Below, piece after piece: positions 1 through 64,000 of a stretch of 64,000 nt of DNA (positions are counted from its first letter, which is position 1; each line of letters starts with the position of its first letter). The stretch is taken from positions 29,316,865 through 29,380,864 of the forward strand of contig OX235275.1 of NCBI GenBank assembly GCA_944472155.2, read 5' to 3'. Position numbers and translations under genes: made by a program. The notes under the pieces are model-generated. The model had not been told where the DNA came from. It did not search any database and worked only from the letters and a program-made list of their open reading frames with translations. Source of the stretch: Trichobilharzia szidati. Taxonomy: Eukaryota; Platyhelminthes; Trematoda; Strigeidida; Schistosomatidae.

Positions 1-3000
1 TATTATGAGCATGCAAGGTTTTAAATTAAGCGGTTACAAGTTAGTTATCATCTGTTAAAACAAGTCCAGCTAGACGTTCCTCTTCTTGTTCCAATGAGTT
101 TATGCTAGTATTGGTTTCTGCAAAAGAAGAAAAGAAAAACTTATTAAGTGATATCATATTGGTTTTTGTCCTATTACAAAGGTATTTGGTAGCCCAAGAT
201 TTAAGCAGGCCGCCAAGGTCGGAAAATGTTCCCTGCTTAAACATTTCTATTTGGTTCCCTCTCGTTTTGTTTGTGATTTGTTCTATAGCGCTTTTCTGAC
301 TGCATCTGTTCATTGCTATCCTCACTAATGTCTTACTTATTCAGTTTTTGCACATCTACCCTTTTCTTCTTTTCTAGCTTGAATTCACGAATAACTTATT
401 CAGCGATTAGAATTTGATGAATTATCTTGTCATGCAAATTGCATAGTTCCATCCGCACATGTTTCTCTCTCAAAAATTTAGAAGTAGGTAATTCAATTCA
501 AACTAGATCACGACATCTGATCGATTTGAAAACGATTGTTTAGTCAATAGTACTTTGAAGCTGCCGAGTACTTGTTTGCTACCACTAAAAACCATGGGAC
601 ACCGACGTCATCAACGATCGATATAATCACCTGGAGTGTACACCCGGAACGGGTGCAGGCATCTCTACCGCAATACACAATGACTTGTGATAACCTCTGA
701 GAATCCTTCGTCTCACATATCCTGTTTGTTATATGCTTCATCATTTGAATTGTTAGTCAGGTGTGAGGTGAGCTGATAATGGTACATGAGGTTTAGTAGC
801 ACTTCACCACTCCACCACCACTGTTTTGCAGTCACAAATGACGATAATCTCAGCGACTCTCTATGCTGAACTACCAGAGATATTTCATTATCGCCCTCAC
901 TAAAAATATGAACGTGAAATTGTGTCATTCAGAGGACTGATATTCTCTGTGGAAGCGAAACACGGTTATGCTAGCATGTCATTTCTTCACACAATTGCAT
1001 GTGAGCACGCATCCTCCAACAGACGACAGCGTGGCGAACCCACAAAGCGTGAATCTGACCACAGGTTAACACTCTTCTGCGTCTTCTGTCGCATAAAATT
1101 CAATGTAATGCATTGTTCTCGTATCAGCTTATCGCATACTCACGTTGCTAACATGATAAGAGAAGTAAGCCAGTAATGAGGAAGTCTAATAAGGTTTTAT
1201 GTTTATTATTTTTTATCATTGTTATGGTGTGATGGGTGACTTTGTTTCAGGGTCATGCACAGCATATTGGACATTTCTATTCAATAACATTAAATGTGGA
1301 TAAGAGAATGGAAGTGAGAAAGAGATTATGATATGCAGATAGGCGGATGAAAATTTCAGATATGGTTTCTATTCATACATTAATAATCACAAGTACTATT
1401 TATTCATTCTTGTATTAGCTACAGCAGTTTTGCATGATCTTCATTATTCATCCTTCGTTTAAGTTACTCAATTCGATTTAAATTGACACACGTTGACGTG
1501 GTTCATTGTGGCTTGCATTCTCTGGCGAGATACTTTGATGAGATGAATGTGTATATGTTCGTCCACACCTGTGGAGTTAGAATATCAGTGTTGTCGGATC
1601 AGTCTCTGGCGCAAGCGATATGGAGTCTTTGCTACCTACCTCACACCATATTCTCTTGATATGAACACCACAAAAGTATTTCTGTGTTTCCATGATTCTG
1701 CTGAACCGATAAACTGTTTCACGTTCTTACGCCTCCTCTGTGATAGTTTCACTCACAAACTGTCAAATTGAAGTTATAGGATGAAGACATGCACATGGAA
1801 CGAAGTGATTATTCTCACAAAAATTGTCTCATGAAATATACTGACAGCATTTCATACCACACTCATACTTTGTTTGTTCAATCAACAAATTCACAGACAA
1901 GATTGAATATACTTCGCCACCTGACATCCAACTAGGGTTCACAGGATACGGATCGTATCTTTGAAAATGACACATCCGAATCCCATCTTATTTCGCTTAG
2001 AATCCATTCGAATTCTTTCTTATTTTCTATGGATTTTTTTCATTTGTTTATCTCCGCGTTACTCTATGTGTCTAGTCTCTCTTTCACTTCAATATGTAAT
2101 TCATGGCTCCAACACTCTGTCAGTTCAGGAAAAGGTGTTTTCTTGTATGTCTGTGATTTGCGTTGGACTTGTCACGGTGTTACACAACTTTTTAGTTTCT
2201 TAGCAGCCTCCCAAAAACTTCTTTTGTGGACCTCATTGTCCACTGCAACCAAACAATTAGATTTGGTTTTTATTTGTTTCAATCTCAGCCTTCTATGTTA
2301 AGTGCAGTAAAGTGTAATAAACTGGCACTCTTTGTGAATTTCCGAGAGCCATCTTATTGGACATCATGTCATGGTTGAAAGTGCATAAACATGATTAAGT
2401 CAACTTTAGGCGGCACGCATTTAACGAGTAGCCAGTGATATAAACGATAGTATCACCTTATTTTTTTCAAACCATCGTCTGTGCTTCACTCAAATATATC
2501 CTTACAAATAGTCTTCAGGAAAAACAATTCACTGAGTGAAATAAATAGTGAAGAGTAATGATGAACACATTCAGTAGTGAGGTCTATCTCAGAAAAGTAT
2601 ATACACCTGCGAATAGAAGACTCTATCCAATGTATCAAGTACTCGAAAACTAAGTAAGACATCACAGATGGATGCCTTTCATGTCAACGGGTACTTTATG
2701 ACTTGTTGTTGACTGGGATACAAAATTCGAGTTCATAATCTGCTGGAACCCACTAACTCATCAACTTAATGCCGAACATTTCAAGTTAGCAGTGTGAAGT
2801 TCGAATGCAGGGTCAACTTTTGAAGGCATCCATATAGGCTTATACTGTTCCTTGGTCTCAATCAAGGGTGAACTCTTTCTGCGGTTCGCTTTAGATTTTA
2901 TTTTCAATATATTCTTCTTCCCTTGGATCCAGAGTGAAACACATAAATTCAAAAACCCAACTCAATCTTGACTTATATCTGAAGTCATCTTTGTCTGGTC

Positions 3001-4303
3001 TCAGGACTGCCTACAAGATTTTACCTCTTCCTCAAAAAATTTCGTCGTTACCCTCGGAAAATCAGTTTCTCATTTCTAATCCATTTTATGAATTCGCATT
3101 CTCGAGGATGTTTCCATCCTCCATTTTGTCAAAATATATTCCTATTAGTATGTCACGCATCATAATATGGGTGCGTTTTCAGGCTTTCTTATGAATTCAG
3201 AAAATACAAGCTTCAGTCATTTGGCGACGATGAATGAGAGCAAAAGCTCATCAATGCTACAGGATAATCGTGGCGGCAGTATATACAGAGATATGGATTA
3301 GGAATCAAAGGATACTGGTACCTCATCCAGTGACTAGAAGATAACACGATCATCTTGTGACACGATGGTCATCGGGATGAAACATGGTAGCCTCAAACAA
3401 TTTTCCTCTTGACGATTGTATTCTAGTATAAATAAAACTCACCATGCCTCTCGAATTTCCATGATTCTCTAAATGACTTCGACATCTTCAGTGTGATGTT
3501 CATAACTGGCGAAACTCTACGACTCTAGCTTTCAGTCAAGGCGGACTAAAATTCAGGTTGAGAAACGGATTCGCTTTTTGATTACAACTTAACATATGTG
3601 TAGCTTTTCATCTTGGTATTTTACTGTCACACCATTTCTCACTTTGATTTCCAACTACTCATAATAATCGGTAGTCTTCGGCGTTCTGGAAGATGTTTCC
3701 ATCCTCCATTTTGTCAAATTTAACCTTATTAGGAAGTCACTCCTCGTATTTGTTGTTCATTATCAGGCTTTCTTATGAATTCAGAAAATGCATGCTTGAA
3801 CCCTTTTACTACGTTTGGTGAGAGGATACGTCTCTACTGTTGTGCCTCTAAGTTTATTCTCTGTGAGCATTAGCAGGTGTCATTCATTTAAGAATTTTTC
3901 CTGTTGTTTATTAGTTTAAAATATTCAATTGACTAAAATTATTATAATTTCTGTATTTTTCATTTTCTGCATCTTGCTTGTTAAAAAGAATGATAAGTGA
4001 GTCCGCGAATAAAGGATGCCAAATAATATATTTTACACATAGCAAAGTTCCACTCAACCGAACTTCAAACATTTTTCTTTATACAACAAGATGGCAACTG
4101 TTCTGGTGTAATCAGTGGTGTGATTGTGGAGATGTTTGACACTCCGATTGAGAAAATCTTTAGTGTCTTTCTTGTGTTTGCTTATGAATTTTGATGCTTA
4201 GCAGATAACTTTAAGTAACAAGCTAATCCCTTTCTGATTTATAATTTCCCGTTAACGTTGACCGAAGCAAGTAAGTAAGATTCGTGCAAATTCGGACACA
4301 AGA
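1..4303. other. No recognisable gene
   Basis: AT-rich DNA with only short ORFs (under 100 codons) on both strands, none with a recognisable domain. The only structure noted is a pair of imperfect direct repeats of about 100 bp (near 3108-3205 and 3688-3790), described separately. Distant unlinked exons of another gene cannot be excluded without transcript data. Confidence 0.5.
3108..3790 (+). repeat. Pair of ~100-bp imperfect direct repeats
   Basis: The segment near 3108-3205 and the segment near 3688-3790 share the start GATGTTTCCATCCTCCATTT and the end CAGGCTTTCTTATGAATTCA, with a less conserved middle. They are about 580 bp apart. No terminal structure or coding potential was seen; probably an old tandem duplication or two copies of a dispersed repeat. 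Confidence 0.6.
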
Positions 4304-4714
4304 TTGCCTTCTCATTCAAATGATTTACTAAAAGAGATCGACAATATGAGGCCTGTTATCCGAGTACGCAAAACGATATATGGAAACCGAAAGCGCCATC
4401 AACAAATACTGACTGAAATATTTGTTAAGTGCAGGCGTTCTCGAACTTACTTTGCCCAGTCGAGAGTTTGCATCACAATCATCAAGTTATTACAAGGAAT
4501 CCCATTGAGAATGCGTCCTTTGTCACCTATTAAAAGTTTTTTACATACACAATCACATAACGCAGAGACTATAAGTAAACTCTGGAAACTACTCACTGAG
4601 AATGTCGATACGGTGGAGCTACCTATCAGCAGATCCCTTTCAGTGATAAAAAGACCAATGCAGGAAGATGATATAATAAAGATGGATTGGGAAATATTGT
4701 TATTTATTAGTTAA
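4304..4714 (+). CDS. Hypothetical ORF / possible exon, 136 codons
   Basis: An open frame of 136 codons, unusually long for this AT-rich sequence. It does not begin with ATG in this frame (it opens with TTG; the first internal ATG is at about 4346), so it would have to be an internal or 3' exon, or start at the internal ATG. The product is basic in its first half (IRVRKTIYGNRKRHQQ) and acidic near the end (MQEDDIIKMDW). No family is recognised. It runs towards, and its last few codons overlap, the polyadenylation signal of the micro-exon gene on the other strand, so the two would be tail-to-tail. It could be a chance ORF or an exon of an unseen gene. Confidence 0.3.
   Translation: MPSHSNDLLKEIDNMRPVIRVRKTIYGNRKRHQQILTEIFVKCRRSRTYFAQSRVCITIIKLLQGIPLRMRPLSPIKSFLHTQSHNAETISKLWKLLTENVDTVELPISRSLSVIKRPMQEDDIIKMDWEILLFIS
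4703..4708 (-). terminator. Polyadenylation signal AATAAA of the micro-exon gene
   Basis: On the minus strand the hexamer AATAAA lies about 77 bp past the TAA that would end the longer form of the terminal exon (4785-4787) and about 187 bp past the TAG of the shorter form. This is the expected place for the 3' end of the transcript, probably around 4.68 kb. The hexamer is common in AT-rich DNA, so its value comes from its position. Confidence 0.5.
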
Positions 4715-4784
4715 CTTTGAAAAAAACCAAACATTTGAAATATTAGAAACTACAACTACATAGTTTAAGTGAAACTGGAAACGT

Positions 4785-4905
4785 TTATATTAATTTGTTG
4801 TGTAATTGAACAAAAGAGTACAATTCTCGTCGGACATCATGCAAGCGACTGAGTAAATCAGAAGTCACAACGCGAAGATAACACGAAGCAACTGCTAAGC
4901 GCCTT
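4785..4905 (-). CDS. Candidate terminal exon of the micro-exon gene
   Basis: Reading the minus strand, a strong acceptor (TTGTTTTATTTGTAG) ends at 4906. Spliced to it in phase 1, the last micro-exon (ending in C) would give Gln-Gly-Ala and then TAG (4895-4897), closing a 150-codon reading frame. Two further AGs 11 and 14 bases downstream (exon starts 4894 and 4891) keep phase 1 and read through 35 more codons beginning P-V-A-S-C-Y to TAA at 4785-4787, followed by AATAAA. Use of the first or a later AG would therefore switch between a short and a longer C-terminus. The assignment rests on acceptor quality, phase and polyadenylation signal; it has no homology support. Confidence 0.5.
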
Positions 4906-7900
4906 CTACAAATAAAACAAGAGATGTGTGTTGATTAGGCCACATGAATATGACATATATCGAAGAAGATAAACAACCTAGGAAGAAGAGGACTACACAC
5001 GCGAGGTTAGTAAAATTGATACCGACGCAATACAATTTGATTATACATGTTGACAGAAACAAGGTTGGCAGTAAGTGAAGGTATGGAATAACCAAAAAAA
5101 ACATAATTGTCAGTTTGAAATTGGAAACAAACATTCAAAATATCATAGAGAAAAGCAAACGAAAAAAATAATGCAATAAAAAATATATAAACACATTAAT
5201 ATAATATAATAAAACAAACTAATATGCAAGAAAATATAACGAAAAGTGCGCTAGCCCTAATAGTTGAAGAATAATATCAACACAAAACGACAGAACACAA
5301 ACAAAAAATTAAAACTGAAAAAGAATCAATAGGAGATTAATGACTAAAAACATCAACAGGAATTTCATGGAGTAAAAAGATTTAGAAAACTCCGAAGAAA
5401 TAAAATAATTTCAGAGAAAACGAAGAACATGAAATCACATTTTCTATCTCTGAAGATATAGGCACACAGCGAATATCAGTCCTTCACAATACTAGTTTGT
5501 GTCAGTCCACAACACTTTCATAATTTATTCTGCCTATCCAGATCGCTTCTCTACACCTATTGAATTCCATTCACGAATGGTGAATTGAAACAGTCTGTTC
5601 ACAAAGCAGTACCATCCTCAGAGTCATTTTCTGATGATTGCATCTATTTGTGATTGGCGTGATTGTCTACTGACAAGGTGGACGAGAGATTGAAGACGAA
5701 AGAAGACAGAAACTGTAATTGTCGACTGCAGGAGGTGACGTCTGCGTTTCAGAAGGACACGACAACCTAGTAGTGATTACTAGCATGTCTGACAGTTAGA
5801 TATAATAGAGAAGATTTGTAGCTCAGGTGGATGATTTTGGTGTGGTTGTCTTCTCTGAGCTGGATGGTTTGGTTGCGAAGCTTTCATTGCTCTACCGAGC
5901 TACATCTTCAGCACATACTTCGATGTGTGCGCTCAGTAGAGCAATGAAAGCTTCGCAACCAAACCATCCAGCTCAGAGAAGACAACCACACCAAAATCAT
6001 CCACCTGAGCTACAAATCTTCTCTATTATATCTAAATAATACGAGCGGAACACGCTTCTTTCTCTTGGAAAGCGGGAAGACTTCGCGAAACGGCAAGGAT
6101 CCACCAGAGAACAAATATTTTTTTCTCCATGTCTGACAGTATGCTGACTGTGCAGTGCAACACTGGTTTCTGCTCACACTATGTGCTTGCTTCATTTGAT
6201 TTCTGGTCTCCACCGAACTGACTTCCACAAATCGCCTGCATTACAATCTACTGGGAGATCAGGTGATGCGTTACGTGGACAGAGATTTACGCCTTCACGA
6301 AGAACTCAGAAAGGCACAGTTTGAATTTACTCAGCATCTTCCGAATACTATTTCACACCTTATCTGTATTCTCATATTCCACAAATATCAAATTCCCACT
6401 CTGACGCCTATTTCGGATGCATCTGCCTAGTCAATTTTATTCACTGTTTCCATTTATTCATGTCAGCATACACTAATTTGTTTAGGTCAGGTTGGTTGAC
6501 AGATGCTCCCGTCAATTTTTATAACTCTCGCTAATGTAGATATACATATATATCTTGTCATCACATATTGATAGAACAGACTTCGATAATACATGCATTC
6601 GCATGAAAGCACATTTTGACTTATTTTCAACATGATGAAATTATCTATGTATATGTTTACAAATGTGCACATAAGTTCATCCTGAATATTTTCATTCCAA
6701 CAGCTCTATATTTGTACTTGCATGGTGATACTTGGTAATTCATAATAACACCAGCAGTTTATCGGTTGTTTTCCACAATAGCTTTGTAATAAATAAATAA
6801 TTCGGATACATGTTCAAATATAATGTGAATGGCTGTATAATTTCAAATCGTTAATATCCGCAATCCTGCATCATATTACACTGAACAATCCATCAAAACA
6901 AAAAATATATATTCTTAAAAATATATTCTTACGGATAAATTTGTTCTTCAAAATATCTTTTCAAATATACGAAAAAATATTTTATCAAAGGAATGATAAA
7001 AGAAACATTCATAAATATAACATAATTAGCAAAAAAATGACGCTATTGCCAGTTTATTCTAACCCTTCCACGATATAGGCATACAACGAATATCACTCCT
7101 TCACAATACTAGTTTGTGTCAGTCCACAACACTTTCATAATTTATTCTGCCTAACCAGATCGCTTCTCTACACCTATTGAATTCCATTCACGAATGGTGA
7201 ATTGAAACAGTCTGTTCACAAAGCAGTACCATCCTCAGAGTCATTTTCTGATGATTGCATCTATTTGTGATTGGCGTGATTGTCTACTGACAAGGTGGAC
7301 GAGAGATTGAAGACGAAAGAAGACAGAAACTGTAATTGTCGACTGCAGGAGGTGACGTCTGCGTTTCAGAAGGACACGACAACCTAGTAGTGATTACTAG
7401 CATGTCTGACAGTTAGATATAATAGAGAAGATTTGTAGCTCAGGTGGATGATTTTGGTGTGGTTGTCTTCTCTGAGCTGGATGGTTTGGTTGCGAAGCTT
7501 TCATTGCTCTACCGAGCTACATCTTCAGCACATACTTCGATGTGTGCGCTCAGTAGAGCAATGAAAGCTTCGCAACCAAACCATCCAGCTCAGAGAAGAC
7601 AACCACACCAAAATCATCCACCTGAGCTACAAATCTTCTCTATTATATCTAAATAATACGAACGGAACACGCTTCTTTCTCTTGGAAAGCGGGAAGACTT
7701 CGCGAAACGGCAAGGATCCACCAGAGAACAAATATTTTTTTCTCCATGTCTGACAGTATGCTGACTGTGCAGTGCAACACTGGTTTCTGCTCACACTATG
7801 TGCTGCTTCATTTGATTTCTGGTCTCCACCGAACTGACTTCCACAAATCGCCTGCATTACAATCTACTGGGAGATCAGGTGATGCGTTACGTGGACAGAG

Positions 7901-10900
7901 ATTTACGCCTTCACGAAGAACTCAGAAAGGCACAGTTTGAATTTACTCAGCATCTTCCGAATACTATTTCACACCATACCTGTATTCTCATATTCCACAA
8001 ATATGAAATTCCCACTCTGACGCCTATTTCGGTTGCATCTGCCTAGTCAATTTTATTCACTGTTTCCATTTATTCATGTCAGCACTCATCAAATTGTTGA
8101 TGTCACGTGGGTTGAAACATTTTCTCGTCAGTGTGTCTTCACTCTCAATAATATTGTTGTACATAATCATATATATTCAGTAAACATATTTTGATAGAGC
8201 AGACTTCGATGCCACAAGCATTTGTATGAAAGCACATTTTGAGATATTTTCAATATGATATACTTATCTATGTATATGTTTACAAATGTGCACAGAAATT
8301 CATCCTGGTTATTTTCATGTAATGAGCTGTGTATTTGTGCTTGCATGGTAATGGTTGTTTACTCATACTTTCACCAGCAGTTTGATGATTGTTATCCACA
8401 ATTACGTTTTTGTAAATAAATTATTCGGATGCATGTAAACACAATATTTTTGGAACGTAGGGTGTCTTTTTTCCATGATGTTTCCAATTTTCAATTTTTA
8501 TAAATATAATTCAGCAATCTTTCAAAATGAGAAATTTCTCCAGAAAATACTTACTTTTCACGCAGTTTTTCTTAACTACATTGAGAAATATTAAAATGTC
8601 ATTTTGAATTCAAATATTGTAGAATACATTCTTGATAAATAAATAAAATATAGAAAAGACAACGAAGAACAATACAGTTCAAACTTAATCAGTGTTGCGT
8701 AGGCACACAGCGAATATAACCAATCAACAATAATAGTTTGTGTCAGTCCACAACGTTTCATTATTTGTTGTGCTTATCCAGATAGGTTCTCTACACCTAT
8801 TGAATTCCATTCACGAATGGTGAATTGAAACAGTCTGCTCACAAAGCAGTGTCATCCACAGAGACTTTGTGATGATTGCATCTATTTGTGATTGGCGTGA
8901 TTGTCCAATGACATGGTAACGCGTACTCGAACTACTTAGAAAGGCACACTTTGGATTTACTCAGCATCTTCCGAATACTATTTCACACCTTATCTGTATT
9001 CTCATATTCCACAAATATCAAATTCCCACTCTGACGCTTATTTCGGTTGCATCTGCCTAGTCAATTTTATTCACTGCTTTCATTTATTCATGTCAGCATC
9101 CATCGAATTGTTGATGTCACGTGGGTTGAAAGATTCTCTCGTCAGTGTTACTTCACTCTCCGTAATATTGTAATACATATTTATATGTATATATATATGT
9201 TTATATTTATGTATATTTGGTGAACACATTTTGATAGAACAGAATTCGATGCTACTTGCATTGGGATGAAAGCACATTTTGACTTATTTTCAATATGATA
9301 AATTTATCCATGTATATGTTGACAAATGTGCACAAAGTTCATCCTGGCTATTTTCATTCAATCAGCCCTATATTTGTACTTGCATGGTGATTCTCGATAT
9401 TTCATAAATTCACCAGCAGTTTATCGGTTGTTTTCCACAATAACTTTGTAATAATTAAATTATTCGGATTCATGTTCACACACCATATTGCAAGCCTTGT
9501 AATTCAAAAACTGTTTTTTCCTTCCAAGGTCATACTGTTTTCACATATACCTTAAAACTTCAAAAATTATTATATTTAGCAAAATGGATATACCTTTTAC
9601 ACAGTCTTCGTGATTTGCATTGTCGAAAAAAATGAAATTTAATTCATTTTGATTATTTCAAATGAAATGTGTCAAAATAGAAAAAGTCATTATTAATGCA
9701 GCCAAACACTGGACAGAAAAGCTCTTCTATTTAACGCCGTATGCATACAGCGACTCTTTCTTCATCACATTACAAGTTTGTGTCAGTCCACAACGTTTTC
9801 ATAATTTGTTCTGCCTATCCAGATCGCTTCTCTACACCTATTGAATTCCATTCACGAATGGTGAATTGAAACAGTCTGTTCACAAAGCAGTACCATCCTC
9901 AGAGTCTTTTTCTGATGATTGCATCTATTTGTGATTGACGTGATTGTCTACGGACAAGGTGGACGAGAGATTGAAGCCGAAAGAAGACAGAAACTGTAAT
10001 TGTCGACTGCAGGAGGTGACGTCTGCGTTTCAGAAGGACACGACAACCTAGTAGTGATTACAAGCATGTCTGACAGTATGCTGACTGTGCAGTGCAACAC
10101 TGGTTTCTGCTCACACTATGTGGTTGCTTCATTTGATTTCTGGTCTCCACCGAACTGACTTCCACGAATCGCTCGCATTACAATCTACTGAGAGATCAGG
10201 TGATCCGTTTCGTGGACAGAGATTTACGCCTACCCGAAGAACTCAGAAAGGCACAGTTTGAATTTACTCAGCATCTTCCGAATACTATTTCACACCTTAT
10301 CTGTATTCTCATATTCCACAAATATGAAATTCCCACTCTGACGCCTATTTCGGATGTATCTGCCTAGTCAATTTTATTCACTGTTTCCATTTATTCATGT
10401 CAGCATTCATCGAATTGTTGATGTCACGTGGGTTGAAACATTTTCTTGTCAGTGCATTTTTACTCTACGTATTATTGTCAAATATCTGTGTATATATAAA
10501 TGTATGTAGTCAACACATTTTGATAGAACAAGCTTCGATAATGCATGCTTTCCTATGAAATCACATTTGGACTTATTTTTTTACTATCATTAAATTATCT
10601 ATATATTTGTTGACAAATGTGCACATAAGTGCATCCTGGCTATTTTCATGTTATCAGCTGTATATTTGTATCTGCATTGTAATACTTGTTTACTCGTACA
10701 TCACCTGCAGTTCATCCGTTTGTATCTACAATAATTTGTTATTAATAAACTTTTCTTATCTATGTTTTCACACAATATCCATAACCTGTGTCGTCAGCAT
10801 AATACTGTTTCGAATGCAAATAAATAATTCTTTCAAAAAATTATTTTAATTGGAAGCAATAAAAAAATTGACAAAGAAGTGAAGAAGAGTGCCAGGAAGG

Positions 10901-13900
10901 ACAAAAGACAATTCTACGACAACCTGGCTACTGAAGCTGAGAAGGTTGCATCTGCCTAGTCAATTTTATTCACTGTTTCCATTTATTCATGTCAGCACTC
11001 ATCAAATTGTTGATGTCACGTGGGTTGAAACATTTTCACGTCAGTGTATCTTCGCTCTCATTTATATTATTATACATATACATATATTTCAGTCAACACA
11101 TTTTGATAGAAAAGACTTCGATAATACATGCTTTCGGATGGGAGCACATTTTGACTTATTTTCGATATGATCAAGTTATCTATTTATATGTTGACAAATA
11201 TGCACAAAAGTTCATCCTGTCTACTTTCAGGTAATCAGCTGTATATTTGTAATTGCAGGGTGATTCTTGTTTACTCATACTTTCTCCGGCAGTTTATCGG
11301 TTGTTATTCACATTTTTTTATAAATCATTCATTGGAATACATGTTCACGAACCACGTTATTCCCTGCACCATCCCAGATTATTGTGAAATAGTTCGAAAA
11401 AATCTTTGTGACAATGCCTCATGATAACGGATATACATATATATTTAACTGTATACCTACCACGTCTGCATTCTTTGAAGTTTGCAATCGAAAGTAATAA
11501 AAATAAATTTAAATGTTAACGTAAAACACATTCAATAAAATATGTAAGTCATACAAAAGATAACGAAGGCCTTGGCAGTACACTCTGAACCTATGACGAC
11601 ATAGCCACAAAGCGAATATCACCACTCCAAAATAATAGTTTGTGTCAGTCCACAACACTTTCATAATTTATTCTGCCTATCCAGATCGCTTCTCTACACC
11701 TATTGAATTCCATTCACGAATGGTGAATTGAAACAGTCTGTTCACAAAGTAGTATTATCCTCAGAGTCTTTTTCTGATGATTGCATCTATTTGTGATTGA
11801 CGTGATTGTCTACGGACAAGGTGGACGAGAGATTGAAGCCGAAAGAAGACAGAAACTGTAATTGTCGACTGCAGGAGGTGACGTCTGCGTTTCAGAAGGA
11901 CACGACAACCTAGTAGTGATTACAAGCATGTCTGACAGTATGCTGACTGTGCAGTGCAACACTGGTTTCTGCTCACACTATGTGGTTGCTTCATTTGATT
12001 TCCGGTCTCCACCGAACTGACTTCCACAAATCGCCTGCATTACAATCTACTGAGAGATCAGATGTTCCGTTATGGGCACAGAGATTTACGCTTACCTGAA
12101 CTATTTCGATAGCCACAGTTTGAATTTACTCAGCATCTTCCGAATACTATTTCACACCATATCTGTATTCTCATATTCCACAAATATCAAATTCCCACTC
12201 TGACGCCTATTTCGGATGCATCTGCCTAGTCAATTTTATTCACTGTTTCCATTTATTCATGTCAGCATACACTAATTTGTTTAGGTCAGGTTGGTTGACA
12301 GATGCTCCCGTCAATTTTTACCACTCTCGGTAATATTGATATACACGTATGTTTTTTCATCAACCTTTTGATAGAACAGACTTCGATGATACATTCTTTC
12401 GAATGAAAGCAAATTTTGACTCTTTTTAATATGATAAGTTTATTTATGTATATTTTGACAAATGTGCACAAACGTTCATCCTGGCTATTTTCATTCAGTC
12501 GGCTGTATATTTGTACTTGCATGTGGATACCTGTTTACTCATATATTAGCCATCGGTTTATCGGATTTTCACCACAATAACTTTGTTTTAAATAAATTGT
12601 TCGCATTCATCTTCTTACGCTATTTAGTAATCTTATCAGTATCATCTCCAAATCTTTCAATTTTTCGAGATATAATTTAGGAAAATAAATCAAGATATAT
12701 ATAATCAAAACCAGAGGAAAATATATTTACCTTTATCAGTGTCTTCGTTTTTCGCATTTCGGTAATAAAAGAATAAAATTAAAATTAATAATAAAAGTAC
12801 AGAAAAAGATGATAGAAATTAAATAAATAAATACACCACAAAATTCCCGGTGTAACAACAGAAGACAAGGGCCAGGCAACAGATCAGTTTTATTACGAAA
12901 ACCAACAGGTATTTATATGTTTTTTACGTACATTAATAAGGCTCTGCCCGCAGAAAGAAGGCGGTCTTCTGATTGGTTGTTTGCGAACAAACGCAGTCTT
13001 CTGCTTTCTCGTTTTCGATATTTCTCGGAAATGCGAGCCACTTGTCTGCGAATCATATTTGTGCACGTCTAGGTCAGCTGTGATCGGTTGTTGAATCAGC
13101 CTAGATTAATTTCCACCAATCAGCGTAGATCAATGTCTACCAATTGGCTAGCAGCTTGCTCTCACCACACTCGTCCCCCCGTCAAATACCTTGGACTGAA
13201 TTCGGCTCGGTCTTCTCGGTTCTTGGGGCTTTGCTCTGTTGTCTTGCTGTCTGGAATCTCGGCGCTTGCGGATGTCCACTTGTTTAACGGTGTTTACCAT
13301 TGCGATTGTGTCTGCGTAACCCCATCTCAACGCGACCATATATGGTCCTTCCCACTTTGGAAACTGTTTGCCTGACCCTGTCGCACATTCTTAGGTATTT
13401 CGCCTCACACTTCCATATGCTGCTTTCTTCCGACCACTCAGCAGCGTCCCAAGTAGCAGCCTCATCGCTGACAGATCTTGAACGCTACTCAACTGCGAAG
13501 AAGCCTCAAAGTCCTGCCCGAAGACCCATATGTCTCCATCATAAACTGCAGGGCATAGGCTTTCCACTTGTCGAAAGGCAGCGACAACAAATGTAACAAC
13601 AGAAGACAAGGGCCAGGCAACAGATCAGTTTTATTACGAAAACCAACAGGTATTTATATGTTTTTTACGTACATTAATAAGGCTCTGCCCGCAGAAAGAA
13701 GGCGGTCTTCTGATTGGTTGTTTGCGAACAAACGCAGTCTTCTGCTTTCTCGTTTTCGATATTTCTCGGAAATGCGAGCCACTTGTCTGCGAATCATATT
13801 TGTGCACGTCTAGGTCAGCTGTGATCGGTTGTTGAATCAGCCTAGATTAATTTCCACCAATCAACGTAGATCAATGTCTACCAATTGGCTAGCAGCCTGC

Positions 13901-16900
13901 TCACACCACACCGGTTCATTCCCGATCTCTAATGACAAATGTTTACGGCTAATATCACTCCTTCAAAATAATAGTTTGTGTCAGTCCACAACGTTTTCAT
14001 AATTTGTTCTGCCTATCCAGATCGCTTCTCTACACCTATTGAATTCCATTCACGAATGGTGAATTGAAACAGTCTGTTCACAAAGCAGTACCATCCTCAG
14101 AGTCTTTTTCTGATGATTGCATCTATTTGTGATTGGCGTGATTGTCTACGGACAAGGTGGACGAGAGATTGAAGCCGAAGGAAGACAGAAACTGTAATTG
14201 TCGACTGCAGGAGGTGACGTCTGCGTTTCAGAAGGACACGACAACCTAGTAGTGATTACAAGCATGTCTGACAGTATGCTGACTGTGCAGTGCAACACTG
14301 GTTTCTGCTCACACTATGTGGTTGCTTCATTTGATTTCTGATCGCAACCGAACTGACTTCCACGAATTGCATGCATTGCAATCTACTGAAAGATCAGATG
14401 TTCCGTTATGGGCACAGAGATTTACGCTTACCTGAACTATTTCGATAGCCACAGTTTGAATTTACTCAGCATCTTCCGAATACTATTTCACACCTTATCT
14501 GTATTCTCATATTCCACAAATATAAAATTCACACTCTGACGCCTATTTTGGTTGCATCTGCCCAGTGAATTTTTTTCACTGTTTCCATTTATTCATGTCA
14601 GCACTCTACAAATTGTTGATGTCACGTGGATAAAATCATTTTCTAGTCTGTGTATCTTAACTCTAAATAATATAACAATACATATAGTGATATATTTAGT
14701 CAACATATTTTGATAGATCAGACTTCGATACTACATGCATTCGAATGGGAGCACATTTGGACTTATTTTTTTACTATCATTAAATTATCTATGTATTTGT
14801 TGAGAAATGTGCACAAAAGTTCATCCTGGCTATTTTCATGTAATCAGCTGTATATTTGTAATTGCATGTTGATACTTGTTTACTCATAATTTCACCAGCT
14901 GTTTATCGGTTGTTTTCCACAATACATATTTATAACAATATTATACGGATCCATGCTCGCAACTTTTTTGATGACTCGATAAAATCAACACCTTATTACT
15001 TTTATGTTGCATTATATTACACGTAGCCATCCAGCATAATGAAAATTATACATAGGCAAGTATATATGTTCTTACTTATATTTTTGTGCTTCACTAAACG
15101 TTAAAGTAAAAACCATTAATTAATTTCTCAAAAGCAATAAGAAATGTAACTTTCATTTAAACACACGTCATACCTGGCAAAATAAAAACATGAAAAATCA
15201 TTCTGTAACTGCAAGAAAATAGGAAACCAGCGAATACCACTCCTTCACAATACTAGTTTCTGTCAGTCCACAACGTTTTCATAATTTGTTCTGCCTATCC
15301 AGATCGCTTCTCTACACCTATTGAATTCCATTCACGAATGGTGAATTGAAACAGTCTGTTCACAAAGCAGTACCATCCTCAGAGTCTTTTTCTGATGATT
15401 GCATCTATTTGTGATTGGCGTGATTGTCTACGGACAAGGTGGACGAGAGATTGAAGACGAAAGAAGACAGAAACTGTAATTGTCGACTGCAGGAGGTGAC
15501 GTCTGCGTTTCAGAAGGACACGACAACCTAGTAGTGATTACAAGCATGTCTGACAGTATGCTGACTGTGCAGTGCAACACTGGTTTCTGCTCACACTATG
15601 TGCTTGCTTCATTTGATTTCTGGTCTCCACCGAACTGACTTCCACAAATCGCCTGCATTACAATCTACTGAGAGATCAGGTGTTCCCTGACAGGCACAGA
15701 GATTTACGCCTACCCGAACAACTCAGAAAGGCACAGTTTGAATTTACTCAGCATCTTCCCAATACTATTTCACACCTTATCTGTAGTCTCATATTCCACA
15801 AATATAAAATTCACACTCTGACGCCTATTTCGGATGCATCTGCCTAGTCAATTTTATTCACTGTTTCCATTTATTCATGTCAGCACTCATCAAATTGTTG
15901 ATGTCACGTGGGTTGAAACATTTTCACGTCAGTGTATCTTCGCTCTCATTTATATTGTTACACAAACACATATATTTCAGTCAACACATTTTGATAGAAA
16001 AGACTTCGATAATACATGCATTCGGATGAAAGCACATTTTGACTTGTTTTCAATATGTTCAAGTTATGTATTTATATGTTGACAAATGTGAACAAAAGTT
16101 CATCCTGTCTATTTTCATGTTATCAGCTTCATATTTGTAACTGCAATGTGATACTTTTTAATTATACTTTTAACAGGAGTTTATCGGTTGTTATTCTTAA
16201 TAAGTTTGTTGTAAATGCATTATTCGGATCCAGGTTTCGTATTGTGTCTTAGGCACTGGTATGTACAATGACAAAGACGTCAATAAATATGAATTATACA
16301 GCGCACGAAGTTAAGCATATTTAAATCGAAAAATAATTTATAATTAACATTCACCTCCAAAACAATTTGCTTCTGTTCAGAAAAATAATAAAAAAATATT
16401 TCTCAAAATAAACAATCAAGAAAATATACATGAAGAAAAGAAAACGAAATCCAGATGCTGACGAAGCACTAACACTTCATTATTTCTATCTGAAGATATT
16501 AGTATACAGTGTATATCACTGTTTCACAAAACTAGTTTGTTTCAGTGCACAAAGAATTCTTAATTTGTTCTGCCTATCCAGATCGCGTCTCTACACCTAT
16601 TGAATTCCATTCACGAATGGTGAATTGAAACAGTCTGTTCACAAAGTAGTATCATCCTCAGAGTCTTTTTCTGATGATTGCATCTATTTGTGATTGGCGT
16701 GATTGTCTACGGACAAGGTGGACGAGAGATTGAAGCCGAAAGAAGACAGAAACTGTAATTGTCGACTGCAGGAGGTGACGTCTGCGTTTCAGAAGGACAC
16801 GACAACCTAGTAGTGATTACAAGCATGTCTGACAGTATGCTGACTGTGCAGTGCAACACTGGTTTCTGCTCACACTATGTGGTTGCTTCATTTGATTTCC

Positions 16901-19900
16901 GGTCCCCACCGAACTGACTTCCACAAATCGCCTGCATTACAATCTACTGAGAGATCAGGTGTTCCCTGACAGGCACAGAGATTTACGCCTACCCGAACAA
17001 CTCAGAAAGGCACAGTTTGAATTTACTCAGCATCTTCCCAATACTATTTCACACCATATCTGTATCCTCATATTCCACAAATATGAAATTCCCACTCTGA
17101 CGCCTATTTCGGTTGCATCTGCCTAGTCAATTTTATTCACTGTTTCCATTTATTCATGTCAGCATTCATCAAATAATTGTTGGTGTCACGTGGGTTGAAA
17201 GATTCTCTCGTCAGTGTTACTTCACTCTCCGTAATCTTGTAATACATATTTATATGTATATATATATGTTTATATTTATGTATATTTGGTGAACACATTT
17301 TGATAGAACAGAATTCGATGCTACTTGCATTGGGATGAAAGCACATTTTGACTTATTTTCAATATGATAAATTTATCCATGTATATGTTGACAAATGTGC
17401 ACAAAGTTCATCCTGGCTATTTTCATTCAATCAGCCCTATATTTGTACTTGCATGGTGATTCTCGATATTTCATAAATTCACCAGCAGTTTATCGGTTGT
17501 TTTCCACAATAACTTTGTAATAATTAAATTATTCGGATTCATGTTCACACACCATATTGCAAGCCTTGTAATTCAAAAACTGTTTTTTCCTTCCAAGGTC
17601 ATACTGTTTTCACATATACCTTAAAACTTCAAAAATTATTATATTTAGCAAAATGGATATACCTTTTACACAGTCTTCGTGATTTGCATTGACGAAAAAA
17701 ATGAAATTTAATTCATTTTGATTATTTCAAATGAAATGTGTCAAAATAGAAAAAGTCATTATTAATGCAGCCAAACACTGGACAGAAAAGCTCTTCTATT
17801 TAACGCCGTATGCATACAGCGACTCTTTCTTCATCACATTACAAGTTTGTGTCAGTCCACAACGTTTTCATAATTTGTTCTGCCTATCCAGATCGCTTCT
17901 CTACACCTATTGAATTCCATTCACGAATGGTGAATTGAAACAGTCTGTTCACAAAGCAGTACCATCCTCAGAGTCTTTTTCTGATGATTGCATCTATTTG
18001 TGATTGGCGTGATTGTCTACGGACAAGGTGGACGAGAGATTGAAGACGAAAGAAGACAGAAACTGTAATTGTCGACTGCAGGAGGTGACGTCTGCGTTTC
18101 AGAAGGACACGACAACCTAGTAGTGATTACAAGCATGTCTGACAGTATGCTGACTGTGCAGTGCAACACTGGTTTCTGCTCACACTATGTGGTTGCTTCA
18201 TTTGATTTCTGGTCTCCACCGAACTGACTTCCACAAATCGCCTGCATTACAATCTACTGAGAGATCAGGTGATCCGTTTCGTGGACAGAGATTTACGCCT
18301 ACCCGAAGAACTCAGAAAGGCACAGTTTGAATTTACTCAGCATCTTCCGAATACTATTTCACACCTTATCTGTATTCTCATATTCCACAAATATCAAATT
18401 CCCACTCTGACGCCTATTTCGGATGTATCTGCCTAGTCAATTTTATTCACTGTTTCCATTTATTCATGTCAGCATTCATCGAATTGTTGATGTCACGTGG
18501 GTTGAAACATTTTCTTGTCAGTGCATTTTTACTCTACGTATTATTGTCAAATATCTGTGTATATATAAATGTATGTAGTCAACACATTTTGATAGAACAA
18601 GCTTCGATAATGCATGCTTTCCTATGAAATCACATTTGGACTTATTTTTTTACTATCATTAAATTATCTATATATTTGTTGACAAATGTGCACATAAGTG
18701 CATCCTGGCTATTTTCATGTTATCAGCTGTATATTTGTATCTGCATTGTAATACTTGTTTACTCGTACATCACCTGCAGTTCATCCGTTTGTATCTACAA
18801 TAATTTGTTATTAATAAACTTTTCTTATCTATGTTTTCACACAATATCCATAACCTGTGTCGTCAGCATAATACTGTTTCGAATGCAAATAAATAATTCT
18901 TTCAAAAAATTATTTTAATTGGAAGCAATAAAAAAATTGACAAAGAAGTGAAGAAGAGTGCCAGGAAGGACAAAAGACAATTCTACGACAACCTGGCTAC
19001 TGAAGCTGAGAAGGCAGCAGGCAAAAGGGACCTGAGGACACTATATCAGATAACCAAATCTCTATCCGGGAAGAGATCAACACAAGTGAAACCTATAAAA
19101 GACAGCCAAAGGAACCCAATTACCAAAGTAGAAAGACAGATTAAACAATGGGCGGACCACTTCAAAGGACTCTTGAACCGACTTCCACCTACAACCCGTC
19201 CAGTAATACCAACAACAGCACGTACACAACTGCAAGTTGACACCAATCCTCCAACGAAAACTGAAGTCATGAATGCAATCAATCTTCTGAAAGCTGGAAA
19301 AGCAGCTAGACCAGATGGAATACCCCCGGAAGCACTGAAAGCGGACCCAGAAACGACGGCAGATATGCTGACTCCATTATTGCAAAAGATCTGGAAAGAG
19401 GGAAAGGTGCCTACTGACTGGAGGAAAGGTTACCTGGTGAAACTACCAAAGAAGGGCGACCTGGGACTCTGCAAGAACTGGCGAGGAATCATGCTCCTGT
19501 CGACGCCAAGTAAAATCCTGAGTCGCATCATCCTGGAGAGAATAAAGGACGCACTGGATACAGAACTCCGTCCAGAACAAGCTGGATTCAGGAAAGGCAA
19601 ATCATGTTCTGACCAAATTGCAACTCTACGCATCATCATCGAACAAAGCATGGAATGGCAATCAAACCTCTACCTCAACTTCATAGACTTTGAGAAGGCC
19701 TTCGACAGCGTTGACCGCGAAGTTATTTGGAAACTACTCGAGTACTACGGCGTACCCCAAATATTCATCAACCTTATTCAACAACTGTACGACAACGGCA
19801 CATGTCAAGTGATCCACAACGGAAAACTCAGCGAAGCGTTTGGAGTAAACACAGGAGTCAGACAAGGGTGCTTATTATCACCAATGATATTCCTAATTGT

Positions 19901-22900
19901 GGTGGACTGGATTATGCGTCAGACAGTGGGAAACGAGAAGACAGGGATATCCTGTACCGACGTGAAGAACCTAGAAGACCTGGATTTCGCGGATGATTTA
20001 TGTTTGATGTCACTCGCACAAAATCGAAGACTTACAAGCGAAAACCGACAAACTGGTCGAAGAGGCTGGCAGCAAAGACAGGACTGCAGGTGAACATAGA
20101 CAAGACGGAGGTTATGAAAATCACCAACCAACAACAGCAGCAACATCCAGTGCCAATCACCATCAACGGGAGGGATTTGAAAGAGGTTGCTTCTTTCACT
20201 TATCTAGGGAGCATCGTCTCAACCACAGGAGGAACGGACGAGGATGTCAAATCGAGAATCGGAAAGGCGAGAAACACATTCATCAACCTGAAACCAATCT
20301 GGAAATCTTCATCACTCACCATCAACAACAAAATTCGGATTTTCAATACAAACGTCAAGTCAATTCTGCTTTACGGATCAGAAACTTGGCGGGTCACCAA
20401 GAATATTTTCAACAGGTTGCAGACCTTTATCAACAACTGTCTTCGCTCCATACTGAAGATTAGATGGCCAGAAAGAATCACAAACAAGAAGCTATGGGAA
20501 TAAACGAAACAGGAACCAATCGCCCAACAAATATGCAGGAGATAGTGGAGATGGATTGGACACTCGCTGAGGAGGCCGTTGAGTGACATCGCGCGTCAGG
20601 CCCTCGAGTGGAACCCGAAAGGGAAGCGGCGAGTGGGACGTCCAAGGGTGACATGGAGGAGATCGTGTGAGGAGGAGATGAAACAGTATGGAATAACATG
20701 GACGCAAGTGAAAAGTACAGCAGAAGACAGAAGCAAGTGGAGACGTGCAGTTGAAGCCCAATGTTCCACTAGGAACCCAAGGGAACAATAATAATAATAA
20801 ATAAAAAAATTAAAACCACATTTACCTTTTAATGAAACTTAATTTATCCAATGTAAAAAAAGACATTTAATATAAACCATTTTTTTTGTAAATGAACGTC
20901 TGAAAAATTAAAAAATTTACCAATCTAATGAAGAGATTGCCAGTTCGTTATAATTCTTTAACAATATAAGCCTACAGCGGACGCCACTCCTTCACAATAC
21001 TAGTTTGTGTCAGTGCACAACGTTTTCTTAATTTGTTCTGCCTATCCAGATCGCTTCTCTACACCTATTGAATTCCATTCACGAATGGTGAATTGAAACA
21101 GTCTGTTCACAAAGCAGTACCATCCTCAGAGTCTTTTTCTGATGATTGCATCTATTTGTGATTGGCGTGATTGTCTACGGACAAGGTGGACGAGAGATTG
21201 AAGACGAAAGAAGACAGAAACTGTAATTGTCGACTGCAGGAGGTGACGTCTGCGTTTCAGAAGGACACGACAACCTAGTAGTGATTACAAGCATGTCTGA
21301 CAGTATGCTGACTGTGCAGTGCAACACTGGTTTCTGCTCACACTATGTGGTTGCTTCATTTGATTTCTGGTCTCCACCGAACTGACTTCCACAAATCACC
21401 TGCATTACAATCTACTGAGAGATCAGGTGTTCCCTGACAGGCACAGAGATTTACGCCTACCCGAAGAACTCAGAAAGGCACAGTTTGAATTTACTCAGCA
21501 TCTTCCGAATACTATTTCAAACCATATATGTATTCTCATATTCCACAAATATCAAATTCCCACTCTGACGCCTATTTCGGTTGCATCTGCCTAGTCAATT
21601 TTATTCACTGTTTCCATTTATTCATGTCAGCATTCAGCAAATTGTTGATGTGACGTGTGTTGAAAGATTCGCTCGTCAGTGTGACTGCACTGTCCTTCAT
21701 ATTGTCAAATATATATATGTAAAAATCTTTCGTTTGCATCTTTTCATAGAACAGACATCGATGCTAAATCCATTTGGATGAAAGCACATTTGAACTTATT
21801 TTCAATATGATAAAGTTATCTATGTATATGTTGACAAATGTGCACAAAAGTTCATCCTGGCTATTTTCATTTTATCAGCTCTATATTTGTGTTGCATGGT
21901 GGTGATTGATAATTCATAATTTCACCAGCATTTTATCGCATGTTTTACAGAATAAATTTCTTACAATGAAATTATTCCTATTCATGTTCTCACACATTAT
22001 GTAATACCGTGTAGCATCAAAACATATTATGTTAATTACAAATCTATAATTTTATCAAAAAATTATATATTTCATTTCTAGCAATTTAAATAAATTAAAG
22101 CAATTTACTTTTGGATTGATCTAAATTTGTGGAGTAGAGAAGAATAAGTTTAAAACGAAATGAATTCATTTGGAATAAATATATTTTAAAAAATAAAAAC
22201 AATGCCAAATTAACGTAGAGCTTGCGAGCTCATCCTAAATATCTGAAAAAATATACGTACAGCAAATATCACTCCTTCACAATACTAGTTTGTGTCAGTC
22301 CACAACGCTTTCATAATTTGTTCTGCCTATCCAGATCGCTTCTCTACACCTATTGAATTCCATTCACGAATGGTGAATTGAAACAGTCTGTTCACAAAGC
22401 AGTACCATCCTCAGAGTCTTTTTCTGATGATTGCATCTATTTGTGATTGGCGTGATTGTCTACGGACAAGGTGGACGAGAGATTGAAGACGAAAGAAGAC
22501 AGAAACTGTAATTGTCGACTGCAGGAGGTGACGTCTGCGTTTCAGAAGGACACGACAACCTAGTAGTGATTACAAGCATGTCTGACAGTATGCTGACTGT
22601 GCAGTGCAACACTGGTTTCTGCTCACACTATGTGGTTGCTTCATTTGATTTCTGGTCTCCACCGAACTGACTTCCACAAATCGCCTGCATTACAATCTAC
22701 TGAGAGATCAGGTGTTCCCTGACAGGCACAGAGATTCACGCCTACCTGAACTACTTAGAAAGGCACAGTTTGTATTCACTCAACATCTTCCGAATACTAT
22801 TTCACACCTTATCTGTATTCTCATATTCCACAAATATGAAATTCCCACTCTGACGCCTATTTCGGTTGCATCTGCTTAGTCAATTTTATTCACTGTTTCC

Positions 22901-25900
22901 ATTTATTCATGTCAGCATTCATCAATTTTTTTAGGTAAATTGGGTTCATAGATTTTGTCGTTATTGTATTTCCACTCTCAATAATATTACAATACATAAA
23001 CATATATTTTCAGTCAACATATTTTGATAGGACAGACTTCGATACTACATGTATTCGGATGAAAGCACATTTTGACTTCTTTTCAATATGATGAAGTTAT
23101 CTATGTATATGTTGACAAATGTGCACAAAATTTCATCCTGGCTATTTTCATGTTATCACCTCTATATTTGTACATGCATGGTGATACATCTTTACTCATA
23201 CTTTCACCAGCAGTTTACCGGATTTTGTCCACAAGAACATATTTGCAAATAAATCATTCGAATTACTTATTACGCAACATGTGGGAAGACCTGGATTATT
23301 GATTTAGAATGTGTTTGCTTGATGAATAATGGTTTAGGACAAAATTCACCGATGCTCAAAACAAATGATATACATACATTTACTTACCATATCTGCATTC
23401 ATTATCTCGCATTGCTATAAACAAACGAAATTGTGATGTTATGTATTACATTAGAAATACAGACACAAAAAGGATAAAATAAAATTAAAACAGTAGGAGC
23501 ATTAGGTATTTAAGATTTGCTCTGTGACGACAAAAGGATACAGCGAATATCACCGCTCCACATTAAGAGTTTGTGTCAGTCCACAACGCTTTCATAATTT
23601 GTTCTGCCTATCCAGATCGCGTCTCTACACCTATTGAATTCCATTCACGAATGGTGAATTGAAACAGTCTGTTCACAAAGCAGTACCATCCTCAGAGTCT
23701 TTTTCTGATGATTGCATCTATTTGTGATTGGCGTGATTGTCTACGGACAAGGTGGACGAGAGATTGAAGACGAAAGAAGACAGAAACTGTAATTGTCGAC
23801 TGCAGGAGGTGACGTCTGCGTTTCAGAAGGACACGACAACCTAGTAGTGATTACAAGCATGTCTGACAGTATGCTGACTGTGCAGTGCAACACTGGTTTC
23901 TGCTCACACTATGTGGTTGCTTCATTTGATTTCCGGTCCCCACCGAACTGACTTCCACAAATCGCCTGCATTACAATCTACTGAGAGATCAGATGTTCCG
24001 TTATAGGCACAAAGAGTTACTCCTACCCGAAGAATTTAGAAAGGCACAGTTTGAATTTACTCAGCGTCTTTCGAATACTATTTCACACCTTATCTGTATT
24101 CTCATATTCCACAAATATGAAATTCCCACTCTGACGCCTATTTCGGTTGCGTCTGCCTAGTCAATTTTATTCACTGTTTCCATTTATTCATGTCAGCACT
24201 CATCAAATTGTTGATGTCACGTGGGTTGAAACATTTTCACGTCAGTTTATCTTTGCTCTCATTTATTTTGTTATACATATAAATATATTTAGTCAACACA
24301 TTTTGATAGAACACACTTCGATGCTACATGCATTTGTATAAAAGGACATTTGGACTTATTTTGAATATGATAATATTATCTATGAATATGTTTACAAATG
24401 TTCACAAAATTTCATCCTTGCTATTTTCTTGTTAGCAGCTGTGTATTTGTAATTGCAATATGAGGCTTGTTTACTCATATTTTCAACAGCTTTTTATCGG
24501 TTGTTATCCATATTAGCTCAGATGTTATCATATTATACGGATCGATGTATACACACAACTCATCTAAAAACCTATATTTGTGTTATTTTTTTGTTCTTTC
24601 CTAGGAGAAATTTTATTAACACAGACCGAGATATTTGAAACGTTAAAAAATATAGAAATATAAATTTACTGGTTAAGCAGCCTTCGTGTTTTTCATTGAG
24701 AAAAGAAATAAATTTAATAAAACTTAATTAAAAACGAAAAAATAACGCAAAAAGATAGAATCATTTTAAAGATAAGGAATAACTCGACTGTTCATTCTCT
24801 ATTTATGACGACACATGTATACAGCGAATAACACTCCTTCACATTAATAGTTTGTGCCAGTTCACAACGCTTTCATAATTTGTTCTGCCTATCCAGATCG
24901 CTTCTCTAAACCTGTTGAATTCCATTCACGAATGGTGAATTGAAACAGTCTGTTCACAAAGCAGTACCATCCTCAGAGTCTTTTTCTGATGATTGCATCT
25001 ATTTGTGATTGGCGTGATTGTCTACGGACAAGGTGAACGAGAGATTGAAGACGAAGGAAGACAGAAACTGTAATTGTCGACTGCAGGAGGTGACGTCTGC
25101 GTTTCAGAAGGACACGACAACCTAGTAGTGATTACAAGCATGTCTGACAGTATGCTGACTGTGCAGTGCAACACTGGTTTCTGCTCACACTATGTGCTTG
25201 CTTCATTTGATTTCTGGTCTCCACCGAACTGACTTCCACAAATCGCCTGCATTACAATCTACTGAAAGATCAGGTGTTCCCTGACAGGCACAGAGATTTA
25301 CGCCTACCCGAAGAACTCAGAAAGGCACAGTTTGAATTTACTCAGCATCTTCCGAATACTATTTCACACCTTATCTGTATTCTCATATTCCACAAATATG
25401 AAATTCCCAATCTGACGCCTATTTCGGTTGCATCTGCCTAGTCAATTTTATTCACTGTTTCCATTTATTCATGTCAGCACTCATCAAATTGTTGATGTCA
25501 CGTGGGTTGATAGATTCTCTCGTCAGTGTTACTTCACTCTGCACAATATTGTGATATGTATATATAGATTTATTTGATCAACACATATTGATAGAACTGA
25601 CTTCGATGCTACATATATTCGGATGAAAGCACAGTTTGACTTATTTTCAATATGATAGAATTGTCTATGTATATGTTGACAAATGTGCACAAAGTTCATC
25701 CTGGCTATTTTCATGTAATCAGCTGTATATTTGTACTTTCATGTTGATACATCTTTCCTCGTACTTCCACCAGCAGTTTATTGGATTTATCCAAAATAAC
25801 TACGTTGTAAACAATTTATTCGGATCTATGTTCTGACATTACGTTGGAAACACTATGGAGGAAATACTTTGCGTTTCTCTTGCCGAGATAATAGTTTAAT

Positions 25901-28900
25901 CACAAAAACCTGATTAATAAAACAAAAATCTATTTAGGAACATGAATATACCTTTTTCACATTCTTCGAGTTTTGTGTTGACAAAAGAAATAAAAATAAA
26001 TTCAACTGGATTAGTTCAGAAGAAATATGTGAAAAAAGATGAAATTGGAAAAAATACAAATCAGTACATCTCAGTAAAGCCCATCTGTGTTAGGACATAG
26101 ACATACACCAAATAACACTCCTTCACAATATTAGTTTGTGTCACTCCACAACGCTTTCATAAATTGTTCTGCATATCCTGATCGGTTCCTTACACCTATT
26201 GAATTCCATTCACGAATGGTGAATTGAAACAGTCTGTTCACAAAGCAGTACCATCCTCAGAGTCTTTTTCTGATGATTGCATCTATTTGTGATTGGCGTG
26301 ATTGTCTACGGACAAGGTGAACGAGAGATTGAAGACGAAAGAAGACAGAAACTGTAATTGTCGACTGCAGGAGGTGACGTCTGCGTTTCAGAAGGACACG
26401 ACAACCTAGTAGTGATTACAAGCATGTCTGACAGTATGCTGACTGTGCAGTGCAACACTGGTTTCTGCTCACACTATGTGGTTGCTTCATTTGATTTCCG
26501 GTCCCCACCGAACTGACTTCCACAAATCGCCTGCATTACAATCTACTGAGAGATCAGGTGTTCCGTTATGGGCACAGAGATTTACGCCTACCCGAAGAAC
26601 TCAGAAAGGCACAGTTTGAATTTACTCAGCATCTTCCGAATACTATTTCACACCATATCTGTATTTTCATATTCCACAAATATCAAATTCACATTCTGAC
26701 GCCTATTTCGGATGCATCTGCCTAGTCATATATATTCACTGTTTACGCTTATTGCTGTCAGCACTCATGAAATTGTTGATGTCACGTGTGTTGGAAATTA
26801 TCGCGTCAGTGTCACTTCAATCTCCGTAATATTGTAAAACATATTTTTTTTTCAGTGAACATTTTTTGATAGAAGAGATTTGGATACTGCATGATTTCGG
26901 ATGGAAGCCTATTTGGACTTATTCTCAACATGATGAAATTATCTATGCATATGTTGACAAATGTGCGCATAAGTTCATCCTGGCTATTTTCATTTAGCCA
27001 GCTGTGTATTTGTACTTGCATGCTGATAATTCTTTACTCATACTTTCACCACCAGTTTATCGGAATTTATTCACAATAACTTTGTTGTAAGTAATAGTTT
27101 CGGAAACATGTTCGCGCACAATACATCGAGCCATGGCGAGACAAAATTTCAGTATGCTGCTTCCGAGAATACATTTCCATAACTTTTAGAGATATTATTG
27201 AAATTTTATTACATAAAGCGAAATAGTTTACCTTCTCTAAGGGCATCGTCTGATATATTAACGAAAGTAATAAAAATATATTGATATCAATTGATTACGA
27301 ATACATAAATGACCAGATAACATCCCCAATAAGCTAACGATAAACACGCAGTTCAGGCTCTATTCCCAACGATCTGCCACAAAGCGAATATCACTCCTTC
27401 ACAATACTAGGTTGTGTCAGTCCACAACGTTTTCATAATTTGTTCTGCCTATCCAGATCGCGTCTCTACACCTATTGAATTCCATTCACGAATGGTGAAT
27501 TGAAACAGTCTGTTCACAAAGCAGTACCATCCTCAGAGTCTTTTTCTGATGATTGCATCTATTTGTGATTGGCGTGATTGTCTACTGACAAGGTGGACGA
27601 GAGATTGAAGCCGAAAGAAGACAGAAACTGTAATTGTCGACTGCAGGAGGTGACGTCTGCGTTTCAGAAGGACACGACAACCTAGTAGTGATTACAAGCA
27701 TGTCTGACAGTATGCTGACTGTGCAGTGCAACACTGGTTTCTGCTCACACTATGTGGTTGCTTCATTTGATTTCTGGTCTCCACCGAACTGACTTCCACA
27801 AATCGCCTGCATTACAATCTACTGAGAGATCAGGTGTTCCGTTATGGGCACAGAGATTTACGCCTACCCGAAGAACTCAGAAAGGCACAGTTTGAATTTA
27901 CTCAGCATCTTCCGAATACTACTTCACACCTTATCTGTATTCTCATATTCCACAAATATGAAATTCTCACTCTGACGCCTATTTCGGTTGCATCTGCCTA
28001 GTCAATTTTATTCACTGTTTCCATTTATTCATGTCAGCACTCATCAAATTGTTGATGTCACGTGGGTTGAAACATTTTCACGTCAGTTTATCTTCGCTCT
28101 CATTAATATTGTTACACAAATACATATATTTCAGTCAACACATTTTGAAAAAACAGACTTCGATACTACATGCATTTGGATGAAAGCACATTTGGACTTA
28201 TTTTCAATATGATAAAATTATCTATGAATATGTTGACAAATGTGCACAAAGTTCATCCTGGCTATTTTCATGTAATCAGCTGTATATTTGTACTTTCATC
28301 GTGATGCTTTTTTAGTCATAATTTTACCAGCAGTATTTTCGGTTTTTATCCAGAATAACTTTATTCTATTCTTATTATTTGGATCCAACTTTTTACACCA
28401 AGTTATATGACCTAGATTGATAAGTATTTAATATTCCTGTTGCTAATAATTACTGTTGTATGAATATTGATTTAAGTAAATATCAAAAAATAGAGCAAAA
28501 AATCTTACCGTCATCAAAGACTGTGGGTTATTCATTGAGTAATGAAATAAGCTTTAATTCAATGTATTTATTCAGAAAAATATAATGGCAAAAGACAAAA
28601 TCACTAGCCAGGTAAAGAATATCTTGACAGCTGATACAATATTTCTGACGACAAAAGAATACAGCGAACACGACTTCTTCAAAATAACAATTTGTGTCAG
28701 GGTACAACGTTTCCATAATTTGTTCTGCCTATCCTGATCGCTTCTCTACACCTATTGAATTCCATTCACGAATGGTGAATTGAAACAGTCTGTTCACAAA
28801 GCAGCACCATCCTCAGAGTCTTTTTCTGATGATTGCATCTATTTGTGATTGGCGTGATTGTCTACGGACAAGGTGAACGAGAGATTGAAGACGAAAGAAG

Positions 28901-29427
28901 ACAGAAACTGTAATTGTCGACTGCAGGAGGTGACGTCTGCGTTTCAGAAGGACACGTCAACCTAGTAGTGATTACAAGCATGTCTGACAGTATGCTGACT
29001 GTGCAGTGCACACCGGTTTCTGCTCACACTATGTGGTTGCTTCATTTGATTTCCGGTCCCCACCGAACTGACTTCCACAAATCGCCTGCATTACAATCTA
29101 CTGAGAGATCAGGTGTTCCGTGACAGGCACAGAGATTTACGCCTACCCGAACAACTCAGAAAGGCACAGTTTGAATTTACTCAGCATCTTCCGAATACTA
29201 TTTCACACCATATCTGTATCCTCATATTCCACAAATATGAAATTCCCACTCTGACGCCTATTTCGGTTGCATCTGCCTAGTCAATTTTATTCACTGTTTT
29301 CATTTATTCATGTCAGCATTCATCGAATTGTTGATGTCACGTGTGTTGAAAGATTCTCTCGTCAGTGTATTTTCACTCTGCCTAATAATGTAATACGTAT
29401 ATATATGTGTATGTAAATATATGTAAT

Positions 29428-29458
<31 letters not shown>

Positions 29459-32400
29459 TTAGTCAACACATTTAGATAGAACAGACTTCGATACTATATG
29501 CATTCGGCTGAAAGCACGTCTGGAGTCATCTTCAATATGATGAAATTATTCATGTATATGTTGACAAATGTGCACAAAATTTCATCCTGGCTATTTTCAT
29601 ATTATCAGCTGTATATTTTTACTAAAAAGGTGGTACTTCATTACTCATAATTTCACCAGCAATTTTTTGTTTGCTTTCTGCAATAACGTTTTTAAAAATA
29701 ATTTTTCTGATCCGTGTTCACACACACTGTGTCTACCACAAGGAAGACAAAATTTCAGCATACTCCTTCCGAGAATGTATTTCGATATTTATTTATGATA
29801 TTTTTGAATATATAAAACATATATAAGATGAAACTTTACTTGATCCACAGCCTTCGTGTGACACATTGAGAACAGTAATGCAATTCAATTGAAATAAATT
29901 GTTTACGAACAAATTATTGTAAGGATAACATCAAAATAAATTTGAACAAAAACTACATAATAATTCTCAATCTCATACGACATAGGCATCCAGCGAAAAT
30001 CAATCCTTCACAATACTAGTTTGTGTCAGTCCACAACGCTTTCATAATTTGTTCTGCATATCCTGATCGCTTCTCTACACCTATTGAATTCCATTCATGA
30101 ATGGTGAATTGAAACAGTCTGTTCACAAAGCAGTACCATCCTCAGAGTCTTTTTCTGATGATTGCATCTATTTGTGATTGGCGTGATTGTCTACGGACAA
30201 GGTGGACGAGAGATTGAAGACGAAAGAAGACAGAAACTGTAATTGTCGACTGCAGGAGGTGACGTCTGCGTTTCAGAAGGACACGACAACCTAGTAGTGA
30301 TTACAAGCATGTCTGACAGTATGCTGACTGTGCAGTGCAACACTGGTTTCTGCTCACACTATGTGGTTGCTTCATTTGATTTCTGGTCTCCACCGAACTG
30401 ACTTCCACAAATCGCCTGCATTACAATCTACTGAGAGATCAGGTGTTCCGTTATGGGCACAGAGATTTACGCCTACCCGAACAACTCAGAAAGGCACAGT
30501 TTGAATTTACTCAGCATCTTCCGAATACTATTTCACACCTTATCTGTATTCTCATATTCCACAAATATCAAATTCCCACTCTGACGCCTATTTCAGGTGC
30601 ATCTGCCTAGTCAATTTTATTCACTGTTTCCATTTATTCATGTCAGCATTCATCGAATTGTTGATAACACGTGGGCTGATAGATTCTCTCGTCAGTGTGA
30701 CTTCACTGTCCGTCATATTGTCAAATATATAAATAAATATATTTCTTCAACACCTTTACATCGAAGAGACATCGATGCTTCATGCATTCGGATAATGGCA
30801 CATTTAGACTTATTTTCAATATGATAAAATTATCTATGTATATGTTGACAAATGTACACATAAGTTCATCCTGGCGATTTTCATGTTATCACCTCCATAT
30901 TTGTACTTGCATGCTGATACATCTTTACTCGTACTTTCACCAGCAGTTTTTCGGTTGTTATGCCGATAAACTTTGTTATAAACTAATTCTCGTGTTCATG
31001 ATAACACAACATTTTTTAGCTATTTATTTCTAACTAACATAATTGATCAACGATGCAAGTAAATCATATTGAAATGAATACACATAAGCACATAAATTAA
31101 ACAAACTTTTCACATACCACCCTTGCAACTCTTTAATTCTTTACACCGTTGGGGAACGTAAAGAAACGACAAGATTTACATGAGTACATATTGAAGGGAA
31201 AATTAAATAATAAAAATGCAATGCAAGAATTTGACAGTGGATTGTATCTCTGTGTAGATTAAGGTATAGAGCGAACATCACTCCTTCAAAATACTTGTTT
31301 GTGTCAGTCCACAACGTTTCCAAAATTTATTCTGCCTACCCAGATCGCGTCTCTACACCTATTGAATTCCATTCACGAATGGTGAATTGAAACAGTCTGT
31401 TCACAAAGCAGTACCATCCTCAGAGTCTTTTTCTGATGATTGCATCTATTTGTGATTGGCGTGATTGTCTACGGACAAGGTGGACGAGAGAGTGAAGCCG
31501 AAAGAAGACAGAAACTGTAATTGTCGACTGCAGGAGGTGACGTCTGCGTTTCAGAAGGACACGACAACCTAGTAGTGATTACAAGCATGTCTGACAGTAT
31601 GCTGACTGTGCAGTGCAACACTGGTTTCTGCTCACACTATGTGGTTGCTTCATTTGATTTCTGGTCTCCACCGAACTGACTTCCACAAATCGCCTGCATT
31701 ACAATCTACTGAGAGATCAGGTGTTCCGTTATGGGCACAGAGATTTACGCCTACCCGAACAACTCAGAAAGGCACAGTTTGAATTTACTCAGCATCTTCC
31801 GAATACTATTTCACACCTTATCTGTATTCTCATATTCCACAAATATCAAATTCCCACTCTGACGCCTATATCGGATGCATCTGTCTAGTCAATTTTATTC
31901 ACTGTTTCCATTTATTCATGTCAGCATTCATCGAATTGTTGATAACACGTGGGCTGATAGATTCTCTCGTCAGTGCATTTCTACTCTACGTAATTTAATA
32001 ATATATATATATATGTATTTTTCTTGATATTTTTAGTCAACATAATTTGATAGAACAGAATTCGATACTACATGTATTCGTATGAAAGCAGATTTTGAGT
32101 TATTTTCAATATGATAAAATTATTTAGGGATATATTGACAAATGTTCACAAACCTTAATCCTGGCTACTTTTATGTTATCAGCTCTATATTTCTACTTGC
32201 ATAATGATAATTGGTTACTCATACTTTCACCAGGATTTTATAGGTTTATATACAGATTAATATTTGATAAATGAATCTTTCGAATCTCTGATTTTAACGC
32301 ATGTACATGCGGAAAATATTTAAGCAGTTAAGCTACGTTTTCATTAAAATATTTAAGATAAATTTACAGATGATACAAAAAATACAAATTAAAAAAAACA

Positions 32401-35400
32401 TTTTATACCGTCATTGCAGAACCCAACTATAAATTTATCAAAATCACATTGCATTTAGAAATAATTTTTATAAAAATTAAACGAAAAAAATATAACATCA
32501 TTTGCAAGCTGACGAAAATCTGCGGCGTTCATTCTAAATATCTGACGATATAGTCAAAGAGCGAATATCACCCCTTCAAAATACTTGTTTGTGTCAGTCC
32601 ACAACGTTTTCATAATTTGTTCTGCCTATCCAGATCGCTTCTCTACACCTATTGAATTCCATTCACGAATGGTGAATTGAAACAGTCTGTTCACAAAGCA
32701 GTACCATCCTCAGAGTCTTTTTCTGATGATTGCATCTATTTGTGATTGGCGTGATTGTCTACGGACAAGGTGGACGAGAGATTGAAGACGAAAGAAGACA
32801 GAAACTGTAATTGTCGACTGCAGGAGGTGACGTCTGCGTTTCAGAAGGACACGTCAACCTAGTAGTGATTACAAGCATGTCTGACAGTATGCTGACTGTG
32901 CAGTGCAACACTGGTTTCTGCTCACACTATGTGGTTGCTTCATTTGATTTCTGGTCTCCACCGAACTGACTTCCACAAATCGCCTGCATTACAATCTACT
33001 GAGAGATCAGGTGTTCCGTTATGGGCACAGAGATTTACGCCTACCCGAAGAACTCAGAAAGGCACAGTTTGAATTTACTCAGCATCTTCCGAATACTATT
33101 TCACACCTTATCTGTATTCTCATATTCCACAAATATCAAATTCCCACTCTGACGCCTATTTCGGATGCATCTGCCTAGTCAATTTTATTCACTGTTTCCA
33201 TTTATTCATGTCAGCATTCATCGAATTGTTGATGTTACGAGGGTTGAAAATTATCGCGTCAGTGTGTCTTCGCTCTCTTTTTATTATTATACATATATAT
33301 ATATATGAATATATATATATGTTTATATTTAGTCAACACATATTGATAGAACAGACTACGATACTGCATGCATTGGGATGAAATTGCACTATGACTTATT
33401 TTCAATATGATAAAATTATCAATGTATATGTTGACAAATGTGCACATAAGTGCATCCTGGCTATTTTCATATTATTAGCTGTATATTTGTACTAGCACGG
33501 TGATACTTGTTTACTCGTACTTTCAACAACAGTTTTTCGTTTTTTATGCAAAATATCTTTGTTTTAAATAGAAAATTCGGATCCTTTTCCAAACAAGATT
33601 TTATAGCAACTAGAATGAGAATGCTTTAGGATTAATCTCACAAGAACATATAATAATCACGAAATTCATTTGAAAGTTTATTAAAAAATATTGATCATTT
33701 AAAATTTACTTGTATCACACACTGCCATTTTGAGGAATGCAAAGAAATTTATGTTTTCTTGACAATATTTCAATAGTATAAATAAATGGTTAAAGAAATA
33801 ATTATTACCAAGCTCACCAATAGAATGCCACATCAGTGTTTCTCTTTCAAGACAAAGCCATACACCAAATAACACTCCTTCACAATACTACTTTGTGTCA
33901 GTCCACAACGCTTTCATAATTTGTTCTGCCTATCCAGATCGCTTCTCTACACCTATTGAATTCCATTCACGAATGGTGAATTGAAACAGTCTGTTCACAA
34001 AGCAGCACCATCCTCAGAGTCTTTTTCTGATGATTGCATCTGTTTGTGATTGGCGTGATTGTCTACTGACAAGGTGGACGAGAGATTGAAGCCGAAGGAA
34101 GACAGAAACTGTAATTATCGACTGCAGGAGGTGACGTCTGCGTTTCAGAAGGACACGACAACCTAGTAGTGATTACAAGCATGTCTGACAGTATGCTGAC
34201 TGTGCAGTGCAACACTGGTTTCTGCTCACACTATGTGGTTGCTTCATTTGATTTCTGGTCTCCACCGAACTGACTTCCACAAATCGCCTGCATTACAATC
34301 TACTGAGAGATCAGGTGTTCCCTGACAGGCACAGAGATTTACGCCTACCCGAACAACTCAGAAAGGCACAGTTTGAATTTACTCAGCATCTTCCGAATAC
34401 TATTTCACACCATATCTGTATTTTCATATTCCACAAATATCAAATTCACATTCTGACGCCTATTTCGGTTGCATCTGCCTAGTCAATTTTATTCACTGTT
34501 TCCATTTATTCATGTCAGTATTCATCGAATTGTTGATGTCACGTGGGTTGATAGATTCTCCCTTCAGTGTACCTTCACTCTGCACAATATTGTGATATGT
34601 ATATATAGATTTATTTAATCAACACTTTTTGATGGATCAGACTTCGATACTGCAGTCATTTGGATGAATGCTCACTTTGACTTTTTTAATATATGATAAA
34701 ATTATCCATGTATATGCTGACAAATGTGCACAAAGTTCATCCTGGCTATTTTTTTGTTGTCAGCTGTATATTTGTTTTTGCATGGTGATACTTGTTTACT
34801 CATACTTTCACCAGCAGCTTATCGATTGTTATCCGCAATAACTATGTTTTGATTGAATTATTCTTATTCATGTTAAAAATCTATTTATTTGTTACAAAAT
34901 TGCCTACTTATTTTGATGGTTATATTAATACATTTTCAAATGTGTTCCCACAAAATTTCAGATATAAAATATTATCAATAATTCTTACATTCTTTGCAGT
35001 TTGCATATGCTAAAAACAGAAAATAAACAAAAACGAATTCTGATGATTTCTTTTAAAAAACTATACGAATAAACAAACAATATTACCAGGATAACGAAAC
35101 ACTGGCAGCTCATTCTAAGTCTTTGAAAACAAAGGAAAACAGCGAATATCAGTCCTTCACAATACTAGTTTGTGTCAGTCCACAACGTTTTCATAATTTG
35201 TTGTGCCTATCCAGATCGCTTCTCTACACCTATTGAATTCCATTCACGAATGGTGAATTGAAACAGTCTGTTCACAAAGCAGTACTATCCTCAGAGTCTT
35301 TTTCTGATGATTGCGTCTATTTGTGATTGGCGTGATTGTCTACGGACAAGGTGGACGAGAGAGTGAAGCCGAAAGAAGACAGAAACTGTAATTGTCGACT

Positions 35401-38400
35401 GCAGGAGGTGACGTCTGCGTTTCAGAAGGACACGACAACCTAGTAGTGATTACAAGCATGTCTGACAGTATGCTGACTGTGCAGTGCAACACTGGTTTCT
35501 GCTCACACTATGTGGTTGCTTCATTTGATTTCTGGTCTCCACCGAACTGACTTCCACAAATCGCCTGCATTACAATCTACTGAGAGATCAGGTGTTCCCT
35601 GACAGGCACAGAGATTTACGCCTACCCGAACAACTCAGAAAGGCACAGTTTGAATTTACTCAGCATCTTCCGAATACTATTTCACACCTTATCTGTATTC
35701 TCATATTCCACAAATATCAAATTCCCACTCTGACGCCTATTTCGGTTGCATCTGCCTAGTCAATTTTATTCACTGTTTCCATTTATTCATGTCAGCATTC
35801 ATCAAATTGTTGATATCACGTGTGTTGAAATATTCACTCGTCAGTGTTTCTTCACTTCGTAATATTGTAATACATATATATATGTAAATATTTATATATA
35901 TATATGTATATTTAGTCAGCATATTTTGATAGAACAGACCTCGATACTACATGCATTGGGATGAAAGTGCACTATGACTTATTTTCAATATGATAAAATT
36001 ATCTATGTATATGTTGAGAAATGTGCACAAAGTTCATTCTGGCTATTTTCATGTTATCAGCTCTACATTTGTTCTTGTATGATGATACTTGTTTACTCAT
36101 ACTTTCACCAGCAGTTTATCGGTTGTTATCCACTATAAATTTGTTCAAAATATATTATGCTATTTCATGTTCGGGCCTAATTTTACAGGCAATTGATTGT
36201 CAACTTCTTTTCATGACACTCGCTGATATATAGTTCTTAATCTTATCACGCTTTAATAGGAAAATATTATAAGACATTTGCTTACTTTTCTTGCAGTATT
36301 CTTGAAGTGCAGTAGAAAATAAAAAAATTTCATTAAAACTTGGCCCTACAAGAACTAAAGAAATCAAATAATATCATTCGCAAATCAAGAAAAAATTGCC
36401 ACTTCACTATCTCCATATGACGTCAGGCTCACAGCAAATAACACTCCTTCAAAATACTTGTTTGTGTCAGTCCACAACGTTTTCATAATTTGTTCTGCCT
36501 ATCCAGATCGCTTCTCTACACCTATTGAATTCCATTCACGAATGGTGAATTGAAACAGTCTGTTCACAAAGCAGTACCATCCTCAGAGTCTTTTTCTGAT
36601 GATTGCATCTGTTTGTGATTGGCGTGATTGTCTACTGACAAGGTGGACGAGAGATTGAAGCCGAAAGAAGACAGAAACTGTAATTGTCGACTGCAGGAGG
36701 TGACGTCTGCGTTTCAGAAGGACACGACAACCTAGTAGTGATTACAAGCATGTCTGACAGTATGCTGACTGTGCAGTGCAACACTGGTTTCTGCTCACAC
36801 TATGTGGTTGCTTCATTTGATTTCTGGTCTCCACCGAACTGACTTCCACAAATCGCCTGCATTACAATCTACTGAGAGATCAGGTGTTCCGTTATGGGCA
36901 CAGAGATTTACGCCTACCCGAACAACTCAGAAAGGCACAGTTTGAATTTACTCAGCATCTTCCGAATACTATTTCACACCTTATCTCTATTCTCATATTC
37001 CACAAATATCAAATTCCCACTCTGACGCCTATTTCGGATGCATCTGCCTAGTCAATTTTATTAACTGTTTCCATTTATTCATGTCAGCACTCATCAAATT
37101 GTTGATGTCACGTGGGTTGATAGATTCTCTCGTCAGTGTAACTTCACTCTGCACAATATTGTGATATATATATATATTTATTTGATGAGCACATATTGAT
37201 AGAACAGACTTCGGTGCTACATGCATTCTGATGAAAGCTCATTTGGACTTATTTTCAATATGATAGAATTATCTATGTATATGTTGAGAAATGTGCACAA
37301 AAGTTCATCCTGGCTATTTTCATGTAATCAGCTCTATATTTGTACTTGCATGGTGATACTTTTTACTCATATTTTCACCAGCAGTTTATGGGTTTTTATC
37401 CACATTAACTTCGTTATAGATAAATGGTTCGCATCCTTGTTCACACACACACACACTTTATTTGTTACCGAATTGTTAACTATGGAGAGTTTTATTCCTC
37501 CAAATTCATTAAATATCAAAGGCGGTTATTCGTATTACATTTTATTTTAAACAATATTTATTTACCTTCAATGCAGGTTTTCACTATAATATTTCGTTAA
37601 AAATATATCTTTTAATTTGCTTCACATTCAAAATATTTCATGATGAAAGATGAATTCATTCCCCACCTTACGAATAACTTGCCAGTTCATTCTCTATCTC
37701 TGACAACATAGGCACACAGCGAATATCAGTCCTTCACAATACTGGTTTGTGTCAGTCCACAACGTTTTCATAATTTGTTGTGCCTATCCTGATCGCTTCT
37801 CTACACCTATTGAATTCCATTCACGAATGGTGAATTGAAACAGTCTGTTCACAAAGCAGTACTATCCTCAGAGTCTTTTTCTGATGATTGCATCTGTTTG
37901 TGATTGGCGTGATTGTCTACTGACAAGGTGGACGAGAGATTGAAGCCGAAGGAAGACAGAAACTGTAATTATCGACTGCAGGAGGTGACGTCTGCGTTTC
38001 AGAAGGACACGACAACCTAGTAGTGATTACAAGCATGTCTGACAGTATGCTGACTGTGCAGTGCAACACTGGTTTCTGCTCACACTATGTCGTTGCTTCA
38101 TTTGATTTCCGGTCTCCACCGAACTGACTTCCACAAATCGCCTGCATTACAATCTACTGAGAGATCAGGTGTTCCGTTATGGGCACAGAGATTTACGCCT
38201 ACCCGAACAACTCAGAAAGGCACAGTTTGAATTTACTCAGCATCTTCCGAATACTATTTCACACCATATCTGTATCCTCATATTCCACAAATATGAAATT
38301 CCCACTCTGACGCCTATTTCGGTTGCATCTGTCTAGTCAATTTTATTCACTGTTTCCATTTATTCATGTCAGCATTCATGAAATAGTTGATGTCACGTGG

Positions 38401-41400
38401 GTTGATAGATTCTCTCGTCAGTGTAACTTCACTCTGCACAATATTATGATATGTATATATAGATTTATTTGATCAACACATATTGATAGAACTGACTTCG
38501 ATACTACATGCTTTCGGATGAAAGCACACTTTGACTTATTTTAATATGATAGAATTATCTATGTATATGTTGAGAAATGTGCACAAAATTTCATCCTGTC
38601 TATTTTCATGTTATCAGCTGTATATTTGTATTTGCATGGTGATACTTGTTTACTCATACTTTCACCAGCAGTTTGTCGGTTTATATCCAAAATAACTTTT
38701 TTATGAAGTAATTTTTCGAATCCCTGTTCACACACCATTTTTCAAGGCCTATATTTTCAACCTGTTTTGATGCTGCTAGCTTAAATTATTTTATGAAAAC
38801 AATCCATTATAATATATAGTAAATATTTTGAAAATATCAATTTACATTTTGTTTTGTCTTCAGCTTTTTGATTGAGGAATAAAATAAAATATTATTGAAT
38901 TGAATTTATTATAACAAATTCATGATAACAGATAAAATCTTTTTCAAGCTCACGAAGAACTTGCCCGTTCATTCTCTATCTGTGACGACATAGGCATACT
39001 GCGAATATCACTCCTTCACAATACTATATATATGTCTGATTTTCCACAAACTTTAAGATATGCAAGCGGAAATCAACAAGTTGGTAGAAGAAGCATCGAA
39101 GATAGTACTTCAGGTAAACATAGAGTAGATAGATGTGATGAAGATTCCTTGGCAACACCATCAACAGCAACAACGACAACAACAGACAATAATCAGCATA
39201 AATGGGAGGAACCTGAAAGAAACGACCTCTTTTACCTACCGACCTGGGAAGCATCGTTTCAACTACAGGCACACGGAACTGACGAGGATATCAAAGCAAG
39301 AATCGGAAAAGCAAGAAAAGCTTTCAATACTCTCAAGTCTGTGTGGATGTCAACAGCACTCGGCGTGAAAAATAAGATCCGGATTTTCAAATCCAATGTG
39401 AAGTCAGTGCTACTCACTATACGGTTCAGAGACTTGCACTGCACGTCATAAAGAGCATCTCAAACAAACTACAGACCTTCATTAACAGTTGTCGTTGCTC
39501 AATACTCAAGATCAGATAGCCGGCCAGAAAAGATCAGCAACAGAGATCTCTGGGAGCGAACCAACCAGTAGCTGGCTGTGAAACAAATAGGCAGGAAGGA
39601 ATGGAGATGGATTGGCCATACTCTGAGGAAACCATCAAGTGACATCACTAGACATGCCTTTGATTAGAAACCTAAAGGGAAGCGGCGAGTTGGTCGTCCA
39701 AGTGTGACTTGAAGGAGGTCATGTGAAGAGGAGATGAAAACGTGTGGGCAGACTTGAAGCCAGGTGAAGACTCTAGCAGAGAACCGAACGCAATGGAGAC
39801 GCACGACTGAAGCCCTATGTTCTTCTAGGAGTTAAAGGATACAATAATAATAATAATACAATACTAGTTTGTGTCAATGCACAACGTTTTCATAATTTGT
39901 TGTGCCTATCCAGATCGGTTCTGTACACGTATTGAATTTTATTTACGAATGGTGAGTTGAAACATTCTTTTATGAAAGCAGTACCAATCTTTTAGTCTTT
40001 GTATTGGTCGCATCAATATGTATTTCTCATGATTGTCTACTTCTCTTTGGATCGCTTCTAATGAAGCTATCCTAATAAGATTCTTATTCTCAGATTTTTC
40101 TGTTAATATGCTTTTTGTTGCTTTTTTCTTGCTTATCTTTTTCAGATGTTCCTAATTGCATTAATAATATATATATCAGTTAATTTCCTTATTTCTTCAA
40201 CCAATATTTTAATTTTTTATCGTTTTACTTGTAAATTTATTTCCCTGATGTGTGATTATTCAATCTCCAAGCTACAGCCATTTTCTCTGTGAAAAACTTT
40301 GACTTCTTCAACTGGATAATATGTCACTTAACATTTATGTGCATTATAGATTTTCAAAATGCTGTGGAATTCCATCTCTCAAATAATTGCATAAATGTTT
40401 CTATTTTATGCTATGTAGAATCGTGTTTTTATAAAAACAAAATTAAGTTAAGATTTTCAATCTATTGAGAGCAGTTCAGTTATTCACATAACTAATATTT
40501 CTGCCAAAGTTGACTATTTGCACAGTTTTATATGAGGCTTGTGCATATTTCATGAATGCGGTGGATTGATCACCTGGTAATACATTTCATACTGTTCGTT
40601 CAAATACGTGAATTTATTGCTGAATGTGATTTGAGAGGGGCGGATGAAAACAGGTGTGATATTCTCTAATGTCTTTTGTTCAGAATTGGAGAATGATATC
40701 TAATTTCAGTAATGATGTGTTTTACTAAAAGTGTTTTGGTCATTCAAACCATACAGCGTGATAGTCTTTAGTTTACTGTTGCATCGCTATCCTTAAGCTG
40801 GACGTCTGTAGTTTAGCGTTTTATTTGACTAAGTGTTAACACTATAAAGGACCGTAGTGACCATAAATCTACCCATGTCATTAGCAAATCAGTTATATTC
40901 CTAAGGCTAAACGTTAACAGCGATAAATAATTTGCTGGAATGAAAGTCACTACAAGTCTGCATTAAAAGGTTTAACATTATCATAGAAATGTGTAGAGTT
41001 GTTCTCATTTACTTCATACTAAATCAAATATTAGAAGGACTAAAATCACACTAGCATGAACAGTGTTATTTATGCACTCAAGAATAACACCTTCACCTAA
41101 TTAGAGTGTTAGATTAGTGTCCAAGCAATGATTTGGACGGTTTCAGCTGTATTTCCCGTCCTCTTCACAATTTTAGTGGTTATGCTTATCAAAGTATTAC
41201 AGTATTTAATGGTGAACATATTGGCTAATATGAAACTTATTTAATCAATCTCTGATCAATGCACATATATAAATGTTCATGAGGTTTCCACTATTCCGTG
41301 GAATATATTATAAGTTTGTCTTGAACTGTTTCTATCATGGTATTCGCAATATCTACAATGTCTGCTGTTGACATAATCAACCAATTTCATAGAATTAATC

Positions 41401-41656
41401 AGAAACACGTACATGTAAACTCAAATTACACAGCTCAATATAACCTATGTAAATCAGTTCAACTTTGACAACATTGGGGTTTCAGTAAAGTGACAATGAA
41501 ATTTAAAAAGTAATACGCCAAAACTGCTTTGAATATGTCAAATTCTACTTGAAACAATAATAATCACATAAAATTGTACTTACATGCTTCGCTTGGCTTG
41601 ATGAATATTGTGAATGCTTGAACGATCAACAACAGCGCACAGAACTTCATCATCAT
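4895..41656 (-). CDS. Secreted cysteine-rich micro-exon gene (MEG-type), ~37 kb, 1 signal exon + 23 micro-exons + terminal exon
   Basis: Role: predicted secreted protein. In schistosomes, micro-exon genes are known for a signal-peptide exon followed by very short symmetric exons and for products released from oesophageal glands and eggs; the tissue here is not known. Seen: TATA box, signal exon 41584-41656 ending in phase 1, then 23 micro-exons of 12-27 nt, one per tandem unit, all open in phase 1. Signal exon (73 nt), micro-exons (369 nt) and the short terminal exon close exactly: 150 codons plus stop. Frame 0 would meet stops in nine micro-exons, phase 1 in none. Fifteen micro-exons encode one Cys, usually as Glu/Asp/Asn/Gly-Cys-x-x. 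Because every exon is phase 1-1, any can be skipped without a frameshift. Introns are about 1.25 kb, except where transposons enlarge them or units were rearranged. Identity to a named MEG is not claimed. The main uncertainty is the acceptor choice in a few exons and the terminal exon. Confidence 0.85.
5567..5580. repeat. Unit hairpin (first of 23), CCATTC-AC-GAATGG
   Basis: A 6-bp stem with a 2-base loop, embedded in AATTC...GAATT so the arms can extend with mismatches. It is kept in 22 of the 23 good copies (one C-to-T change at 30091 onward) and is used here as the unit landmark. Function unknown; it may only reflect homogenisation of the core. It lies about 250 bp beyond each micro-exon, on the side of the exon's donor. 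Confidence 0.7.
5797..6127. mobile_element. 331-bp fold-back element, copy 1
   Basis: A 99-bp arm (5797-5895) and its inverted partner (5936-6034) flank a 40-bp loop; a 93-bp tail follows (6035-6127, ending TTTTTTTCTC). The insert is bracketed by a 13-bp target duplication CATGTCTGACAGT (5784-5796 and 6128-6140) inside an array core that is uninterrupted in other units. The arm contains GTAGCTCAGGTGG and GGTTGCGAAGC, resembling tRNA A- and B-box sequences, so a tRNA-derived SINE captured as a palindrome is possible. It encodes nothing convincing. The 70-codon ORF across it is a mirror artefact of the palindrome. Confidence 0.85.
6933..6956 (-). CDS. Micro-exon m23 (24 nt)
   Basis: Last micro-exon in transcript order. 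Donor gtaaga; acceptor ...TATTTGAAAAG. Phase 1 reading gives N-I-L-K-N-K-F-I, no cysteine. A nearer AG would give 13 nt and break the frame. It lies 251 bp from the hairpin of the unit at 7184. Frame 0 would contain TGA. Confidence 0.6.
7414..7744. mobile_element. 331-bp fold-back element, copy 2
   Basis: Nearly identical to copy 1 and at the same place in the unit, 1617 bp downstream (right arm ends about 7651; target duplication copies at 7401-7413 and 7745-7757). Because insertion site and duplication match, this copy arose by duplication of the whole unit after the element inserted, not by a second insertion. One visible difference is GAGCGG versus GAACGG in the tail. Confidence 0.85.
8555..8575 (-). 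CDS. Micro-exon m22 (21 nt)
   Basis: Donor gtaagt (near consensus), acceptor TTTCTCAATGTAG. Phase 1 peptide V-K-K-N-C-V-K. Frame 0 has TGA and phase 2 has TAA, so only phase 1 is open. It lies 252 bp from the hairpin at 8807. Confidence 0.8.
9594..9605 (-). CDS. Micro-exon m21 (12 nt)
   Basis: Donor gtatat, acceptor AATCACGAAG. Phase 1 peptide D-C-V-K. Identical to m16 (17663-17674) because both lie in the 1.83-kb duplicated segment. Frame 0 ends in TAA. Inclusion of both would repeat the tetrapeptide. Confidence 0.75.
10860..10944 (+). mobile_element. 85-base scar of RTE LINE 5' junction
   Basis: Sequence from AATAAAAAAATTG through TGAAGCTGAGAAG matches the 5' junction and first codons of the RTE insert at 18.93-19.01 kb and stops mid-codon, where it meets GTTGCATCTGCCTAG of an array unit. 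It is a passenger of the segmental duplication, not an independent insertion: there is no 3' end, tail or target duplication. Confidence 0.85.
11461..11472 (-). CDS. Micro-exon m20 (12 nt)
   Basis: Donor gtaggt, acceptor AAACTTCAAAG with a T/C-rich stretch upstream. Phase 1 peptide E-C-R-R. It lies 249 bp from the hairpin at 11710. Confidence 0.75.
12731..12742 (-). CDS. Micro-exon m19 (12 nt)
   Basis: Donor gtaaat, acceptor AAAAACGAAG downstream of a T-rich tract. Phase 1 peptide N-T-D-K, no cysteine. Phase 2 contains TGA. The LTR element at 12851 lies in the upstream intron, between m18 and m19. Confidence 0.75.
12851..13169 (-). repeat. LTR (left; 3' LTR if element is on the minus strand)
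   Basis: 319 bp, starting TGTAACAACAGAAG and ending CTCACCACA. Its partner at 13592-13910 is aligned without gaps. Confidence 0.85.
13592..13910 (-). repeat. LTR (right; 5' LTR if element is on the minus strand)
   Basis: 319 bp. It differs from the left copy at about three bases (AATCAACG versus AATCAGCG, and two near the CA end). Followed by the target duplication CCGG and then array sequence. Confidence 0.85.
15076..15093 (-). CDS. Micro-exon m18 (18 nt)
   Basis: Donor gtaaga, acceptor TTTAACGTTTAG. Phase 1 peptide V-K-H-K-N-I. Frame 0 begins with TGA. It lies 252 bp from the hairpin at 15328. A closer AG would give 13 nt and break the frame. Confidence 0.75.
16355..16372 (-). CDS. Micro-exon m17 (18 nt; 15-nt NAGNAG form possible)
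   Basis: Donor gtgaat, acceptor ATTTTTCTGAACAG, one of the best in the array. Phase 1 peptide E-A-N-C-F-G. The acceptor is followed by AAG, a NAGNAG tandem, so a form shorter by one codon (15 nt) is possible and also in frame. Confidence 0.8.
17182..19013. repeat. Segmental duplication, copy B (matches 9113-10944)
   Basis: The likely source copy: here the RTE insertion is complete and continues to 20799, whereas copy A ends after 85 bases of it. Left of 17182 the two regions also resemble each other, but only at the level expected between ordinary array units. Confidence 0.9.
17663..17674 (-). CDS. Micro-exon m16 (12 nt)
   Basis: Donor gtatat, acceptor AATCACGAAG. Phase 1 peptide D-C-V-K, identical to m21. 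It lies 254 bp from the hairpin at 17917. The intron between m15 and m16 holds the RTE insertion. Confidence 0.75.
18939..20799 (+). mobile_element. RTE-type LINE, 5'-truncated, inserted antisense in an intron
   Basis: A 12-bp target duplication AATAAAAAAATT (18927-18938 and 20800-20811) brackets the insert. It ends in an ATAATAATAATA tail typical of RTE-family LINEs. The endonuclease and the start of the ORF are missing. The reverse transcriptase is readable: FIDFEKAFDSVDR (first catalytic Asp), GVRQGCLLSPMIF, and LDFADDLCLMS with the catalytic Asp pair. The SR2/RTE group of schistosomes is the likely family (from memory of the motifs). It lies between m15 and m16, opposite in orientation to the gene. 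Confidence 0.95.
18948..20791 (+). pseudogene. RTE reverse transcriptase, truncated and broken
   Basis: Reverse transcriptase domain over about the first 360 codons (18948-20030), then thumb and C-terminal region (YLGSIVSTTGGTDEDVKSRI, IRIFNTNVKSILLYGSETW) and the C-terminal tail (KGKRRVGRPRVTWRR). Defects: a frame change after LCLMSLAQ near 20018, another near 20085, and in-frame stops TAA (20501-20503) and TAG (20543-20545). The catalytic motifs are intact, but no full-length protein can be made from this copy. The upstream endonuclease domain is absent through 5' truncation. Short flanking ORFs on the other strand are shadows. Confidence 0.93.
20826..20837 (-). CDS. Micro-exon m15 (12 nt)
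   Basis: Donor gtaaat, acceptor GGATAAATTAAG with a T-rich tract upstream. Phase 1 peptide I-S-L-K, no cysteine. Frame 0 has TAA. It lies only 15 bp from the RTE target duplication, so the LINE inserted just inside the following intron without destroying the donor. Confidence 0.7.
22109..22120 (-). CDS. Micro-exon m14 (12 nt)
   Basis: Donor gtaaat, acceptor CCACAAATTTAG after TTCTTCTCTACTCC. Phase 1 peptide D-Q-S-K, no cysteine. It lies 251 bp from the hairpin at 22360. Confidence 0.75.
23388..23414 (-). CDS. Micro-exon m13 (27 nt; 18-nt form possible)
   Basis: Perfect donor gtaagt, acceptor TTCGTTTGTTTATAG. Phase 1 peptide T-M-R-D-N-E-C-R-Y, the longest in the array. An internal AG would give an 18-nt form (23388-23405, N-N-E-C-R-Y), also in phase, so alternative acceptor use would be frame-neutral. 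Confidence 0.85.
24670..24681 (-). CDS. Micro-exon m12 (12 nt)
   Basis: Donor gtaaat, acceptor AAAAACACGAAG. Phase 1 peptide G-C-L-T. Frame 0 gives TAA as third codon. It lies 252 bp from the hairpin at 24922. Confidence 0.75.
25952..25963 (-). CDS. Micro-exon m11 (12 nt)
   Basis: Donor gtatat, acceptor AAAACTCGAAG. Phase 1 peptide E-C-E-K. It lies 254 bp from the hairpin at 26206. Confidence 0.75.
27232..27249 (-). CDS. Micro-exon m10 (18 nt)
   Basis: Donor gtaaac, acceptor TTAATATATCAG after a TTTTTATTACTTTC tract. Phase 1 peptide D-D-A-L-R-E, charged and without cysteine. It lies 250 bp from the hairpin at 27482. Confidence 0.75.
28509..28520 (-). CDS. Micro-exon m9 (12 nt)
   Basis: Donor gtaaga, acceptor GAATAACCCACAG. 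Phase 1 peptide I-F-D-D, acidic, no cysteine. Phase 2 contains TGA. It lies 253 bp from the hairpin at 28762. Confidence 0.75.
29840..29851 (-). CDS. Micro-exon m8 (12 nt)
   Basis: Donor gtaaag, acceptor GTCACACGAAG. Phase 1 peptide G-C-G-S. It lies 251 bp from the hairpin at 30091. Confidence 0.75.
31118..31138 (-). CDS. Micro-exon m7 (21 nt)
   Basis: Donor gtatgt, acceptor AACGGTGTAAAG. Phase 1 peptide E-L-K-S-C-K-G. Frame 0 has TAA. Two nearer AGs (giving 11 or 13 nt) would break the frame, so the acceptor is partly chosen by frame and is the weakest call among the cysteine exons. Confidence 0.6.
32409..32426 (-). CDS. Micro-exon m6 (18 nt)
   Basis: Donor gtataa, acceptor GATAAATTTATAG. 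Phase 1 peptide I-G-F-C-N-D. It lies 250 bp from the hairpin at 32659. Confidence 0.8.
33710..33721 (-). CDS. Micro-exon m5 (12 nt)
   Basis: Donor gtaaat, acceptor CTCAAAATGGCAG with a TTTCTTTGCATTCC tract. Phase 1 peptide L-C-D-T. Phase 2 contains TGA. It lies 253 bp from the hairpin at 33963. Confidence 0.8.
34989..35009 (-). CDS. Micro-exon m4 (21 nt)
   Basis: Donor gtaaga, acceptor TTTTCTGTTTTTAG, an excellent tract. Phase 1 peptide T-Y-A-N-C-K-E. It lies 251 bp from the hairpin at 35240. Confidence 0.85.
36286..36300 (-). CDS. Micro-exon m3 (15 nt)
   Basis: Donor gtaagc, acceptor CTGCACTTCAAG. Phase 1 peptide E-Y-C-K-K. It lies 246 bp from the hairpin at 36532. Reading the first codon as Glu requires m2 (ending G) upstream; direct joining to an exon ending in T would make it a stop, so skipping of m2 alone would place TAA here if m1 is joined directly. 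Confidence 0.75.
37566..37583 (-). CDS. Micro-exon m2 (18 nt)
   Basis: Donor gtaaat, acceptor GAAATATTATAG. Phase 1 peptide L-K-T-C-I-E. Frame 0 begins with TGA. It lies 251 bp from the hairpin at 37817. Confidence 0.8.
38846..38863 (-). CDS. Micro-exon m1 (18 nt; 12-nt form possible)
   Basis: First micro-exon after the signal exon. Donor gtaaat, acceptor CTCAATCAAAAAG. Phase 1 peptide S-E-D-K-T-K, continuing directly from the signal peptide's terminal Ala. An internal AG gives a 12-nt form (38846-38857), also in phase. No cysteine. Confidence 0.75.
39027..39857 (+). mobile_element. RTE-type LINE 3' fragment
   Basis: The target duplication ACAATACTA (39018-39026 and 39858-39866) splits what would be the 24th array unit. 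The insert begins just after the position of the FADD motif (YICLIFHKL...), continues through a degenerate C-terminal region with frameshifts and stops (RIGKARKAF, KGKRRVGRPSVT) and ends in an ATAATAATAATA tail. It is a shorter, older relative of the 18.9-20.8 kb element, inserted antisense in intron 1. Confidence 0.9.
40040..41583 (-). other. Unique part of intron 1
   Basis: Array similarity fades at about 40.03 kb. The remaining sequence up to the signal exon is AT-rich and without long ORFs. I searched the minus strand for GTAAR donors with an in-frame AG: candidates near 40.78 and 41.03 kb would read TGA or TAA after the signal exon, so no extra micro-exon is called. Confidence 0.5.
41584..41656 (-). 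CDS. Exon 1 coding part: signal peptide of the micro-exon gene
   Basis: Starts with three consecutive ATGs (41656, 41653, 41650) and encodes 24 codons: MMMK then a hydrophobic run FCALLLIVQAFTIFI, then KPSEA, a typical secretory signal with a likely cleavage after Ala24. It ends with one extra base (T) at a consensus donor gtaagtac, i.e. phase 1, matching the phase of all 23 micro-exons. A TATA box lies 40 bp upstream of the first ATG. Transcription start is probably near 41.67 kb. Confidence 0.88.
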
Positions 41657-41695
41657 CTTCTATTCCGAGAACGTGTAAACAAATAAAAACAAGTC

Positions 41696-41703
41696 TTTAT
41701 ATA
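41696..41703 (-). promoter_or_regulatory. TATA box of the micro-exon gene
   Basis: TATATAAAG on the minus strand, 40 bp upstream of the first ATG. This spacing would give a short 5' UTR of roughly 10-20 nt. The element alone is weak evidence in AT-rich DNA, but it is correctly placed for the signal exon. Confidence 0.65.
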
Positions 41704-41709
41704 GTGTTT

Positions 41710-43735
41710 TAATACCCCTGCCACGTATAAGACCATAAAGATTCCTAAAAATAATTCAAAATATCACCTTATTTCTTTTTGAAAGAATGTGGCCTGATAA
41801 TAATTACAAATATAACCATATATCTGTTCATGGTGTACTTTGTTTACAAGGTCACCGGAATAAAAGAACACTAATTTAACAAAGAATAGATGAGGTGATT
41901 CCAATCACTGTGCATACGAAATTTCGCATAACTTTAGAACAGCATATAGACTATTTTCGATGATTTGCACATAACAAAATATCACTGTTTAACACGAAAA
42001 CGCTGAAGCGTAATGGATTCGTTAAGGAATAGTTAAGCAGCATATCAATTTCTCAAATGATCTATAGAATGAATACAATTATAAGGTTTGCAATTTGAAA
42101 CACTCAGGGTTTTTATTTGGACAAAATTCTTTTCTTTTATACAGACATCAGATCTCTTTATCAATGCCTGAATATATTATCATGAATAATTATTGGGTTG
42201 TACATCTTATCTCTCATTGAAAGCAAACAAAATTACAACTGAATAACTTTCCTTCATTGCCATTCACTGAGAAAACAATTTACAAATCTCATTTAACTGA
42301 GACTAAATTCAGGTAAATCACCCCTGAACACCAAGTTTCTGGTGAAGACATTCACTAGAAATTTCAAAATATATTTCCTTACCAATTTTTGTTAAAGAGA
42401 TCCTCAATGATGAGCGAACATTCACGTCAAATATGTGTAGTTCAGGAAGTTGTTGTCATTTTCTAACATCATTTGTAAACAAGGTTTAGCCATAATAGAT
42501 GACCTGCATATACATGTTCAGTGCATGAACGTGTGAAATACGTCATGGTTCTATAGTTTAACCGTCGAATAATCGTCTCGCTAATGCCTGGCAATGAATC
42601 CATCATATCTGGCTAACTAAGGTGACTTGCTGATGAGAGACAGATATTTACTGCTACTTCAAAATGTCTGACCAAGCTCAAACACACCTGAATAACAATG
42701 ACTTTTGTGACAAAAGTGAATCGACAAAATTATTTTGAGTCTTCAGACACTCAGATTAATTATTCGGCATAAACTTATCTCTGAGACATAATAAACAAAC
42801 ACCAACTGGCAATCAATAAAATGCTTCCGATGACTAAAACATTAGACTGTCGATTATATCAACTGTCCATACAGTGCTCATAGCAAATGGTGGCATGGAA
42901 AACGTTTAGATCTCCATGCAAGGTTATTCAAGAAAATAGAGCTGAAAGGCTCAACCCTACTTAAGCTTTGATTTCTCGACTAATTATTGAGACGTGATGC
43001 TCAGTGAATATTGGTGGGTATAATTCTCTTGGCAAAACAAATTTTCGGCCAAAAGGCGAAGAAAAATTATTGTCTATATGCGTGCAAAATATTTGAGATT
43101 ACAAATAATTGGACACTGTGATTGGCTTAAGTAAGATATGTTTCATAGTTTCTTCCTAGATTGCAAGTTTATAAACGACAGTCTGCATATGCCCACTGAA
43201 TGAAGTGAGAAAGTGAAAGTCATGTTGGATGAACATCCAACATTATACAAGAAGGAGTGACTAGTTTCGAATCGATTCACCTGGATACACAACTGACATT
43301 CACGTATATAGAAACAAATGTTAAGGTGAGTCAGTCGGCAAATCCCTTCGTCTGGTTATGATAGTCATCACCAACCCTGTGAAGAAGCAGGTTCATTTGT
43401 TGAATGACACCTAGTTTGGTGAATGTCGAGGCCAGTGTGTTTGACACGGAGCTGTGCAATGGGACCAATAAGCAAAGTGATAAGACGAATATTTGAGAAT
43501 TGTGCTATTATGATAAATTAATTCACTAAACACTGATTTCACTTTTCTTGGTAATCCATGTGTTTAATTGAAAAAAATGAGATTCGATCCAGTCATCTAT
43601 CAGAGGTTTGTGACTGTATCAATCCCCGTTAGACTGTGCACATGAAGTCGAATTCGCCATATTTACTGTGAACTCAATTTCTTGAATGTGATCACAAAAC
43701 CCTGAAACAAAATGATTCAAAGTTCCTTGCTATGT
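41710..43735. other. Upstream intergenic region, no gene seen
   Basis: About 2 kb of AT-rich sequence between the promoter of the micro-exon gene and the first repeat of the graveyard. No long ORF, tandem repeat or transposon signature was recognised. Promoter-distal control elements could be here but nothing specific is visible. Confidence 0.5.
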
Positions 43736-44049
43736 GCGATCAGTCGACATATGATAGAATCGCGTGTAAGACAGACGGTCTGTTTATTCAAACTCATAGA
43801 ATCCTCAAGGTTAGATTACTCGATTGATAGGTTTGTAGACATGATTGTTACCATAACCTCAGTACTATTAAGATAGCTGTTGTGTATTTGTAATGATATT
43901 TGTGTTTCCTGCAGTCGTCGGGATGTCTAAAACTTCCTCGTCTTTCCTCCAAATTTTGTTCTTGTCGTTCTCGGAGTCTGTATCCCTTCACTCACTGGTA
44001 CCAATGGTGTCGCTATCGAGTAACATATATTCTATCGTGTGGTCGATAT

Positions 44050-44432
44050 TGAATTGGTGGATGGTGACTAGCAGTGGAATCCAGGATGCGCATTTCGTCC
44101 TATTTGGGAATCGTCATCTGGATGTACCTGCATTTCTCAGTAAGTGATGATGTTCCCATCGAGGCTCAAACCCAGTGCCCATGGTTTCAAACACCAAAGC
44201 GTTATCCACTAGACCACTTTGGCCACGAGAGACACCTCTTGTGCAACGGGTCCTACTGATTTAATTGAATTTTGGATTTTCCTGGATTCCACTGCTAGTC
44301 ACCATCCACCAATTCAATACTAATTAAATGCCCAGACATCGTCGAAGCATCTGCCCAAGAAGCCGACATGTCAACCTGAGACCGAGCACTTCGGTCCAAT
44401 CAATCGACGGGAAAATCCAAAATTCAATTAAA
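44050..44432 (-). mobile_element. Sm-alpha-like tRNA-derived SINE with hammerhead-like core
   Basis: The insert is flanked by a 13-bp target duplication GTGTGGTCGATAT (44037-44049 and 44433-44445). On the minus strand, GTGGTCTAGTGGATAACGC (A-box like) and GGGTTTGAGCC (B-box like) lie around 44165-44225. Further on is TCCCAAATAGGACGAAATGC, the stem II/GAAA part of the schistosome satellite hammerhead. Inverted segments 44050-44085 and 44281-44316, and 44261-44281 and 44411-44431, suggest two head-to-head partial copies. Sm-alpha elements are hallmarks of Schistosoma genomes (established knowledge), which supports the taxonomic call. Confidence 0.85.
44080..44130 (-). ncRNA. Hammerhead ribozyme core, probably inactive
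   Basis: The stem II loop and GAAA box are present (GGACGAAATGCGC), but the expected CUGAUGA box reads AUGACGA on the minus strand. Invariant core residues are changed, so self-cleavage is not expected from this copy. Confidence 0.7.
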
Positions 44433-44929
44433 GTGTGGTCGATATGTTTATTAAGATTTCTGAATCATCTATTACCATCCTATTTGCATATTTGTACAAC
44501 GTCAAACGAATCTGACTTTGCTCTTGCAATCTCGTATTACCTAGAGTCTAGATAATTCTTGTACCACCTGACTATCTTGATAATCTAGATTCTAATCACC
44601 GAAATACCCAGTGAGTTATGAAGAAAATGAAAGACAAATTCAGTGAAGATAATTTTCTTTATCGACGAAATCTTTATGAGAGGCTGTACATGGTATTTAT
44701 ATTTACCAAAAATATATAGTGGTCTGTTATTTATTACCAGGGAGTGACATAGTTGAAATAATTACTCAGAAGTGGCTTTAGAAGTGAAAGTTGTAAATTA
44801 CGTGGTACTCAATTGCACATAGATAGAAATTTGACTAGGTTAAAATTGCTGCTGAGTGAGAATAAAGGTAGTTAGGTGTCAATTGAAGAAGTGGGAAGAG
44901 GGTATGAAAGTGTACAAAGGGAGCATATG

Positions 44930-46950
44930 AGAGTGATAATTTTGAATTAATTATTAAAGTAAAAGCAAACTAAAAGTAAAGCAGAAAATTATAAAGAAGA
45001 AAATAATAAAATTATTTTACAGCAAATGACTAGTGAAGAGGTTTAGCACTACTGGAAATGTCTTCTTCGCAGTCACTTCCTCTAAAATCATCGCCCTTTG
45101 AAAGGGCATACATTGAATGTGACCGATGACATGAAATCTCGACTACCAGAGATAGAAAGAAACATTTCACTGAGAACACATGCTCGATTTGAACTGACCG
45201 AGGAAGAGCAGCGAAATTGTATGGACTACATTGATTTGGTTTCAAGAAGATGGTGGGAAGATTTAAACCTGAAACTCGCAAATAGTCTCAAAGCTGCTGA
45301 CACTTATTCACGTTTTCTTGCCATACCAGAGGAATACGTTTTCAACTACTCTTGTATATCCCTAGCTCCTATACAATTGCAAGCCTTGTCGCTATGCCCA
45401 AAATTCTGTGATATTATGACAATTTCGAGTGACTTGGATATTAAAGTCCAGTTGGAAGCACTGATCCATCAGACAAATGACCTTCTCCCAGTGTCAGACA
45501 AATCAAATGGACAATTCAAGTCTACAGTATTGAATAGCTGTCATCAGTACATCAACACAAAACTAGATGTCAAAAGACTGATTTCGGCCGAGCAGAGAGA
45601 GCGACTACATGAGATTTGAAAGAATAAAGACTTCTTTCTGACCCACCCCGATAAAGGTGCCGACACTGTCCTGATGGATCGCCAAGACTACATCGATAAA
45701 ATGTTATCCGTCATGTCAGATGAAAACAAATTTTCAAACGAAAGTAGCCAGAAAGATCAGACGGAACAAAGTGAATGCTGAAGAAAATGAAGAACGAATC
45801 AGTTATCAACTTTGAATTATTTGAGTAAATACGACCCTCAGGTTTCGTGATTCCTCGTTTATATGGTCTGCCGAAAGTGCACAAAGAGAACGTGCTACTG
45901 CGTCCAATCTTGGATATGACAATTTCCCCATATCATGCTACTGTCAAATGGCTCGCAGACATCCTCCTATCTATCAGAAATAACCTCTTCATGCATAGTG
46001 TTTCTGATTCGTTTGAATTCGTCGATTCAATAAGTGATGCTAATGTATCCGGGAAGAAAATGATATCCATGAATGTTACCTCCTCTTTGTCGATGTTCCT
46101 CTCACTGAAACTATTTGCTTTATATGCACACTGATTGAGAATAACAATGTAGACGTGTGTGTTCCGAACTATTATTGAGGTGGGCTTTAAATGTTCTATT
46201 CAAATTCAACAACACGTTTTATAGACAAAGAAATGGAGTGGCGATCGGGTCACCATTGGGTCTTTTACTTGCATACTTCTTCTTGGCAAGTTTGGATAAT
46301 AGCATGTTACGGCCTACTATCGGAAGTTTCCATTTGTACCAAAGATACATTGATGATACTTTCATCATATGTGACGACAATCACGACATCGAATTGATAA
46401 CCTAAGAGTTCGACAGCTGCCATCATGCCATCCAATTGACATCAGAGTCAGAGTCGGAATTCCATTTTGTGGATGTTTTTCTAAACAGTAGATCTGATGG
46501 TTCTCTTCAAAGACCGATCTACAGGAAACCAACATGGGATGGGTCCATATGAGAAGGAAGAGAAACCTGATCTACTCCTTATTATCAAGAATAAGAAGGA
46601 TATGTTCCAGTGATACAATCGATAGGGAACTGGGCGACTCAGACAAGTCCTCATAGAGAATGGATATCCTCCAAGATTTATCGAGAAAAACATGAAGTCA
46701 AGGGAAAAGCTGGAATGAACTCAGACGGTGCCGAAGAAACTGCTATTTATGATAGTTGAATTTAAAAATGATAACGTGACTGAGATCCGAAAGAATCGCT
46801 TATGCAGATAACTGAGAAAAGCCTTCTCTACGGCTGAGCTACGGATCAATTTCTACAGCCGACAAATGATCCATGGATGTGTAAAGGATAAACTGCCGAT
46901 TAGGACGGCCCACTTCAATGTGTGTGTTTATAATTTCACCCTCGTGTTGA
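44930..46950 (+). pseudogene. Penelope-like element A: reverse transcriptase, broken
   Basis: The 5' segment has a 173-codon ORF (45098-45619: FELTEEEQRNCMDYI and flanks) that precedes THPDKGADTVLMDRQDYIDKM and, after breaks, YGLPKVHK plus the RPI and VKWLADIL motifs (45850-45970). Then come FNNTFYRQRNGVAIGSPLG and RYIDDTFII with the catalytic Asp pair (about 46346-46360), and LQRPIYRKPTWDG (~46510). The order and motifs are those of Penelope-like retroelements. Stops and frameshifts separate the pieces (for example TGA at 45617-45619, and stops near 45779, 46132 and 46403). The end near 46.95 kb (KDKLPIRTAHFNVCVYNFT) is where the linker to the endonuclease begins. Confidence 0.88.
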
Positions 46951-47499
46951 GCTAGTTATGTTGGTCGCTAAAAGCTCGTGATAAATATGATAATGTTTAC
47001 CGATAACAGAAAGCAAAAGAAATTTAAGAAAAAGTCCTAGTTTAATCGAAGTTTCTTTTCACATGAAGATAATTGAAACGAATTCAATATTGTTGCATTT
47101 ACCAGCAGTTATCTTTGCAGAAACGTGTCGTGTAATATAATGATGTTGAAAGACTACTCTGCTCTTTGTGGATATGAACCATAAGTACAAACAAATTCAA
47201 TAACACGTTTACAGTGATGAACGAAGAAAGAAAATATATAATTCTGCTAAGTGCTTGCCTTCAGTGATTTTAATTAGCCGTCTAAAACTAAGAGTAAGGT
47301 GAATCAATTCTGATGACTGACCGGAGATATATCGACATATAATGCGCGATACACTTGAGGAAGCCTAATATCCGAAGATATTTATAAGTGCGAATATTAG
47401 TAATGGTAGTTGAAAACGTGAACTGTCACATTCCGAAGTAATTAACATGCACAGTTTTCCTATGTCTTCAACAGAGAGTTGAAGCCACCGTTAGGATTG

Positions 47500-48060
47500 A
47501 CTAGACAGGAAGTTTGTATTGTAGCGGAACATATTTATTGATCGATTCAAACATTCGTGGAATGTAATGAAGGCCTTCTTCCAACGATAAATATGTTTGA
47601 GAAGAAACTTCTTAGCAGCGACGCTCGGAGTAGTGTTCTCCAGTCGTCTATTAGTATGCAGTAGCCTTAAGCACAAGATGTCATATCTAGTCAGTTCTTT
47701 GTTCATATATCAGTTCACCTGTTGCTTTGGAGCCAAGTACATTGGTCATTTGACGCGTAAAATGTCCAAAAGCTTTCAAGGACACAACCCTACATGGCTG
47801 CAAAAAAGGTAATAGTGGCCGTATGAGGAGTGTGGTAATCGAATATCTCGTCAACACCGGTCATTCCATCTCATCAAATACCTCCTTCAAAGTGATCTAC
47901 AAAGTGTAGAATAACCCACCAAAATTAATACGCTTCCATGTCCGATGTATTGCTGAGGCCATAGCCATTCAGTTGGAAACACCAGAGTTATGTATAAGAA
48001 AGAAAGTCATCCAACCACTTCTATTAACATGGCGTCATTTGTGTTGACTTCAACAGACTT
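47500..48060 (+). pseudogene. Penelope-like element B: GIY-YIG endonuclease fragment
   Basis: RRNFLAATLGVVFSSRLLV, then FIYQFTCCFGAKYIGHLTRKM (GIY-YIG core), GHNPTWLQK, EYLVNTGHSISSNTSFKV and AEAIAIQLETPELCIRKK follow the usual C-terminal order of Penelope-like proteins, in more than one frame. It may be the tail of element A separated by about 600 bp of unrelated sequence, or a second truncated copy: the two overlap in the linker region, which favours two copies. Confidence 0.85.
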
Positions 48061-48429
48061 AATATTTGTTTGCTGGCTTTGCTAACTCCTTATTACTCTT
48101 GTATTTCTTCACAACTCCTACACAATTCTATATTTTACCTCCTTTCTATTTACATCCTAATCAAAACTCACTCATTGAAATATCCATCTTATTACGCAAC
48201 TTTATTACACTAATTCAAATTCTCTTGTGCATCAACCAACACTGACAACTATATTTTGATAATTCGTCACCGAGATCCTCATACTTATATGGACTCCCCT
48301 AGTTGCAATTTGATTATTCATCACATTATCTTAAATATCTTGATGACGAAAGAAACTAAACCAAGTAAATTTTATTCGTGTCCGACAAAGCCAATGTACA
48401 CAAAAACACAAAAGAATCATTTGTAAATA

Positions 48430-48800
48430 TGTGTGTAGAAGTTTGGCACCGTGGTAGTTTGGTGCAGACTGAATTCTATAAGTTAGGTTTGCAGCGTGGC
48501 CACCATTCTAGGTAGCTCACTTCCAACTATCTACTTTCGACAATTCAAAGTGATGGAGAGCTAGCTAGAAGGGTGGCCACATTACAAACGTGACTGACAG
48601 AACTCAGTCTGCACCAAAAAAAAGAACTAGATATATTACACCGATTATTAACTAGTGTCCAATCAAGGTATCCGAAACAGTCCCACATGATATCAAGCGC
48701 AACCCCGAATAGCTCAGTGGTAACGTCTCTGACTGCAGTACTCACTGAGTGACGCGAGTTTGAATCTCAGGAAGAACATGACATCCTTTGACATTGCAGA
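48430..48800 (+). mobile_element. tRNA-derived SINE
   Basis: Around 48710-48775 the plus strand reads CGAATAGCTCAGTGGTAACG and later GAGTTTGAATCTC, matching A- and B-box sequences of a tRNA-like head. An upstream block (GGTGGCCACATTACAAACG... ACTCAGTCTGCACC) recurs in degraded form near 58.17-58.24 kb, again followed by a tRNA-like head. No intact tRNA cloverleaf is made. Boundaries are approximate. Confidence 0.65.
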
Positions 48801-48814
48801 AACGCCTTCCTGAC

Positions 48815-49159
48815 CTACGCGTGCCAACCAGCACGAAACCCTGGTACAAGGCTCTCTAAAGATTGCCTCCAACCATCTATTAATTCTATAATAATTTGTT
48901 CATTATATATATCACATAATGGAACAGTATTATTTACTGGATGACCGAGTTCCAAACACAATTTATTGTTCATAATCAAATCAAGTGGAACCAGAAAACT
49001 TCGAAACTTACACTCTATGGTTCTCTTTATTCTTTCCTTTTCGTCATAAGAGGAATAGAATTTTTCAGATGTCTGGGACAAGTGTTGAATTATTCTTTTT
49101 ACACATATTTGCAGTTGTTTCGACAAAATAAATCTTCCATTATCAAAGTCTTCTTCCAC
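48815..49159 (-). CDS. Hypothetical ORF, 114 codons
   Basis: An open minus-strand frame (EKFYSSYDEKERIKRTIECKF ... LIDGWRQSLESLVPGFRAGWHA). Its C-terminal end runs into the SINE, and it lies downstream of the endonuclease of the Penelope-like element. No family is recognised; it is probably non-coding or part of a transposon 3' region. Confidence 0.25.
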   Translation of the reverse strand: MEEDFDNGRFILSKQLQICVKRIIQHLSQTSEKFYSSYDEKERIKRTIECKFRSFLVPLDLIMNNKLCLELGHPVNNTVPLCDIYNEQIIIELIDGWRQSLESLVPGFRAGWHA

Positions 49160-49220
49160 CCATTTATATTAGATTTTCAAACTGCCATCTTCTTTCATCC
49201 TGTTGTATGATGGTGTGAAA

Positions 49221-50250
49221 TTACATAGCTGAACTATTCTCCGGATTTATGATCTTATTATTGCGGTCGAGTAACCTAGAAGTGACAAGGTTCTTGTGCT
49301 CCGCTAGTCGCACTGACTCTGTTCTACTAATGAGACCCAAGTATTTGACCTGACAGTTATTCCGGCAGGGTTTTAGATAAAGTAAATTGCTTCGTTCTAT
49401 TGCCTCTACAGAATCCTTCAACCGACAAAGCTTGTTTCTAATTGAGTTTGTAGGTTTGAGTGCAACTTTTGTTCCTGCATTGTTAGGAATTCTCCGTGAA
49501 GTTTGCAAGTGTCCTTCTATGTATGGAAGTACACTCATCATTTATGTTTGATGTTGTTGGTGTTGTCATTATTCTGTGTTTGTTTGACATGCTTGTCGTC
49601 ATTCATATTTTTATTCTCAACATTATTATTAATTTCTACATTTCCCCCATACTTCCTGATTAATTTATCAGGGTAATTATTAAGTTCGAATGCTTCACTT
49701 ATATGCCTTACTTCCTGTTTTAGATGTTCCTTAGTGCTACTTAGCTTTTATGCCCCTTAATTACTTAAACATTTCTCGAAACCTATTTTTATTGACATTG
49801 GGGGAATGACCGTAAATCCCAATATCGGATTAAATGTGTGAGATTCCCGTAAACACTAGTGTTTAACTTCCCGTCTTCTCCCCTTTTCATGCTATAAGCT
49901 AACATCGGAAGCTCCCCTTCATCAATTTCTAATTCGAAAGTGAATTGAATTTCCTCCACCTTTGAGTTGATACATTCGAAAAATTTATTTATATCCTGTG
50001 TTGTATGTACAGTGAATGTGTCATCTACTTTTATCCACCATACCTTTTAGGTGGGGCTGAACGTTTCAATCGCCAAGTTTTCCCACCCATTCATGTATAT
50101 ATCTTCCACGATCAGAAATATTAGTGGCTCCATGGAAACTCCCTCAGTTTGTTTGTATATTTTCCCTTGTAACATAAATACTGTGGAAGTCAGACATAGC
50201 TGCACTTCCAGCATTACATACTTCAGTGGCACTTTTGTTCTTACTTAAAG
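49221..50250 (-). pseudogene. Penelope-like element C, broken
   Basis: On the minus strand, in order: reverse transcriptase piece LQGKIYKQTEGVSMEPLIFLI (50047-50232), VDDTFTVHTTQDINKFFECI and EIQFTFELEIDEGELPML (49.9-50.05 kb), then VLPYIEGHLQTSRRI and a GIY-YIG endonuclease-like segment (NCQVKYLGLISRTESVRLAEHK) in a 106-codon ORF (49221-49541). Relative to element A it appears to belong to a different Penelope subgroup (the LPYIEG motif is present). The catalytic Tyr before the VDD pair is replaced. Stops and frameshifts occur throughout. Confidence 0.83.
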
Positions 50251-50754
50251 TTTATGGTCAGAAATGATTTCGGCTTTGATCGATTCCATAGCCGTATTTA
50301 TCGGTATACGTGTATATAATTCCGATCGCAAAGTTAAGTGAATGAATAAGCTGAAAATAGACACTTCACAGAATTGCAATTATTTGTTTGATCTTGGTTG
50401 TTGGTAAAATGTAGGAGGGACATTTCTTCCTTCACGGGAATACCATGAACAATTCCCAGAAGCAAAATATGGTTGTGAATAGCCGAGTTATTTCAGGATT
50501 TCATGCAACCGAGTAATGATCAATAAATACCTAATTCTGAACAAAAATTTATGGGTGAAAGCGTTTGATAGAAAATGATTCATCTAAATTGAAATGAACA
50601 GGGACAATTTGTCTATGGATAATCATCTAGGATATCGCGATTCTCACCGAAAAACCAGAATGACACAGAAGTCCTGTAGAACCATCCATACAAGTGCGCG
50701 TTCTCCTGAGATATACAGACATCAGTATTTGTTCAGAAAGTAGTACATTGGTAC

Positions 50755-51195
50755 TGCGATAAACTGAGATGTGATAGAATCGAGTGTAACACAAACAGTC
50801 TGTTTATTCAACTCATAGAATCCTCAAGGTTTAATTGCTCGATTTAGAGTTGTGTAGACATGATTGCTAACATGAACCTAGTACTATTCTGATAGCTCCT
50901 TCAGTTTATTGATGAAACAACGTAGACTGCAGTTATTCCAATGTCTGAGGATTGCTGGTATTTCCTTCAAATTATGATCTTGTGGTCCTCGGAGTCTGTA
51001 TACCTTCACTCACCAGTACCAATGGTGTCGCTATCGGGTAAGATATATTCTATCGTGTGGTCGGTATGTTTATTTAAATTTCTGAATCATCTATTACTTT
51101 CCTATTTGCATATTTGTAAAACGTCAAACGAATCTGACGCTGCTCTAGCAATCTTGGATTACCCAGAGTCTAGATAATTCTTGTACAACCTGACT
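50755..51195 (+). repeat. Unknown dispersed repeat, copy 2 (uninterrupted)
   Basis: Counterpart of 43740-44590 without the SINE. It is shorter in its central part and runs directly into the inverted-repeat family at about 51.19 kb. Confidence 0.8.
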
Positions 51196-51755
51196 ATCCT
51201 GATAAACTAGATTCTGTGCATCTCCTTTGTCTGTGTTTGTGATTACTTTAGATTTTGTGCACCTCGCTATCCTGAATCTCATTCTGCGAAGTGACAGAAC
51301 ATGCTTGTTGAATTCATTCGGAAAATGATGAGTTAATTCGTTTGCACCTAATGTGCGATTACAGTATACACTGGAAGCCCTAATATCCGTCGATTTCACG
51401 ATCATTACACTACTGTGCACCACACCACAACGAGGTGTGTAAGAGACGGATGTGATGGAATTGTTTATCAGTGAAAAAGAAATTGCATTATTTTCTGTAC
51501 TTTTTAATCTGTAATTGTTATACACACACACACACACCATGGTATAATAAGTTTTTAGCAAATTACGTGAAGTTATACATAAAATAAAGTAAACATAAAC
51601 AACAGAAGAAAAACGTGAATACTCTTTGTACTTAGAATAATATGTAATGAGTTTGACCTCTTTCAGCCTACATAAATTCTGCATATGTTTATAGAGGAAG
51701 AAACTATGTCATATATTGTTTATCATTTTAGCAAAATATAATCACAGATACACAA
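51188..51755 (-). repeat. Inverted-repeat family, arm 1
   Basis: About 568 bp, near-perfect inverse of 51855-52430, and a direct relative of 56300-56875. It contains a CA/GT microsatellite (about 51522-51538) and a minus-strand ORF of 179 codons (51145-51684) opening with QNLCRLKEVKLITYY and containing THHFPNEFNKHVLSL. The ORF has no recognised domain. Confidence 0.88.
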
Positions 51756-51854
51756 CTTCATTGTGACTAGTTATATCAGAATACATCTTGACCTCATTCA
51801 TATAAACTTGGTATGTGTGTAGGCTGTGCTAATGAAGCACATTCCAAGCTTAAA

Positions 51855-52515
51855 TTGTGTATCTATGATTATATTTTGCTAAAATGATAAACAATATATG
51901 ACATAGTTTCTTCCTCTATAAACATATGCAGAATTTATGTAGGCTGAAAGAGGTCAAACTCATTACATATTATTCTAAGTACAAAGAGTATTCACGTTTT
52001 TCTTCGGTTGTTTATGTTTACTTTATTTTATGTATAACTTCACGTAATTTGCTAAAAACTTATTATACCATGGTGTGTGTGTGTATAACAATTACAGATT
52101 AAAAAGTACAGAAAATAATGCAATTTCTTTTTCACTGATAAACAATTCCATCACATCCGTCTCTTACACACCTCGTTGTGGTGTGGTGCACAGTAGTGTA
52201 ATGATCGTGAAATCGACGGATATTAGGGCTTCCAGTGTATACTGTGATCGCACATTAGGTGCAAACGAATTAACTCATCATTTTCCAAATGAATTCAACA
52301 AGCATGTTCTGTCACTTTGCAGAATGAGATTCAGGATAGCGAGGTGCACAAAATCTAAAGTAATCACAAACACAGACAAAGGAGATGCAGAGAATCTAGT
52401 TTATCAAGATAGTCAGGCGATACAAGAATTGCTTTGACACTTGATGTTTTGCATCTAGAGGATATTTTAGTCTCTGCGAACGACGAAAATTACCAATATC
52501 CTTGACCTGGTCAGC
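51855..52515 (+). repeat. Inverted-repeat family, arm 2
   Basis: The inverse of arm 1 across a 99-bp spacer (51756-51854). It extends about 85 bp further (to CTTGACCTGGTCAG near 52515), and that extension is found inverted at 56.22-56.30 kb. The same ORF is present here on the plus strand (52075-52437, shortened at the 5' side by the microsatellite). Confidence 0.88.
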
Positions 52516-52519
52516 GGCA

Positions 52520-55500
52520 TGATTCCGCCTCAGTTTTTGCTAGGACTTACTTCGCTTTCTACTGATCATCATCATATGCCAACCATTTTGCATATAATTA
52601 CGCTGTCGACAAATCCATGACTAGATGAAAATCAATGAGAAGTCACATTTCACACGTTACTGCATCTGATGTATTCACCATTCAATTTTGAATTCCAGAA
52701 AATACTTGCGTGCAACTGATATGTGGTGTAGTTAGCCAAAACAGTGAATCACAAACATGTAATGGCGCAGAAATGTTTATTCTATGTACAGCAAGTATGT
52801 ACTCCAAACAAGCCATCCTTTAAAGATATGATTCCAGGTAACTCTCACTGCACTGAGTACACTCTCTCCAACAATATAAACACATTTTCACCAGAAGTAC
52901 TCAGTCAACTTTTCATCTACAATAAACCAAATCTCGACTGATTTCGCACACATGGATATTTCAACGAAGAATTTGTGATTTCAGCTGTTTCTTCGTCGTG
53001 TGAATAATTAGGTACCATACACATAAACTCTAAACGGTAAAACATTTCAAAAAGTATCTTACACGGGACGTGTTTAGAAACCATAAAAAATCACTTTATG
53101 CAGCTAATATTGACTGAATCGATGTAATTCGATTTCTAGACGTGGAATTTCATGAGACTACCACTTTAGTTAAAAGGCACTTTACTTCAAAGGACGGATG
53201 ACAGAAATTTTCGTTATTTTTATATCATATCATGGTTTCAGATCTCCTTGAATTGACTCTCCTTTATTACACACCATGCTAGAGAAGCTTTCGTATATGA
53301 CTTAATATTTTGTCGCAATATACTCTCATATCGTAATGCACTCCCACATATATCACTTGTGGTTAGGCTTATTAATCATGATTTGTGAAGTCAGTTTTCA
53401 GTTTTCTGGTCAGTACTGAGTGACTTATATGCATGTACGATGCTTTATGCATTCCCTGTAGATATATAAATATAAATATATAAATATATGTATATATGAT
53501 GCTATGTATGCATGTATATATATATACATATATAATTCATAGGTGCGCTGAGACAAATTACTCATTCATGTATACATATTCAAACACGAGGTAAAGCCAG
53601 TCCATTCCAATGCCATCTGAATTGTGCTTCTGTAATGTTATTCACTCATCTCATGATGTTCAGCAGTACTAGTCACTCTTCAGTATTTCCGAAATGTCAC
53701 TTGTTCACATTGTATAATTCGAGTTATAATATTATAATAAGACTAGTTATCTGCTGATCGAGGTCGGAGGCCATTTCGTTGTGTAGAGTGTTTCAGAATG
53801 TATTACATATGCTGTAAAATAGCACTGAAATCAATATGTTTGCGTTTGACGAACGACTTATCCTGTATCACATATCAATATTTCCATGAAGAAGTCAAAT
53901 TTCCACCAATGAAATGGTGGTGTCTAAACACTAAACTCAGAATTGCAGGAAAACATTGCCTTCATGTTAACACCACTTTGACAATGAAGTCATGAGAAAA
54001 TGATCAAAAAAATACATTTGATATTCCATACCACCTAAATTTATTTCCAACTTCAGTACTTCACTGGTAGGATTTTGAAAAATCATTTACGCTAAATTTA
54101 ATTCGTGGTTATCTCTGAAAAATATTCAGAATATTACCAGAATTAACTATAACCTAAACGATTAACATGCACCATTCATATAATAATAAAATTTGCCTAG
54201 TTTTATGCTTCATCATTTAGAAAAGAACAGTGAAAAAAAATGTGAATATTTATAACCTGGCTGACAATTCGTTTTCTTATCACCTGTGACAGTTCACAAA
54301 TTGTGCCTGTAGTATTCCCTTCATTTAACAGTGTTCTGACCAAGCAGTTAGGTATATCGACTGCATTCTTCACCTCTTTGTAAGGCCACTATTATTTCTA
54401 GTCTGCACATACGTCTGCATCATTTTCCTCATTATATTGAATATTCATTTCACTGAGCCGAAGTCATTCTTATTCACACTAGGGTGTAAAAATAAATGTT
54501 CTCACTTGCTGGTGTAGTGTCACTTGAGGCTACTGAAAGTGGTTTATTTCTAATTCAAGCAAAAAAAAACTTTTTGCTATACCCCAGTTCTTCCTACCAT
54601 CCTAATTCATGTTTCACCAGTGTTGAGGTTGTTCCAAATACTATTGTGATCCGTTTTTGGAATCAAACGACTGAAGTAAACGAAAGAAAACATTGTTCAG
54701 TGAAATCGCTTCACTCATCGTCAGTCGTATAGTCATGGCACTTCGATTTATAAGTGAGAGATGCATAGATTTTCACAAAGTTTACAGCATAAAAACATTA
54801 TTGCAGGAATTTATAGCAAGCTCTCATGTATGGGGAGGTAAACAACCAAACGTTCAGCATTTTGTTCATCAAAGCCAACTTTTACCCATCTACTCATAAA
54901 ATCTGTGTACTTCGTCATAAGGTCAATACTTATCATTGAAAATGTGATAGTTGTGGGTCTCTTTCTTATGCATCGATAGACTTTTGTTTTTACCTCCATT
55001 CCCATAAGCAGCTCAATTTTTCCATGGTTATTCTCGTTAACATTAAATGTATCAACTTAGACGTTTTTCACATACGGGATGTTATCAATCTGATTACCAT
55101 TTGCAGTTGCTGGAGTAACACTGTTCCGCGCCTTTGTAGGCAAAGTGTTTGAGCAGACCAAAGTGACTGATAAGAATGCATTCACAGTACACTGAAAAAT
55201 ATATATATGTATATAAATATATATTCCTGTATGTATTAACATTTATCGCCACGGCACTCATAATGGTGGTATTTTGGGCTTAAATATTTGGAAACAATAT
55301 CACTTGACGACACAAGATACACATTGTAAAATCACTAGAATTGTTACTTTTAGCATTATATATGGAATATTAATGGACAACACAGGTCAGAGGATATTTT
55401 CCCTTAGTAATAAAAAGATATGTCACCTCATAACTTTCCTTCAAGCTTTTCAGTGATTTCTCATTGAAATATCTACACCGAATAGGTTGTTTTCTTATAT

Positions 55501-55960
55501 GGGCTGCTTGATCGGATGCCTTGATGTTATCAGGGTTAAAACCATTGAAATTATTTTTCTTGCTATTAAGGAGCAGTGGAACTCAGGACGTCTTCTTTGA
55601 GACCCATCAGTTGGATAAGCATACTCCTTCGTGAGTGGTTCTTCTGTAGACAATACTTGTAATATAGATGTTTCCCTATATAATAAGAAACAGTCAAAAT
55701 TCAACTTATAATGTATACCTTTACTATCCAATGTTTAACTTCACATCATTAAACTTGAAATATTCAACTCTTGTTATTAGATTTAATTAGTGCATCAAAT
55801 ATTTTCATTTAGACTTTTGATAAAATTTGGGTTGAAATGGAAAATCAAACCATTGTACTCTGGCATGCTCATAATGAATGAATTGTGCCTTGAATGTAAC
55901 TATAGCTATTACACCGTGGGATGAATCTACTGGAAGTTACACCATAGAGAAAGATCTATT
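52520..55960. other. No recognisable gene
   Basis: AT-rich sequence between the inverted repeats, with a TA-rich simple repeat at about 53458-53535. Short ORFs (60-78 codons, for example 54496-54732 plus and 55495-55731 minus) have no visible domain or splice context. Unrecognised old transposon sequence is likely. Confidence 0.5.
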
Positions 55961-56029
55961 TGTATGGTATGTACGTTATGTTTTTCTTTGTGATGATTAC
56001 AACTATCTCATTACATAGCTGTTCTCTTA

Positions 56030-56225
56030 GAGTAAGTGGAAGACGGGAAGGCAGCAGGACCAGATGGGGTTACTCCAGAAGCACAGAAAACAGATCGACA
56101 GGCCTTAGTAGATATCCTCAAGCCCCTTTTGCAGGTTGGTGGAACGAGGGAAGGCACCTGATGATCAGTAGAAAGCGAAGTAACTCTTAGCAAAAACTGG
56201 GGCGGAATCATGCAACTGACCAGGT
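56030..56225 (+). pseudogene. RTE reverse transcriptase scrap
   Basis: Plus-strand translation VEDGKAAGPDGVTPEAQKTD, followed by a degenerate PLLQVGGTREGT, matches the GKAARPDGIPPEALKAD segment of the RTE at 19.3 kb. It is under 200 bp, with stops, and no ends are visible. It abuts the inverted repeat at 56.22 kb. Confidence 0.8.
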
Positions 56226-56960
56226 CAAGGATATTGGTAATTTTCGTCGTTCGCAGAGACTAAAACATCCTCTAGATGCAAAACATCAAGTGTCAAAGCA
56301 ATTCTTGTATCGCCTGACTATCTTGATAAACTAGATTCTCTGCATCTCCTTTGTCTGTGTTTGTGATTACTTTAGATTTTGTGCACCTCGCTATCCTGAA
56401 TCTCATTCTGCAAAGTGACAGAACATGCTTGTTGAATTCATTTGGAAAATGATGAGTTAATTCGTTTGCACCTAATGTGCGATCACAGTATACACTGGAA
56501 GCCCTAATATCCGTCGATTTCACGATCATTACACTACTGTGCACCACACCACAACGAGGTGTGTAAGAGACGGATGTGATGGAATTGTTTATCAGTGAAA
56601 AAGAAATTGCATTATTTTCTGTACTTTTTAATCTGTAATTGTTATACACACACACACACACCATGGTATAATAAGTTTTTAGCAAATTACGTGAAGTTAT
56701 ACATAAAATAAAGTAAACATAAACAACAGAAGAAAAACGTGAATACTCTTTGTACTTAGAATAATATGTAATGAGTTTGACCTCTTTCAGCCTACATAAA
56801 TTCTGCATATGTTTATAGAGGAAGAAACTATGTCATATATTGTTTATCATTTTAGCAAAATATAATCATAGATACACAACTTCATTGTGACTAGTTATAT
56901 CAGAATACATCTTGACCTCATTCATATAAACTTGGTATGTGTGTAGGCTGTGCTAATGAA
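56226..56960 (-). repeat. Inverted-repeat family, copy 3
   Basis: Inverse of 51855-52515 and direct relative of arm 1, including the 99-bp spacer sequence up to GGCTGTGCTAATGAA, then joined to the Penelope-like fragment. Its minus-strand ORF (56293-56808, 171 codons) matches that of arm 1 with a few substitutions. Confidence 0.88.
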
Positions 56961-57440
56961 TTATATGAGAGTGATAATTTTGAATTAATTATTAAAGTAA
57001 AAGCAAACTAAAAGTAAAGCTCAAAATTATAAAAAAGGAAATATTGAAATTATTTTACAGCAAATGAAGAGGTGAAGAGGTTTAGCACTACTGGAAATGT
57101 CTTCTTCGCAATCACATCCGCAAAAATCATTGCTCTTTGAAACGTCATACATTGAATGTGACCGATGACATAAAATCTCGACTATCAGAGATAGAAAGAA
57201 ACAATTCACTGAGAGCACATGCTCGATTTGAACTGACCGAAGAAGAGCAGCGAAATTGTATGGACTACGTCAATTTGGTTTCAAGAAGATGTTGGGAAGA
57301 TTTAAACCTGAAACTCGCAAATAGTCTCAAAGCTGCTGACACTTATTCACGTTTTCTTGCCATACCAGAGGAATACGTTTTCAACTACTCTTGTATATCC
57401 CTAGCTCCTATACAATCGCAAGCCTTGTCACTGGAACTTC
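56960..57440 (+). pseudogene. Penelope-like element D, 5' fragment
   Basis: Begins ATATGAGAGTGATAATTTTG and matches 44926-45395 closely (FELTEEEQRNCMDY, YSRFLAIPEEYVFNY). It then leaves homology at about 57.44 kb, before any reverse transcriptase motif. The shared left boundary with element A at ATATGAGAG suggests this is near the true 5' end of that family. Confidence 0.85.
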
Positions 57441-57559
57441 AATCAACTTCGTCTGGTTCGTTGCTAGAGTTTCTGGTCACTCATCCATTTAGAATATCAG
57501 ATCTTCAGTACGGTGTTAGCAAAGGTATCTGGCTGTCGGTAAAAGTCTGAAAATGCTTG

Positions 57560-58057
57560 TTACAAAAGCTTTTCATAACGCGTGAAGTCTCTCAGCCGTA
57601 AGGAAGATCTGAATGACTTCACACTACTACTGAAATTCCAAATCTTGCTCTTCATGGTCAGCGTAGAAATTTCCAATGTAACTTCAGCGTATTGAAGGTC
57701 TGTCATTCCAATTCTGGCCTGACTAACACTGATATCTCCACCCATGTCAACTGACTGTTGCTGGAACGATGCTGGCTGTCGAGATAAATGAAAGAAATAA
57801 CTTCCTTCAAATTCCTTCACTGACAGTGATTGGCGTTGGTTTTCGTTTTTGTTGATGGTGGTGTCGGTGGTGTTTTGCTGGTTATCTTCTTTACCGCTAG
57901 CCTCTCTATATTCATTTGAAATCTTGTCTTTGATGCATGTCTCTTCTACCAGCCTGTTGCATTTCGCCAGTAGATCTTCTAGTGTGTATGTGAAAGTTGC
58001 ATGAAATGAGCTGAATACCTTGAGTGGATCCTCTGCTTGAGTTTTACTCACACACAT
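57560..58057 (-). CDS. Hypothetical protein, 165 codons
   Basis: The longest ATG-initiated ORF outside recognised transposons. Its N-terminal half is soluble and helix-like (EDLLAKCNRLVEETCIKDKI), the middle is Asn/Thr/Gln-rich (NQQNTTDTTINKNENQRQ), and the C-terminus is basic and Ser/Leu-rich. There is no signal peptide or membrane span. No family is recognised. It starts next to a damaged SINE and ends near a Penelope-like fragment, so a transposon origin is possible; a single exon of a host gene is the alternative. No upstream promoter was identified. Confidence 0.4.
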   Translation of the reverse strand: MCVSKTQAEDPLKVFSSFHATFTYTLEDLLAKCNRLVEETCIKDKISNEYREASGKEDNQQNTTDTTINKNENQRQSLSVKEFEGSYFFHLSRQPASFQQQSVDMGGDISVSQARIGMTDLQYAEVTLEISTLTMKSKIWNFSSSVKSFRSSLRLRDFTRYEKLL

Positions 58058-58164
58058 TTAGTAAACACTTTCAGTTAGCTATAATGCATCATTTAGATAT
58101 TTCGAAAGTCTTCGAATCCCTCTCCTTCTCTATCCTTCTCTATCTATCTCTATAACTCACACCG

Positions 58165-58400
58165 ACAAAAGCCACCTGACATGGTGGTCACATTCCAGAC
58201 TTGATTAGTAAGATTCACTCTGTATCAGTAACAAGGACTAGGCGCAGTACAATAATTTCTACCCAGTGTGCAGTCAGAGTATCCATTACTCCGTTATTGG
58301 AGCTGCATCGTGAGTCCGAGAGGCTCATTGATAACATCTTCGACTGCAGGTAGCGTCGATGGTTCCAACTCTTATAAGGGAAACGAGTTGTTCTTCCAAG
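58165..58400 (+). mobile_element. Degraded tRNA-derived SINE copy
   Basis: GGTGGTCACATTCCAGAC and ATTCACTCTGTATC (58.17-58.24 kb) correspond to the block upstream of the tRNA-like head at 48.57-48.62 kb. It is followed by AGAGGCTCATTGATAAC and CGACTGCAGG, a damaged A-box region. The family assignment is by resemblance to the 48.4-48.8 kb copy only. Confidence 0.5.
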
Positions 58401-59149
58401 ATTGAAGATACGCCATTGCTGAGTAGTGAATTGCAGCCAACACCACAAGCAAGACACCTGAGTGTCAGACAGAGCCTTCTGCCTGTTGTGTGCCTCCAAA
58501 CTAAACATGACATTTATTCTTATCATGATTTGCAGAGTCCAGACACAAATTCTCTATTTTCTTCGGAATATTTGTTGGGCAATAGGTACCTGCCTGTTGA
58601 TGTTCTGATAGAGCTCCTCATCGCTAATCCTTTCCAGCCGGCTATGTGATCTTCAGTATGGTGCTAGTAAGGGTAGCTCGTGATGTAAGTTTGCAGCACC
58701 CTGTTGGAAATGCCTTCCGTCGCAATTTGAATTCCTGACGCATGCAGATCAATTGACTAAAGATTACTGTTAAAAATTTGGATCATGTTGTTAATGCTGA
58801 CTAGTGCAGCGGATTTTCAAACTAATCTTTAAGTGATGAAGTTCTGTCTCGCCTTTCCGATTTTGGTTTTGTAATCGTTACCCATCCATCACTGCAGTAG
58901 TGGAAAGAATCCTGCTCCCCTAATCTAAGCAACCACATATTTTAGATTTCTCTCTCTGGTGGCGATTTTCGAATGCTGTCGTTACCTGACTATCATTAAC
59001 GATCTTATCTCCATTAAGTTTACTCGAAATCATGTTACTGATGCTTCTCTCGACCTTTGCTTCGTATTCATACATACACACACATATCTGAGTTTGTCGA
59101 GAATGTGGCATAGATATTCTGCTAGACCTAAATTTTCCATCCGTTCGAT

Positions 59150-59510
59150 GTGTGATGCTATTCTCATTCCTCACAGTCTGTTACACAGTCCAGTCACCGA
59201 CGACTGGGAAGATAATCGGCGATAGCTGTTAGCCTTGTCTTACTCCGAACTCTACTTCAAATGCTTCAATGTCTATTGATATAAGAATGACCTGGAATGA
59301 GACCAGTGTCGTATAGCTAGTGTCGTGAATAGAGTTTATATATGCTTTTGGTTTCACACTTTGGAGTGATAAATCAACTTTCAAATCACTTCGCAGTTTA
59401 TGATATTGATGGACTCCCTCGTCCAAAGTTGTCTTTCTATACTGTTTTTGATGACAATGCAAAGTGTTCCAAGTTGGTACGCGCATGCCTTCCTTTCTCT
59501 TCAACTCAGC
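59150..59510 (-). pseudogene. LINE (RTE-like) reverse transcriptase remnant
   Basis: The minus-strand ORF 59229-59504 ends ...EVEFGVRQG and then a stop in place of the usual Cys. The frame continues QLSPIIFPVVGDW, an internal stop and QTVRNENS. This corresponds to GVRQGCLLSPMIFLIVVDW and RQTVGNEKT of the 18.9-kb element, at low identity, so it is an old copy. Confidence 0.75.
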
Positions 59511-59519
59511 ATGTTTAGA

Positions 59520-62500
59520 GTGGAGTTCTGTCTTCAGAACATTAATCAGTCTCTCAAAGATAATACGACTTCATATTTTGCTTGCGTAGAATAGACATTT
59601 GATAGCATATCAGTTCTTGCCAATTCTTTAGTCTCTGGTCTGTGCCATTATGACGGGATAGTCTTACTTCAACTTTCTTCAACCTATGCAGTCAGAAGAT
59701 TTCTCAGGTACAAAAGAAGTCCTGTACAACAACATTAGCTGTCCAAACACAATTACAAGTTATCCGAAAATCAGTAAGAATATTCACAGAGAGATGAGAG
59801 CAAATCTCTGTCTGCCAGAGTCAAATGGTACAAACCATGTTTCTCAGAGGGACAAATGAAGGTTGCGAACTTCCATTCGTTAGAAAATCACTGGAGTACG
59901 AGGAATAACAGACAGTATTTCTGCCCTCCTACTTCTCGATTCCTTACCGGTACGCCCTTATAATCACCCATACATATAGTCTAACCCAGCAACTTTAGGT
60001 TACGAATCAAGCCCTTTGATGTTTCAACCACTGTGTTGGAATCCTACAAAACGACCTATGAGTTCTTACTTCTGCCATTGCAAAACCACAAGCCAGCTGT
60101 CATCAGACACGAAATCTTTTCTTCCATATCCATTTGCATGTGGAGAATTGAAGACACCAATTCGATCGGGAAAATGTAGAAATCTTCTATAGTGGAAATG
60201 CTGAAATCGACGCTACAGAATTCCCAGAAGCCCAGGGGTCAGATGAATAAGCCAACGAGTAACACACACATTACCATAGAACAAATTTACCAACCAATTT
60301 AGAATAAACCACATGACAAACAAATTCATTTTACAAGTCAATAACAACGATCAACAGAGATACTGTTTGAATGCCTGTCATCACAAAGCAGGTTATCAGG
60401 AGATACAATTGCATCATCATTCGTCAAGAATTCAAATAAGTTCATTTCATGCTGAAGTTTGCCATAAGATGGTGTTGTCAAGAAGGAAAACGAAAGATTC
60501 ACAATTAAATTACACACATCAAAAATTTGCGGTGTAAGTGCCACCACCAACCAACGCAAGTGGTGAGTATCTATGACCACATCTGACTTGGTGAACCCCA
60601 TCGGTCATAACTTCTCATCCACTAGAACTCCAGGCAACGTCATATTGGAATTAATCAGCCACTGGTGTCAACAGTAGAATATTACTATCTGAAATTTGTA
60701 TCAAGTTTGCCCACGGATTGGCATCAGTTAAAGAAACAGTGGAAACCAGCTGGACTTACTGAACATCTGGCTGTTTCACCTTAGCCCGGTGCCCATCTGC
60801 AGTACGCATTGGCTTAGTTCCTAACCCAACACCCCTGGTACAAGTCAATCTCGTCGACTAATCCACCTCATGAATTCTAACTTCCAACACGTCATAATGT
60901 TTTGTGCGACCACCACTTGAAACAAGTAAAGTCACCAATTCTTGGAAATTAATCTGATGCTTGCTAGTGACTGGCCGCAGGACGAAGTTGTCGGGAGTCC
61001 CGGTGAGTAGTCGTTATCAATGCGGTCCATACGACCGGTAGTGAGGATAGATATTCAGCGATGACACTGAATGGTTGTCGTGCGAAAAATCACGAACTAG
61101 TAGAAGCAAGAATTCACTGGCTGACCACTGGGCTGGGTTCTGGGGATGAATGTTCAACGAGTTTCTCTTGTTTACCAAAGGGTCTACAGCTCGAACGTCA
61201 GTGTTTCGTGTAATGCTACTGAGTACAAAACCAGGTCAATACAGCCACCTGCCAGGCACTCTTATCTAGTTACCAGTGGTTCTTTCACGGATAACAATTC
61301 GTGGTCAAACTTGAAACATGACAAATGCCTGCAAATTGACCCTTGAAAATTCTGTCAACTCACTAGTATGTATAAATACGACTCCATCTTTTTTCACAGG
61401 TGAGAAAGATGAATGAAATACAGTAGACATGGAGTGATCATAAACTGATAAAATGTTACTCTGTGGTGATGGCGTGTTACTAATTCATATTAATAAGCAT
61501 TTTCTCTTTGTTAAATTCACTTCTGCTTACAGTCAGTCGTTTTATCTTTCATATAATCTACTTGTGTGATTCGAGTTGATCATTTAGACACACACATACA
61601 CACGTAATCACTGCAGCCGCGAAAAATAACGTGTTATTCTCTGAACGCAGAAAACCGATATTTGCGTTCTACTGTAAAGCTGAAAAAAACTTCCTCGAAT
61701 AAGACACAGCTCAAAACTGTCCCAACGGCAGAAGAACCACAGTTACTTGCAATCAAACCTTGTGTACCACTAAACAATGATAACACAGCAAAAAGAAAAA
61801 TCACCGCAACAATCCCGTCAGGCAGTGATACACATGTATTTCCTTATCAGTTACAAGCTTAGTACTGCACAGTCGTAAGAAACACCTTAGAATGTAGGAG
61901 AATATCGCCAACAAGGAGGGATCGAAACTCTGTCAGCAAGAGTCACACAACGAACACTCACAGCAGACAGTCTAAATGCGAAATTCACAGGGTGAACCTT
62001 GATCTCATTCAAACAAAATACCAATCGTAGAAGAAGACATTGTTAATGTCACCACACTACCATGCAGAGAAGCATTGAAATTAGAGATTAAACAAAGATG
62101 AATACAAATACTTACAGGTTTTTCACTGGTTCTCCAAACGATGTCAGCTCATGATGAAATCCTGTAACCAAAACAAACAATAAGACTTAAGTCAACGGAT
62201 GGCAGGCGGATATCCTGACAGTGACATACAGTCTAGAGGAAAAACGGAGAATAGTTACAAAGTTAGGTGGAATGTCTCAGTAAATATCAATGATGTAATT
62301 AGATCGGTTAGGAGAGCGGTTTCCCAGACAATCGTTCCGTTACAGTTACAGATACCGCACTCTGAAATTTCACTCGGTTTGGAATAAATCTCACAGTAAA
62401 ACACTAAATGAAATTAATAAACATTCCCAGTGATAAAATTAAAACAAAACATCGGCAAACAATATGGCTTTGCCTATTGAAGAACTACCATTGTAGGACA

Positions 62501-63240
62501 ATATACACATTCTTTCAGTCTTGAAGTCATCCGATATAAATCGAATTGGTCAGATGCCTCATAGAAATACCAAGAAGGATTTGTACCGATAATTCCTTAG
62601 CAAATACATTAGGATACTATGAATTAAAAGTCAATCTAAACGAAGAATATTCTTTTCAATAATTTCTCTTCAGGTTCTTACAATTACAAAATATTATAAT
62701 ATTTGTTGTCGTTACAACAATCATAGCCAGTTATGCAGCGGATATATTTTCAACGTATAATAATAGATTAGTTACGGGGTGTCAAAATAAATAGTCACAT
62801 TCGTGTGACAAACGTGCTAGGCTGAAATCGATTACAAAATATTGTAAAACGGGAGACAATGGTGGTGATTAATCATAATAGATTTGTAGAATGTGGGGTA
62901 GGAAAATTGACAAGTTAGTTCAACGTTATAAAAGGTTCAGGTGAGTGGTGAGTACAAAGTGGTCTGTGTTAAACAGGAAGTAGCAAGACTGCAATGAGAG
63001 GTTTACAATGAAATAACGAATGTGTGAAATGAAACAGGTGGAGGCATATATTGAGAAAAGAGATAATATCACTAATAATAAGTCCGGATAGTATAAAATG
63101 AAAAATTCGATAGTATTGAGGGAGTGTTTGCATGAAGGGCATAAATTATGACGAATAATAATAATTGTAATATTTGTAATAATAGGCAAAGGAAAAAAAG
63201 CCAAGAGGGTAAAGGGGAAGGAGCACTCTTGGTGAGAAGA
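59520..63240. other. No recognisable gene
   Basis: About 3.7 kb with only ORFs shorter than 92 codons and no domain I can name. The dense CA-rich strings around 61.6-61.9 kb encode a short basic, Thr-rich frame (61662-61862), not supported by splice or start context. Confidence 0.45.
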
Positions 63241-64000
63241 ATAATCATCAATCCAAGTTCGGCCACTGTAGGAACAGTGTTTGGATGTGTTCTTTTTGGA
63301 TACAAAGTTCCGGTTTAGTCGATCTTATTGCAACAGCTTCAGCTATGTGTAGGAGAAGTAAGCGCACTGTACGTGGTAACAACGTTGGAATTCGGAATTT
63401 AACCCTGAAGGCTGTATTGACATCGATACGATATCCAGTATCGACCAAGTGTGACAGGATCAAGCTTTTTAGGCACTTAATTTCCCCCCCCCCTTTTGAA
63501 CCAAGCTGGTAAGTGTTCTCGAACCCGTAGACGAACCTGCCATATCGTGCGTCCTATATAACTTGAACCACAGGAACAGTTGAAACGGTATATGCATGAA
63601 GAAGAGCTAAGGTTAGGTAAGACATCTTTGAGTTGCTGGGTGAACATTGGACGGCTACTAAAGGACAGACACAGACGTGCAGAGTAGAAAGTTTTCTTGA
63701 TCGCCCTGCTTGAACGTTGCGATAGAATCTCCGCAGAAGTATCTCCCTTGAATTGGAGAAGTAAAAACAGGGGATTTTTCTCCACCTTTACCAGTTCATG
63801 TTTACGACTATTGTAACCTGTGTTGACTTTAATGAACTTCTCCGGATATCCCTTCTTGCTTAGAATGTCTCAGATGACCTAGAGTTCTTTCTCTACACAG
63901 TCTTTGGAACAAATAGACCTCGTTCTAAGTGCTAAGCACCTGATTAGATTACGTTTGTATTGCATCGGTGCGAAGCTATCGAAGTGTGTATACTGAGCTT
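63240..64000 (-). pseudogene. Penelope-like element E, C-terminal part, runs off the window
   Basis: Minus strand from the window edge inwards: FDSFAPMQYKRNLIRCLALR and ILSKKGYPEKFIKVN, then LLLQFKGDTSAEIL, SSSCIYRFNCSCGSSYIGRTI with WQVRLRVREHLPAWF (GIY-YIG endonuclease, ORF 63477-63785), then HLVDTGYRIDVNTAFRV and AEAVAIRSTKPELCIQKEHI (63248-63463). The order is that of a Penelope-like protein. A frameshift at the poly-C run (63483-63493) separates the last two ORFs, and there are stops near 63.87 kb. The reverse transcriptase core would lie beyond 64 kb. Confidence 0.88.

What the first reader, a model, noticed from the sequence alone, without database searches (positions are those of the whole stretch)
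4895..41656. A ~37-kb micro-exon gene with one frame-neutral micro-exon in each of 23 tandem repeat units
Directly seen: a 1.28-kb array on whose minus strand every spacer holds a GT donor 246-254 bp from the unit hairpin (23 of 23, after subtracting insertions), an AG 12-27 nt upstream in multiples of three, and open phase-1 reading. The signal exon, 23 micro-exons and a 3' exon join into a frame that closes exactly. For 19 of 23, the nearest AG at least 9 nt from the donor already gives a multiple of three (about one third expected by chance). Schistosome micro-exon genes are known as a class; I do not recall one embedded unit-by-unit in a homogenised tandem array of this size.
Basis: partly seen in the sequence, partly recalled or inferred. 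Interest (0 to 1): 0.96.

Follow-up and report, generated by a model that had tools for sequence, protein, structure and literature searches.

The report
Tandem-array micro-exon gene family
In a genome that is probably a blood fluke's, 23 of 24 units of a 1.28-kb tandem array each hold one tiny predicted exon whose splice sites and length are unchanged in the sister arrays compared, while the intron cores between them are kept nearly identical, so the array likely works as a recombining cassette gene that would make varied, cysteine-rich secreted proteins.

Summary
On the minus strand 23 of 24 array spacers carry a GT donor at one fixed place with an AG a multiple of three upstream; the last spacer does not. 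Different spacers are only about 45% alike, yet donor place, pyrimidine tract and, in 14 of 20 distinct exons, a Cys codon at -10 persist. In 68 comparisons with sister arrays, GT, AG and exon length are kept 68 of 68, with no indel inside. The signal exon and TATA box match 40 places. Intron cores are homogenised within arrays, spacers are private; a unit loss and a unit duplication switch in or beside the core. No RNA data: splicing is predicted. Outside the Cys codons, exon residues show no purifying selection. The architecture has a precedent: S. mansoni polymorphic mucin genes carry a 27-bp exon in each of up to 20 ~1-kb repeats with homogenised introns (PMC2576457 passages). New here: 22 different micro-exons in one array, and a relative with the same exon in all four units read. 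Verdict: real; new variant of a known kind.

The parts
41695..41703 (-). TATA box (TATATAAAG), 47 nt before the first ATG
   Evidence: TATAAAG kept in 14 of 14 non-C5 copies aligned
41584..41656 (-). signal-peptide exon, CDS part, ends in phase 1 before GTAAGT
   Evidence: 40 matches in the genome; signal peptide judged by eye
38846..38863 (-). micro-exon 1 (18 nt; a 12-nt form from a nearer AG is possible)
37566..37583 (-). micro-exon 2 (18 nt, Cys)
36286..36300 (-). micro-exon 3 (15 nt, Cys)
34989..35009 (-). micro-exon 4 (21 nt, Cys)
33710..33721 (-). micro-exon 5 (12 nt, Cys)
32409..32426 (-). micro-exon 6 (18 nt, Cys)
31118..31138 (-). micro-exon 7 (21 nt, Cys; nearer AGs are out of frame)
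29840..29851 (-). micro-exon 8 (12 nt, Cys)
28509..28520 (-). micro-exon 9 (12 nt, no Cys)
27232..27249 (-). micro-exon 10 (18 nt, no Cys)
25952..25963 (-). micro-exon 11 (12 nt, Cys)
24670..24681 (-). micro-exon 12 (12 nt, Cys)
23388..23414 (-). micro-exon 13 (27 nt, Cys; 18-nt form possible)
22109..22120 (-). micro-exon 14 (12 nt, no Cys)
20826..20837 (-). micro-exon 15 (12 nt, no Cys)
17663..17674 (-). micro-exon 16 (12 nt, Cys)
16355..16372 (-). micro-exon 17 (18 nt, Cys; 15-nt form possible)
15076..15093 (-). micro-exon 18 (18 nt, no Cys; a nearer AG is out of frame)
12731..12742 (-). micro-exon 19 (12 nt, no Cys), behind an inserted element; uninterrupted in arrays Bm and A
11461..11472 (-). 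micro-exon 20 (12 nt, Cys)
9594..9605 (-). micro-exon 21 (12 nt, Cys), spacer identical to unit 16
8555..8575 (-). micro-exon 22 (21 nt, Cys; a nearer AG is out of frame)
6933..6956 (-). micro-exon 23 (24 nt, no Cys; a nearer AG is out of frame)
4895..4905 (-). coding part of the predicted last exon, after TTTTATTTGTAG, ending in a stop; AATAAA at 4703-4708
   Evidence: weak, sister copies are 98.8-99.1% identical here and give little power
5466..39859 (-). tandem array of about 1.28-kb units: homogenised intron cores and private exon-bearing spacers

Best explanation
The minus strand of 4895-41656 is a predicted micro-exon gene in which a signal-peptide exon would be spliced through 23 tiny phase-1 exons, one in each of 23 of the 24 units of a 1.28-kb tandem array, to a short last exon, and the repeated intron cores likely serve as recombination handles that add, drop or copy exons without breaking the frame. 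Shown from sequence: a fixed donor place; GT, AG and exon length unchanged in the sister arrays compared; a Cys codon 10 nt before the donor in 15 of 21 uninterrupted units; cores homogenised within arrays with private spacers; a unit loss and a unit duplication that switch in or beside the core; 40 matches of the signal exon in the genome. Inferred: that the exons are spliced in vivo, that the product is secreted and disulphide-bonded, that gene conversion is the homogenising process, and that residues around the Cys are free to diversify. One relative array (C6) carries the same exon in all four units read, so the family may begin by amplifying one cassette and diversify its exons later.
For: Donor-like site in one 9-nt window in 20 of 20 distinct spacers, antisense maximum 4, 0 of 2000 rotations. 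TGY at -10 in 14 of 20, kept in 49 of 49 orthologue comparisons, 0 of 42 Cys-codon columns variable against 33 of 285 other exon columns. GT, AG and length kept 68 of 68; 0 of 84 splice-dinucleotide columns vary, chance 9e-5 at a rate of 0.105; indels 0 in 423 exon and splice sites, 25 in 5247 flank sites. Phase-1 stops 0 of 89 codons against 9 of 109 and 10 of 89 in the other phases. Signal exon: TATAAAG, ATG and GTAAGT in 14 of 14 non-C5 copies aligned. Core more alike within an array than to its counterpart for most units, spacer never. Switches in or beside the core.
Against: No transcript or peptide. Exon columns vary as much as flanks (0.097 against 0.095 near and 0.118 farther), and silent changes are 6 of 27 where 0.213 is expected, so the coding residues show no purifying selection outside the Cys codons. 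Exon ends were chosen with the length rule. The last exon is weak. 17 of 300 possible exon joins would give a stop, so skipping is not wholly free. Sister arrays on one contig could in part be assembly duplicates.
Confidence: 0.8

Rival explanations
1. It is this lineage's counterpart of the polymorphic mucin (SmPoMuc) genes: a signal exon followed by one small repeated exon in ~1-kb genomic repeats, so neither the kind nor the family is new.
For: Same layout: signal peptide, small exon in each ~1-kb repeat, introns over 94% identical, conversion restricted to introns (PMC2576457 passages). The relative on C6 has the same exon in four of four units read.
Against: Exons are 12-27 nt and 22 of 23 differ from each other (units 1 and 19), not 27-bp repeats of one or two types. 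Their codons are rich in Lys (17 of 89) and Cys (14 of 89), with Ser plus Thr only 7 of 89, unlike a mucin. The 13 exons behind the repeats were not seen, but there is no transcript.
Confidence: 0.12
2. A decaying gene array: once a micro-exon gene, now untranscribed, with splice signals not yet lost.
For: Exons vary as much as flanks and show no excess of silent changes. One unit (24) has no exon, and four or more elements are inserted in introns.
Against: 0 of 84 splice-dinucleotide columns and 0 of 42 Cys-codon columns vary although flanks vary at about 0.1; lengths and phase kept 68 of 68; TATA box, ATG and first donor kept in 14 of 14 distant copies.
Confidence: 0.06
3. A non-coding tandem repeat in which splice-like motifs are leftovers of the ancestral unit or chance.
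For: All units share ancestry, so some motifs could be leftovers.
Against: Spacers of different units are about 38-49% alike in most of their length, while GT stands at 20 of 20 and TG of the Cys codon at 14 of 20; a signal exon in the matching phase exists in 40 places.
Confidence: 0.03
4. The exons are alternatives, one chosen per transcript by pairing of a docking site with a selector in each unit, as in insect Dscam (recalled).
For: Conserved core in every unit; all exons have the same phase.
Against: Longest complementarity of intron 1 with a unit is 11 nt; the one 300-nt core folded is no more stable than its shuffles (z -0.67). Phase-neutral exons of this size fit serial inclusion or skipping as well.
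Confidence: 0.05

Closest known systems
SmPoMuc polymorphic mucin genes of Schistosoma mansoni (PMC2576457; passages seen)
   Same: Signal-peptide exon, then one small exon in each of up to 20 tandem ~1-kb genomic repeats; introns over 94% identical; conversion restricted to the introns; multigene family.
   Different: There one 27-bp exon type is repeated and 13 more exons follow; here 22 different exons of 12-27 nt, Cys- and Lys-rich, in one array, and only a short last exon predicted.
Schistosome and tapeworm micro-exon genes (PMC10526429: part 1 of section 5 and the figure and table section; PMC7653826: passages and one section)
   Same: Signal peptide and runs of symmetric micro-exons with long introns.
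   Different: The parts seen do not describe one micro-exon in each unit of a homogenised tandem array; PMC5825161 (passages) reports an internal duplication with a repeated exon-length pattern in MEG-26.
MEG-4 / antigen 10.3 (named in PMC4015677 passages, with a cited 1988 title on tandemly repeated exons of 81 bases; that paper not seen)
   Same: Tandemly repeated exons in a secreted schistosome antigen gene.
   Different: 81-base repeats; no private micro-exons known to me from the passages seen.
Spider silk and Coccidioides SOWgp repeat genes (as discussed in PMC2576457 passages)
   Same: Exon-intron genomic repeats under concerted evolution; introns more homogenised than exons in the silk genes.
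   Different: Described there as silk proteins and a fungal outer-wall glycoprotein, not secreted fluke micro-exon products.

Membership tests
Micro-exon gene (criteria of PMC7653826) | At least seven exons, half or more of them micro-exons under 70 nt and divisible by three, with four or more in a row | tested here: met
   On the predicted model: 25 exons, 23 in a row of 12-27 nt, all multiples of three
Micro-exon gene (criteria of PMC7653826) | Annotated exons backed by transcripts | not testable with these tools
   No RNA data held
Micro-exon gene (schistosome type) | N-terminal signal peptide | tested here: met
   Hydrophobic leader in the first exon, kept in form in 14 of 14 non-C5 copies; judged by eye, no predictor run
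Micro-exon gene (schistosome type) | Sequence relation to a named MEG family | not tested
   Needs the joined protein; step referred
SmPoMuc | One small exon in each of many tandem ~1-kb repeats with homogenised introns | tested here: met
   23 of 24 units; cores about 97% alike within arrays
SmPoMuc | Repeated 27-bp exon of one or two types | tested here: not met
   22 different exons of 12-27 nt
SmPoMuc | Mucin-like (Ser/Thr) repeat domain | tested here: not met
   Ser plus Thr 7 of 89 whole codons, Lys 17, Cys 14; that mucin repeats are Ser/Thr-rich is recalled
SmPoMuc | Thirteen further exons behind the repeats | tested here: inconclusive
   A single short last exon closes the predicted frame; no transcript to exclude others

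The most novel reading that the evidence does not exclude
A gene family with 40 or more signal-exon copies on several chromosomes of one fluke-like genome uses a 1.28-kb intron cassette as an exon-evolution machine: recombination keeps the intron cores identical and shuffles units without breaking the frame, while each unit's micro-exon escapes homogenisation and drifts freely around a fixed cysteine, so arrays run from clonal (C6, same exon in each unit read) to fully diversified (C5, 22 different exons).
Probability: 0.5. Interest if true: 0.77.

Novelty: new variant of a known kind. Interest (0 to 1): 0.63.

Why it matters
If the exons are spliced as predicted, one gene shows recombination confined to introns while its exons diversify, with sister arrays that supply a deletion, a duplication and a clonal relative for comparison. 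That makes the open question of how micro-exon genes arise and diversify directly testable, and it points to a large set of secreted, cysteine-bearing proteins that ordinary gene finders would probably miss.

Tried and rejected
Plus-strand gene: rejected, antisense donor count at most 4 of 20 in any 9-nt window. Known RNA family in the array: none at gathering score in the window's array, three weak matches far below it in one unit. Structured core RNA: one core folded, z -0.67. Docking by intron 1: longest match 11 nt. Residue-level purifying selection: not found. Species: not settled. The Hammerhead_1 hit and GC of about 0.37 suggest a blood fluke by recall; the 1.11-Gb size speaks against Schistosoma itself (363-397 Mb in a PMC4404566 passage). 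The 2010 paper cited for alternative splicing of micro-exon genes (DeMarco et al.) is not held. Paper searches were made; SmPoMuc appeared in the listings. A sixth C5 array near 42.69 Mb was not fetched beyond the short loci L004 and L027.

Rows left out before counts: units 1, 19 and 24 from spacer alignments and the core comparison (inserts or no exon); unit 22 of W, Bp and Bm from the core comparison (too gapped); unit 21 as a copy of 16 and in part of 64 and 69. Arrays A and C were fetched only in part (20 and 18 units seen). Of 40 signal-exon matches (72 candidates, 40 scored) 20 became loci; the 14 outside C5 were aligned; five sister copies on C5 were otherwise covered only for Bp, Bm, A and C. 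A first alignment of these copies mixed strands and was redone. Exon ends were chosen with the length rule, so the length statistic rests on the nearest-AG count.

Full report
What was checked. The window is G000:C5:29316865-29380864 of a 1.11-Gb assembly. A tandem array of about 1.28-kb units fills 5.5-39 kb. Among 17 full-length units about 560 bp are 93-99.7% alike, falling to 40-54% in a spacer of about 280 bp. On the minus strand each spacer but the last has a GT donor at the same place (units 1 and 19 behind inserted elements). In 20 distinct uninterrupted spacers the donor-like pentamer lies in one 9-nt window in 20 of 20, against a mean of 2.0 over windows, 8 at most outside, and 4 at most antisense; rotating each spacer at random never gave more than 10 in 2000 trials. 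The nearest AG at least 9 nt away is a multiple of three in 19 of 23 (17 of 21, units 1 and 19 by eye; P 1.7e-6).

Frame. Read in phase 1, the 20 distinct uninterrupted exons have 0 stops in 89 whole codons; the other phases have 9 of 109 and 10 of 89, and eight shifted controls have 5-10 of 89. Lengths of signal CDS (73), micro-exons (369) and last part (11) sum to 453 nt, and none of the 24 consecutive split codons is a stop. 17 of 300 possible joins would give a stop, all from the three exons that end in T.

Cysteine. A TGY codon stands exactly 10 nt before the donor in 14 of 20 distinct exons; shifted controls have 0-6 Cys codons in 89 against 14. It is kept in 49 of 49 orthologue comparisons over 15 units (unit 21 included); 0 of 42 Cys-codon columns vary against 33 of 285 other exon columns. 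Spacers of different units are otherwise about 45% alike, so this is unlikely to be plain leftover similarity. Units 9, 10, 14, 15, 18 and 23 and units 1 and 19 have no Cys there.

Sister arrays. Five arrays on C5 were compared: W (window, 24 units), Bp (16), Bm (24), A (20 seen) and C (18 seen). Spacers correspond one to one in order, 86-100% alike where more than 150 nt align; most different units share no such match, and a few pairs share 67-70%. In 68 comparisons over 21 units GT, AG and length are kept 68 of 68 (alignments, counts). No indel falls in 423 exon and splice-dinucleotide sites against 25 in 5247 flank sites. Against this, exon columns vary like flanks (0.097; near flank 0.095, pyrimidine tract 0.087, farther 0.118), and 6 of 27 distinct codon changes are silent where 0.213 is expected: apart from frame, splice sites and Cys, residues look free.

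Homogenised cores. In core columns 360-600 a unit resembles the other units of its own array more than its counterpart in another array in 13 of 20 units (W-Bm), 17 of 18 (W-A), 15 of 16 (W-C), 11 of 16 (Bm-C), 12 of 16 (A-C) and 13 of 18 (Bm-A); in the spacer in 0 of 20, 0 of 18, 0 of 16, 0 of 16, 0 of 16 and 0 of 18 (profile). The mean differences are small (0.005 to 0.015), and almost no fixed array-diagnostic sites were found (one column for each of four array pairs, none for two), so homogenisation also reaches across arrays. This is concerted evolution that stops short of the exon. Gene conversion is the likely process, by inference.

Unit gain and loss. Bp lacks units 6-13; the joined unit follows unit 6 up to about position 900 of 1638, with 7 scattered sites of the other type, and unit 14 from about 1000 on. 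C carries unit 9 twice with identical spacers, with the switch near position 1050 of 1661. Both switches lie in or at the edge of the homogenised core, as expected if cores are the recombination handles. Units 16 and 21 of W have identical spacers, so exon-bearing spacers are now and then copied too.

Family. The signal exon with its promoter matches 40 places including the window, from 72 candidates of which 40 were scored, on C1, C2, C5, C6, C7 and small contigs, 77-100% identical. In the 14 non-C5 copies aligned, TATAAAG, an in-frame ATG and GTAAGT are kept in 14 of 14 (by eye), and the 20-residue peptide is identical in 5 and changed at 1-6 residues in 9. Units of the same type lie in arrays on C2, C6 and C446 (40 of 546 candidates scored). 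In L047 (C2) one clear 12-nt exon (4281-4292, by eye) follows a proper acceptor and precedes GTAAGT; a second unit there is ambiguous. In L048 (C6) the same 12-nt exon stands in 4 of 4 units, and two full unit-to-unit comparisons are 100% identical; the third is cut by the array end or an insert. The family thus spans clonal and diversified arrays.

How it likely works. A transcript from the TATA box would carry the signal exon, lose an intron of mostly about 1.26 kb at each step, and gain 4-9 codons per unit, giving a secreted chain with frequent cysteines. Because all micro-exons are phase 1-1, unequal exchange in the intron cores changes the number of modules without a frameshift. Spacer divergence would then shield each exon from conversion, and it drifts around the fixed Cys. 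Splicing, secretion and disulphide bonds are inferred.

Known relatives. SmPoMuc genes of S. mansoni have this architecture: a 27-bp exon in ~1-kb repeats, up to 20, introns over 94% identical, conversion restricted to introns (PMC2576457, passages). Micro-exon genes proper (PMC10526429, two sections of which one in part; PMC7653826, passages and one section) share symmetric micro-exons and a signal peptide. The listings of searches showed no paper on a homogenised array with a different micro-exon in each unit, but I read only passages of nine papers and the 2010 paper is not held, so absence from print is not shown.

Caveats. No RNA. Near-identical arrays about 14 Mb apart on one contig could in part be assembly duplicates, which would weaken the comparison with Bp most. 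The last exon is weakly supported.

Noticed in passing
44079-44123 (-): Hammerhead_1 ribozyme, 54.8 bits, upstream of the gene. SmPoMuc genes also carry hammerhead ribozymes (PMC2576457 passage), so the neighbourhood may be chance or not.
   Followed up: no
18948-20503 (+): Retroelement remains inside the intron between micro-exons 15 and 16: a reverse transcriptase ORF (RVT_1, E 5.6e-28) and an overlapping second ORF.
   Followed up: partly
39028-39860 (+): Inserted stretch in intron 1 with the A/T-rich 3' end look of a retroelement; about 68% alike to an insert in another array. It splits the unit-1 spacer.
   Followed up: no
12852-13910: Element inserted in the unit-19 spacer of W and Bp but not of Bm and A; it holds two 24-bp repeat pairs.
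   Followed up: partly
5790-6160 and 7405-7777: The same insert with long inverted-repeat arms in two neighbouring units (seen by eye).
   Followed up: no
G000:C5:29.24-29.38 Mb and 43.98-44.10 Mb: Two large inverted pairs of arrays, near copies of each other at 96-99%, 14.7 Mb apart on one contig; a real palindromic duplication or an assembly artefact.
   Followed up: partly
51145-51684 (-), 52075-52437 (+), 56293-56808 (-): Three ORFs that share a long near-identical stretch in both orientations; no Pfam match for the first, the only one scanned.
   Followed up: no
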